A stretch of DNA of 42,809 nucleotides from a virus, in IMG/VR virus record IMGVR_UViG_3300025828_000046, positions 1 to 42,809 of that record. The stretch is one strand, 5' to 3'. Below the pieces are notes generated by a model. The model saw only the letters and a list, made by a program, of their open reading frames with translations, was not told the origin of the DNA and made no database searches. Both the position numbers and the translations under genes were made by a program. Shown here piece after piece: positions 1 through 42,809 of the stretch. Within the stretch, counting starts at the first letter, position 1. Every line of letters starts with the position of its first letter.

Positions 1-1682
1 GCTTCTTGTCTCATTGAATGTTCTTCAAACTTGTGTTTGATTGCTTCGATAAATTCTTTTGCGCCATTAATGTATCTTTCGCCGTAGTCTTTTTCTACCG
101 CTGTTAGCACTGCTGTTTCACCTTTTGGAAATTGTCCAGTTTCTCTGTCAAACAATGATAATACAAATTCAGTTACAGGAACTTGAGGTTTGTCGTCTTC
201 GATATCTACATCATCTTCTTTTTCTTGTGATTGATAATATTTTAAAAATTCTGCATGTTTTGGATGTGTTTCTGCTGCATCAGGATTCTTTGTGTAAATT
301 TTTAACCAACCCTTGTATTCTGGATCGTCATGCATTTCTTCAACTGGTGCATCTTCTAATCCTTGTTCAATAACATCATTTGCCCATGATTCAAATCCAT
401 CAAAATCATACTGTCCATGATCCCAATCATCACCACCGTGTAGATCTTGATACTCATCATATGAACTTGGTTGTCCGTCATAGTCGTCCATACCATCTTC
501 ACCTTCATGTTTATCAATAATTCTCATAATGATGTCTTCTCTGTCATCATCTGCGTGTAGACCCATTTCATAACCAACTTCATTAATTTCATCGTCTAGT
601 TGATCTGTAGTAATTCCTAATGCACGAGCTAACTGACTCTCACCACCTCTCTCGTATGCATCTTCAAGATCATCTGCCCTTGATCCTTCACCAAGTAAAT
701 CTTCTGGTCCTAGTTCTTTTGCTTTTGTTTTTTCGTTGACTAGTCTGTAGATATATGGAAATACATCTTTTAATTCTTCATTGAACTGGCGTATAGTTAA
801 TTGATCAATCCAATTACTTGCTACTTCCTCAGGAACATCTTCATATACTGTTTGCTCATATGATTCAAATGCTTCTTTGTAACGAGCTTGTTTTTGAAGA
901 TTTTCTACTGTCTTTTTAACCGTTTCGATTCTTTCGTTTACTGCATCCATATAACCTGCAAGACTTTCAGCCATTACACTTGAGCGATTCATGTAATTTT
1001 TAAACTTGCGTAGTTTTGATAGCTCTTCAGATAATCCTGTAATATGTTTGCCAAATTCATCATAAGTGTTGCCACCTTCACTTACGTGCATAGCCATTGC
1101 TCTTGCACCGTTTAAGTGTCGGTAAGGATATTTAAATCTTTCACCGTTAGAACTTTCAATATAAATTGCTTCAATATGTTGCGTTCTTCCTGCGGCTAAT
1201 TCTTGATTTACAGGTTTGCTGTGCTTCAATGCTAGTCTAGCATTACCTATATCTTGATAACTTGTTCTACTTGTTCCATACATTTTTGATTCGCTCATTG
1301 TTTGTTCCCCAGAGTTACTAGCTAGAAATTTGTAATCCCTTCTATTAAGATTTGATTTTGTTATATTTCTTGTATCGAAATTCAATAATCTTTTCTTAGC
1401 AAAATATCTCAATTCTTTTAAAAACCCATACCATTTTTCTTTTGTAAATTTATCTTGTCCTTCGATAAAATTATTACTATACATTACGTTTAAACTTTTT
1501 TCGTCAACACTTACGCTTACTTTGCCTAGATTTTTGTCACCTTCTTTGAAATCAAAGTCAAAAAATCTAGCCTCATTAGGTACATTTGTGACTAGGCCTT
1601 CTTCGTTTCCTATTGTTACACTAGGAAAACGTCCACGTATTTTATTAAAAAGTTCTTCACCAATTAGGTCTAAGTTTTTCAT
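1..1682 (-). CDS. Large acidic conserved phage virion-associated protein (partial, C-terminus outside window)
   Basis: An open frame runs from an ATG at 1682 (minus strand) to the window edge without a stop, giving about 560 residues. The N-terminus begins MKNLDLIGEELFNKIRGRFP and is followed by a globular basic/mixed part. Around residues 200-270 the sequence looks helical, and the rest is strongly acidic (many DD/DE/ED runs around residues 360-470). No enzyme motif is visible. It resembles from memory a conserved protein of marine T4-like phages found near the terminase; its function is unknown and a virion or prohead role is inferred from position. It lies 11 bases downstream of gp17 on the same strand, and has its own late-promoter octamer GATAAATA at 1688-1695, five bases before the ATG, with no Shine-Dalgarno sequence. 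Confidence 0.75.
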   Translation of the reverse strand, partial: MKNLDLIGEELFNKIRGRFPSVTIGNEEGLVTNVPNEARFFDFDFKEGDKNLGKVSVSVDEKSLNVMYSNNFIEGQDKFTKEKWYGFLKELRYFAKKRLLNFDTRNITKSNLNRRDYKFLASNSGEQTMSESKMYGTSRTSYQDIGNARLALKHSKPVNQELAAGRTQHIEAIYIESSNGERFKYPYRHLNGARAMAMHVSEGGNTYDEFGKHITGLSEELSKLRKFKNYMNRSSVMAESLAGYMDAVNERIETVKKTVENLQKQARYKEAFESYEQTVYEDVPEEVASNWIDQLTIRQFNEELKDVFPYIYRLVNEKTKAKELGPEDLLGEGSRADDLEDAYERGGESQLARALGITTDQLDDEINEVGYEMGLHADDDREDIIMRIIDKHEGEDGMDDYDGQPSSYDEYQDLHGGDDWDHGQYDFDGFESWANDVIEQGLEDAPVEEMHDDPEYKGWLKIYTKNPDAAETHPKHAEFLKYYQSQEKEDDVDIEDDKPQVPVTEFVLSLFDRETGQFPKGETAVLTAVEKDYGERYINGAKEFIEAIKHKFEEHSMRQE

Positions 1683-1687
1683 ATAAG

Positions 1688-1695
1688 TATTTATC
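1688..1695 (-). promoter_or_regulatory. T4-like late promoter (GATAAATA) for the 1682 gene
   Basis: Reading the minus strand, GATAAATA is followed by five bases (CTTAT) and then the ATG at 1682. The T4 late element occupies -13 to -6, so the predicted start of transcription is the A of the ATG. The octamer overlaps the gp17 stop codon. Confidence 0.6.
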
Positions 1696-3274
1696 AATAG
1701 TTAGTGCTAATGAAGATGGGCATGGGCGGCTCGTAATCAGCCTCGTTTTCCATACTTTTAAATGTATTATAAACCCTTGGATCCCAATCTTTTAATACGC
1801 TCATTATTCTAATTACTAATAGCAATGCACTTATTAAATCGTCAGTTTCACCAACTTTTGCTTTATATGTACTGCCTGTTGCAACGAAACCTTTTAATTC
1901 ACTTATAAGTGCTGCTGAAGAAATATTCATTTTATCATTTTCTAACATAGTTTTCATCCTACTACACGCACTTATCTTTGTTCCGTGTGTTGTGTTAAAT
2001 CCTTTGCGAAACTTTCTAACATGTCCTTTACGCATAGGTTCACTAACGAACAGTCCTGGTAAATTTTCTTCGCCAAAATCATTTATAACAATAAGTGCAG
2101 CTTCTCCTATACTGTTGTTCTCAACACTCCAATAAATGCTTTGAGGATTATCTGTTTCTGTAGCAATGTGATCTAGTATATCTTTCAAAACTCTTACTTG
2201 GCCGGTAATAGGAGTTGTATTGTGTCTCCATTCTGCAACCTGAGTATAACTTGGCAATTCAAAAACTTGTATCGCTGCATAGTCTCCACCTGTTCCCATG
2301 CTTGGATCTAAACCTATAACATAAGAACAATCTTTACGCAATTTTTTAAACCAACGTGTTTGTCCCATGTTCATTAATGGTGCTTGTGCTTCTAATGTAG
2401 ACAGTTTTATACTATTAATAAGTGTTTCGTCAAATACTAAAAATTCACATTCGTATTCTCTACGAAATCTTTCTTCACCTATTCGTCCAAGTTCTTCTGC
2501 TTTCCATTTTTCGTCTCTGTCAGGATGTTCGCTCCAATGACAGGTAAATGAATGAAATCCATTTACACCTACGTCCTGTTCATTACCGTGTTCATCATAT
2601 TTCTTTTCAGCTTCTTTCCATATGACAGCAAATGTGTCTTCATCCGAGTTAGGTGTTGAAGTAATAATAGCACGACCACCTGTTGCTAGTGTAGGTGATA
2701 TCGAAGTCCAAAATTCATCTGCAATAGTAGGACTAACAAATGCAAACTCGTCACAGTATAGTAACGATATGGACATACCACGTCCTGTATTGCCTGTTGT
2801 TGTTGCACTTACTATTCTACTGCCGTTTTCAAATTCCATACTGCCTTTGTTGTAGTTAACAACACCAGCTCTAATATGATCAGGACACAGTTCATATGCA
2901 TATCTTACTCGTTGCATAATTTCTTGTGCACCTGTGTATTTGTGAGCCGCAATAAGCACAGTTTGATCTGGATTAAACATTGCATACCACAACAAATATA
3001 TTGCCGCACAAGTAGTCTTACCTGTTTGACGTGGTAACATGTTTATGTTAAATCTATAATTGTGGTAACTTTTTAACAGTCTTTCTTGATATGTATAAGG
3101 ATCAAACAACAGTTTACCTTTGACCGGATGCTGTATGTAAGCAAACTTTTCTGCAAAATATAGATAACCTGTGTCAGTTCTCATACACTGCATTAGATCG
3201 TTAACTTGTTCTTCTGTAAACGATTCTCGTTGATTTGCTTTTTTGGTGAGAACACCGTCTAAACTTTTGCTCAT
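1694..3274 (-). CDS. 17: Terminase large subunit (gp17-like packaging ATPase/nuclease)
   Basis: DNA-packaging motor protein that pumps DNA into the prohead and cuts the concatemer. The 526 residues fit the family (T4 gp17 is somewhat longer). The ATPase domain shows the Walker A PRQTGKTT at residues 81-88, the Walker B LLYCDE at 171-176 with its catalytic Glu, and the coupling motif TSTPN near 206. The C-terminal RNase-H-like nuclease shows D323 (GLDPSMGTGGDY), E384 (SVENN) and D478/D479 (TDDLISALL). It sits downstream of the gp16-containing group and follows a terminator at 3287-3315. A late-promoter variant GTTAAATA (3280-3287) ends five bases before the ATG and there is no Shine-Dalgarno sequence, so the mRNA may be leaderless. 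Confidence 0.97.
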   Translation of the reverse strand: MSKSLDGVLTKKANQRESFTEEQVNDLMQCMRTDTGYLYFAEKFAYIQHPVKGKLLFDPYTYQERLLKSYHNYRFNINMLPRQTGKTTCAAIYLLWYAMFNPDQTVLIAAHKYTGAQEIMQRVRYAYELCPDHIRAGVVNYNKGSMEFENGSRIVSATTTGNTGRGMSISLLYCDEFAFVSPTIADEFWTSISPTLATGGRAIITSTPNSDEDTFAVIWKEAEKKYDEHGNEQDVGVNGFHSFTCHWSEHPDRDEKWKAEELGRIGEERFRREYECEFLVFDETLINSIKLSTLEAQAPLMNMGQTRWFKKLRKDCSYVIGLDPSMGTGGDYAAIQVFELPSYTQVAEWRHNTTPITGQVRVLKDILDHIATETDNPQSIYWSVENNSIGEAALIVINDFGEENLPGLFVSEPMRKGHVRKFRKGFNTTHGTKISACSRMKTMLENDKMNISSAALISELKGFVATGSTYKAKVGETDDLISALLLVIRIMSVLKDWDPRVYNTFKSMENEADYEPPMPIFISTNY

Positions 3275-3279
3275 GAAAG

Positions 3280-3287
3280 TATTTAAC
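3280..3287 (-). promoter_or_regulatory. Probable late-promoter variant (GTTAAATA) for gp17
   Basis: Minus strand GTTAAATA, one mismatch to NATAAATA, then CTTTC and the gp17 ATG at 3274. The spacing to the ATG matches the sites at 1688, 9453 and 15677. Confidence 0.4.
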
Positions 3288-3315
3288 CAAAAAAATAGCG
3301 CCTTTCGACGCTATT
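3287..3315 (-). terminator. Rho-independent terminator after the 979-residue protein gene
   Basis: On the minus strand AATAGCG (3315-3309) pairs with CGCTATT (3300-3294) around an 8-base loop and is followed by a run of seven T. It lies just past the stop codon at 3321 and directly before the gp17 promoter-like site, separating the two transcription units. Confidence 0.8.
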
Positions 3316-3320
3316 GATTT

Positions 3321-6260
3321 TTATTTTGAAATTTTATCAGCTAGTGCAGCATATAATCTATCCTTGATAGATTCTACTGCCATTGCGTTGTCACCATCTT
3401 GTGCGGCTTTGTACGCTTTTTTCTTTTTGTGAATACCACCTGACTGATACATGTAGTCATCGTCTTTGTATTCTTCGTCTGGTGAGTTATCCCAACCATC
3501 TTCTTCAACGTCTTCGTATGGTGAAGGATCTTTAACTCTAATATCACCTGGATTTTTATTTGAGTTAGGGCCACCTGATAGTTTTACAATATCACTTAGT
3601 TCACCTTCAGTTTCGTCTGGTGAGTTATCCCAACCTTCTCCACCTCCGCATGGTGAGTCTGCATCGTGGTCTCCACCGCAAGTCGCACATGGCATAGGAC
3701 CTACTTCCATATCGTCTGCACCATCTTTGTCTATGTCAATGGCTGCTCCACCTGGTATAGCTTTTACTTGTGTGTCCATAGGCATGTCAATTGCACCAAC
3801 TGGTGCTGCGCCTTCCATACCTGCGTTTTTAAGAATCTTTAATAATTCGCCTACTTCGCCTGCGTTGTCACCGCTCATTGATATGTTCATTGATGCAGCT
3901 TCGTTTATTGGGTTTTTCATACTGTAGTCCTTGCTTTGAAACGCCATAGTGTTTGCACGTTTATTTAATTGTTGTTGAGTAGGAGGAACTTTTTTCGCTA
4001 ATGGTCCAGGTCCTTCTGGTTTAGGATTAGCTAGTTTATTAGGATCCATACCTTGTGGTGTTTTAGGTACTTCATCTCCTTTTGGTTTTTCAGCTGCTGG
4101 ATTAATAATTTTTCCTCCAGCGTCTTGAATCATTTTAGTAAGTTTTTGACCTTCTGGACTGTCTACTTTTATTGTAGGTCCACTTGTCTTTCCTGCACTG
4201 TCATGGTAAATGTAAAATGCAGCACCATTTGGTGTTAGTTTTGTATTTGCAAACTTAGGCTTTTGATCGTCTAATTTTAGCTCTGCGCGGCTTGCATCTG
4301 GAATAGCAAATATTCCTGCAGCGTTAACTTTGCCTTGTCCTCCGCCTGCATTTGGACCAACTCCTAGTTTACCTAGGATCTGATTTAGTTCTTCAAGTTC
4401 TGAACCGCTCATTTCTGCTTGTAGATCAGCAGTCATGTCTTTACGCTTGTATTTTGTTTGATATATACCAGCAACTTTATCATAGCTTGCTTTGTCTTTA
4501 ATCTTTTCTAGATATCTATAGATCATATCTTCGTTTGTGCCAAACATTTTATAACCTGCTTTATATAAAGCATCCGCTAATTCTTCGTGATTAGTAACTT
4601 CTTCAGGCGGTGGTGGAGCTTCATCCCCTTTTGGTGTTTCTTCAGGAGATTTGATTGCATCAGCTGTTTTGAAAATATCAGCATATTGTTGATATGCTTG
4701 ACCAGTTTCTGGATCTGTTATTTTAGCTCTATGCTTGTCTAATAATCCTCTTAGCTCTTTGAATTCATCTGCTGTAAGTGCTTCATTTAATTTAGAAAGT
4801 GTTTCTAGCATTGCTCTCATGCTAAAGTCTACGCTTTGATTTTGTTGTGCAAGTTTTTCAGTTTCTCCGCCTTCATTTGCTTTTGCAATTAGTTCTTCAA
4901 TTCTTGCAAAATCATCTTTCATTGCATCGTCGATACCTTTTTGTGGATCTTTAGAATATGCTAGTAGCTCACGTGCAGTATCTGCACCCGGATCACCATC
5001 TACTTTAATACCTGCTATTTCTTGGGCACGTTTTACACCTGCAATACTTGCTGGGCCATAAAATCCATCTGCTTTTATTTTCTTTAATTCTTCATTGTTT
5101 GTAGCAGTACCAATTCTCATCAGCACTGTTTGAATAGCAGCCGCAGAAGCAGATTTGATCTTACCTCTATTGGTTGCTTTTAACAAACCTTTGGCTTGTT
5201 TTGACTCAAGCTCTTTAGGCATTTCATTAGCAATCCAAGATTCTACATCATCAATTGCCTTTTTAATTGCTTCATCACTGCTGTAGTCCATTGCAGGTTC
5301 TTTTTCATCATCACCTTGATCTTTAAATTGTGCTTCGTAATCTCTTTTCCACATACCGTGCATGTTAAGTGCATCAGAAATTTGGTCGTCTAGATCATCA
5401 CCAAACTCAGGCATAGCGCCTAGTTCGTCTGCTAGCTGTTGTAGTCTATCTGCTTCTTCGTCTGTTAGAGCTTCTGTGAGATAGTATTGCTCCAATAGTT
5501 GATCTGCATATGATCTAGGTCTGTATGATTCTTTCTTAGATTTTAGATCTGCTTTTGCTTTGTTAAGCAATTCCATAAATTCTTTGTATTTTGCTTTAGC
5601 ATCTTCTAGTTTTTGATTAGTGCCAAGTTTTGGCTCTTCATCACCTTTAGCAGTTTCGCCTTCTGCTTTGTCAACTACCTTTTGGAAACGTTCAGACTTT
5701 TCTGGATCAGACTCTTTGTATTTTTCAGCAACTTTTTTTGCTTGATCAATTTTGCTTTGTGGTAATAAACCTGCTTCTGCAAGGTCTTCCATTTGCTGTC
5801 TGTTAGCGCCGCCTGCTGTTTTTACTTCTTTGCCTTCTAGGTAACAAAATGCTTTACCATTTGCTCTATACAATCCATCTAAACCAAGTGTACGAGCAGC
5901 ATGTGCTAAAACATAAGCACTATTTGTTCTACTGCCTGCTTCTTGCTCCATTTTTGCTATATCGTCTACACTCATTCCGGGCTTTGCATATTTCGCTACT
6001 ATAGCGTCAAGTTCTTCTTTGCCACCTTTAGATGCTTCGCCTTTGCCCTTTTCAAAAACTTCCCAACCATTTTTATTAGCAATATATTTTTTTAATACAT
6101 CTTCGCTTTCACCATGAAGATCAAAAACTTCACCGTCTCTATTTGTAATTTGGATTTTTGGTTGGCTCCGATCAACATTAACATTGTTCATTTTACCGTC
6201 TGAGCTTAATTTGTATGCTTTTCTTTCTAATAAATTTAAAATAGATCTAATATCGTTCAT
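3321..6260 (-). CDS. 979-residue mosaic acidic phage protein (probable virion/prohead protein)
   Basis: Function not known. The protein is hydrophilic and rich in Lys, Glu, Asp and Ala, with several Pro/Lys/Gly linkers built on PKGDE. A stretch near residues 396-435 (DGFYGPASIAGVKRAQE) resembles a peptidoglycan-binding-type helical repeat. A stretch near 565-625 (MFGTNEDMIYRYLEKI) resembles an annexin-like repeat. Cysteines C858, C861 and C871 with H865 could bind zinc. GWDNSPDE occurs twice (from residues 876 and 922). The C-terminus (GGIHKKKKAYKAAQDGDNAM, then VESIKDRLYAAL) resembles from memory a tail shared by virion proteins of marine T4-like phages. It starts two bases after the 187-residue gene and ends at a terminator. 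A head or core role is inferred from neighbours only. Confidence 0.75.
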   Translation of the reverse strand: MNDIRSILNLLERKAYKLSSDGKMNNVNVDRSQPKIQITNRDGEVFDLHGESEDVLKKYIANKNGWEVFEKGKGEASKGGKEELDAIVAKYAKPGMSVDDIAKMEQEAGSRTNSAYVLAHAARTLGLDGLYRANGKAFCYLEGKEVKTAGGANRQQMEDLAEAGLLPQSKIDQAKKVAEKYKESDPEKSERFQKVVDKAEGETAKGDEEPKLGTNQKLEDAKAKYKEFMELLNKAKADLKSKKESYRPRSYADQLLEQYYLTEALTDEEADRLQQLADELGAMPEFGDDLDDQISDALNMHGMWKRDYEAQFKDQGDDEKEPAMDYSSDEAIKKAIDDVESWIANEMPKELESKQAKGLLKATNRGKIKSASAAAIQTVLMRIGTATNNEELKKIKADGFYGPASIAGVKRAQEIAGIKVDGDPGADTARELLAYSKDPQKGIDDAMKDDFARIEELIAKANEGGETEKLAQQNQSVDFSMRAMLETLSKLNEALTADEFKELRGLLDKHRAKITDPETGQAYQQYADIFKTADAIKSPEETPKGDEAPPPPEEVTNHEELADALYKAGYKMFGTNEDMIYRYLEKIKDKASYDKVAGIYQTKYKRKDMTADLQAEMSGSELEELNQILGKLGVGPNAGGGQGKVNAAGIFAIPDASRAELKLDDQKPKFANTKLTPNGAAFYIYHDSAGKTSGPTIKVDSPEGQKLTKMIQDAGGKIINPAAEKPKGDEVPKTPQGMDPNKLANPKPEGPGPLAKKVPPTQQQLNKRANTMAFQSKDYSMKNPINEAASMNISMSGDNAGEVGELLKILKNAGMEGAAPVGAIDMPMDTQVKAIPGGAAIDIDKDGADDMEVGPMPCATCGGDHDADSPCGGGEGWDNSPDETEGELSDIVKLSGGPNSNKNPGDIRVKDPSPYEDVEEDGWDNSPDEEYKDDDYMYQSGGIHKKKKAYKAAQDGDNAMAVESIKDRLYAALADKISK
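3474..3497. repeat. 24-base direct repeat, copy 1 (encodes GWDNSPDE)
   Basis: The same 24 bases occur again at 3612-3635. Both lie in the same frame of the 979-residue gene and encode the acidic Trp-containing octapeptide at residues 922-929. Confidence 0.85.
3612..3635. repeat. 24-base direct repeat, copy 2 (encodes GWDNSPDE)
   Basis: Identical to 3474-3497, encoding residues 876-883 directly after the CxxC...C cluster. Confidence 0.85.
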
Positions 6261-6262
6261 GG

Positions 6263-6826
6263 TTAACTTCCTATCGGGCTTTTTACATATTCTTCAGGTG
6301 ATATATCTTTGGAGTCACCTGCTTTAACTCCATCAACAGGATCGATAGCTCTTTCTTTTCTTGCAACTTCAAGTTCTTTGAGCAAGTCCATTACACGGTT
6401 TTCACCTGCTTGTTCTTGAGCAGATTCTCCGCCCATGTCTTCTGTGTTTAGCAGTGATTCGTATGGTTTTTCTTCATCTGATTTTTCTTGATACTGTTCA
6501 ATAGGATCACCTTCACCTCTTACAATAATGTGACTGTGTCCTACTCCAGTTTCATTCACCAAATACTGTTCAAGCACAAATGCAGTTACAGGATAGTTTA
6601 CTTCTACATCAAAATGCGTAACTTCACAGTTGCTTAACTGTGGAAAATCCAAAGGCTTTTCTGTAATTGGAGTTTTTTTACCAGAGCTAATACCAACAAT
6701 GTCGTATTTGGTCATTGATCTTTCAAGTCTATCTTCAAAGCCTTCGGGTAAATCTCCTGCCACTCTTACTTTAAACTTGTAAGTTTTTTTTGATTCAGTT
6801 AAATATTCTGCAAATTTTTTCATCAT
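6263..6826 (-). CDS. Conserved T4-like marine phage protein of unknown function
   Basis: A 187-residue protein beginning MMKKFAEYLTESKKTYKFKV. The first 110 residues look like a compact alpha/beta domain (KVRVAGDLPEGFEDRLERSM, then SGKKTPITEKPLDFPQLSNC). The C-terminal third is acidic and low-complexity. I recall similar proteins encoded next to packaging genes in marine T4-like phages, but no function. The start is the first of two adjacent ATGs; TTAGGAT upstream serves as a weak Shine-Dalgarno. A late promoter GATAAATA lies at 6844-6851, giving a leader of about 12 bases. The stop is two bases before the ATG of the 979-residue gene, so the pair is probably cotranscribed. Confidence 0.7.
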   Translation of the reverse strand: MMKKFAEYLTESKKTYKFKVRVAGDLPEGFEDRLERSMTKYDIVGISSGKKTPITEKPLDFPQLSNCEVTHFDVEVNYPVTAFVLEQYLVNETGVGHSHIIVRGEGDPIEQYQEKSDEEKPYESLLNTEDMGGESAQEQAGENRVMDLLKELEVARKERAIDPVDGVKAGDSKDISPEEYVKSPIGS

Positions 6827-6842
6827 ACTATCCTAATATATG

Positions 6843-7331
6843 TTATTTATCCAAGTTTCTTAGTTTTTCTAATAAACTATTACGATCAGAGATTACATAT
6901 CCTTCGCCCTGCACAATATCTCCATCAGCTGATCCATCTTTGTCTTGTTTTTCTTTTTTGAGTTGTAATTCAACCATCTTAAGTTTTTTGTCTAGTTTTG
7001 CTACTTTTGCATCTAAATTTGTTTTTAACATGTTGCCAGCAACTTCAAAAATACGTCCTGAATAACGGCTTTCCACATTCATGCCTAGATCCATTAAATC
7101 CTCATACGCCTGCATGGATTTTTGCGAAACTTCGTTAAGCTCATTGTCAGCCATTTCGCCTAAACCTTTTACTTGTGGTAATGCAGCAGTAATTTTGTCA
7201 AGCTCTTGTATACTGCGAGCAGTTTCTTCTTGCTCTACAACTGCTTGTTGTGCTTTATCTGCATTACGAGACTCTTCTATAATTTCTTTAGAGTCTGGCA
7301 TGTTTAATAATTCTTCTAATTTTTTAGTCAT
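6843..7331 (-). CDS. 16: Terminase small subunit (gp16-like)
   Basis: Probable DNA-recognition and regulatory subunit of the packaging motor, partner of gp17. At 162 residues it is almost the same length as T4 gp16. It is largely helical. A central segment (ESRYSGRIFEVAGNMLKTNL, about residues 86-105) followed by a charged helix (KVAKLDKKLKMVELQLKKEK) matches the central coiled-coil oligomerisation region of the family. A Gly/Asp-rich linker leads to a short C-terminal helix (SLLEKLRNLDK). It follows gp4 after 31 bases on the same strand. The identification rests on pattern, length and the company of gp4 and gp17. Confidence 0.8.
   Translation of the reverse strand: MTKKLEELLNMPDSKEIIEESRNADKAQQAVVEQEETARSIQELDKITAALPQVKGLGEMADNELNEVSQKSMQAYEDLMDLGMNVESRYSGRIFEVAGNMLKTNLDAKVAKLDKKLKMVELQLKKEKQDKDGSADGDIVQGEGYVISDRNSLLEKLRNLDK
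6844..6851 (-). promoter_or_regulatory. T4-like late promoter (GATAAATA) for the 6263-6826 gene
   Basis: Minus-strand GATAAATA, predicted transcription start near 6838, 12 bases before the ATG at 6826. It overlaps the 3' end of the small terminase gene. Confidence 0.6.
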
Positions 7332-7362
7332 AGGTACACCATTATCTACTAGTATATTTAGT

Positions 7363-7797
7363 TTATCGAGTACCTTGGTGGAAAATATCTGTCTCGTTTA
7401 CAACACGGAAATATATACCTTGTTGCTTGCACCAAGCTCTTGCTGCTTCCCATTTTGCTTGATTTAACACCCAATGAGCTTGATTGTGCCTACTACGACC
7501 AAGTTTTTCTTTTACAGTTTGATTTTGTGGTTTGACTTCTATTACTTCTACCCTGTTTTTACCGTTTCTATCTGCGTATGCAACAAAAAAATCTGGAACA
7601 TATATTGTAGCTTTACCCGTTAACGGATTTCTATATGGTATCCTTACAGCTTCACTAGCCCATTGTGCAACATTTGGGTGTTCATCACAAAATCTCATAA
7701 AAGCAAACTCCCAACTGCTTCTATAGGTGGGTGTTTTTCTTCCTACGTATTTTTGGGGATTTTTTAAAGTGTACTTACCTTGAGCAAATCTAGCCAT
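7363..7797 (-). CDS. 4: Head completion protein gp4 (PD-(D/E)xK nuclease fold)
   Basis: gp4 acts on the filled head before tail joining in T4. The 144 residues fit the family. The sequence shows the TnsA-like nuclease core: YRSSWEFAFMRF with E30, VPDFFV with D69, and EVIEVKP with E87 and K89. This is the PD-(D/E)xK metal-binding set and appears intact. The N-terminus (MARFAQGKYTLKNPQKYVG) is basic, as in other gp4 proteins. It starts one base after the stop of the 120-residue gene and precedes the small terminase, inside a unit that begins at 9447. Confidence 0.92.
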   Translation of the reverse strand: MARFAQGKYTLKNPQKYVGRKTPTYRSSWEFAFMRFCDEHPNVAQWASEAVRIPYRNPLTGKATIYVPDFFVAYADRNGKNRVEVIEVKPQNQTVKEKLGRSRHNQAHWVLNQAKWEAARAWCKQQGIYFRVVNETDIFHQGTR

Positions 7798-7798
7798 A

Positions 7799-8161
7799 TC
7801 ATATCACTATATTTCGCTTTTCAAGTTTTTCAACAGATTGTGTTCTTTTAAACCCTAGTGTACTTGTTGAATCTCTGTTATAGTTTAAAACTTCTGTAAC
7901 AACAGCACTTAGTTGTACTTCGCCAAACCCTTTAAGTGTATCAAGCAATGTAAAAACATTTACACCATCTATCTTAGCCTGTTGTAATAGTACAGTTGCC
8001 GTACTTACAGCAGCAGTTTGATCAAAGCCTCTTTTACTAAAGAATGCAATAACAGCATCTACTTCGTTGCTAGGGAAACTTAATTTTTTAGTAAAATATT
8101 TGTCAAAAAATTCTGTGGTTTGTTTTTCTGATGTTTTAGGTGCGTTTGGTAGACTACTCAT
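7799..8161 (-). CDS. Conserved T4-like phage structural-region protein, function unknown
   Basis: A 120-residue, mostly helical protein with an N-terminal stretch EFFDKYFTKKLSFPSNEVDA and a core FFSKRGFDQTAAVSTATVLL, then LLDTLKGFGEVQLSAVVTEV and LNYNRDSTSTLGF. I recall this pattern (an AKxDG...LDTLKG...LNYNR arrangement) from unnamed proteins in marine T4-like phages at the same place, between a tail-tube-like gene and gp4, but not with a proven role. Its ATG overlaps the stop of the upstream gene by four bases (ATGA), so translation is coupled. No signal peptide or membrane segment is seen. Confidence 0.7.
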   Translation of the reverse strand: MSSLPNAPKTSEKQTTEFFDKYFTKKLSFPSNEVDAVIAFFSKRGFDQTAAVSTATVLLQQAKIDGVNVFTLLDTLKGFGEVQLSAVVTEVLNYNRDSTSTLGFKRTQSVEKLEKRNIVI

Positions 8162-9447
8162 GTTACATTACCTTTTAATCTTTGTTTTTCGCTTGCAGGT
8201 AAACTTGCGTAATTAGCAGTATTACCGTTAACTCCACCAGTTCCGCCGTTGCGCTGATATTCTTTATTGTTAGCAATTCTAGCTGCGCTTTCTGCCGCTG
8301 CCTCTGTATTATTTGCCGCTTTTGCAAGTGCTGATAAACCTACAATAGCTGCTGTTCCGGCTATTAGATCTTTGCTTCCACCAGTGCCTCCATTTTTTGG
8401 AAAAAATGCATTGCTAATTCCACTTACATCTGTTCCAGACGCCGCTCCTATTGCTCCTTTTAGTAAACTAAATCCTTCTTCTCTAATACCTTCAGAACTT
8501 AATCCTCTTACGTTTGCAATAAGATTAGCTGCCGCTAGTCCTGCTTCTAGAGGACTTTTAAACCCTCCATCGCCTGTGATGTAATCGTATAATGAAATAC
8601 CTGTACCAATTGCTCCTCCTAATCCAAGAGCACCGCCTCCGAGTAAACTTGCTGGACTTGGAGTTGTGTCATAGTGTGAAGGATCTCCAAATCCTTTAGG
8701 ACTGTCTACTTCTACTCTGCCTCTGTCATACCAAACAGCTTCATATGCTACTGTCATAGTATTTTGCATAGTACCTGCGCCATCACTAGAATCTACACTG
8801 TCGTGTGCCCAGTTTGTAACCAATGGATTTACCAGCGTATAGGTAGTGTATGTTTTTCTTGAAAGTTGACTAATTTGAATACTTTTAAAAAAGTGTTCAC
8901 TTACTCTATTGTCTAATCCGTAACTATATTTGTTTAGTTCTGATCCTAAATATGTATTATCTCCAGGTATTCCTTCTTGTCCTGGTGCAGGTGGTGGTTT
9001 TATTTGTCTATTATAGGCTTCTGGTAGAGAACCGTAGTTACCATCTGCAAAGTAGTAACGATAATATGCTTCAAGCAAAGCAGATGTAATACCTAAATTA
9101 TCATCATGAAATGTAATATTTACAGGGTCATATGAAATACTAGTTTGGACATTTTTAATCCTGTTATATTTTTTCTTTGTATCAACTGTTGCTGTATACT
9201 TTGGTAGATCAGCAGCTTTTACAAGCAATCCAATCTCTCTTGTATGTCTTTGTTTTAACTCAGGCAAAATACTTGCAGGTAAATCATTTATTTCGAAAAA
9301 TACATGATATAAAAACTTTGCTTTAGGAGCAAGTCTAAAAGCGTCTGTTACAAAAGTTTTGCTGGCATGCCTAAAGTCGCCAAGATTACCTTTTGGACTT
9401 AGAGCACCACTTGCTAAATTATCTAAAAATCCTGTGAACTTTCCCAT
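8158..9447 (-). CDS. Tail-tube-related / baseplate-tube protein (gp19/gp54-like)
   Basis: A 429-residue protein. The first 260 residues look like an enlarged tail-tube fold: KFLYHVFFEINDLP, REIGLLVKAADLPKYTATVD, NRIKNVQTSISYDPVNITFH and the hallmark DDNLGITSALLEAYYRYYFA, ending near MTVAYEAVWYDRGRV. The remaining 170 residues are Gly/Ala-rich (LLGGGALGLGGAIGTG) with hydrophobic helices. Such proteins in T4-like phages serve as tube initiators or adaptors at the baseplate or tail end; which one is uncertain. The gene starts its own unit with GATAAATA at 9453-9460, five bases before the ATG and without a Shine-Dalgarno, and is separated from gp19 by a strong terminator. Confidence 0.7.
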   Translation of the reverse strand: MGKFTGFLDNLASGALSPKGNLGDFRHASKTFVTDAFRLAPKAKFLYHVFFEINDLPASILPELKQRHTREIGLLVKAADLPKYTATVDTKKKYNRIKNVQTSISYDPVNITFHDDNLGITSALLEAYYRYYFADGNYGSLPEAYNRQIKPPPAPGQEGIPGDNTYLGSELNKYSYGLDNRVSEHFFKSIQISQLSRKTYTTYTLVNPLVTNWAHDSVDSSDGAGTMQNTMTVAYEAVWYDRGRVEVDSPKGFGDPSHYDTTPSPASLLGGGALGLGGAIGTGISLYDYITGDGGFKSPLEAGLAAANLIANVRGLSSEGIREEGFSLLKGAIGAASGTDVSGISNAFFPKNGGTGGSKDLIAGTAAIVGLSALAKAANNTEAAAESAARIANNKEYQRNGGTGGVNGNTANYASLPASEKQRLKGNVT

Positions 9448-9452
9448 ACTAA

Positions 9453-9460
9453 TATTTATC
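9453..9460 (-). promoter_or_regulatory. T4-like late promoter (GATAAATA) for the 8158-9447 gene
   Basis: Minus-strand GATAAATA then TTAGT then ATG at 9447. The predicted +1 falls on the A of the ATG, which suggests a leaderless transcript. Confidence 0.65.
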
Positions 9461-9480
9461 CAATGTAATTAACTGCGTAT

Positions 9481-9515
9481 ATAAAAGAAAAAAGGGGTAC
9501 TAAAAAGTACCCCTT
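9481..9515 (-). terminator. Strong rho-independent terminator after gp19
   Basis: On the minus strand AAGGGGTAC (9515-9507) and GTACCCCTT (9500-9492) form a perfect nine-pair stem with a six-base loop, followed by TTTTTTCTTTT. It lies 24 bases past the tail-tube stop codon and should limit the very abundant tube transcript. Confidence 0.92.
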
Positions 9516-9538
9516 GTAAGATTAGGAACTTTGTTATA

Positions 9539-10168
9539 TTAAGCGCCGCCGCCAGTAACGAGAGTGTTAACTGTACGACCAACTGCTGTACCAATTCCAG
9601 TACCTTGTGGTGATTGGATAGCATTGTCATAACGTATGCTTAATGTAACACTGACTGGATCTGTTGAATTTGAGTATGCTAACTGATTATAGTTTGCACT
9701 TTCAACATAACAGCCGTATAATTCAAAAGTTTCAAGCACATTTGGTGTGTTAGCACCGTTACCACCATCTAGGATTTCAATACGTGTTGTGAATTTGTAA
9801 TCCTGACCTGATGCTGCACTTGACTGTTCATAGAAGTCAAATTGTTTCTGTAATTGCTCACCTACTAGTTTTTGTACGTTGTTGTTTACATCTTCACGTA
9901 GGTTTAAAGTAATTGCTTCCCAAGTATGTTTACCTGCTAGATAAACTCTTGAGTTATAAATGTCGATTGTCATTTGTTCAAAACTTACGTTTGGACGAGC
10001 TACATCTATAACTTGTTTTGTTAGTTCAGTTGTCGGAGTCGATGTTCCGAAATTTTCTAGTGATACCCTAAAACGATACTGTAATTTAGGCATCAACAGG
10101 CCTTGGTTGCTTGCAGAATCTCCGCTAGCCAAAGGCACTGTAATTTTTGATAGTGTTGATATTGCCAT
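9539..10168 (-). CDS. 19: Tail tube protein gp19
   Basis: Major subunit of the inner tail tube. At 209 residues it is slightly longer than T4 gp19. Family features include the N-terminal LLMPKLQYRFRVSLENFG, RPNVSFEQMTIDIYNSRVYL, the KHTWEAITLNLREDVNN segment, and the C-terminal NQLAYSNSTDPVSVTLSIRY strand pair. It is preceded by a clear Shine-Dalgarno (TTAGGAGC) and late promoter GATAAATA at 10192-10199, and followed by a strong terminator, so it can be made as its own short mRNA as expected for a protein needed in many copies. Confidence 0.95.
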   Translation of the reverse strand: MAISTLSKITVPLASGDSASNQGLLMPKLQYRFRVSLENFGTSTPTTELTKQVIDVARPNVSFEQMTIDIYNSRVYLAGKHTWEAITLNLREDVNNNVQKLVGEQLQKQFDFYEQSSAASGQDYKFTTRIEILDGGNGANTPNVLETFELYGCYVESANYNQLAYSNSTDPVSVTLSIRYDNAIQSPQGTGIGTAVGRTVNTLVTGGGA

Positions 10169-10191
10169 TTAATTTGCTCCTAATCTATAAG

Positions 10192-10199
10192 TATTTATC
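10192..10199 (-). promoter_or_regulatory. T4-like late promoter (GATAAATA) for gp19
   Basis: Minus-strand GATAAATA, predicted start near 10186, giving an 18-base leader that contains the AGGAG ribosome site before the ATG at 10168. Confidence 0.65.
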
Positions 10200-10203
10200 A
10201 ATC

Positions 10204-13200
10204 TTACAGTCCTGCTATTTCTCCAGTATTTTTAAGTCTTAGTGGAATGTATATAAACTCAACAGCCTTAACAGGTTCAATAGCAATGTCTAAGTGTAGT
10301 TCATTTCTATCAATTCTGCTAGGTGTATTGTTTGATTCATCACACACTACTAGATAATCATACAATGCTCTTTGTCCAACTAGTTCTAGTAATAAACTTT
10401 CTGCAGCTTGTTTAATTTCATCTCTTGTAATCTTATCGTTTGGTTCAAACAAATAAGGCTTAGCAAGTGTGTTTAATTGGCTACGTAGGTAGATAACAAG
10501 TCTTGCAACATTGATTCTGTCTAAAGAACTTGCAGCAAGTTGTCTTGTCTTCTGACCAAAAGCAACTAGTCCTGCACCTGTAATAAATGTTATTGGGTTA
10601 ACTGCATTTGCGTACAGTGTATCTCTTTGCCCTTCGTTTAGTGCAATACTTACAAATTCGCCTTCATTGCTTATATAACCTGTAGAACTTGCATTAGTAA
10701 TACCACCACGTCTTGTACCTGCTGGTGCAAACCATGGGAACGATACTTGATCACTTAGTGCAATGGTTCTCATCATCATATGACTTGGTGGAACAACAAC
10801 ATTGTTACCAAAATTATCACTTGTAAATCCACTTGGATAGTAAACACCAATGTATGGATCAGTTGTTACCAATCCGTCATCGTTGTCTTCTACAGCTAGT
10901 GCTTGGTTTGTTGCCCAGTTATTTAATGCTGTTGCATTCGGTAACAAACGGAATGGTGAATCACCAAGTACAAATGCTGTTAAACCTCTGTCATAGTTTA
11001 GTGATTTCATTTCACCTATAAGTTCTGGATAACCAGGACATGCCATTAGGTTAAACAATCTTGCTTCATCATCTCTAATATCTTCATTAGAGTTAACTAG
11101 TGCTTGTAGTCCTTGTACAACAACTTTACGTTGTGCTTTGCGTCCAAATGTGCCAGAACCATCTACTTGGTTAGCACTTTCAGTTACCCAACGATCTGCG
11201 AAGTAACTTGCCATAGTTTGTCCATTACCTGCACCGTAACGAGCATTGTTGCCTGCTGTATTAATGTAATTTCTCACATATTTCTTAACATTAAATCCGC
11301 TTCTACGCAAATTCCAAAGCAACATACCTTTTGGATATAGTGCTGGATCTGGTGAATCAGGATCAACATAATCGCTTTCCATTAATGCTGTTATATCTCC
11401 AGCTAAGTTGCTATTAGCACCTGCTGTGTTATAACGTACATCTGCAAATAGTATACCGTCTTCAGTAGTTTGATCGCCAGTATCAACTAGTACCCAGTTG
11501 TCTTCTGCATTTGCATTTCCTAAATCTGGGTTATATCTGTAAATTTTTGGATAGTTTTCAATATCACTTGTGTCTATCCAGATATCTCCAGTTTTTAGAG
11601 TAGTTCCGTCACTTTGAAGTGTTGGAACTGTTGCTGAAACAATAGGTCCGTTTGGATCTGGTTGATCTGCTGCTACACCGCTTGCATAGTACGGACTTGC
11701 TGTTGAACTTTGACCGCTTGACCCGTTATACAATAATCCAACAAATTCACTACCATTGTGTACTAGGATATCTACTTCGTCAACAATTGAATTGTACCAA
11801 AGTCTACCGTCTGCTGTTTTTGCAGTAACTTCAGTATCACTTGCTGTGAAGAATCCTGTACCAGTATCAGTTGTTGGTGTCCAATGAGTTGCTTGTAACT
11901 GTTTTGGACTTGTAGAACTTGTAGTACCAGGTACATAAACAAGATTTTGTATTCCAACACTTGCACTTACATATGGCACAAATCCTGCTGCTGTTAAAAC
12001 ACCATCTGTATCAACAAAACGTATTTCACCACCTAGTGCATGTTGTATAATAACTTTGTTTTGTGGATCAACTGTTGCTGTAACATTGGTAATGTTTGCA
12101 TCATTAATTGCACCTGCTAATATACCTGCATCACTTGCTGCTCCTGTATACGCACCGGTAACTGTGACTGCTGTTTCAAAAGCAGCACTACCATTATCTG
12201 TGGTTTGCACAGTAAAAGATTGTGATCCTGAACTAAATGTTCCAGTTACAATTTTTACACCTGTTACTGTTGTTGCACCAATAGCTCTTCTACGCTGTGG
12301 TCTTAGTGTTGCCAATGGACTGTCATCTCCAGCAACATTGCTTTCAACATACAAATCACCTTGAGATAAATTAGCACCACCGCCAACAATATCTAATTCA
12401 TATAATGCTGTTTGATTGTTTGCGTGTATTGGAGCACTTATTGTTTCCCAAAGCTCTGAGCTTGCATTCCATTTTTTAATTGATATGCTAGCGCCAAGAT
12501 TTGGTGTTGTTGTTTTTAGCCAAATACTTCCTGTTGGTCTTGCACTAATACTTGTTGGTATTGGAAGTCCAGGAGCACCACTAATTGTGTCTCCAATTTT
12601 CCATTCCGGAATACCTGTGTGCTTAGAAATTTGTAGCGCAGGTGGAAAATGTGTTCCTGATAAAATTCCTAGTTCGGTTAATCTATCTGCATCGCCTTTG
12701 ATTTCAATTTCACCGCCTGTGGATGAATCACCGCTTGCTGATGCTGTTCCGTCACTGTAAATTTCAAGTTTTAAATCTACTGCTGCCGCAGTTACACCTG
12801 GAATAGTTAATCCGTTAATTGTGCTTGCAACATCAGTAACAGTATCTGAACTGTTAATAGTAACGCTTGTTCCATTTATGATAATTGCTGCTGTTGCATT
12901 GAATGTTGGGTTACTTGCAGTACCTTTGATTGTAGGCCAGCTCTTTGTCCACGGTTCACTTCCTACTAATACCCAAGTTCCTGATGTATTTCTGTACCAA
13001 ATTTTTAAAATAGTAGATGTTGCAGTAATCGCATATGATCCAACAGAACCTATTGCGTTTGATGGACGTCCTGTTCCATCTGCCGCTGTACCGTCGATAC
13101 CGTTAGTTGCTAAACTACTGTCTGACATTTCGGTTGTATCAGTAACTACATATGGCACTTTGTTTGTAAAGTTCTGACCACCGTTTACAACACTCTTACC

Positions 13201-13650
13201 ATTCCATTCTTGGATTCCCCATAATGAATTGGCAGTGTCTAACCAATAAGTTCCATCTGCTGGATCAGCCGCAGGTGCTGTTGCACTTGCTTCGAGTTGA
13301 CCTAGATCTACGTCAGCTCTGACTACCCAAGCTCTATTGGCAACACCTAGATATGAATAAGCAGCTTGTAAGCCGTATTCATTTAATTCGCCGCCGTGTA
13401 TTGGATTGTTGTTATTGTCTACCTGGAAGATTGGATCTCCGAAGGTATCTGCTAAATCTCGTTGTGAAGTTAACAGGTAAGGTGTACCTGCATTCGCTGC
13501 TAGTGTTCCTGGTGCTGTGCCAGTTGCTGCAGCATTACTTTTGTTACTTTTAGTTGCAACAAAAATCATTGGAGTTGTACCCGGTTCAGCTGGGGTATAG
13601 AAACTTTCGTCTATTACGCTAACCTGTACGCCTGGTGATACTAGTGCCAT
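10204..13650 (-). CDS. 18: Tail sheath protein gp18, greatly enlarged (1148 residues)
   Basis: Contractile sheath subunit. The N-terminus (MALVSPGVQVSVIDESFYTP, then TPMIFVATKSNKSN) and the C-terminal third from about residue 770 (LWNLRRSGFNVKKYVRNYIN; LNEGQRDTLYANAVNPITFI; ending with the EPVKAVEFIYIPLRLKNTGE polymerisation arm) are typical of T4-type sheath. Between about residues 120 and 760 lies a very large insertion made of beta-rich pieces with a recurring pattern: G-x-hydrophobic-W-x-x-T/S followed by a W-N-G-x-x-W-like strand (ADGTYWLDT, PTGSIWLKT, DGRLWYNS, GDIWIDTSD). T4 gp18 has 659 residues. The insertion should decorate the outside of the tail. Shine-Dalgarno TAGGAGAA precedes the ATG. 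Confidence 0.96.
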   Translation of the reverse strand: MALVSPGVQVSVIDESFYTPAEPGTTPMIFVATKSNKSNAAATGTAPGTLAANAGTPYLLTSQRDLADTFGDPIFQVDNNNNPIHGGELNEYGLQAAYSYLGVANRAWVVRADVDLGQLEASATAPAADPADGTYWLDTANSLWGIQEWNGKSVVNGGQNFTNKVPYVVTDTTEMSDSSLATNGIDGTAADGTGRPSNAIGSVGSYAITATSTILKIWYRNTSGTWVLVGSEPWTKSWPTIKGTASNPTFNATAAIIINGTSVTINSSDTVTDVASTINGLTIPGVTAAAVDLKLEIYSDGTASASGDSSTGGEIEIKGDADRLTELGILSGTHFPPALQISKHTGIPEWKIGDTISGAPGLPIPTSISARPTGSIWLKTTTPNLGASISIKKWNASSELWETISAPIHANNQTALYELDIVGGGANLSQGDLYVESNVAGDDSPLATLRPQRRRAIGATTVTGVKIVTGTFSSGSQSFTVQTTDNGSAAFETAVTVTGAYTGAASDAGILAGAINDANITNVTATVDPQNKVIIQHALGGEIRFVDTDGVLTAAGFVPYVSASVGIQNLVYVPGTTSSTSPKQLQATHWTPTTDTGTGFFTASDTEVTAKTADGRLWYNSIVDEVDILVHNGSEFVGLLYNGSSGQSSTASPYYASGVAADQPDPNGPIVSATVPTLQSDGTTLKTGDIWIDTSDIENYPKIYRYNPDLGNANAEDNWVLVDTGDQTTEDGILFADVRYNTAGANSNLAGDITALMESDYVDPDSPDPALYPKGMLLWNLRRSGFNVKKYVRNYINTAGNNARYGAGNGQTMASYFADRWVTESANQVDGSGTFGRKAQRKVVVQGLQALVNSNEDIRDDEARLFNLMACPGYPELIGEMKSLNYDRGLTAFVLGDSPFRLLPNATALNNWATNQALAVEDNDDGLVTTDPYIGVYYPSGFTSDNFGNNVVVPPSHMMMRTIALSDQVSFPWFAPAGTRRGGITNASSTGYISNEGEFVSIALNEGQRDTLYANAVNPITFITGAGLVAFGQKTRQLAASSLDRINVARLVIYLRSQLNTLAKPYLFEPNDKITRDEIKQAAESLLLELVGQRALYDYLVVCDESNNTPSRIDRNELHLDIAIEPVKAVEFIYIPLRLKNTGEIAGL

Positions 13651-13690
13651 TTGTTTATTCTCCTATAGTGGACATTATATTCGTTACTAT

Positions 13691-13698
13691 TATTTAGC
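13691..13698 (-). promoter_or_regulatory. Possible late-promoter variant (GCTAAATA) for gp18
   Basis: Minus-strand GCTAAATA, one mismatch to the consensus, about 35 bases of leader before the sheath ATG. Weak on its own; supported by the need for strong late expression and by a similar ACTAAATA at 30511. Confidence 0.35.
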
Positions 13699-13765
13699 AA
13701 GAGATTTTAAAAAAGTACGATAAAACACCAAAGAAAAGGGGTCAAAAAGGTGAGGTAAATACAAT

Positions 13766-14104
13766 ATGAGACCATTATGTGTATGCGGGTTTAGGCCAGC
13801 AGCAGTAAACTATAAAAAAGGTAACAAAGTTTACTACCGAAAAAAATGTGAAAAGTGTTTGAAACACAACACAATAGGATTCGGTATACCTAAATGGAAA
13901 CTAGCAGGTTACGAAAAAAAAGAATACTGTGAAAAATGTGCATACAAAAGCAAACACAGTGAACAATTTAATGTGTATCATATAGACGGAGATTTAACAA
14001 ATTGTAGACCAACTAATCTAAAAACAGTTTGTGCTAACTGTCAGCGTATTCTTTATAAGGAAGGAGTTCGCTGGAAGCAAGGAGATCTTTTACCAGATTT
14101 TTAA
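13766..14104 (+). CDS. HNH endonuclease-like zinc-binding protein
   Basis: A 112-residue protein with zinc-binding pairs C5/C7, C28/C31, C55/C58 and C89/C92. Its HNH-like core is VYHIDGDLTNCRPTNLKTVC with H72, D74 and N84. The last HNH histidine position is Gln93, so nuclease activity is not assured. Small HNH proteins in T4-like phages are often homing endonucleases or their remnants; others have unknown roles. It is the only plus-strand gene among the minus-strand structural genes between 1 and 15645, and its last 71 bases overlap, tail to tail, the 3' end of the dNMP kinase gene. GGTGAGG upstream of the ATG is a possible ribosome site. Confidence 0.8.
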   Translation: MRPLCVCGFRPAAVNYKKGNKVYYRKKCEKCLKHNTIGFGIPKWKLAGYEKKEYCEKCAYKSKHSEQFNVYHIDGDLTNCRPTNLKTVCANCQRILYKEGVRWKQGDLLPDF

Positions 14105-14660
14105 GATCAAATAGGCTTCTGTCATTTGCTATAGTAGTGTCAATTTGAACATTTGCCCAAGCCCATTCAGATTTATGAACATCTTGGGGTTCCACGCCTA
14201 GATCTTGATACATTCTAAACCAAACAGGATCTGGGCCTCTACGTACACGCCAAACTTTACCGCCTATTTCTGAAATCATAGATGCTTCATTTTCAAATCT
14301 CACATCAGGAATAACAAAATTAGTATTTGGATTTTCTATAAGTTGTTTTTTGAGTAGACTTACCCATACACCATCGAAAAACCCGTTTCTCATGCAATCT
14401 GTTCCAAATTCCTGCAGAACTAATCTTGGTGTTATTTCGCGGCCTGTTTCTTTTGACCAAAATTCGTCTACTTGTTCGCGCCAGGCACGGCTTTCATCTG
14501 TGTCACCTTCTAGCATCTGTCTATTCCATCCAAATACTTGTGCTACACCATCTTTTAGTTTGTCTGCAAAAGAAACTTTTGAATAACCGTAATCGTTTAC
14601 CAGAATATCAGCAACAGTACCTTTGCCGCTACCTATTAATCCACAAATACCTATAATCAT
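14034..14660 (-). CDS. 1: Deoxynucleoside monophosphate kinase (T4 gp1-like)
   Basis: Phosphorylates dNMPs to dNDPs for phage DNA synthesis. The 208 residues start with the P-loop GLIGSGKGT (residues 7-15), then VSFADKLKDGVAQVFGW, the RLVLQEFGTDCMRN segment and NFVIPDVRFENEA, all typical of the dNMP kinase family that includes T4 gene 1. T4 gp1 is somewhat longer. AAGGA eight bases upstream of the ATG is a good Shine-Dalgarno. It is a nucleotide-metabolism gene embedded among tail genes, between the sheath and neck genes. Its 3' end overlaps the opposite-strand HNH gene by 71 bases. Confidence 0.93.
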   Translation of the reverse strand: MIIGICGLIGSGKGTVADILVNDYGYSKVSFADKLKDGVAQVFGWNRQMLEGDTDESRAWREQVDEFWSKETGREITPRLVLQEFGTDCMRNGFFDGVWVSLLKKQLIENPNTNFVIPDVRFENEASMISEIGGKVWRVRRGPDPVWFRMYQDLGVEPQDVHKSEWAWANVQIDTTIANDRSLFDLKNLVKDLLASSELLPYKEYADS

Positions 14661-14695
14661 AAGAAATCCTTCAAATAATATATAGTATATACAGA

Positions 14696-14887
14696 TTAAT
14701 TGCTGTTGTCAAGTACTTTTTGGTAGGCTTCTTCAAATCCATCTTCATGCAGATATGCTTCGTTATTGTTCCACATGCGTTTGAAATATCCTGGTGCTGA
14801 TTCTAGTATTGTTTGCTCGCTTGCGCCAAAGTGACCTTTAACCATCCAAAAAAGCCTATGGGCTTCTTTGTGGCTAAACTCTGCCAT
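14696..14887 (-). CDS. Small hypothetical protein (63 residues)
   Basis: Not recognised. A 63-residue protein with no membrane segment and few hydrophobic runs, rich in aromatic and charged residues (GYFKRMWNNNEAYLHEDGFE). Its ATG shares one base with the gp13 stop codon (TAATG), which argues for coupled translation and a real gene. It lies between gp13 and the dNMP kinase on the same strand. Nothing in the sequence shows a function. Confidence 0.6.
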   Translation of the reverse strand: MAEFSHKEAHRLFWMVKGHFGASEQTILESAPGYFKRMWNNNEAYLHEDGFEEAYQKVLDNSN

Positions 14888-15645
14888 TATCCTATAGTAA
14901 ATCCATAGCCGGTGCCGCCTGTAACAGCAGTGCTTACTTCTTGTTCTAGTTTTTCCATTTCACTTTGTGCTTCTGCTTTGAGAGCATCACCATTCAATTG
15001 ACCGCCTCCTTGTGGACCAGCAATAGTAGCAAATTTACTACGTGCTTCTCCAAGCATGTATTTGCAGGTAGCAACTGTGTAATCTTTGATCCATTGCTTT
15101 GCAAGATAATCATTAAGTAACTCTGAATCTGGTCTATAATTATAGCAATATAATAGTAAATCTTCTTCTGTTCTAGAACGCTGAAGAATAGTAAGTTTTT
15201 TTGTAGAAGTATTCCATTTAAATTCAATAAATGATCCAAACATTCTACCTACTAACTCCTGATATTGAGAGAAAAAGTCATAGGTTGCTAGTCCGCCCAT
15301 ATTGGAACTTGCTAACAAGTATGTGTTGGTATAGGCTAAGTTAAAAGGTTCAAACAGTGTACCTCCATCTCCACCACCTGTACGTGATCCAATGCTTCTA
15401 CGAAATATTTTACGTACTTCTATAATTTCATTGGGTAGCGTGTATTCGTTTTGATCTATTACCGTAGGCATAAAGAAATAGCTTTCTTCTACACTATTAT
15501 CACTTCTTTGACGAAATCTTGTAAGTGCTTTATTAAGTGCAGTTTCATAATGCCCAGGATCCAGTTCAACATCAATCATTCCACCACCTAGCATGTGATA
15601 GACATAGTCAAATATTTCCTGTTTTTGAGTTTTTAAAGTCGCCAT
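14887..15645 (-). CDS. 13: Neck protein gp13
   Basis: Head-tail joining neck protein, partner of gp14. Family features include KTQKQEIFDYVYHMLGGGMI near the N-terminus, GHYETALNKALTRFRQRSDN, YTLPNEIIEVRKIFRRSIG, NTYLLASSNMGGLATYDFFS, RPDSELLNDYLAKQWIKDY and KYMLGEARSKFATIAGPQGG, all characteristic of gp13 of T4-like phages. I place the start at 15645 (MATLKTQ) rather than 15696. It has a Shine-Dalgarno (TGGAGAA) at the right distance, it matches the family N-terminus, and the late promoter at 15665-15672 would start transcription near 15659, downstream of 15696. Length from this start is 252 residues. Confidence 0.93.
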   Translation of the reverse strand: MATLKTQKQEIFDYVYHMLGGGMIDVELDPGHYETALNKALTRFRQRSDNSVEESYFFMPTVIDQNEYTLPNEIIEVRKIFRRSIGSRTGGGDGGTLFEPFNLAYTNTYLLASSNMGGLATYDFFSQYQELVGRMFGSFIEFKWNTSTKKLTILQRSRTEEDLLLYCYNYRPDSELLNDYLAKQWIKDYTVATCKYMLGEARSKFATIAGPQGGGQLNGDALKAEAQSEMEKLEQEVSTAVTGGTGYGFTIG

Positions 15646-15664
15646 ATGAAAAGTTCTCCACAAG

Positions 15665-15684
15665 TATTTATCGTTCGATAAATA
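15665..15684. promoter_or_regulatory. Palindromic bidirectional late promoter between gp13 and gp14
   Basis: Two nine-base arms, TATTTATCG and CGATAAATA, separated by TT, form a perfect inverted repeat. Each arm contains the late octamer GATAAATA, one on each strand. The minus copy (15672-15665) predicts a start near 15659 with a 14-base leader for gp13. The plus copy (15677-15684) predicts a start at 15690, exactly on an ATG of gp14. Confidence 0.7.
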
Positions 15685-16853
15685 TGTATATGCCAAGATT
15701 ATCTTTATACAAACCAGAGAAAGGCAAAGACTACGAATTCATAGACAAACGTATCTATGAAATGTTCACTGTGGGTGGCACAGACGTTTTTGTTCACAAA
15801 TATCTAGGACCAAAAAATCCTGATAGCGATACTGCAACAGCAGATCAGCCCCGTTATGATGCTGTAAAAGAAACAAACATACAGGATATGCTGTTTATGG
15901 AAAACAGAGATCGCAAGTATGATCCTGATATCTACAGTATGCGTGGAATTTACAATGTTCAAGATATTGACTTCAATATGAGTCAATTTGGACTGTTTTT
16001 ATCTAATGACACACTGTTTATGACAATACATATTACATCTAGTGTAAAAACTCTTGGAAGAAAAATTATGCCAGGTGATGTAATAGAATTGCCACATCTC
16101 AAAGACGAATATGCACTTAATGATTATACGGTTGCCTTAAAAAGATTCTATGTGGTCGAAGAAGTAAACAGAGCTGCAGAAGGCTTTTCACCTACTTGGT
16201 ATCCACATCTATACAGAGTAAAACTAAAACAAATAGTTGATAGCCAAGAATTCAAAGATATTCTTGATTTACCTGCAGAAGAAGATAATCCAGGTAGTGG
16301 CACATTAAGAGATTTACTTTCTACATATGAACGTGAGATGCAGGTGAATAATGCTGTAATTGCTCAAGCTGAAGCTGATGCTGCTAAATCAGGATACGAT
16401 ACAAGTCATTTTTACACAGTAGCTACTAAAGAAGATGGAACTGTAGATATTGTTACAACAGATATTAACACACTAGATGCTAGTACAGCAAATGAACTTG
16501 CGGATAGAGTTATGCAGACACCTAATAGGGAAGGTTATCAAGGATATTTACTAGGTGACGGAATACCCTCAAATGGTGAAGCATTCGGACACGGTATTAG
16601 TTTCCCCACAGGAAGTGCAGAAGGAGACTTTTTCCTAAGGACAGATTTTATGCCAAATAGATTATTTAGATACGACGGAAGTCGTTGGGTAAAACAAGAA
16701 GATTCAGTACGTATGACACTTACAAATACAAATACAAGAAGCCATCAAAAAGGTACATTTGTCAATAACACTAGTACAGATACAATTGGCGGAGAAACTG
16801 TACAAGAAAGACAAAGTTTGTCGCAAGCACTTAGACCAAAGGCAGATAACTAA
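15684..16853 (+). CDS. 14: Neck protein gp14
   Basis: Neck protein that works with gp13 to seal the head and join the tail. The sequence RIYEMFTVGGTDVFVHKYLG, the segment FMTIHITSSVKTLGRKIMPG, GDVIELPHLKDEYALNDYTV and FSPTWYPHLYRVKLKQIVD are typical of gp14. The C-terminal part carries the virion module EGDFFLRTDFMPNRLFRYDG (with SRWVK after it), known in marine T4-like gp14. Start choice: ATGs at 15684 and 15690 lie on top of the promoter octamer and there is no Shine-Dalgarno. A leaderless start at 15690 (MPRLSLYKP) fits the promoter geometry best. A much earlier in-frame ATG at 15537 lies inside gp13 and is rejected. About 389 residues from 15684. Confidence 0.92.
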   Translation: MYMPRLSLYKPEKGKDYEFIDKRIYEMFTVGGTDVFVHKYLGPKNPDSDTATADQPRYDAVKETNIQDMLFMENRDRKYDPDIYSMRGIYNVQDIDFNMSQFGLFLSNDTLFMTIHITSSVKTLGRKIMPGDVIELPHLKDEYALNDYTVALKRFYVVEEVNRAAEGFSPTWYPHLYRVKLKQIVDSQEFKDILDLPAEEDNPGSGTLRDLLSTYEREMQVNNAVIAQAEADAAKSGYDTSHFYTVATKEDGTVDIVTTDINTLDASTANELADRVMQTPNREGYQGYLLGDGIPSNGEAFGHGISFPTGSAEGDFFLRTDFMPNRLFRYDGSRWVKQEDSVRMTLTNTNTRSHQKGTFVNNTSTDTIGGETVQERQSLSQALRPKADN

Positions 16854-18316
16854 TGCAACATTTTTACGATGGTCAGATCAGAAGATACATAACACAAGTT
16901 ATTAGATTGATGAGTAATTTTTCCTACAAAGATGGTGACGGAAAACTTACAGAGGTTCCTGTTATGTATGGAGATATTACTCGTCAAGTAGGACATATTC
17001 TAAGAGATAATTCAGAAAATAAAATACCTAGTGCGCCAAGAATGGCTGTTTATGTTACAAGTTTAGAAATGGATACAGCAAGATTAGCTGATTCAAGTTA
17101 TGTTAATAAACTAAACATTAGAGAACGTGCATACGACAGCGAAGGTAAAGAATATCTCAAAACAGAAGGTAAAAATTATACTGTTGAAAGACTAATGCCA
17201 ACACCTTATACACTAGGACTAAATGTAGATATTTGGAGCAGTAACACAGATCAAAAGTTGCAAATAATTGAACAAATTCTTATGTTATTTAATCCAAGTC
17301 TAGAAATACAAACCACAGATAACTATGTTGACTGGACTAGTTTGAGTGTTGTAAATTTAGCAAGCATAAGTTTTAGTTCAAGGAGTATTCCGATAGGTAC
17401 AGAAAGTGAAATTGATGTTGCCCAATTAGGCTTTACAACTCCGATTTATATTTCACCTCCAACAAAAGTAAAACGCTTAGGTGTTGTAACAAATATTATT
17501 ACTAGTATCTATGACGAATCTAAAGGTACAATAGAACTATCTCAAAGTACTCCAGAGCTACAAGCATATGGCGATACTTCTGTACCAAGTGCAGATATTA
17601 GAACTAATGTAAGCATAACACCAACAGGTGAGATAGCAAGACAAAATAATAATAGAGGAATATTTAAAGAAAATAGTACTAATGTAATTACTAACACATT
17701 TAAAAATTATGGATTGTTAGTAATGAATAATACTGCCAAATTAATTAACAAAGGTGTAGTTGGCAATACGTTATGGGACGCATATATCAAAGCATTTCCT
17801 GAAGTTTTTGAAGCTGGTATTACTGAACTACGTTTACAAAGAAAAGATCGCAGCAGTGAAATATCAGGTACAATAGCTATTAACAGCAATGATGGTACAG
17901 AACTTATTGTTAATTGGGACGAAGATACATTACCTGGCGATACAGTGATTACAGGTCCAACAGGTGATGCTAATAAAATTAGTTATATAATAGATCCTAC
18001 TAAAACAAGTCCTGTGTCTATTCGGACAACAGGCACTCGTATACTTTTATTAGGAACAGGTATTGGTGATTTATCTAATACTGATGGTGCAGATGATTGG
18101 AAAAATGCTGACGGAAGTGATTTCATAGCCGGAGAAAATGATATTGTCGAATGGGATGGTTCGCGCTGGCATGTTGTATTTGATGCAAGCACTTATGTAG
18201 GCACAGCATACACAACAAATCTTAACACAGGTGTACAATACAAATGGGATAGCGGAGAGTGGATACTTTCATTCGAAGGCGAATATCCAAATGGCACTTG
18301 GCGTTTAAAATTCTAA
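16853..18316 (+). CDS. 15: Proximal tail sheath stabilisation/tail completion protein gp15, with C-terminal extension
   Basis: Caps the tail and stabilises the sheath at the head-proximal end. The first 230 residues follow T4 gp15 closely in pattern: MQHFYDGQIRRYITQVIRLM, TEVPVMYGDITRQVGHIL, SAPRMAVYVTSLEMD, RLMPTPYTLGLNVDIWSSNT and QKLQIIEQILMLFNPSLEIQ. T4 gp15 has 272 residues; this protein has 487. The extra 230 residues are beta-rich and contain Trp modules (IVEWDGSRWHVVFD, VQYKWDSGEWILSF) like those in gp14 and gp18. The ATG overlaps the gp14 stop by one base. Confidence 0.93.
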   Translation: MQHFYDGQIRRYITQVIRLMSNFSYKDGDGKLTEVPVMYGDITRQVGHILRDNSENKIPSAPRMAVYVTSLEMDTARLADSSYVNKLNIRERAYDSEGKEYLKTEGKNYTVERLMPTPYTLGLNVDIWSSNTDQKLQIIEQILMLFNPSLEIQTTDNYVDWTSLSVVNLASISFSSRSIPIGTESEIDVAQLGFTTPIYISPPTKVKRLGVVTNIITSIYDESKGTIELSQSTPELQAYGDTSVPSADIRTNVSITPTGEIARQNNNRGIFKENSTNVITNTFKNYGLLVMNNTAKLINKGVVGNTLWDAYIKAFPEVFEAGITELRLQRKDRSSEISGTIAINSNDGTELIVNWDEDTLPGDTVITGPTGDANKISYIIDPTKTSPVSIRTTGTRILLLGTGIGDLSNTDGADDWKNADGSDFIAGENDIVEWDGSRWHVVFDASTYVGTAYTTNLNTGVQYKWDSGEWILSFEGEYPNGTWRLKF

Positions 18317-18329
18317 TATAATTAATAGT

Positions 18330-18761
18330 ATGAACAATATTATTTGCAGCGGAGCTCTATTTTATACTCTTGATACTAGCAGATTCCTCTTCTTACACAG
18401 AACACAAGGTAAGCAAAACAATCTTTGGGGATTAGTAGGTGGTACAAATGAAGGAACAGAAACTCCTTGGGAAAGTTTAAAAAGGGAAATAGCAGAAGAA
18501 ATAGGCGATACATCTATCAAAAAAACTATTCCTTTAGAAACTTTTATTTCAAATGATTCAAAATTCCATTTCCATACTTATTTGTGTGTTGTAGAAAAAG
18601 AATTTATACCAATACTTAACAAAGAACACGACGGATACGCTTGGGTAACATTTGGAAAATGGCCTAAACCTTTGCATCATGGTTTAAGAAACACACTAAC
18701 TAACAAAGTTAATCAAACAAAACTAGAAACTGTATTTAAATTAATAGACTTATTGGATTAA
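18330..18761 (+). CDS. Nudix hydrolase
   Basis: A 143-residue hydrolase of nucleoside-diphosphate-linked compounds. The Nudix box is complete: G38-x5-E44-x7-REIAEEIG (52-59), with the metal-binding EExG glutamates. The region before it (FLFLHRTQGKQNNLWGLVGG) is typical of the family. The substrate cannot be told from the sequence; nucleotide sugars, dNTP-type clean-up or RNA caps are all used by family members. It lies 13 bases after gp15, without a clear Shine-Dalgarno, and just before a cupin gene, so it is probably read from the neck-gene promoter late in infection. Confidence 0.9.
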   Translation: MNNIICSGALFYTLDTSRFLFLHRTQGKQNNLWGLVGGTNEGTETPWESLKREIAEEIGDTSIKKTIPLETFISNDSKFHFHTYLCVVEKEFIPILNKEHDGYAWVTFGKWPKPLHHGLRNTLTNKVNQTKLETVFKLIDLLD

Positions 18762-18763
18762 TT

Positions 18764-19126
18764 ATGGAAAATAAATCAGATCAAGTTGTTAAAACTAAAT
18801 GGGGGTATGAATTAACATGGGCCGAGCAAGAATCTCATGGAGGGAAAATTATTGTTTTTGAGAAACCTTCAAAAACTGATTTTATATTTCACAAAGAAAA
18901 AGAAAAATCTTATTTTGTAAATTCAGGAAGTTTTTTGTTTAAGTGGATTGATACTTCAAACGGAAATATTTTCCAACAGCAAGGTTCTGAAGGTTACGTT
19001 TTTACTGTAAATAAAATGGTACCTAGTTCAATCGAATGTCTTACACAAAATGGTAGTCTTACCGAAACAAATAATGGTGTAAAAGATGATACATATATTG
19101 TTATAAAAACGGAAAATGTAGTATGA
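18764..19126 (+). CDS. Cupin-like small protein
   Basis: A 120-residue protein with the beta-barrel pattern of small cupins: TKWGYELTWAEQESHGGKII, then KTDFIFHKEKEKSYFVNSGS and FLFKWIDTSNG. The first cupin motif is only partly kept (FHKEKEKSYFV in place of H-x-H...E), so metal binding is uncertain. It resembles sugar-phosphate isomerase/epimerase-type cupins encoded by marine phages. It begins two bases after the Nudix stop and overlaps the next gene by four bases (ATGA). Function is inferred from fold only. Confidence 0.6.
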   Translation: MENKSDQVVKTKWGYELTWAEQESHGGKIIVFEKPSKTDFIFHKEKEKSYFVNSGSFLFKWIDTSNGNIFQQQGSEGYVFTVNKMVPSSIECLTQNGSLTETNNGVKDDTYIVIKTENVV

Positions 19127-19374
19127 AGATATCTGATAATAGATTATTTAAAAAAGATAAAATTAAGTTTGAAAACGCTATAGAAAAAATTCAAGATAAA
19201 AAGAAACAAGTTTACTATAAAAAAATTTATAATGAATTTTTAGCACTTACAAAAATGATAGATGAAAATCATAGTAGTTTTGCTAACGGCAAAATACAAC
19301 CTAGAATGATTAGGGATGATGTAAAAGAATTACAAAATCTAAGATATCAATTGCATCAACTTACTAAGTCTTAA
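19123..19374 (+). CDS. Small helical phage protein of unknown function (83 residues)
   Basis: A Lys-rich, probably all-helical protein (KFENAIEKIQDKKKQVYYKK; DDVKELQNLRYQLHQLTKS), compatible with a short coiled coil. No motif assigns a function. I recall similar small proteins in marine T4-like phages. It is the last gene of the plus-strand gp14-gp15 unit, overlaps the cupin gene by ATGA, and its stop codon overlaps that of the opposite-strand tail gene within TTAA. Confidence 0.65.
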   Translation: MKISDNRLFKKDKIKFENAIEKIQDKKKQVYYKKIYNEFLALTKMIDENHSSFANGKIQPRMIRDDVKELQNLRYQLHQLTKS

Positions 19375-20258
19375 ATATTTGCTAGTCTTTTAATTGTAAT
19401 TGAACCGAACATACTTGCATGTGATTGGCACTGGTAAGTGTAATTTGTATTATTAGTAATACTTTCAGGTATACGCCAGTATAGCATGCCGCTATCTTTT
19501 CCTTGAGCACTGCTGTTTGTGCTAACTGTGCCGTCATTTGCTACATGAACTAGATTGGTTGTAAGAGCAGTAAGAGTATTATCCTGTAATTCAAAAGGGT
19601 GTCCACTTATTTCGTCTAAATCAAATGCAACTGTTGTACCAGATAGCACATAGATTGTTGGATTGTTTCCAGAGTAATGGCTATTAAAGGTGTATGCTGT
19701 AGTGCCTACATTGTCCACTCTAAAGGTTGCTGATGCATGTTCATATATGTCGTGAATTTGTATTTGCGAAGTCTGTACATCTGTCAGACTGTTAAATGTA
19801 CTTGATCCTCCACTTGCTGTACTGGTAATTGTTACACTATCATTATCTGCATTTGTTGTAAGAGTTATATTACTTCCTGCAACAAGTGTTAGTGTATCAG
19901 TAGTAGTATCAGCTGCAATCGTTGTCTGTCCTGAAACTGCAATATTGGAAAAAGCGTTTTGATTAGCCTCGCCACCACCTCCTCCACCGCCTGTTGCGGT
20001 TAATGTAATTTGATTTAATCCTGCATCAGTTGTTATTGTAGTATTTGCACCTGCAACTAAATTTAAACTATCAGATGCTGTTCCAGCGGTAATATTATCT
20101 TGTCCTGCTACTGTGATTACACCAAATGAATTAGGCACAACAACTGCACCCGAGCCACCTATAATAGACCATACAGTGCCGTTCCATTGCCAGGTAGTTG
20201 TTCCGCTTGTAAATGTATCACCGTTATTAGGATCTGCTGGAAAATTTATTGCTGCCAT
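19371..20258 (-). CDS. Tail fibre/adhesin-like protein with C-terminal cupredoxin-like domain
   Basis: A 295-residue virion-type protein. Residues 1-35 carry a short Trp module (TFTSGTTTWQWNGTVWSIIG). Two tandem fibre repeats follow (about 48-92 and 106-150, each with a LxLVAGxNxTxTT core), separated by a poly-Gly linker. The last 130 residues form a cupredoxin-like domain with H220 (GHPFEL), C277, H280 and M283 (CQSHASMFG), the same ligand set and C-x2-H-x2-M spacing style as type-1 copper proteins. Late promoter AATAAATA at 20275-20282 and Shine-Dalgarno GAGGT precede it. The exact place in the tail is unknown. Confidence 0.82.
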   Translation of the reverse strand: MAAINFPADPNNGDTFTSGTTTWQWNGTVWSIIGGSGAVVVPNSFGVITVAGQDNITAGTASDSLNLVAGANTTITTDAGLNQITLTATGGGGGGGEANQNAFSNIAVSGQTTIAADTTTDTLTLVAGSNITLTTNADNDSVTITSTASGGSSTFNSLTDVQTSQIQIHDIYEHASATFRVDNVGTTAYTFNSHYSGNNPTIYVLSGTTVAFDLDEISGHPFELQDNTLTALTTNLVHVANDGTVSTNSSAQGKDSGMLYWRIPESITNNTNYTYQCQSHASMFGSITIKRLANI

Positions 20259-20274
20259 TTTTTACCTCTTGCTG

Positions 20275-20282
20275 TATTTATT
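20275..20282 (-). promoter_or_regulatory. T4-like late promoter (AATAAATA) for the 295-residue tail protein
   Basis: Minus-strand AATAAATA, overlapping the stop codon of the upstream protease gene; predicted start near 20269 with an 11-base leader containing GAGGT. Confidence 0.6.
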
Positions 20283-22830
20283 AATCTGGTACATATCCTG
20301 ATGGGCCTGCAACTGTTGGATCACCTACGTCTCCGTCTTGGAATATGTTTCTAATTGTTGCCAATGATGGTTTACTGATTACCGGAGCAATGTATGTGTT
20401 ATGGAAAGCATAACCTAATGGGTTATTTGTTTGAATACCTGCTTGGGTACGCATATCGTCTGTCCATTCAGGCGCAAGACTTCCACCTTCCCATAGACTT
20501 GTATACTCAAACATACAGAAGTTAAGTAGATACAAGTATTCTTTTGCGGCTACTTCAAATGCATCAGGATCGGTTTTGAAAGCATCTGCTGGACTGTTAT
20601 ACCCTGATGGATCCCACTTGCCTGCGTCATATGCTTCTACCATTGCATTATATAAATCGCCAGTATTCCAATCAGCTGCTAAGAACTGATATAATTTTAT
20701 GTCATCTGCAGGTAATCCGTGCATATGTATTGTGTGGAATACATGTTCAATAACTTCTTGTGCATCTTGATCGCCATCGCCTGGTGCTCCACCTGTTGAG
20801 TTTAGATACCACACCATATCGTTTTGTACAGTAGTATCAAACAAGTCTGTTAGATTCCAAAATATAATGCCAGCATCTGTTAAAAAGTTTGTGCTATAGT
20901 CTGAGCCAGCACCTCTTGCTACTCTTTGTATTGTTGGTAAGCCTGCGTGATAAGTTCCTGTGTCGCCACTTAGTGTTTTGATTAAGTTTCTTTGGTATTC
21001 TTCGTTAATACCTGCGCCATTTGGATCTGTAAACAATTCAAACATACGTGCTACTTTTTCTAACCACGCATCTGGAACTGCTGTTTGTCCGCCTACTGTG
21101 CCAGCACCCATTATCCTTACACCATTTACAGTAACTTCCCGTTTAAAGAAGTCACTACCATCGCCAACAACATTAATAATTGCACCATTGTTGTATTCTG
21201 GATCTGCTTCTACTACTGGTACTGCTGGAACTTCTGCAGGAGTATAATTAGGGAAAATTCCCTGTAATTTAAGATTTGCTCCGTTCACTTCTACAGGCTG
21301 TCTTGCATATCTTGAAAATAAAATTTTATTAGATGCTCCCATTAGATTCGTACTAATCTGATTATAGTCTGTACCACCATCATACATCAACGGCTTTGCA
21401 TCTGCCTCCATTTTTGTTTTAAGTTGTGCAGGTGTTGCTCCTGGTTGTGCTTCAAGATGTAATCCTGCTACTCCACAAACTTGAGGTGCAGCAAAACTTG
21501 TACCACTATTAATACCTATTCTAAAGTTTTCATTTAATGGATATTCTGCATCTGTTTTGTTATTGATTGTGCTAGTTGCCGCAACTATATTTGTACCTGG
21601 TGCCCAAATATTTACTCTAGGACCTCTACTACTAGAACTTGCTGTTCTATCTTTGTCTACGCCGTTATCGTTGTATGTATTCGTATTGATATTGCCTACA
21701 ATAAACGCCTCATCTGAATGAGGACTAGAACCTCTATGATAAAAATACGTACTTGAACCGTATACTACTGTGTTATTATAATCAAGTCCGGTGCTAATAT
21801 CACCTTTGAAATAATCATTACCTGCAGCAATAAAAACGTGTATACCGCTATCTATTGCATCTTCAACATCTGCATCTATAGAAGAAACTCTTAGAGGAAT
21901 AAACCTTGTGGATCCTGACAAAGGTACTACTAAACCAGTACCTAGCCATAGAGTACCATCATTTGAATAATCCACACCATAAACCCAACTAGTACCTCTA
22001 TAATTACCACTTGTAGGATCACCAATTAGTTGACTGAAATACCCCCAACTTGCATTAATTATTGTTGGTCTTTTGTATCCGGTCGCAGGATCAATAGGTT
22101 TTGCTTCATGCCATAATCTAATTGCATCAAAACAATTTGTAGGGCTAATTCCAGTGCCGGCATCTCCTGTGCCTTCTAATCCTGCTATTTTCATTGAATA
22201 TATGTTTGCTTCTTTCGCAAAGCCATATGTTTTACCAGCAACTATACTTGCACACAATGTACCATGACCATCAAAATCTCTGTGGTAGTTTGGACTTTGA
22301 GAACCAGGCAAGCCCGAAGCTTCATACCAGTCGATGTATTGATATCTGTTAGTTCCGTCTGCTGACTGAAAGTCAGGATGTGTAGGTTCTAATCCGCTGT
22401 CCTGGACAACTAAATCTACACCTCTTCCTTGTAGGGCATATTCATATCTATTATTTGTTACTTTAGAATCTCCGTACAAATTTGTAGGCATAACAGTTCT
22501 TTTCATGCCCCAATTTACATATTGATTACTATCTAGTGTTATAGGTTTTGTGAAGTTTGACAATTGAGTAGATTTCAAACCAATTTGAATATCAGTTCTT
22601 TGATCTGGCGGTATTTCTACATCAAGTATTCTCGGATCATTCTTCAATAACTGTGCTTCTTCGTCAGTCAGCATAAAATGTGTTTGGCGTCGGCTTCCAG
22701 GACGGGCATTAGCAATATCTACACTCCTTTTAGGAATAGGACCTTCACCCGTTGACGCTGTTAATTCAGCTTCAATTTCAGTTAAATCTATACCCTGTTT
22801 TACAATTACAGTATATTCTTTTTCTATCAT
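20281..22830 (-). CDS. Subtilisin-like serine protease (S8) with long C-terminal region, probably virion-associated
   Basis: An 849-residue protein. Residues 1-76 resemble an I9-type prodomain (EYTVIVKQGIDLTEIEAELT ... DPRILDVEIPPD). The S8 domain follows with the full triad: D144 (VVQDSGLEPTHPDF), H189 (DGHGTLCASIVAG), S445 (NSGTSFAAPQVCG), and oxyanion N338 (AAGND). No signal peptide is visible. The last 300 residues (from about 560) form a separate domain that includes EVIEHVFHTIHMHG at 692-705, which may be a metal site. It starts one base after a cupredoxin tail protein gene and precedes another, so a role in the tail (surface degradation or processing of tail proteins) is likely but inferred. 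Confidence 0.93.
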   Translation of the reverse strand: MIEKEYTVIVKQGIDLTEIEAELTASTGEGPIPKRSVDIANARPGSRRQTHFMLTDEEAQLLKNDPRILDVEIPPDQRTDIQIGLKSTQLSNFTKPITLDSNQYVNWGMKRTVMPTNLYGDSKVTNNRYEYALQGRGVDLVVQDSGLEPTHPDFQSADGTNRYQYIDWYEASGLPGSQSPNYHRDFDGHGTLCASIVAGKTYGFAKEANIYSMKIAGLEGTGDAGTGISPTNCFDAIRLWHEAKPIDPATGYKRPTIINASWGYFSQLIGDPTSGNYRGTSWVYGVDYSNDGTLWLGTGLVVPLSGSTRFIPLRVSSIDADVEDAIDSGIHVFIAAGNDYFKGDISTGLDYNNTVVYGSSTYFYHRGSSPHSDEAFIVGNINTNTYNDNGVDKDRTASSSSRGPRVNIWAPGTNIVAATSTINNKTDAEYPLNENFRIGINSGTSFAAPQVCGVAGLHLEAQPGATPAQLKTKMEADAKPLMYDGGTDYNQISTNLMGASNKILFSRYARQPVEVNGANLKLQGIFPNYTPAEVPAVPVVEADPEYNNGAIINVVGDGSDFFKREVTVNGVRIMGAGTVGGQTAVPDAWLEKVARMFELFTDPNGAGINEEYQRNLIKTLSGDTGTYHAGLPTIQRVARGAGSDYSTNFLTDAGIIFWNLTDLFDTTVQNDMVWYLNSTGGAPGDGDQDAQEVIEHVFHTIHMHGLPADDIKLYQFLAADWNTGDLYNAMVEAYDAGKWDPSGYNSPADAFKTDPDAFEVAAKEYLYLLNFCMFEYTSLWEGGSLAPEWTDDMRTQAGIQTNNPLGYAFHNTYIAPVISKPSLATIRNIFQDGDVGDPTVAGPSGYVPD

Positions 22831-22831
22831 T

Positions 22832-24094
22832 TTAAATTAAATTTACCCAACTACCGTTTTCATAACCCTGAAATTTGTTGTCAGTTGTGTTGTAAATTAT
22901 ATCTCCGTTTTGTGGTACTAGTGCATCTCTTGCAGTTGTTGTAAAACTTGCCATGCGCAATGCTGAATTTTGTAATATAACTCCGTCTGGAGCACTTATT
23001 GTTAAAGTGCTTGCGCTGTCAATTTTAGGAGTACCTGCAGAAGTCGTTACAAAGTTGTTTGCATATGCAGTATTTCGTACACTAAGATCATTTTCTACAG
23101 TTAGATCTGACGAAGTTGTTACTGGTGGCGTAAAAGTAATACCGCTACTATCATCTGTGTCTATTACACTATTAGATAGAGTAAAATTACCAATACCACC
23201 TCCACCGGCTGCATCTTCAAAAGTAAAATTGCCGGCACCGTCTGTTGTCAAAATTTGACCTACTGTGCCGTCAGTAATACCTAAATCTGTCAAGGTGTTA
23301 ATGACTGGATAAACTGGCTGTACCCATTGGTTACTATCTTCATCTTCTACATATACAAAAAGTTTTGCAGTAGAACTATCAAACCAAATAGATCCATTTG
23401 TAGGACTTTCAGGAACAGTTTCTGATACACTTATACTTGTATCGCCGGCACCTGATCCTGGAGCAGCTGTTGATATTTCATTACCCATTCCATTATGGCT
23501 TGTACACCAATAATAGAGTGTAGAAGGAGTTGCAGCTGTTACTGTTATCTGAACACTCCTCTGTGAAGCCGCTGCAAATTTATCAAAATATGTTTGTTTA
23601 TTTACAGGATCATTATTAATTTTATAAATTACTTTTGTTAAATAGGTTGTGCCTCCGGCTCTTTCTCCGTCTATATTGTCACTGCTAAAATTTAAAGGAT
23701 GAATGTTAGCTGTAGAGCCTGTTGGATTTGGAAAAAATTCGTTTGTTGAGTCATTTTGGTTAAAAATGTAGGTAAATCCCTGCACAAAAGTAAGAGTAGG
23801 TTTGTATACTCCGTTAATAAAGTATTTGTTGCCGGCTTCTAAACCATCAGGATCTACACCTACTGTTACTGTGTATTCTACTACACCAACTCCACTATCA
23901 ATTAGATGTTCTGTGATATTAGAGTTTGTAATTACACTAAATCCTCCAGCATCATTGCCAGAATATAGTCTAAGTGTATTAGACTGCTTATCAAAAAACA
24001 CTTCACCACTGTTACCCACGTTACGATCTAGAAAATCATCTGGTCTGGGTATAATTCTAATTCTATCTACAATAGGTGCTTGATTGCTTGCCAT
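22832..24094 (-). CDS. Tail/adhesin-like virion protein with internal cupredoxin-like domain
   Basis: A 420-residue protein. Residues 25-55 form a short display module (GEVFFDKQSNTLRLYSG). Residues about 73-208 form a cupredoxin-like domain: GFTYIFNQNDSTNEFF, H132 (HPLNFS), and YYWCTSHNGMGNEI with C197, H200 and M203, a complete type-1 copper ligand set. Then comes a Trp module (NGSIWFDSSTAKLFVYVEDE), fibre-type repeats with a poly-Gly linker, and a C-terminal NGDIIYNTTDNKFQGYENGS element (WVNLI after it) common at the ends of phage fibre proteins. It is the first gene of the unit with the protease. Late promoter at 24116-24123; AAGGAA Shine-Dalgarno. Confidence 0.85.
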   Translation of the reverse strand: MASNQAPIVDRIRIIPRPDDFLDRNVGNSGEVFFDKQSNTLRLYSGNDAGGFSVITNSNITEHLIDSGVGVVEYTVTVGVDPDGLEAGNKYFINGVYKPTLTFVQGFTYIFNQNDSTNEFFPNPTGSTANIHPLNFSSDNIDGERAGGTTYLTKVIYKINNDPVNKQTYFDKFAAASQRSVQITVTAATPSTLYYWCTSHNGMGNEISTAAPGSGAGDTSISVSETVPESPTNGSIWFDSSTAKLFVYVEDEDSNQWVQPVYPVINTLTDLGITDGTVGQILTTDGAGNFTFEDAAGGGGIGNFTLSNSVIDTDDSSGITFTPPVTTSSDLTVENDLSVRNTAYANNFVTTSAGTPKIDSASTLTISAPDGVILQNSALRMASFTTTARDALVPQNGDIIYNTTDNKFQGYENGSWVNLI

Positions 24095-24115
24095 TTTTTA
24101 TTCCTTAGCTTAGTA

Positions 24116-24123
24116 TATTTATT
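24116..24123 (-). promoter_or_regulatory. T4-like late promoter (AATAAATA) for the 420-residue tail protein
   Basis: Minus-strand AATAAATA, predicted start near 24110, 16-base leader with AAGGAA. It is divergent from the GroES promoter 30 bases away. Confidence 0.6.
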
Positions 24124-24152
24124 CAATAACAGATCACTAGGAAGTTCTTTTA

Positions 24153-24160
24153 TATAAATA
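24153..24160 (+). promoter_or_regulatory. Perfect T4 late promoter (TATAAATA) for groES-groEL
   Basis: Exact T4 consensus octamer; predicted start near 24166, leaving a 28-base leader with TAGGAG before the GroES ATG at 24194. The only full-consensus TATAAATA I found at a gene start here. Confidence 0.7.
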
Positions 24161-24193
24161 TCATAGTTAAACTATCAGTTTATAGGAGTTATA

Positions 24194-24496
24194 ATGACAA
24201 TAGAAGTTTTACCAACATCGGATAATGTTTTTATCAAAAAAATTGAAGATGATCAAAAAACAAAATCTGGGTTAGTCTTACCAGATGACGTAGCAGAACG
24301 TCCAACAAAAGGCGAAATCCTTGCTGTTGGAGAAGGAAAAATAAATGACGAGGGTAAATTATTACCTATGAAACTTTCAATTGGTGATATTGTACTCTTT
24401 CCAAAGTATTCTGGACATCCTATTAAAATTGAAGGTGAAGAAAGACTTATTTTAAGCCAAACAGAAATTTTAGCAATTTTAAAGGAGAATAATTAA
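24194..24496 (+). CDS. groS: GroES-like co-chaperonin
   Basis: A 100-residue co-chaperonin that caps the GroEL ring. It shows the family order: VLPTSDNVFIKKIEDDQKTK, the mobile loop KSGLVLPDDVAERPTKGEIL, AVGEGKINDEGKLLP, and SIGDIVLFPKYSGHPIKIEG ending in ERLILSQTEILAIL. Length fits bacterial GroES. In T4 the phage co-chaperonin gp31 replaces host GroES for folding the capsid protein; this gene is much closer to bacterial GroES. Shine-Dalgarno TAGGAG; the stop overlaps the GroEL ATG by one base (TAATG), so the two are coupled. Confidence 0.95.
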   Translation: MTIEVLPTSDNVFIKKIEDDQKTKSGLVLPDDVAERPTKGEILAVGEGKINDEGKLLPMKLSIGDIVLFPKYSGHPIKIEGEERLILSQTEILAILKENN

Positions 24497-26169
24497 TGGC
24501 TGGTATAAATCCAAGAAAAGTTATTTTAGGTTCTCAAGCAAGAGAACAACTTATAGAAGGTGCAAACATACTTGCAGATGCTGTAAAAACCACATTAGGA
24601 CCTAAAGGAAAAAATGTTATAATTCAAAGAACCTACGGACCACCTCAGGTTACTAAAGATGGTGTAACTGTGGCAAGAGAAATATTTTTAGAAGACACAC
24701 TTCAAGATACAGGTTCTAGGCTTGTTAAACAAGCAGCTAATCAAACAGCAGATGATATCGGTGATGGAACAACAACGGCCACTGTACTTGCTCAAGCTAT
24801 GATAAAAGAAGGTATGAAGTTTGTAACTGCTGGTATTAGTCCAATAAATTTAAAAAGAGGAATAGATTTTGCACTTGCACAAGCAGTAGAAAAATTAGAA
24901 TCAATTTCTAAAGAATGCAAAGAACCTGAAACAATTAAGCAAGTTGCTACTATAAGTGCAAACGGTGATGAACACATGGGTGAACTTATATCAGAGGCAT
25001 TAATCAAAGTAGGACATATAGGTGCAGTTACAGTAGAAAACAGTACTCAATTAACTGACGAACTTGATTTTGTATCTGGTATGAGTTATGATCACGGGTT
25101 CTATTCTCCTTATTTTATAAATTCAGACAAACAAAAATGTGTTCTAGAAAATCCTTACATTCTAATATTAGATAGACCTGTTTTAAATGTTAATGACCTA
25201 GTACCAATTTTAGAAAAATTAGCGGCATCTGGTAGATCATTTTTAATCATGGCTGAACAGATTAATAATGATGCTTTAGCAACACTAATTCTAAACAATG
25301 CACAAGGTCATGTTAAATGCTGTGCTGTAAGATCACCGGATTGGAAGGGTGAAAAACGCAAGTACCTAATCGAAGATGTAGCAGCTTTAACAGGAGGTGT
25401 AGTACTGAGTGATGAAAATGGTATGAGACCAGAAAAAGCAGAACTAACAGATCTAGGACAAGCTAACAGAGTAGAAATTACTAAAGATATGACAACTATT
25501 ATTGGCGGTCATGGTGACAAGAACAAAATTGAAAGCCGTATAGAAGGCATCCAAATGGAAATAGACGAATACAAAATAGGTCCAAAAACATTTCCTAAAT
25601 GGCAATTAGAAGAAAGAATTGCAAAACTACAAGGCGGTATTGCTGTTATTAGAGTAGGTGGTCCAACAACAGTTGAAATCAATGAAAAGAAGGACAGATA
25701 CGATGACAGTATTCACGCTACAAGGGCAGCTATTAAAGAAGGTGTAGTTGCTGGTGGCGGAGTAGGATATTTAAGATTAATTAAACATCTAGAAACTATC
25801 GAACCAAAAAATGAAGAGCAAAGAGCAGGTATTCAAGTTGTTATAAATTCATTGACAGAACCATTAAGAACTATTTCACATAATGCAGGTGATAAACCAG
25901 ATGTAGTAATGAATGAAGTGTTAAACGGCAGTGATGAATACGGATTTGACGCAAGTAATGGAACGTATGGTAATATGTTTGAAACTGGTATTATTGATCC
26001 TACAACTGTAGTAAAAGCAGCTATGTTAAATGCAGGATCAGTAGCAGGATTGCTATTAACAACTGATTGTGCAATTTACGAGATACCCGATGAAGCAACA
26101 AAAAGCGGATTTGTACCATCTCCGCCTGCAGGACATGAGTTACCAAGAGAATTTAATAATACAGACTAA
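24496..26169 (+). CDS. groL: GroEL-like chaperonin
   Basis: A 557-residue chaperonin. ATP-site motifs are intact: TTLGPKGKNV, VTKDGVTVA, GDGTTTATVLAQA, and the late DDSIHATRAAIKEGVVAGGG with the hydrolysis Asp. The apical domain has the usual order. Differences from bacterial GroEL: an insertion near residues 355-375 (DEYKIGPKTFPKWQLEERIA in place of the usual short link) and a C-terminus (PAGHELPREFNNTD) without the Gly-Gly-Met tail. It is read with GroES from a late promoter, which points to folding of virion proteins or other late proteins. Its stop overlaps that of the opposite-strand gene at 26166. Confidence 0.97.
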   Translation: MAGINPRKVILGSQAREQLIEGANILADAVKTTLGPKGKNVIIQRTYGPPQVTKDGVTVAREIFLEDTLQDTGSRLVKQAANQTADDIGDGTTTATVLAQAMIKEGMKFVTAGISPINLKRGIDFALAQAVEKLESISKECKEPETIKQVATISANGDEHMGELISEALIKVGHIGAVTVENSTQLTDELDFVSGMSYDHGFYSPYFINSDKQKCVLENPYILILDRPVLNVNDLVPILEKLAASGRSFLIMAEQINNDALATLILNNAQGHVKCCAVRSPDWKGEKRKYLIEDVAALTGGVVLSDENGMRPEKAELTDLGQANRVEITKDMTTIIGGHGDKNKIESRIEGIQMEIDEYKIGPKTFPKWQLEERIAKLQGGIAVIRVGGPTTVEINEKKDRYDDSIHATRAAIKEGVVAGGGVGYLRLIKHLETIEPKNEEQRAGIQVVINSLTEPLRTISHNAGDKPDVVMNEVLNGSDEYGFDASNGTYGNMFETGIIDPTTVVKAAMLNAGSVAGLLLTTDCAIYEIPDEATKSGFVPSPPAGHELPREFNNTD

Positions 26170-26585
26170 GGTTTAGAAGGCCAATTTATTTCAAATGGAA
26201 AACTAACTTGATTTGGTACATCACGTAGCGCAGTTCTATAAGTAGCCCACTGCGCTTTTTTTGAGTCGCTTAATTCTCCACTAATTTGAGTCCAATCACT
26301 TTTTAATAGTCGGTCGTCGCGTTCGGCTCTAATTTCTGCAGCTTTTTCTTGTTCTGTCATAGGATGTGAGCTATAATTAGTAGGAGGAAATGATACTTCG
26401 CCGTAGTCGCCGTTGTCTAATTTTATCCACATAGCACTACTAAATTCATCTGTAGAATCTTTTTTAGCCCAAAATGCTATTGGTTCTGAAATTTCAGCAA
26501 ATTTTATATGGCAATATATGTCATTTATCATATCAGTTCCTCGCTGTATTAAGGATACTGATTCAATAGTTAGATCTTTAAGCAT
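26166..26585 (-). CDS. Phage tail assembly chaperone-like protein
   Basis: A 139-residue protein whose C-terminal 60 residues carry the phage tail assembly chaperone signature: AAEIRAERDDRLLKSDWTQI, then LSDSKKAQWATYRTALRDVP and VSFPFEINWPSKP. The N-terminal half is a beta-rich domain (DIYCHIKFAEISEPIAFWAK). Such proteins help fibres or tape-measure proteins fold and are often encoded next to tail fibre genes, as here. Shine-Dalgarno TAGGAAAG and late promoter GATAAATA at 26612-26619 precede it. It lies at the boundary between the tail genes and the oxygenase/halogenase region. Confidence 0.82.
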   Translation of the reverse strand: MLKDLTIESVSLIQRGTDMINDIYCHIKFAEISEPIAFWAKKDSTDEFSSAMWIKLDNGDYGEVSFPPTNYSSHPMTEQEKAAEIRAERDDRLLKSDWTQISGELSDSKKAQWATYRTALRDVPNQVSFPFEINWPSKP

Positions 26586-26611
26586 GTTTCTTTCCTACAC
26601 TTTATATAAAG

Positions 26612-26619
26612 TATTTATC
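26612..26619 (-). promoter_or_regulatory. T4-like late promoter (GATAAATA) for the tail assembly chaperone gene
   Basis: Minus-strand GATAAATA just past the stop codon of the 26622 gene; predicted start near 26606, 21-base leader with TAGGAAAG. Confidence 0.65.
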
Positions 26620-26621
26620 AT

Positions 26622-27275
26622 TTACTTGCTATTTGAATTGAAACCAACACCAGGTCTTTTATCGTAAGCAAATTCAGGGTAATATGGCCCATTTTTATTT
26701 ATGTAATGAAAGAACCCTTGTACTTGATAACTGTTAGAGCCTGCTTCAAATGGATCTCTCCAATGTTCTATTTCGCATCCTCTATATATTATACAATCTC
26801 CCGGCTGTTGAGGGGTCATTATACCCTTATTACCTTTAGAAATAAAGTCTTGATCGTGTATATTGTGTCTATAGGTAGGATCAACATACATGCCCCAGTT
26901 ATAACTAGAATCTACATCTAAATAATTAAATCCAAAACATATTGTTGTAGAAATTTCGCAACTTGGACGATCTGTGTGACGCTCTAATTCCATTCCGGGT
27001 CTGTAAACTCTAAAATAAGAATAAGTTGGGCAAAGTTCTAATCCGGTATACTTTTCCATATGCGGTTTCATAAAAACCATCAATGTTTCCATTAATGTAT
27101 CAGCGTATATACTATGAGAGTAGGGAACTTGACCATTATCATCTTCTTTTTTTGGGTTTACGGTTTCTTGCAATAGACAATATTGTGTAGTAATATTGCA
27201 AATATCTTTTGGTATAATCCCTTGTAGAGCAATATATCTGTTTTCTTGAAAATTTTTATGATTTACTATTTCCAT
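26622..27275 (-). CDS. 2OG-Fe(II) oxygenase-like protein
   Basis: Probable iron- and 2-oxoglutarate-dependent dioxygenase of 217 residues. The first iron motif is ERHTDRPSCE (H100 and D102) and the distal His is in EIEHWRDPF (H171). At the usual 2OG-binding Arg position there is Gln (SYQVQGFFHYI), so co-substrate binding may differ. Central patterns such as TYSYFRVYRPGMELERHTD are typical of prolyl-hydroxylase-like enzymes. I place the start at 27275 (MEIVNHKNF), which has TAGGAAAA upstream, rather than 27296; this leaves a 10-base overlap with the upstream oxygenase gene. Last gene of a minus-strand group of three. Confidence 0.8.
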   Translation of the reverse strand: MEIVNHKNFQENRYIALQGIIPKDICNITTQYCLLQETVNPKKEDDNGQVPYSHSIYADTLMETLMVFMKPHMEKYTGLELCPTYSYFRVYRPGMELERHTDRPSCEISTTICFGFNYLDVDSSYNWGMYVDPTYRHNIHDQDFISKGNKGIMTPQQPGDCIIYRGCEIEHWRDPFEAGSNSYQVQGFFHYINKNGPYYPEFAYDKRPGVGFNSNSK

Positions 27276-28060
27276 GGTTTTCCTAAACTCCAACAAACTA
27301 AACTATATCGTGTTCCAGATGTTACAGGTGTAACTTGATGATATATATGCGACGGAAAAACAACTATACTTCCTCTAGGACGGATCTCTTCACACTCGTG
27401 ATATCTATCTGGTCTATGTGGTCCTAAGTCAAATTTTAAGTTTCCGCCTGTATAATCATTAGGATCTGATAGACTAATTGTTACACTAAGTTTTCTAATT
27501 TTGTTCCACATCTGAGGATTGTCAGTAACATGACTTTCTAAGGGCAACGGATCACCAAAGGCATTCAGCATGTCGTTACCATCTTTATCTTTTTTGGTTG
27601 AATGGATTGCAGGATCATATTTTTCATAAGGTAATACACCACAATCGGCATGCCAACCATAATATTGATTTAAACCATATTTTGTAAATTGTATGTCTTC
27701 GGTAAAATCCCAATCAAAATTCCAGCCTGCTTGCCTATTTGCCTCATGAATAAACGGCCAAATAGTTTTGTACAGCCAATCATCATTTAACCACGAAACT
27801 TCACTATCTCTTAGTGCAAAATTATTTACATCGTCACCGTCTTTGAGTGCTTCTTCTAGGGTAATGTCAGCGGCATCTTTAACTAAATTAGGATCTAAAT
27901 CGGACTTTGCCTTCCAATCGCCTGTAGTGCCTTCAACTGCATAATTTCCATAATTACGTTTTGCTTCCGACATTTTTTCTAACCCGGTTTCAATAATTTT
28001 ATCGCATACCTCTTCAGGCAATGCAGAAACAAAATACCAGTAATTATAGTTTAAAATCAT
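27266..28060 (-). CDS. 2OG-Fe(II) oxygenase (PKHD/prolyl-4-hydroxylase type)
   Basis: A 264-residue dioxygenase with a complete site: H137 and D139 (YGWHADCG), H241 and R251 (SHIYHQVTPVTSGTRYSLVC). Supporting patterns are RKLSVTISLSDPNDYTGGNL, KFDLGPH and RGSIVVFPSHIYHQV, typical of PiuC/PKHD-type hydroxylases. The N-terminal 90 residues (YWYFVSALPEEVCDKIIETG) are also typical of this group in marine phages. Its ATG overlaps the stop of the upstream paralogue by four bases (ATGA). The substrate is unknown; family members hydroxylate prolines or other residues or small molecules. Confidence 0.92.
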   Translation of the reverse strand: MILNYNYWYFVSALPEEVCDKIIETGLEKMSEAKRNYGNYAVEGTTGDWKAKSDLDPNLVKDAADITLEEALKDGDDVNNFALRDSEVSWLNDDWLYKTIWPFIHEANRQAGWNFDWDFTEDIQFTKYGLNQYYGWHADCGVLPYEKYDPAIHSTKKDKDGNDMLNAFGDPLPLESHVTDNPQMWNKIRKLSVTISLSDPNDYTGGNLKFDLGPHRPDRYHECEEIRPRGSIVVFPSHIYHQVTPVTSGTRYSLVCWSLGKPWK

Positions 28061-28677
28061 CTAAAAATTGCTCCATGAACATGTCCTAAGATAATATTTT
28101 TTTCGCCGCTGGTAACAGAATTTATTTTCCAAGTTAAGAAACTAGGAAAAATAACAATTGATCCTTTAGTATTACAATCAATTTTTGAAGTGTCTGTATT
28201 TAAAAATTCTAATTCTCCGCCTTGATATTCACTTTTATCTGACAAATTTATAATAAATGACATTTTACGAGTAGTAGCCATTGGAGTAATATCTATGTGC
28301 CAATCATAATAGTCATTTTCACTGTATTTAAAAATTTGCGGAAAATCTTGATCAATAATTCCTAATAATCTAAAATCGTAGATCTCGTCATTGGCTTGTT
28401 TTGTAATAGATCTAATATGTTGAAAGGGAAATCCTTCAACTTCTCCTCTAATTTTTTGACGTTTAGAAGAGTGCAATTCTTTCTCACCAACTACTCTTGA
28501 TTTAATCCAAAGATCTTCTAAACATCCGTCTAGTATTGTTTTACAATCTTCATCATTAAAAAGTTCTGCTACGTTTACTGATAAAATATCTAAACTTGCA
28601 AGTTTAGTTGATGTAGTTTCTTGTACAGCAGCATCTGTAAATCCGCTGTTTTGTTCAAATGTCGATTCGTTATCCAT
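28057..28677 (-). CDS. 2OG-Fe(II) oxygenase-like protein with an altered iron site
   Basis: A 206-residue relative of the next gene: YYDWHIDITPMATTRKMSFI (H127, D129), NLSDKSEYQGGELEFLN, and GSIVIFPSFLTWKINSVTSG. The position expected to hold the distal iron His is Trp183 (codon TGG read directly), and the 2OG-binding Arg position is Lys193. Downstream H199 and H201 (LGHVHGAIF) are unusual and might replace a ligand. The protein is therefore either inactive (a partner or scaffold) or has changed chemistry. First gene of a minus-strand group; AAAGGA upstream of the ATG. Confidence 0.85.
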   Translation of the reverse strand: MDNESTFEQNSGFTDAAVQETTSTKLASLDILSVNVAELFNDEDCKTILDGCLEDLWIKSRVVGEKELHSSKRQKIRGEVEGFPFQHIRSITKQANDEIYDFRLLGIIDQDFPQIFKYSENDYYDWHIDITPMATTRKMSFIINLSDKSEYQGGELEFLNTDTSKIDCNTKGSIVIFPSFLTWKINSVTSGEKNIILGHVHGAIFR

Positions 28678-28701
28678 AGTTAGTCCTTTTAGTTATATGT
28701 A

Positions 28702-28709
28702 TACTTATT
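28702..28709 (-). promoter_or_regulatory. Possible late-promoter variant (AATAAGTA) for the 28677-26622 oxygenase group
   Basis: Minus-strand AATAAGTA, one mismatch to NATAAATA, predicted start near 28696 and an 19-base leader with AAAGGA. Weak alone. Confidence 0.35.
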
Positions 28710-28723
28710 TCAATCTATTTGTG

Positions 28724-29902
28724 TCAATCAAAATAATGATACTGCATGTCTTGATCTAGATTTTTCCAAACTCCTGCCGGAAATGGAAATACTAAAGTTT
28801 GGTTTGTATAATATGCTGGTTCTAATCCTTTCATAGTATTAACATGTTGTTGCCATTTAGGATTAGATTCTAACTTTTCTTTACATTTTTTTGATGTTAT
28901 TTGCCAAAATGTGCTATCAAAAGTAGAGCCGCCGTGATACATATAATTGATGAATAATTCATAGTCTTCGGCTAAGTTGTGTAAATGAATATTTGCGGTT
29001 TCTTCTGTGTGAACATTCGCTAAAACTACATCAAAAAAAGTTCTTATTATAGAATCATACATCCAACCAGATAGAGCCTCTAACGGTTCAAAGAATATAG
29101 CTCTATTTCCATTTTTTATAATCCTTCCGTCTATAAACTTTTTTGCTTTATAATTCTTAAATGAGAATTCACGTAAATTAAGTTTGTTTTTATCTGTATT
29201 GAATATTTCAGCAATGTTATCTATTGCCTCATCTTTTGTTGTAATTTTATCATTGTACAAATAACCCCATCCTTGTCTTGACTGCAACGGAATACCAAAC
29301 ATCCAACCATTAGGATGTGCATAATGATACGTATAATTCCAATCTCCCGGCTTTGGTATCATATTTACAATGGCATGATTAACAGGAATATCTACCATTT
29401 CGTATTCTGAATAATCTTTAGGATATCCCCTACAATCTATGACATAATCAAAATCATGACTGGTATTATCTACAAAATTAATTACAGCTTTTTGTTGTAA
29501 ATTATCTAAAGATTTTATTTCACCTTCTAATACTTGGAACTTATTGTTCCATTTTTCTTTAAATCTTTTAAATGCAAATTCTTTAAGTTTAAAGTTATTG
29601 AAATGCATAGCATAAAAAGGAGGAGGTATTTTAGTAAAAAAGTCTTTTTCCCTCCAATTTACATATTTTACTCCATGTTTAATTGTGCTATCAAGTTCAG
29701 ACATATCTTGTAAAAAATTTAGATCTGCACCATAAAATAATGTTGTTGGTATTTGAGTGCTTGTACTTTCTCCTATTCCTAACATAGGAATATTTGGATC
29801 ATATACTGAAGTAATCTGCCATTCATTTGTAAAAAATGCTAAACAATGAGCTAATGAAACAACTCCTGCTGTCCCTGTACCTAATACTGCAATTTTTTTC
29901 AT
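28724..29902 (-). CDS. Compact, divergent FAD-dependent tryptophan-halogenase-like protein
   Basis: A 392-residue flavoprotein, the shortest of the five halogenase-like proteins in the window. It keeps the FAD-binding GTGTAG (8-13), the Lys equivalent to PrnA K79 (K75 in DSTIKHGVKYVNW), and the EPLE motif (272-275) with the catalytic-type Glu275 followed by Ala. The halogenase hallmark W-x-W-x-I-P reads WMFGIP (200-205), so the second Trp is Phe. Compared with the others it lacks about 40-60 residues after the Lys segment and about 50 at the C-terminus. Its ATG overlaps the upstream oxygenase stop (ATGA). Halogenation is plausible, not shown. Confidence 0.85.
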   Translation of the reverse strand: MKKIAVLGTGTAGVVSLAHCLAFFTNEWQITSVYDPNIPMLGIGESTSTQIPTTLFYGADLNFLQDMSELDSTIKHGVKYVNWREKDFFTKIPPPFYAMHFNNFKLKEFAFKRFKEKWNNKFQVLEGEIKSLDNLQQKAVINFVDNTSHDFDYVIDCRGYPKDYSEYEMVDIPVNHAIVNMIPKPGDWNYTYHYAHPNGWMFGIPLQSRQGWGYLYNDKITTKDEAIDNIAEIFNTDKNKLNLREFSFKNYKAKKFIDGRIIKNGNRAIFFEPLEALSGWMYDSIIRTFFDVVLANVHTEETANIHLHNLAEDYELFINYMYHGGSTFDSTFWQITSKKCKEKLESNPKWQQHVNTMKGLEPAYYTNQTLVFPFPAGVWKNLDQDMQYHYFD

Positions 29903-30495
29903 GTTTCGTCCACGTAATTAAACCAACCTGTAATGATATATTTTTCTTGTGTCGGAGAAGGGATTCCTCTATGTGTAAAAGTCCAATCAGCTGGCCAAAT
30001 AACAGTTTTTCCAATTTCTGCATTTACAGTAAGTTTTTGATTTAGCCATTCTGTTCCTCCTCCATCCGTAACATTATTCAAATATGTCATAAAAACTAAA
30101 TGCCTAGTAACTGTAATAGGATTGCCACTACAGCGTTCAGTGTGCCATGCATGGTATGCTTGCCCAGGTTTATACCATTGTATATTTAATGGTCTAAGCA
30201 ATCTCCATGGAGCATACATATCACAAGATGGGTATTTTTCTATATATTTTTCGACACATTTTTGTAATTGTTCAACATATTCAGCAACAACAGGAAAATC
30301 TAAACTATCGTCTATTGTTAATGATAAATCAGTAGATTCTTTTACAGATGGAGATGCTGTTACCAGTTTGCCGCCTTCAAAATTCATAGGTTTTTGTTTA
30401 GGATCCATTCTTGGGTGTGCATGAAACGTTTTAATCAACCTCTCGCATATACTTTCATCCATATAATATGTTTCTAAGAACAAGTTTTTTTCCAT
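29899..30495 (-). CDS. 2OG-Fe(II) oxygenase-like protein with HxE motif
   Basis: A 198-residue dioxygenase-fold protein. The first iron motif is WHTERCSG (H118, E120), with Glu in place of the usual Asp. Then TRHLVFMTYLNNVTDGGGTE, GKTVIWPADWTFTHRGIPSP with distal H175, and EKYIITGWFNYV with Lys185 at the usual Arg position. HxE is tolerated in some members of the superfamily. It is coupled by ATGA to the compact halogenase downstream, suggesting the two act together. Late promoter GATAAATA at 30517-30524 and TTGGAG Shine-Dalgarno. Confidence 0.85.
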   Translation of the reverse strand: MEKNLFLETYYMDESICERLIKTFHAHPRMDPKQKPMNFEGGKLVTASPSVKESTDLSLTIDDSLDFPVVAEYVEQLQKCVEKYIEKYPSCDMYAPWRLLRPLNIQWYKPGQAYHAWHTERCSGNPITVTRHLVFMTYLNNVTDGGGTEWLNQKLTVNAEIGKTVIWPADWTFTHRGIPSPTQEKYIITGWFNYVDET

Positions 30496-30510
30496 GGTGG
30501 CTCCAATTTC

Positions 30511-30524
30511 ACTAAATATTTATC
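30511..30524. promoter_or_regulatory. Overlapping divergent late promoters between two halogenase/oxygenase operons
   Basis: Minus strand: GATAAATA (30524-30517), predicted start near 30511, for the 30495 gene. Plus strand: ACTAAATA (30511-30518), one mismatch, predicted start near 30524, for the 30550 gene. The two octamers share bases, as at 15665-15684. Confidence 0.5.
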
Positions 30525-30549
30525 TTAGTAGTTAATAGGAAGAAATTAA

Positions 30550-32091
30550 ATGAAAATAGTTATTGTCGGTGGTGGTACAGCAGGTTGGATGGCTGCACTT
30601 ATGTTATCTAGTAGACATCCTAATCATAAGATTGAAGTTGTAGAGTCTACTAAGATAGGAATCATAGGTGTAGGGGAAAGCACTACAGGATTACTAAGTG
30701 ATTTACTTAATAACCATTTGTGGGATTTTGGTTGTGATCACAATGAGTTTATTGCAGAAACGGGCGCCTCAATCAAATATGGTATTAAGTTTACAGGTTG
30801 GACTCCAGACACTAATGACTATTATATAGGACCAATTGACGGCAGTCTTACCAAAGAACACACACCTGATATATTTTTTGCATACGGATGTGCTAATCTT
30901 GCAAAAAAAGATCTTGTAAAAGTTTCAGAAACTGGTAACTACATTAACAAAGGATATACAAATTTTGACTTATCTACTGGTCAGTTTGTAGATCTTACAC
31001 ATGCAATGCATGTTGATGCCCATTTAGTTGGAAAATATTTTCAAAAAGTTACTTTACGAAAACCAAATACTTCGCACATAGACGCAAAGGTATTAGATTG
31101 TACATTAAATGAAAAAGGGTTTATTAATAATATTATATTAGAAGACGGTAGGAAAATAGAAGGAGATTTTTTCATTGATTGTTCGGGATTTTCAAGACTA
31201 CTTATTAGTAAAATGCCAGGTAATGACTGGGTAAGTTATCAAAAACATCTACCGGTCAACACAGGCTTACCATTTTTACTAGACTATAAAGAAGATGAAC
31301 TGCCAATGCCGCATACACATGCCTGGGCTCAAGATGCAGGATGGATGTGGCAGATACCTTTATTAGATAGAATAGGAAACGGATATGTTTTCTGTGACGA
31401 TTTTACTACTCCAGAGAAAGCTCATCAAGAAATTGAACAACGATTAGGAAGAGAAATTGATGTGCAAAAAGTAATCAAATTTAACACAGGAAGACAAAAA
31501 TCATCTTGGATTAATAACTGTCTTGCTATTGGTTTATCAAGTGCATTTTTAGAACCTTTAGAAGCAACAAGTATTCATTCTACAATAGTCCAAATAAAAA
31601 ACTTTACCTTTGATTACTTACGAGACGATTTAGAATCTACAATCAATTCAGGAACAGTTAATATTTACAATAAACGTACTAGAACAATGTTTGACGACTT
31701 CAAAGATTTTTTGGTTATGCATTATATGGGAGGACGAACCGATACAGAGTTTTGGAAACATATTAAATCTGGAGCGACTAGAACAGAGTTTGTAGAAAAT
31801 TTAATAGAAACAGCAAAAGTAAGATATCCTAATGTTAATGATTTTCCAAAATATTATGGTGCAGCAGGATGGCCGCTATATAGTTACGTAATGGAAGGTA
31901 TAGGAGTAATTGATAGAGATCTTGCATTTAAAGAAATCAATTTTGATGCACCCAGGTTAGGTAACATCTATAAATCAGTTGAAGAAAATTATCTGTACAT
32001 GCAAAAACAATGGCATGAGCAATATTCCAAAAATGCTACTTGGAATGAAATGATAAACTATTTTAGAAAACTAAGAGAAAAACATGTATAA
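30550..32091 (+). CDS. FAD-dependent tryptophan halogenase-family protein
   Basis: A 513-residue flavin-dependent halogenase-like protein. Motifs: FAD-binding GGGTAGWMA (7-15), GVGEST (40-45), Lys76 (ASIKYGIKFTGW) equivalent to the PrnA catalytic Lys79, HAMHVDAHL, FIDCSGFSRLL, WMWQIP (265-270), and EPLEATS with Glu338 where PrnA has Glu346; the next residue is Ala instead of Ser. Family members use FADH2, O2 and halide to halogenate tryptophan, indoles, peptides or other aromatics; substrate here unknown. AGGAAG Shine-Dalgarno. First gene of a plus-strand group; its stop overlaps the next oxygenase gene by eight bases. Confidence 0.93.
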   Translation: MKIVIVGGGTAGWMAALMLSSRHPNHKIEVVESTKIGIIGVGESTTGLLSDLLNNHLWDFGCDHNEFIAETGASIKYGIKFTGWTPDTNDYYIGPIDGSLTKEHTPDIFFAYGCANLAKKDLVKVSETGNYINKGYTNFDLSTGQFVDLTHAMHVDAHLVGKYFQKVTLRKPNTSHIDAKVLDCTLNEKGFINNIILEDGRKIEGDFFIDCSGFSRLLISKMPGNDWVSYQKHLPVNTGLPFLLDYKEDELPMPHTHAWAQDAGWMWQIPLLDRIGNGYVFCDDFTTPEKAHQEIEQRLGREIDVQKVIKFNTGRQKSSWINNCLAIGLSSAFLEPLEATSIHSTIVQIKNFTFDYLRDDLESTINSGTVNIYNKRTRTMFDDFKDFLVMHYMGGRTDTEFWKHIKSGATRTEFVENLIETAKVRYPNVNDFPKYYGAAGWPLYSYVMEGIGVIDRDLAFKEINFDAPRLGNIYKSVEENYLYMQKQWHEQYSKNATWNEMINYFRKLREKHV

Positions 32092-32740
32092 TGTAAAAAA
32101 TATACAAGATGATATCTTTGTAATCAAAAACATTATCCCACAAGAGTATCAAAAAAGTATTCTAGAAAAAATAAAAGGAGACAATAGCTTTCCTTGGTAT
32201 ACAATAGATAAAATTGGACATAACCAATATTCAACCGACAACAAAAGTCCTTATAAAGATAAAAATGTAAGTGACTTTGGCGGTTTATATCATATGTTAT
32301 ATGATGAAGGCATAAAAAGGTCGGAGGATTTAGATTTTTTTGCTCCTATATTAAAGAATTATTGTGATATATTTGATAAACATATACAAACAATTTTTAG
32401 AATAAGAATGCGGTACACTCATCCTATTCCTGGTCATAACAACACCAAATATGCGGCACCGCATGTTGATTTTAATGATGATATAGATTTTAAAACACTA
32501 ATTTACTATGTAGATGACAGCGACGGCGATACAATATTGTTTAGTAAATTTCATAAACCAGGAATTGATGAATATGATCCTTTTCTCGATGAAGAATTAA
32601 CAGTGGTATATAAACACACACCAAAAAAAGGAGAAGCAATAGTTTTTAACGGAAATAGATACCATGCAGGAAATTATCCAATTACATATGGTAAAAGGAT
32701 TGTTATTAACTTTGACTTTGTAGAAAAAAATGAATCATAG
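32084..32740 (+). CDS. 2OG-Fe(II) oxygenase-like protein (HMLY type)
   Basis: A 218-residue dioxygenase-like protein with a complete site: H127 and D129 (AAPHVDFNDD), H194 (NRYHAGNYPI) and R205 (GKRIVINFDF). The pattern NSFPWYTIDKIG ... GGLYHMLYDEG ... LIYYVDDSDGDTILF matches the gene at 37675 in this window, so the two are paralogues. It is translated in overlap with the halogenase gene before it and the oxygenase gene after it (11 bases), indicating one mRNA. No signal peptide. Confidence 0.88.
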   Translation: MYNVKNIQDDIFVIKNIIPQEYQKSILEKIKGDNSFPWYTIDKIGHNQYSTDNKSPYKDKNVSDFGGLYHMLYDEGIKRSEDLDFFAPILKNYCDIFDKHIQTIFRIRMRYTHPIPGHNNTKYAAPHVDFNDDIDFKTLIYYVDDSDGDTILFSKFHKPGIDEYDPFLDEELTVVYKHTPKKGEAIVFNGNRYHAGNYPITYGKRIVINFDFVEKNES

Positions 32741-33779
32741 AAAAATAAAAGTAGACGAAACAAAATTTATTGACATTTATGACGATGTTTTTGATTTTTC
32801 ACAGCATTGTTACTTGTACGAATTTGTAAAAAATTGTTCTTATAGATTAAATCGCACAGCTAGTAGTTCTGTGCCTCAAGATAAACAATTTAAGACTTTA
32901 TTAAGTGAATTTAACATACATGACTTATTAAAAATTAATTTTTTTACAGCACCTAATTTAAAATTCTTAAGAGATAAAATTAAAACACATAATTTTAGAT
33001 TACATCGAGCTTATGTCAATTTAAGTACAGCTCAAGATGTGTATCATTATCATGTTGACAGCAATATTGATGATGATTTTACATTATTATATTACTGCAA
33101 TACAGCATGGGAAGAAAATTGGGAAGGAGAAACACATTTTGGTGATACTTTAGGACAAGAAATTATACACAGTTGTTCTTTTAAACCAAACAGAGTTGTG
33201 TTATTTACAGGAACAATTCCGCACAAATCTTCTCAACCTAGTTTTTTTGCAAAAGATTTTAGGTACGTACTTACATTAAAATTTACACACCCTAACCACA
33301 AAGATTATTATACTGATTTTCCAATTTCTGATTTTTTTGATGAAAATGTAGTGCTTACTGAACGGGAAATAAATGCTTTAGAGTTTTTGCAAAAAATTTG
33401 TTCAAACATAAAGCACAGTGAATCAACCTTATATGAACATTTAAAAAATACTTGGCGGATTTTGAAAATTCAAAAAAGATCTGAAGACACATGTTTAGCA
33501 GGTATGTTTCATTCGGTATATGGTACAGAATTTTTTGATCAGCTATTATTAGATCGTGAAAATATTAAAACTATCATTGGGGATAGTGCTGAAGATTTAG
33601 TTTTTAAATTTTGTTCTTTAACAAATAGAGATGAACAATTATTAAATGATAACTGTTTTGAAAAAGAATTAATAGAAATAGCATATGCAAATTTAATTGA
33701 AGAAAAGTTTAGAAATATGTCTCATGAATCAGAAATAATTGCTTACAAAAATAAATTAGAAAAAATTAAAACTAAATGA
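32730..33779 (+). CDS. Fusion protein: 2OG-Fe(II) oxygenase plus HD-like (DUF6817-type) domain
   Basis: A 349-residue two-domain protein. Residues about 10-190 form a 2OG-Fe(II) oxygenase-like domain with H108 and D110 (VYHYHVDSNIDDD), H165 (GTIPHKSSQP) and R178 (KDFRYVLTLKF). Residues about 210-330 match the pattern of an HD-like uncharacterised domain: HSESTLYEHLKNTWRILKI (H229, H237) and CLAGMFHSVYGTEFF (H261). That domain is usually found alone or with other metabolic domains. The roles of the two parts are unknown. The last 24 bases overlap, tail to tail, the opposite-strand oxygenase gene. Confidence 0.83.
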   Translation: MNHRKIKVDETKFIDIYDDVFDFSQHCYLYEFVKNCSYRLNRTASSSVPQDKQFKTLLSEFNIHDLLKINFFTAPNLKFLRDKIKTHNFRLHRAYVNLSTAQDVYHYHVDSNIDDDFTLLYYCNTAWEENWEGETHFGDTLGQEIIHSCSFKPNRVVLFTGTIPHKSSQPSFFAKDFRYVLTLKFTHPNHKDYYTDFPISDFFDENVVLTEREINALEFLQKICSNIKHSESTLYEHLKNTWRILKIQKRSEDTCLAGMFHSVYGTEFFDQLLLDRENIKTIIGDSAEDLVFKFCSLTNRDEQLLNDNCFEKELIEIAYANLIEEKFRNMSHESEIIAYKNKLEKIKTK

Positions 33780-34376
33780 AATTCTATCAGAGTCCTCTTC
33801 ATTAGTTAAATTTTGTTGTACATAGTGTGTTAAATGTCCAGGAAACATTATCAACATACCTTCTTTAGGCGTAAACCAGTGTTCTGTATTAATATTAGAA
33901 TTGTCTATTTTTAATCCTTGCTGAATAATTACACTTGATTGATGACTCATTCTGTCTCTTTCAGATTCTGATCTATCAAATACAATATTACCTGACTTTT
34001 TCGGAACCTTAACATAATATACTCCGCTAACATAACTTTCAGGGTGTGTATGGGGAGAGTTATATGTATATTTGTGGTTTATATTGTACCAGTAACAGTA
34101 TTTCTCCATCTTAATACTATGCAATCCCCAGCTATCCATTATTTCTTGTGCTGCTGGTTGAATGGTGTTAACAAAGAGCTTTTCTATTATAGGATTATCA
34201 AATTTTGGATTTTGATAGGGATATGATTGATATCCGCCTTGATTACTTCTACTGTTACTTAATGTATTCATTGCTATACTGCGAATGTTTTCAATAAGCT
34301 GGTTATGATTATCGGGTTCAAGATAAGTAACATAACAAGATGTAACAAATATTTGGTGTTGTTGCATTTTAATCAT
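33756..34376 (-). CDS. 2OG-Fe(II) oxygenase-like protein (TIGR02466 / 2OG-FeII_Oxy_5 type)
   Basis: A 206-residue protein of the putative 2OG oxygenase group common in marine phages: WYNINHKYTYNSPHTHPESY (H109-T-H111), VSGVYYVKVPKKSGNIVFD, MLIMFPGHLTHYVQQNL (H184), and DRISFSFNFF (R198). The first motif is HxH in place of HxD, as is usual for this group. Single minus-strand gene between two plus-strand units. AATAAATA at 34381-34388 predicts transcription beginning at about the first ATG (34376); the second in-frame ATG at 34367 is an alternative start. No clear Shine-Dalgarno. Confidence 0.88.
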   Translation of the reverse strand: MIKMQQHQIFVTSCYVTYLEPDNHNQLIENIRSIAMNTLSNSRSNQGGYQSYPYQNPKFDNPIIEKLFVNTIQPAAQEIMDSWGLHSIKMEKYCYWYNINHKYTYNSPHTHPESYVSGVYYVKVPKKSGNIVFDRSESERDRMSHQSSVIIQQGLKIDNSNINTEHWFTPKEGMLIMFPGHLTHYVQQNLTNEEDSDRISFSFNFF

Positions 34377-34380
34377 ACAA

Positions 34381-34388
34381 TATTTATT
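34381..34388 (-). promoter_or_regulatory. T4-like late promoter (AATAAATA) for the 33756-34376 oxygenase gene
   Basis: Minus-strand AATAAATA, four bases before the ATG at 34376, so the transcript would begin at or beside the start codon. Confidence 0.5.
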
Positions 34389-34414
34389 GATATAGGTAAC
34401 TGAGAAAAAAAGAA

Positions 34415-35899
34415 ATGAAAAATATTAAAACCTGTAATATTATAGGAGGCGGTACAGCTGGATTTGTATCTGCACTAATTCTTAAGACACGTTTCCCTCA
34501 TGTTGACGTACAAGTAATACGATCAACAAAGATAGGCATTATTGGTGTAGGAGAAGGAAGTACAGAACATTGGGCAGAATTTATGCATTATATAGGTAAA
34601 ACATGGCAAGATATAATAGTAGAATGTGATGCTACATTTAAATCAGGTATAATGTTTGAAGGATGGAGTGAAGAAAATTTTTTACACAGTACTTCAGGAG
34701 ATTACGCAAAGTTAAACGGCCAATATTATCACGTTTACGGAAAAATAATTGCAGAAAAAAGTCCTAAATGTGATATGAATCCAAAAAGAGTTTGGCGAAG
34801 TAAACTTCCTTCACATTTCGCACAGGATAAAGATATACATTCGCCCTTCAATCAATTTCATTTTAATACACATAAGTTGAACGACTTTCTCACAAGAACT
34901 GCAATAGAGAAAGGTATAAAAGTTATAGATGACGAAATTACAGATGTAAAAATAGATGAAAACGATGAAATCGATATTGTCTATGGTTTAAAAAATAATT
35001 ATAAATCTGACTTTTTTATTGACTGCACAGGGTTTAGTAGATTATTAATTACAAAACTCGGAGCAAAGTGGCAAAGCTATAACAAATATCTTAAAATGAA
35101 ATCTGCTATAGTATTTCCTATAGAAGAGCAGGATGAGATTCCAATTTGGACCTTAGCAAAGGCAATGGATTACGGATGGTTATTTAGAATTCCTGTATAT
35201 GGAAGATTTGGCAACGGTTATATCTTTGATTCCGATTACATAAATGCTGATCAAGCTAAACAAGAAGTTGACAGTTTATTTAATAAAGACATTGAAATTA
35301 AGAAACAAATTAATTTTGATCCAGGTGCTTTAAACAAAGTGTGGATAAACAACTGTTGTGCAGTGGGCCTTTGTGCTAACTTTGTTGAACCTTTAGAAGC
35401 AACAAGTATAGGCACAACAATTCAACAAATGTTTCTTTTAATGCATAGATTACCTAATTACACACAAAAAACTATTGAAATTTACAATCGTGATATAACA
35501 GATATAATGGAAAACATAAGAGATTTTATAATTTTACATTACATAACTAAAAAAGACAACACTCAATTCTGGAAAGATGTTTCAAAATTACAAATACCAA
35601 CTAGTTTGCAAGATAAATTAGAATCTTTTAAAACTAATTTGCCTATCGAGGAAGATTTTAGAGATATTTCTAAATATGCTCTTTTTGGTGCGCCTCATTA
35701 TATACAAATTTTATATGGTTTAGATCTATTTAATATAGAAGCAATAAAAAATGAATATAATTCTATGCATCCTTTTATTAAAGACCATGCAGAAGAAGTG
35801 TTGGAAACTGTTAGAGAATTCGATTTGCAACAGCCTTCATTGAAGCATAAATTATTTCTAGATATAATTAGAGAAAATCACATCAAAAAAATTGCTTGA
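34415..35899 (+). CDS. FAD-dependent tryptophan halogenase-family protein
   Basis: A 494-residue halogenase-like flavoprotein. FAD-binding GGGTAGF (11-17), GVGEGSTEHW, Lys76 (DATFKSGIMFEGW) equivalent to the PrnA catalytic Lys, FIDCTGFSRLL, and EPLEATS with Glu328. The hallmark W-x-W-x-I-P reads WLFRIP (255-260), so the second Trp is Phe, as in the compact protein at 28724. It shares the TKIGIIGVGE and EPLEATS strings with the 30550 protein, so these two look like closer relatives. Single plus-strand gene; its last 22 bases overlap the opposite oxygenase gene. Confidence 0.92.
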   Translation: MKNIKTCNIIGGGTAGFVSALILKTRFPHVDVQVIRSTKIGIIGVGEGSTEHWAEFMHYIGKTWQDIIVECDATFKSGIMFEGWSEENFLHSTSGDYAKLNGQYYHVYGKIIAEKSPKCDMNPKRVWRSKLPSHFAQDKDIHSPFNQFHFNTHKLNDFLTRTAIEKGIKVIDDEITDVKIDENDEIDIVYGLKNNYKSDFFIDCTGFSRLLITKLGAKWQSYNKYLKMKSAIVFPIEEQDEIPIWTLAKAMDYGWLFRIPVYGRFGNGYIFDSDYINADQAKQEVDSLFNKDIEIKKQINFDPGALNKVWINNCCAVGLCANFVEPLEATSIGTTIQQMFLLMHRLPNYTQKTIEIYNRDITDIMENIRDFIILHYITKKDNTQFWKDVSKLQIPTSLQDKLESFKTNLPIEEDFRDISKYALFGAPHYIQILYGLDLFNIEAIKNEYNSMHPFIKDHAEEVLETVREFDLQQPSLKHKLFLDIIRENHIKKIA

Positions 35900-36498
35900 T
35901 TAATTCTTGTATTATGGAAAAACATATCACTGTCTACAGCCATGCCATGACATAATGCTTTCCCATCAAATAAAACTAATCTATTAAATTTTGCCGGTAC
36001 TGAATATATTAATTCGTAACGATTTTTTTGCCGCCAAGGTTCAAAATGTTCAGGAGTATTCCAAGAATCTTCACAAATTTGTTTGTAAAAATTAGTGCCT
36101 TCACTTTCAAAATTATTTAAATAAATCAATCCTGTAAATCCTAAGTCACTGTGAGGTGCCCAATAATATTTTGTGTAATCATTAAATGTTTTGTCATAAA
36201 AACGCATACAATTTGTTACTATTCTTCCAGGTTGAGCTATTTTTTGTTCTGTAAGAGTTTCAAAAAAGTTATTGTACACACACGACCTTTCATCTACAAA
36301 ATCATGTCTATGATCTAAAAAATATTTTCCATTAAAAGACGGGTTATCCCAACTTTTCCACTTATTCCACGGATGGCTTTCAATTATATCTAAGACGCTC
36401 TGCGGTTTTTTATAAAAATTGTCTATTATATAGATATTAGTGTTTAAAACACTAATTTTTTTTGTGTTATGGGTTGTAAAATCAAACAAACTAGACAT
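35878..36498 (-). CDS. 2OG-oxygenase-like protein (DUF6445 type)
   Basis: A 206-residue protein resembling the DUF6445 group: WAPHSDLGFTGLIYLNNF (H116, D118), ESEGTNFYKQI, then PWRQKNRYELIYSVPAKFNR, LVLFDGKALCHGMAVDSD (H184) and NTRINQAIFL (R198). This keeps an HxD...H...R arrangement like 2OG-Fe(II) oxygenases. It begins IYIIDNFYKKPQSVLDIIES, typical of this group. It is the last of four oxygenase-like genes in a minus-strand unit, three bases after the preceding stop. Activity and substrate are not known. Confidence 0.82.
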   Translation of the reverse strand: MSSLFDFTTHNTKKISVLNTNIYIIDNFYKKPQSVLDIIESHPWNKWKSWDNPSFNGKYFLDHRHDFVDERSCVYNNFFETLTEQKIAQPGRIVTNCMRFYDKTFNDYTKYYWAPHSDLGFTGLIYLNNFESEGTNFYKQICEDSWNTPEHFEPWRQKNRYELIYSVPAKFNRLVLFDGKALCHGMAVDSDMFFHNTRINQAIFLM

Positions 36499-36501
36499 AA
36501 T

Positions 36502-37083
36502 TTATCCATAATTTAATGCTAAACTTATTCTAGGTTCTACATTAGTGCCTGTTTGCACACAATGTCTTACGTAAGATCTAAAAATAACTAGGGTACCTAC
36601 TTCGGGTGTATATCCTACTTTTACATAAGATAACTCGTTTCTATCTTTTATTTCTTTTAACGGTAACATATCAGGAGCTCTAGGATCTTCAAAAATTATA
36701 TTTCCACTACCTTTAGGCACTGTTACATAATACACAGCACTAAAAATACTGCCGTCATGTGTATGAAATTCTTGGAAATTACCAGGTCGTGAAATATTAG
36801 CCCAACTGTGTTCCATTTTATATTCATACATACTATTATGTGCCTTAGCAAAATCATTAACATGCTCAGTAACACATTCTATAACAGGTTCTAGTAATTT
36901 ACTTTCAGATAAATCGTGTGTAATATGAGTTGTATATGTTCCTCCTTCCCAATCTGTACCACCACTAGGTATTGTATTAGGCCATTTTAATATTTCATTT
37001 TCTATTTCTTTGTTGAAACTTGTTGGAAATAGATTTTTTTGAATATAAATCGGCGTGGGAAACCAAAGTTCTATATTAGCCAT
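36502..37083 (-). CDS. 2OG-Fe(II) oxygenase-like protein (TIGR02466 / 2OG-FeII_Oxy_5 type)
   Basis: A 193-residue member of the same group as 33756 and 37076: N-terminal ELWFPTPIYIQ, the iron segment NFQEFHTHDGSIFSAVYYVT (H107-T-H109), GSGNIIFEDPRAPDM, VIFRSYVRHCVQTG (H174) and EPRISLALNYG (R185). The WFPTPIY opening and SGNIIFEDPR are hallmarks of the family. The ATG overlaps the preceding oxygenase stop by eight bases. Probably catalytically competent; target unknown. Confidence 0.9.
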   Translation of the reverse strand: MANIELWFPTPIYIQKNLFPTSFNKEIENEILKWPNTIPSGGTDWEGGTYTTHITHDLSESKLLEPVIECVTEHVNDFAKAHNSMYEYKMEHSWANISRPGNFQEFHTHDGSIFSAVYYVTVPKGSGNIIFEDPRAPDMLPLKEIKDRNELSYVKVGYTPEVGTLVIFRSYVRHCVQTGTNVEPRISLALNYG

Positions 37084-37684
37084 CTTTTATCATCCATGCA
37101 TTAAAGGCAACACTATATCTATCCTGATTAGATTTATTTGGCTGTACTTGATGAGGCATCCAAGACGGAAAAATTATTCCGTTACCTGATTTAGGATTTA
37201 AACTATACAAAGGATAATTGTACATATTTTCTTCTTTTTTAGCAAACAAGTATTGAGTAAAATTTTGTGCTTTTACACCAAGCGGTTCGTGAAATACAAA
37301 ATTTCCGCTATCTTTACTTGTCTTTAGCCACACTACTGCACTTACAAAACTACCATAATGTTCGTGTACGCTGTGGTGTGTGGCTGGTTTATTTAAATTC
37401 AACCAACTTTCTAATCTTATGCTAGAATTTGGGTCAAAACCTATTCCGTGTAAATATTTTCTAATCATCTCTATAACATGCTCTGATAAATCGCTGTCAT
37501 TATTACCGCAATAGTTTCTCTCTATGTCTTCGTGATACGTTGTAATTGTACTTCCTAAATGATTCTTTTCATACCATTTATTTTTTCCAACAAATTTCTC
37601 TGCTAAATCTAAACTTTTTTCTATTAACGATCCAGGTAGATCAAATTTTAAAATTGGTGTTGGAAAGATATTTTCTACTTGCAT
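37076..37684 (-). CDS. 2OG-Fe(II) oxygenase-like protein (TIGR02466 / 2OG-FeII_Oxy_5 type)
   Basis: A 202-residue paralogue of the 36502 protein: ENIFPTPILKFDLPG, RLESWLNLNKPATHHSVHEH (H107-E-H109), YGSFVSAVVWLKTSKDSGNF, IIFPSWMPHQVQPN (H178) and QDRYSVAFNAW (R189). The family pattern and all ligand positions are kept. It overlaps its upstream neighbour by 10 bases and its downstream neighbour by eight, so all are translated from one mRNA. Two tandem members of one family argue for distinct substrates or for one acting with the other. Confidence 0.9.
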   Translation of the reverse strand: MQVENIFPTPILKFDLPGSLIEKSLDLAEKFVGKNKWYEKNHLGSTITTYHEDIERNYCGNNDSDLSEHVIEMIRKYLHGIGFDPNSSIRLESWLNLNKPATHHSVHEHYGSFVSAVVWLKTSKDSGNFVFHEPLGVKAQNFTQYLFAKKEENMYNYPLYSLNPKSGNGIIFPSWMPHQVQPNKSNQDRYSVAFNAWMIKDG

Positions 37685-38268
37685 TTTAAATTCACATTCA
37701 GTACTATACGTCTATTTACATGTATAGGATTACTAGCTGTATGATACTGAAATCCGTCAATTAGTAATAATCGATTAGCTTTTGGTTGAACAGTATCTTT
37801 AACAGTAAATTTTGTGGGCTCTTTATCATTATAATCCCTATAATTTTCCTCAAAAATTCTAGTATCTCCGTCACTGTCATTTAAATAATAAATGATTGTG
37901 TCGTGCGAAGATCTTACATCAATGTGGGGCAAATTATAATTTTCTTTATTGTATCCTAATTTAGGAACTTTTAACCCAAGTCTTGCTCTTAACAAATCGT
38001 CTTGCGTGTATCCAAAAGTCTGAGAAAGTTTTTCAAAAAAATCTAAAAATGCATCAAAGAACATGCCGCCATTTTTGTAATCTTCGTCATCTGAGTACAG
38101 CATATGGTACCAACCATCTGTTTCTAATGCGTACGGATCGTTAATATTATGTTCCTCCGGTGGCAAAGATACTTGATCGGCATAAAACCATGGAAATTTG
38201 TTCGACATTACAAAATTTGCAAGGTTATTGAACTTGACTTTTGGTAAAAACTCATCTATAATATGCAT
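37675..38268 (-). CDS. 2OG-Fe(II) oxygenase-like protein (HMLY type)
   Basis: A 197-residue paralogue of the 32084 protein: NKFPWFYADQVSLP, TDGWYHMLYSDDED, NLPHIDVRSSHDTIIYYLND (H115, D117), SDGDTRIFE, GFQYHTASNPIHVNRRIVLN (H176 and Arg186/187). The iron and 2OG-binding residues are all present. First gene of the four-gene minus-strand oxygenase unit, divergent from the DUF6065-like/halogenase operon 70 bases away. No convincing Shine-Dalgarno or promoter is seen on this strand. Confidence 0.88.
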   Translation of the reverse strand: MHIIDEFLPKVKFNNLANFVMSNKFPWFYADQVSLPPEEHNINDPYALETDGWYHMLYSDDEDYKNGGMFFDAFLDFFEKLSQTFGYTQDDLLRARLGLKVPKLGYNKENYNLPHIDVRSSHDTIIYYLNDSDGDTRIFEENYRDYNDKEPTKFTVKDTVQPKANRLLLIDGFQYHTASNPIHVNRRIVLNVNLKCK

Positions 38269-38311
38269 TGTAAGATATTTAGTAGAAAATTTTTATGGCC
38301 ACTTCATATCA

Positions 38312-38319
38312 GATAAGTA
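38312..38319 (+). promoter_or_regulatory. Possible late-promoter variant (GATAAGTA) for the 38339-42785 operon
   Basis: One mismatch to GATAAATA. Predicted start near 38325, leaving a 14-base leader with AGAGG before the ATG at 38339. Confidence 0.4.
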
Positions 38320-38338
38320 AATTACATAGAGGTAAAAA

Positions 38339-39067
38339 ATGTTCACAATATTTAAAAAGAGAAAAACAATAACAATAGATTGCTTTACAAATCATGCGTA
38401 TTCACATGATTTATTTCCTATAAAAAAAGCAACTCATTTTTTACCCGAATGGTGGAAAAAATTACCAAATAATTTTGAAACAGAAACTGCTCAGGGACTA
38501 GTCATTCCTCAAAGAACAATGAAAGGCTGCGCCGGACTAACAAATTTATATAGAAACGGAATTGTTTTACCTTTATGGAGCGACCTACTCATTGAAACTA
38601 GAGGTGCTGACTTTGCCTATCAATTTGCAGACAATATGAGTACTGTGGGATTTCATCCTTTGGATCAACTAGGTGAAGAATTTTCTCAATATACACATAC
38701 AAAAATTATAAGCCCTTGGAGAATTAAAGAAAAAACAGGAGTAAATTTTTTATATATGGATTTACCTTGGAATCATCCAAGAGACTTAATGAATCAATGC
38801 ACTCCTCCCGGATTAGTTGAATACAAGTATCAACACACTACTAATATTAATATGTTTTTACGTAAAGGTGCAAAATATTTTTTCAAAGCTGGAAGACCGA
38901 TGGCGCATCTAATACCTATGACAGATGATAATATTGAATTAAAATGTCATCTTGTAGGAGATGATGAAATTCAAAGAGTAATGAATAATTTAAGTTTTCC
39001 GTTTTTTGTTGACGGATATGCAAGAGCAAAAAGTATTTTATCAAAAAAGAACAAAGGTAAAAAATGA
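38339..39067 (+). CDS. DUF6065-like protein, halogenase-gene neighbour
   Basis: A 242-residue protein resembling the uncharacterised DUF6065 group: KKATHFLPEWWKKLPNNF, TMKGCAGLTNLYRNGIVLPL followed by WSDLL, PWRIKEKTGVNFLYMDLPWN and TNINMFLRKGAKYFFKAGRP. No catalytic motif is known to me for this group. It opens a plus-strand operon and overlaps the following halogenase gene by four bases (ATGA). The same order, a protein of this kind directly before a halogenase, occurs again at 40523-42785, which suggests a functional pair. AGAGG Shine-Dalgarno. Confidence 0.75.
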   Translation: MFTIFKKRKTITIDCFTNHAYSHDLFPIKKATHFLPEWWKKLPNNFETETAQGLVIPQRTMKGCAGLTNLYRNGIVLPLWSDLLIETRGADFAYQFADNMSTVGFHPLDQLGEEFSQYTHTKIISPWRIKEKTGVNFLYMDLPWNHPRDLMNQCTPPGLVEYKYQHTTNINMFLRKGAKYFFKAGRPMAHLIPMTDDNIELKCHLVGDDEIQRVMNNLSFPFFVDGYARAKSILSKKNKGKK

Positions 39068-40536
39068 AAATTAATAGTATAGCTATTATAGGCGGTGGAA
39101 CTGCTGGATGGTTAACTGCTGCTTATTTAAAGAATCAAATTCCACATTTAGATATTACGTTAATAGATAAAAAAATTTCTCAAACCGTGGGAGTGGGCGA
39201 GGGAACACTTTTAAACATTGGTGATTTTTTAGAAGAATGTGGTTTTCCTTTTTTTGAATGGTTTACAGAGACAGATGCATCATACAAAAGCAGTATTCTT
39301 TTTAAAAATTGGCAGGAAAAAAACAAGGATATTTGGCACCCATTTTTTAAAAGGCCAACGAAAATAAATGAAAAGTTTAGGCTACAAGATTTGTGGTCAC
39401 AAAATCAAGATTTAGACTTTAAGAAATATGCCAGTGCATTATACCAAGCCAGTATTGAAAATAAAGTTAATAATAATTCATTAAAAAGCTATGCATTTCA
39501 TATCGATTGCGGTAAATTAGTAAAATACATTCAAAATAAAATTAAAATTAATTACATAGACAGCGAAGTTGTTGTTGTCAACAAAGATAATGATATCATC
39601 ACATCTATAGAATTAGAAAATGGAAAAAATATTACAAGTAATTTATTTGTAGATTGTACTGGTTGGAAAAATATTTTAGGTGCACCTAAGTATAAGATCG
39701 ATTTGCAGGATCGATTGTTTTGCAATACCGCAATAGCAGGACATGTACCATATAAAGACAAACAAAAGGAACTTCACCCTTATGTAATTAGCGAAGCAGT
39801 AGATCATGGTTGGATTTGGAATATACCAGTATATTCAAGAATTGGTAGCGGACTTGTTTTTAATCGTAAAATTACTGATATCGAAGAAGCAAAGAAATAT
39901 TTTGTTAATTATTGGGACAACAGAATTACTGTTAATGATGTCAAAGTATTAGACTGGACTCCTTACTATTACAAGGATATGTGGGAAGGAAATAGAGTAT
40001 GCATAGGTTTAAGTGCAGGATTTATTGAACCTTTAGAAAGCACAGGTGTTGCTATGATAACAAGTGGTATAACACAACTGGCTAATGCTATTAGAGAACA
40101 ATTTATAACAGAACTTGATATAAAATATTTTAATACACAAATGCAAATACTTTTTGAAGATTGCGTAGATTTTGTAAGTATGCACTATTACGACAACAAA
40201 CGTAAAACTAATTTTTGGAATTGGGTAAATGAAACATTTGTTAAAACTGACAGAATGAAATTTTATATAGAAATGCTAAAAAACAATAATCATCCTTTGC
40301 CCTATGATGGTCATTTTAACAGTATATTTATTGGGTGTAATTGGACAACTTGGTTATGTCAAATGAATTTTGATGTAGCTAAGAGACATACTGGATTTTC
40401 AGAAGAAGAGTCAAGAGAAAAATTATTAGCAGAATATATTTTACAAGAAAAATATATTGCGGAAAATAGTATAGACCATTTAAGTACTCTAAACAGAATA
40501 CACGAACAATACCGAGTAGCAAATGAAAACAGTTAA
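39064..40536 (+). CDS. FAD-dependent tryptophan halogenase-family protein
   Basis: A 490-residue halogenase-like protein with the canonical motif set: GGGTAGWLTA (10-19), TVGVGEGT, Lys75 (DASYKSSILFKNW) matching the PrnA catalytic Lys, LFVDCTGWKN, WIWNIP (250-255) with both Trp, and EPLESTG with Glu325-Ser326 as in PrnA. These features support a working halogenase more strongly than in the other family members here except 41229. Its 3' end overlaps the next gene by 14 bases. Substrate unknown; no flavin reductase is encoded nearby, so FADH2 would have to come from the host or another locus. Confidence 0.94.
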   Translation: MKINSIAIIGGGTAGWLTAAYLKNQIPHLDITLIDKKISQTVGVGEGTLLNIGDFLEECGFPFFEWFTETDASYKSSILFKNWQEKNKDIWHPFFKRPTKINEKFRLQDLWSQNQDLDFKKYASALYQASIENKVNNNSLKSYAFHIDCGKLVKYIQNKIKINYIDSEVVVVNKDNDIITSIELENGKNITSNLFVDCTGWKNILGAPKYKIDLQDRLFCNTAIAGHVPYKDKQKELHPYVISEAVDHGWIWNIPVYSRIGSGLVFNRKITDIEEAKKYFVNYWDNRITVNDVKVLDWTPYYYKDMWEGNRVCIGLSAGFIEPLESTGVAMITSGITQLANAIREQFITELDIKYFNTQMQILFEDCVDFVSMHYYDNKRKTNFWNWVNETFVKTDRMKFYIEMLKNNNHPLPYDGHFNSIFIGCNWTTWLCQMNFDVAKRHTGFSEEESREKLLAEYILQEKYIAENSIDHLSTLNRIHEQYRVANENS

Positions 40537-41245
40537 TTGGTCTTTTCACACAGGACATGAATACAATTTAGATAATCCTAGTTCAGCAAAAAGATTTATT
40601 ACTGAAGACTATAATGGATATCAACCATTATTTAAAGACTTAATGAAAAACAGAAAAGGCGTAACATATGCCAAATGTCCAGCGGTCACAGATTTTTTTA
40701 AAAATACATTTGTGTTTTGTAGTCCAATGGATTTAAATATAGAAATTAAAGTTGATAAAAATGATGCAAGCGTATGGTGTAATAATGTAGATCAAGAATT
40801 TTTTGACCAAATGATAGATATACGTTTTTTTGACAAAAAAGAAAAAGGTATAAGTCCTTTTCCTTTATTAGGAATAGACTTTCTTAATACATTTACTTGC
40901 AAACATTCTATTATTTTGCAAACACTTCCAGCCTTCTTACACTATAACGATTTTACAAAAAAGACAAAGGTTATTCCTGGTGAATACGATATTAGCAAAT
41001 GGGTGAGGCCTTTAGAGTTAGTATTTGAAATCGAAAATACTATAGAAAAAATATCAATAAAAAAAGGCGATGCTTTGGCTTATTTTAAATTTTTAGATGA
41101 GAATATTGTTAAATTGAAAAAAAATCCAGTACCATGGATTGAAATTATTGCTTGTAACGAGATAAGAAATAAAAACAAATATAGGCCATTAAAAGAAAGA
41201 TACGATAGTTATACAATTTGGAAAAACAATGGCAACACCAATTAA
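40523..41245 (+). CDS. Uncharacterised phage protein, distantly DUF6065-like, halogenase-gene neighbour
   Basis: A 240-residue protein not clearly assigned. GVTYAKCPAVTDFFKNTFVF and CSPMDLNIEIKVD correspond in order to the KGCAGLTNLYRNGIVLPLWS part of the 38339 protein, and a later IEKISIKKGDALAYFKFLDE matches its INMFLRKGAKYFFKAG region. I therefore suspect the same fold, at low similarity. I recall CPAV.DFFKNTF-type proteins from marine phages near halogenase and oxygenase genes. It overlaps the halogenase before it by 14 bases and the one after it by 17. No catalytic motif seen. Confidence 0.65.
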   Translation: MKTVNWSFHTGHEYNLDNPSSAKRFITEDYNGYQPLFKDLMKNRKGVTYAKCPAVTDFFKNTFVFCSPMDLNIEIKVDKNDASVWCNNVDQEFFDQMIDIRFFDKKEKGISPFPLLGIDFLNTFTCKHSIILQTLPAFLHYNDFTKKTKVIPGEYDISKWVRPLELVFEIENTIEKISIKKGDALAYFKFLDENIVKLKKNPVPWIEIIACNEIRNKNKYRPLKERYDSYTIWKNNGNTN

Positions 41246-42785
41246 AAAAATAATAATCGTAGGAGGAGGAAGTGCAGGATGGATGACTGCTTCTACGATT
41301 GTAAAACAAATAAAAAATGTAGAATTAACATTAGTTGAAAGCAGTGATATTCCAACTGTGGGAGTAGGAGAAAGCACTGTAGGCGGTATCCGCAGGTGGA
41401 TGCGCATGATAGGAATAAAAGACGAAGAATTTGTAAAAGAGACAGATGCTAGTTATAAGTTAGCAATTAAATTTAATAACTTTTATGAGAAAGGTAATAC
41501 ATGGTATTATCCATTTGGTGGACCACATCTAAAAGAAAATATTTACAATCGTAATGATTGGTTTGTTAAAAAATCTCTACATCCAGATACACCAGAATAT
41601 GATATGACAGATTGTTATTACCCTCAAATGAGTTTAGTAAAACAAAATAAAATTTCTGTTGACCCAAACATTCCAGATTTTAAATTTTATGAAGATACGG
41701 CATTTCATTTTGATGCAAGTAAGTTTGGTGTTTGGTTGAAAAATCATATCTGTTTACCAAACGGTGTAAAACATATAGTTGCAGATGTATCTCCTGTTGT
41801 AGAAAATAGACAAATAAAATATCTACAATTATCAAATGGAGAGAAATTGTCAGCTGATCTATACGTGGACTGTACAGGATTTAAAAGTTTGTTGTTAGGA
41901 GAATCATTACAAGAACCTTTTATTTCATATGAAAACTTATTACCAAATAATCGCGCTTGGGCTACTAGAGTTCCTTATATTGATAAAGATAAAGAATTGC
42001 AATCAGTTACAGAGTGTACAGCTATAGATTATGGCTGGGTTTGGAATATACCTTTATGGAGTAGAGTTGGAACAGGCTATGTGTATAGCGACAAACACAT
42101 TTCCTCTGAAAATGCTTTAAAGGAATTTAAACAATATCTCAATAACAAAGGACATCAAACTGATTCTTTAGAGTTTCGTGATATAAAGATGCGTGTAGGA
42201 AGGCACAAAAAACTTTGGGTTAACAACGTGGTTGCTGTAGGTTTAAGTGCAGCATTTATTGAACCTTTAGAAAGCACAGGACTTGTAACAGTATACGAAT
42301 TTGCCATAAATTTATGCAGAGCTCTTAGAAGAAAAAACATAAGCCAATGGGATATTGACGAATATAATTCTACTAGTATAGACCAGTTTGATTACTTTGC
42401 GCAGTTTGTTTGTATGCACTACGCTCTGTCTCATAGAAATGATACTTCATATTGGCAAGATGTGACGTCAAGATCTTATCTATCAGAACTTGCAAATTTA
42501 GGCGAATTACAAACACAACGCCTATTACATCATACCATCTGGAAAAAATTTAACGATTGGCAATTGCCTTTAGATAATGGTTTATTATGCCTTGCTGCAG
42601 GTATGAATTGGTATCCTATGGATGAAATCATAATCAATGGATTCAACCAAGAAATTGAAGATAATAAAGTTTGGTATAGAAAGGCTATTGTGGGTCTAGA
42701 TATGCGCAAGGCTGAATGGAATAATGCTGTTAAAGAGTTGCCGTCATTAAAAGATTTTCTTTATACAAATTATTACAAAGATTAA
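41229..42785 (+). CDS. FAD-dependent tryptophan halogenase-family protein
   Basis: A 518-residue protein, the closest of the five to PrnA in motif content: VGGGSAGWMTAS (11-22), PTVGVGESTVGGIRRW, Lys77 (DASYKLAIKFNNF), FHFDASKFGVWLKNH, LYVDCTGFKSLL, WVWNIP (270-275), and EPLESTG with Glu348-Ser349. All residues known to be needed in PrnA-type halogenases are in place. It is the last gene of the operon that begins at 38339 and overlaps its upstream partner by 17 bases. The remaining 24 bases of the window after the stop hold no recognisable feature. Confidence 0.94.
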   Translation: MATPIKKIIIVGGGSAGWMTASTIVKQIKNVELTLVESSDIPTVGVGESTVGGIRRWMRMIGIKDEEFVKETDASYKLAIKFNNFYEKGNTWYYPFGGPHLKENIYNRNDWFVKKSLHPDTPEYDMTDCYYPQMSLVKQNKISVDPNIPDFKFYEDTAFHFDASKFGVWLKNHICLPNGVKHIVADVSPVVENRQIKYLQLSNGEKLSADLYVDCTGFKSLLLGESLQEPFISYENLLPNNRAWATRVPYIDKDKELQSVTECTAIDYGWVWNIPLWSRVGTGYVYSDKHISSENALKEFKQYLNNKGHQTDSLEFRDIKMRVGRHKKLWVNNVVAVGLSAAFIEPLESTGLVTVYEFAINLCRALRRKNISQWDIDEYNSTSIDQFDYFAQFVCMHYALSHRNDTSYWQDVTSRSYLSELANLGELQTQRLLHHTIWKKFNDWQLPLDNGLLCLAAGMNWYPMDEIIINGFNQEIEDNKVWYRKAIVGLDMRKAEWNNAVKELPSLKDFLYTNYYKD

Positions 42786-42809
42786 TATCTTACAATAACA
42801 ACACCAGAG

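Follow-up and report, generated by a model that had tools for sequence, protein, structure and literature searches.

Between positions 26622 and 42785 of the window, the 42,809-nucleotide stretch of viral DNA that was analysed (IMG/VR record IMGVR_UViG_3300025828_000046), lie 18 genes coding for five flavin-dependent halogenases, eleven 2OG-Fe(II)-oxygenase-like proteins and two proteins without known family (Table 1). An earlier note on this DNA had described the same halogenases and oxygenases with no unrelated gene class among them, which is borne out, but its DUF6065-like name for the remaining two genes (38339 and 40523; genes are named here by their first position) is unsupported, as neither these nor any of the six relatives scanned match a Pfam model at E <= 0.1. 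Overlaps of 4-24 bases had been given for the junctions; overlaps occur at 12 of the 17, spanning 4-31 bases, while the other five are gaps of 3-70 bases. The genes are distributed over six strand runs and the block is therefore not one operon. It is also complete, since the genes beyond 42785 in the colinear record G001 belong to another class.

Table 1. Genes of the halogenase/oxygenase block and at its two edges
Positions	Strand	Assignment	Basis
26166..26585	-	tail-fibre assembly chaperone	PF16778, Pfam E 6e-21; PHROG tail fiber assembly; adjoins left edge of block
26622..27296	-	2OG-like, phrog_2954 (annotated 'ferrochelatase' in name only)	invariant HxD...H; no Pfam match at E <= 0.1
27266..28060	-	2OG oxygenase	PF13640 over cut-off; invariant HxD...H
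28057..28677	-	2OG-like, possible pseudoenzyme	PF13640 over cut-off; distal His missing
28724..29902	-	short-type flavin-dependent halogenase	PF04820 1e-31; Lys/Glu columns kept; separate clade
29899..30495	-	2OG oxygenase	PF13640 over cut-off; invariant HxE...H
30550..32091	+	flavin-dependent halogenase	PF04820 2e-99; Lys/Glu columns kept
32084..32740	+	2OG-like (phrog_274)	PF13640 below cut-off (8.5e-4); invariant HxD...H
32730..33779	+	2OG-like domain fused to DUF6817	DUF6817 over cut-off; PF13640 below cut-off (1.1e-5); HxD...H
33756..34376	-	2OG-FeII_Oxy_5	PF13759 over cut-off; HxH...H
34415..35899	+	flavin-dependent halogenase	PF04820 6e-92; Lys/Glu columns kept
35878..36498	-	2OG-like, DUF6445 (PF20043)	HxD...H
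36502..37083	-	2OG-FeII_Oxy_5	PF13759 over cut-off; HxH...H
37076..37684	-	2OG-FeII_Oxy_5	PF13759 over cut-off; HxH...H
37675..38268	-	2OG-like (phrog_274)	DUF6445 at 0.095 only; HxD...H
38339..39067	+	protein without known family (phrog_7084), relatives in other halogenase clusters	PHROG, own HMM
39064..40536	+	flavin-dependent halogenase	PF04820 2e-83; Lys/Glu columns kept
40523..41245	+	protein without known family (phrog_17480), relatives in other halogenase clusters	PHROG, own HMM
41229..42785	+	VirX1-type flavin-dependent halogenase	PF04820 3e-110; best solved relative VirX1, 6qgm
42782..42809	-	first of three tandem glycine-rich genes, 3' end	PF21722; remainder past window

Enzymes of the block and their integrity

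The chaperone that the earlier note had placed directly beside the block is confirmed, and a PF16778 gene adjoins the block also in G006, G007, G009, L103 and L104; a GroEL gene lies beyond it in the window, on the side away from the block. The terminase is nearest to those of PA5oct-type jumbo phages (54%), although a T4 gp15-like gene is also present; the phage is apparently of the giant 'jumbo' kind rather than a standard T4-like phage. Late-promoter-like sites reported earlier were not recovered: the exact TATAAATA motif, the only form counted, is absent from the block and occurs once in the window (24153) against 7.4 expected. No Rfam family reaches its gathering threshold in the window.

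All five halogenases match PF04820 over the curated cut-off. The columns of K77 and E345 (41229 numbering), which presumably correspond to the catalytic K79 and E346 of PrnA, are invariant in the 14 aligned proteins, including all five block halogenases. GxGxxG and WxWxIP are diagnostic halogenase motifs; the former is found in all five and the latter in three, with W.F.IP in 28724 and 34415. By sequence grouping the five enzymes fall in five clades, 41229 being placed with the VirX1-type enzymes and sharing 38% identity with a Syn9 gene. VirX1, an enzyme of cyanophage Syn10, and the second halogenase of Syn9 agree in sequence, and the gene of the latter adjoins glycine-rich genes. Known substrates of this halogenase family are free tryptophan, indoles and small aromatics, which counts against adhesins as substrate. 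In agreement with the earlier note, none of the 18 genes in the block could be recognised as a flavin reductase.

The eleven oxygenase-like proteins each match one of PHROGs 61, 81, 274, 1644 and 2954, with PF13640 or PF13759 over cut-off in six and PF13640 below it in two. Seven carry HxD/E...H and three the HxH...H of the PF13759 type, giving a plausible metal-ligand set in ten of the eleven. HMMs built from 38339 and 40523 detect relatives directly after a halogenase in Syn9, S-CREM1, Sf-FP1 and Sf-FR1, and the sole matches to 38339 in a scan of viral contigs were two records of the virus from which the window comes. An AlphaFold2 model of 38339 from four sequences was unusable (mean pLDDT 30.8). 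Among the neighbours of halogenases, the small gene phrog_1787, located between the glycine-rich genes and the halogenase, was considered as a known chaperone and set aside (no Pfam match; no significant PDB match, best E 0.38), and the 414-449-aa Cys-rich protein phrog_1458, found beside some halogenases, gave no Pfam match in three proteins and no PDB match in the one searched.

Two other IMG/VR records (G001 and G003) carry the block colinearly at 99.9% identity and three further lineages hold partly rearranged versions of it, 2 of the 18 counterparts (29899 and 32084) not being found by ORF calling in G009. The reading frames are intact and dN/dS lies between 0.03 and 0.20, with all 18 genes at or below 0.20 in at least one comparison; these values are approximate, the pS of block genes being 0.55-0.74. 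Selection on the block thus looks purifying. The earlier note had held that inactive enzymes or a chimeric assembly would overturn its view, and neither was found, as the block recurs in several lineages as a unit and most active sites look intact, which fits the 'dedicated oxidative tailoring system' it had envisaged.

Linkage to putative glycine-rich tail-tip genes

Beyond the block, three tandem PF21722 genes extend over 38266-41617 of G001, equivalent to window coordinates 42782-46133. All three products match PF21722 over cut-off and contain 30-33% Gly. They match the tail fibre of cyanophage Pam3 by profile (E 6e-4), and the sole fold match of a glycine-rich model at E <= 1e-3 is to the Pam3 fibre structure 7ypx (E 2e-5); this is supportive only, since mean pLDDT is 55.5 and the model is good only at approximately residues 67-175 and the C-terminal strand. 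The three proteins thus appear similar to a receptor-binding fibre, and in Pam3 receptor binding is proposed for the glycine-rich loops at the distal end (PMC9608196). Within the glycine-rich domain, all 15 paralogues from five contigs keep one Trp and also the Pro of GQG(F/Y)P. The earlier statement that no substrate gene is visible therefore holds for the window, but perhaps not for the phage.

The trio abuts the end of the block in all six lineage-group contigs mapped there (G001, G007, G009, G037, G038 and G039). A wider comparison covered 25 genomes, mostly Kyanoviridae, of which 18 were taken through a halogenase match and seven by accession for comparison (four of the latter also with a halogenase). 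Of the 19 phage genomes having both genes, 10 show a halogenase no more than 3 kb from a PF21722 match (expected 1.13, maximum 6, 0 of 5000 rotations); in the other nine the distance is greater. Among the PF13640 matches listed, 2OG genes are at most 10 kb from PF21722 in 20 of 21 genomes (expected 9.8, maximum 19, 0 of 5000 rotations), while at 3 kb the association is not significant (7 of 21; 354 of 5000 rotations). The rotations used all PF21722 matches, halogenase matches merged per gene, and PF13640 matches to E of about 8.5e-6. In S-SM1 and S-RSM4 a glycine-rich gene is followed by 2OG genes, though a halogenase was not found.

IMG/VR loci retrieved with 41229 were screened by an own rule for glycine-rich genes (at least 28% Gly within a 120-residue stretch). 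Such a gene lies 4-2256 bases from the halogenase in 13 of the 14 loci with at least 3 kb of 5' sequence, near-identical viruses being among the 14; these derive from 28 loci, from which the window's kin (L010-L014) and those with less than 3 kb of 5' sequence (L016, L021, L022, L025, L027-L030 and L034, none showing a glycine-rich gene) were left out. The single exception is L037, the halogenase of which groups with 39064. Of 80 terminase loci serving as control, not matched for tail genes or closeness to tail fibres, 0 showed a glycine-rich gene; among bacterial halogenase loci the count was 2 of 80. Short-type halogenases outside the lineage group have one in 1 of 10 loci (L044 and L046-L054, some short or near-duplicate). 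Six of the nine terminase-related contigs having a PF21722 match, among 16 picked by length from the 80 loci, lack a halogenase, and several phages encode a further halogenase elsewhere in the genome. The Trp content of halogenase-linked glycine-rich domains is not clearly higher than that of the others (1.43% vs 1.14%; G037 and G038, of the same lineage, are both counted). The 2OG gene ORF23 of S-TIM4, among the host-adaptation mutations of PMC6224464, was rejected as a test of the idea, being near baseplate genes and approximately 16 kb from the glycine-rich ORF41. Runs of tail genes end with these glycine-rich genes, and that end may be a hot spot of insertion.

Proposed role and its alternatives

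As relatives of the block enzymes adjoin glycine-rich tail-tip genes in many phages, the enzymes may decorate tail tips, which lends circumstantial support to tail-protein modification among the jobs suggested in the earlier note; modification of host peptides and production of a halogenated small molecule, also suggested there, are still conceivable. Judged by position and sequence, it is about as likely as not that the block serves the post-translational tailoring of this phage's glycine-rich tail-tip adhesins. The three tandem proteins would be made and held by the fibre chaperone, for which the product of 26166-26585 is a candidate, while prolyl-4-hydroxylase-type and other 2OG oxygenases would hydroxylate residues in or beside the glycine-rich loops and the halogenases would add halogen to aromatic residues, the invariant Trp for example. 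The five halogenases, which separated long ago, and the oxygenases, of which up to ten are intact, could serve different sites or different paralogues, and the altered loops may change adhesion, stability or receptor range. From this arrangement we infer that the adhesins are what is modified, and likewise when this happens, at which residues and to what advantage.

Other virion proteins could instead be the substrate, such as the giant CBM_5_12-repeat fibres encoded after the glycine-rich genes, the latter being mere neighbours. Further downstream but still nearby lie a 647-aa protein with five CBM_5_12 matches and 3.6% Trp and an 1861-aa protein with six. Yet in ten cyanophages and in 13 of the 14 IMG/VR loci the halogenases have glycine-rich genes as their closest structural neighbours, whereas giant fibre genes differ in how many there are, how large and how far away, and this reading appears unlikely. 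Production by the block, during infection, of a small molecule carrying halogen and hydroxyl groups or of a modified peptide (an antibiotic, signal or toxin) is likewise improbable, as is decoration of a host polysaccharide. The available text of PMC7824862 proposes such a role for the halogenase/2OG/carbamoyltransferase cluster of S-SSM6a, the halogenase of S-SSM7 from a cluster of this kind groups with 39064, and antibiotic protection or altered host metabolites are mentioned in excerpts of PMC2984593 and PMC10452541. However, the 18 block genes (two without known family) include nothing recognisable as a scaffold synthase, carbamoyltransferase, precursor peptide or transporter, nor a resistance gene, which is a criterion for secondary-metabolite clusters, and the recurrent glycine-rich neighbour is left unexplained.

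Hot-spot regions are described for cyanophage genomes in accessible parts of PMC3037559, and halogenase/2OG clusters are located at tail-gene boundaries; accessory genes could thus simply gather at the ends of tail runs and their linkage to glycine-rich genes be functionally meaningless. This is rather unlikely, as the same gene classes occur together in differing orders in this jumbo lineage, in T4-like cyanophages, in further phage contigs of IMG/VR and in a Maricaulis-binned contig, and the low dN/dS of all 18 genes speaks against it. A service of the oxygenases to host metabolism, through 2-oxoglutarate drawdown steering nitrogen signalling or through DNA repair, is very unlikely: a host-metabolism role in cyanophages is proposed in PMC3037559 and repeated in PMC9602691, in the portions available, but it would account neither for five halogenases being accompanied by eleven oxygenase copies of distinct sequence nor for the tail-tip linkage. 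The lower G+C of the block (31% vs 37% in window 1-26600) might suggest an assembly chimera or decayed gene island, the probability of which is negligible given the colinear records, divergent lineages, intact frames and dN/dS.

Relation to known phage systems

The block shares with Syn9 and Syn10 (6qgm) a VirX1-type halogenase, beside glycine-rich genes in Syn9 also, but has five halogenases from five clades where the cyanophages examined have one or two at the tail locus. The cultured cyanophages, with one or two halogenases and several 2OG genes per cluster, contradict the earlier view that relatives hold single members only; this jumbo-phage lineage has the largest version of the module among those seen. 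In one survey, tryptophan halogenases occur in 20 of 153 cyanophages (PMC10452541). Numerous PF13640/PF13759 enzymes of low mutual identity are also a feature of the cyanophage 2OG expansions, with ten genes in S-CREM1 and 24 in S-SCSM1 (PMC9964418, PMC9602691); in the accessible text, however, these are genome-wide counts read mainly as host reprogramming, whereas here eleven are contiguous with five halogenases. In the S-SSM6a/S-SSM7 cluster, too, 2OG and cupin-like genes accompany a halogenase in the vicinity of tail genes, but according to PMC7824862 it includes carbamoyltransferases and sugar-handling genes, none of which, nor a HemK-like methylase, was recognised in this block. The glycine-rich neighbours match the tip protein gp24 of Pam3, comparable to T-even gp38, by profile and fold, while the accessible literature on Pam3 gp24 and PP01 gp38 makes no mention of a tailoring enzyme.

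The accessible portions of open-licence PubMed Central literature demonstrate no native substrate of phage tryptophan halogenases or 2OG oxygenases, and the recurrence of the linkage with one class of putative receptor-binding protein makes this question directly testable. It is conceivable, at somewhat less than even probability, that phages remodel their own receptor-binding proteins, at the loops in contact with the host, through a hydroxylation/halogenation module encoded with glycine-rich adhesins and a chaperone, and that VirX1-type halogenases, like the majority of clustered phage 2OG oxygenases, natively serve this purpose. If true, these phages would recognise their hosts by means of chemistry that enzymes install, that is invisible in the genome and that adhesins made in E. 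coli would be without.

Composition and conservation of the block

Translation and Pfam/PHROG scans of the linear virus record of 42,809 bases confirmed the halogenase/2OG block described in the earlier note as 18 contiguous genes, of which five code for PF04820 halogenases and two for unknown proteins, the other eleven being 2OG-Fe(II)-oxygenase-like. The gene overlaps reported there are found at twelve of the 17 junctions (4-31 bases), while the other five are gaps of 3-70 bases. Six strand runs are present (five genes on the minus strand, three plus, one minus, one plus, four minus and four plus), and the block therefore consists of units facing each other rather than a single operon. Some block proteins that match a 2OG Pfam family or have an invariant metal-ligand motif also receive PHROG labels such as 'minor coat protein', 'ferrochelatase' or 'DNA endonuclease V', which are not to be taken as functions.

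Coordinates of the block and of other features discussed
Sequence	Positions	Feature	Remarks
Window	18330-18761	NUDIX gene	Adjoins the following gene
Window	18764-19126	Small protein, PHROG 'cysteine dioxygenase' match	Possibly a further oxidative enzyme outside the block
Window	20281-22830	Subtilase (Peptidase_S8) among structural genes	Weak tail-fibre PHROG match as well
Window	24194-26169	GroEL (PF00118) and GroES-like gene	Left of the block; GroES-like gene recognised by eye
Window	26622-42785	Block of 18 genes	
Window	28057-28677	2OG-like gene 28057	Distal metal His absent
Window	32730-33779	DUF6817 (weak HD_4 match) fused to 2OG-like domain	His residues conserved
Locus L015	6293-7642	Cys-rich protein (phrog_1458)	Directly before halogenase; no Pfam match
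Locus L024	8760-10004	Cys-rich protein (phrog_1458)	Directly before halogenase; no Pfam match
Locus L031	2129-3412	Cys-rich protein (phrog_1458)	Directly before halogenase; no Pfam match
Locus L057	8948-16503	Downstream fibre-like proteins	5 and 6 CBM_5_12 carbohydrate-binding matches
S-TIM4 (L290)	25569-32479	Glycine-rich ORF41 (33% Gly), then carbamoyltransferase and 2OG genes	One 2OG gene annotated as leprecan-like

An assembly chimera, a possibility raised with the original observation, is contradicted by two further IMG/VR records of this virus, in which the block recurs colinearly, and by counterparts in divergent lineages. The 61,061-base record G001 is colinear with 38,293 bases of the window (99.95% identity), while G003 matches 18,267 window bases including the whole block (99.95%). 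The related contig G006 (74% DNA identity) retains ten left-hand block genes in order, the tenth truncated by the contig end. Counterparts of all 18 genes, mostly at 45-60% protein identity (31% for the gene starting at 37076), are encoded in G007 together with one extra 2OG gene, which is shared by G009, where 16 of the 18 are present. In both contigs the counterpart of the VirX1-type halogenase 41229 is relocated and falls in a different subclade of the halogenase tree, suggesting from sequence that this gene was replaced in their line. G037/G038 and G039 (GroEL identity 72% and 66%, respectively) encode four halogenases each, along with 2OG and DUF genes, in a partly different order. With synonymous sites near saturation, comparison with G006 gives dN/dS values of 0.05-0.19 for ten block genes, and comparison of G007 with G009 gives 0.03-0.20 for 16, so that each of the 18 genes is covered by at least one comparison.

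Inactivity of the enzymes, likewise raised earlier, is not borne out, as the catalytic positions are kept in the halogenases and the metal ligands in most 2OG-like genes; the block enzymes thus look functional. The columns of K77 and E345 of 41229, which correspond to the catalytic Lys/Glu pair of PrnA, are invariant in all 14 aligned halogenases. Seven of the eleven 2OG-like proteins have an invariant HxD/E...H motif and three the HxH...H form of PF13759. The gene 28057 lacks a metal ligand, yet is conserved under purifying selection, and may possibly code for a pseudoenzyme. The five window halogenases occupy five separate clades in a tree of 79 such proteins. Orthologues of four of them are present both in G007/G009 and in G037 or G039, and 41229 clusters with the IMG/VR loci L013 and L014; the five are therefore old paralogues kept separately, not recent copies.

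The nearest terminase relatives are those of PA5oct-type jumbo phages (54%), followed by Sinorhizobium phage Phosso, and the longest contig with a related terminase measures 357 kb. A sheath protein and a T4 gp15-like sheath stabiliser are both encoded. GroEL also adjoins the block in G006, G007, G009 and two further loci (L103 and L104), and possibly folds unusual tail tips or the block enzymes.

Linkage to glycine-rich tail-tip genes

Beyond the window end, G001 encodes three tandem PF21722 proteins of 369-373 residues with 30-33% glycine, all ending in VIVRY or a near variant, followed by a Peptidase_S74 protein of the endosialidase-chaperone type and by very long proteins resembling fibres. 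Three glycine-rich genes also adjoin the block end in G007, G009, G037, G038 and G039. A profile from 13 glycine-rich proteins matched the Pam3 cyanophage tail fibre (E 6e-4), and Pam3 7ypx was the sole match at or below 1e-3 (E 2e-5) in a search with a predicted glycine-rich structure of mean pLDDT 55.5. In PMC9608196, the variable distal tip of the glycine-rich domain of Pam3 gp24 is proposed as the receptor binder and a chaperone is needed; here, a PF16778 fibre-assembly chaperone lies at the block edge opposite the glycine-rich genes. Receptor loops on a poly-glycine sandwich are described for T-even gp38 in PMC12892980.

In ten cyanophages (Sf-CH11, S-RIM44, Syn9, S-CREM1, P-RSM6, S-WAM1, P-TIM40, Sf-FP1, Sf-FR1 and S-SZBM1), one or more glycine-rich genes come first, then one or more halogenases and finally 2OG genes. 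The first two are separated by a single small gene in nine of them and by two 2OG genes in Sf-CH11, whose cluster is bordered by glycine-rich genes on both sides; a relative of the unknown block proteins was detected in four of the ten clusters. Among 25 genomes searched at E<=0.001, PF21722 is present in 21, PF04820 in 22 and PF13640 in 25. When gene sets were rotated within each genome (5000 rotations), a halogenase within 3 kb of PF21722 was observed in 10 of the 19 genomes with both, and missing in nine, against 1.13 expected (0/5000), this evidence being positional throughout and from partly related phages. Among the PF13640 matches listed, 2OG genes lie within 10 kb of PF21722 in 20 of 21 genomes (9.8 expected, 0/5000), without significance at 3 kb (7/21, 354/5000), and the halogenase-2OG linkage is weaker (6 kb: 13/22 against 7.0 expected, 29/5000; 3 kb: 6/22, 898/5000).

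In 13 of the 14 IMG/VR loci that were found with 41229 and have 3 kb or more of sequence on the 5' side, the halogenase lies 4-2256 bases from a glycine-rich gene; the exception is L037. With a similar detector, such genes occur at 0 of 80 terminase loci, which are unmatched for tail genes, and at 2 of 80 bacterial halogenase loci. One of these two, the Maricaulis MAG contig NZMJ01000035.1 (L211), has a phage-like block (glycine-rich, 2OG, DUF, 2OG, 2OG, halogenase, five 2OG), which may hint at alphaproteobacterial hosts. Three of 16 related-terminase contigs have a halogenase, each with PF21722 within about 6 kb, and PF21722 is matched in six more that lack a halogenase. Along with the nine genomes without proximity at 3 kb, several results count against a functional link: several cyanophages carry an additional halogenase far from the tail tips, and short-type halogenases beyond this lineage group show the linkage at one of ten loci. 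Glycine-rich domains linked to halogenases also show no clear enrichment in tryptophan (1.43% vs 1.14%).

Aside from these associations, the phrog_1458 proteins (414-449 aa) are possibly further or replacement enzymes. An ORF of more than 650 aa lies near 74 of the 80 bacterial halogenases (L210-L289), and may code for a TonB receptor, a known neighbour at such loci. Halogenase relatives are also encoded in four Campylobacter phage records and two human faecal sample records.

Candidate substrate and comparison with known systems

The analysis lends partial support to the earlier interpretation of the block as a dedicated oxidative tailoring system, and makes it more specific through a candidate substrate encoded outside the window, the glycine-rich proteins. 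From the observed genes, conservation, catalytic positions and linkage, we infer a model specifying substrate, residues, timing and benefit, in which the block enzymes would hydroxylate and halogenate the glycine-rich tips before or during assembly. For this lineage group, the candidate sites would be the residues invariant in 15 of 15 glycine-rich paralogues from five contigs, namely a Trp in the glycine-rich domain, the Pro within GQG(F/Y)P, and one position each for Arg, Asn, His and Tyr. Gly follows the GQG(F/Y)P Pro in 14 of the 15, and the collagen prolyl-4-hydroxylase consensus is X-Pro-Gly. Leprecan, to which the S-TIM4 annotation refers, is a prolyl 3-hydroxylase.

VirX1, the best solved relative of 41229, agrees in its printed sequence with the second halogenase of Syn9, which has glycine-rich genes nearby. 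The glycine-rich genes of Syn9 are gp36, gp38 and gp39, close to two halogenases and several 2OG genes. In print, phage halogenases and 2OG enzymes have been interpreted as giving antibiotic protection (PMC2984593), altering host metabolites (PMC10452541) or acting in DNA repair or 2-oxoglutarate control (PMC3037559, PMC9602691), and a halogenated metabolite or capsule decoration was proposed for the S-SSM6a cluster (PMC7824862). Protein modification is named as one of several general possibilities (PMC9964418, PMC9602691). Searches of open-licence papers found none that proposes modification of tail tips by such enzymes. Cultured cyanophages already carry such a cluster, unexplained, of which the block is an enlarged variant. 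Chemical tailoring of phage adhesins as a system would be new.
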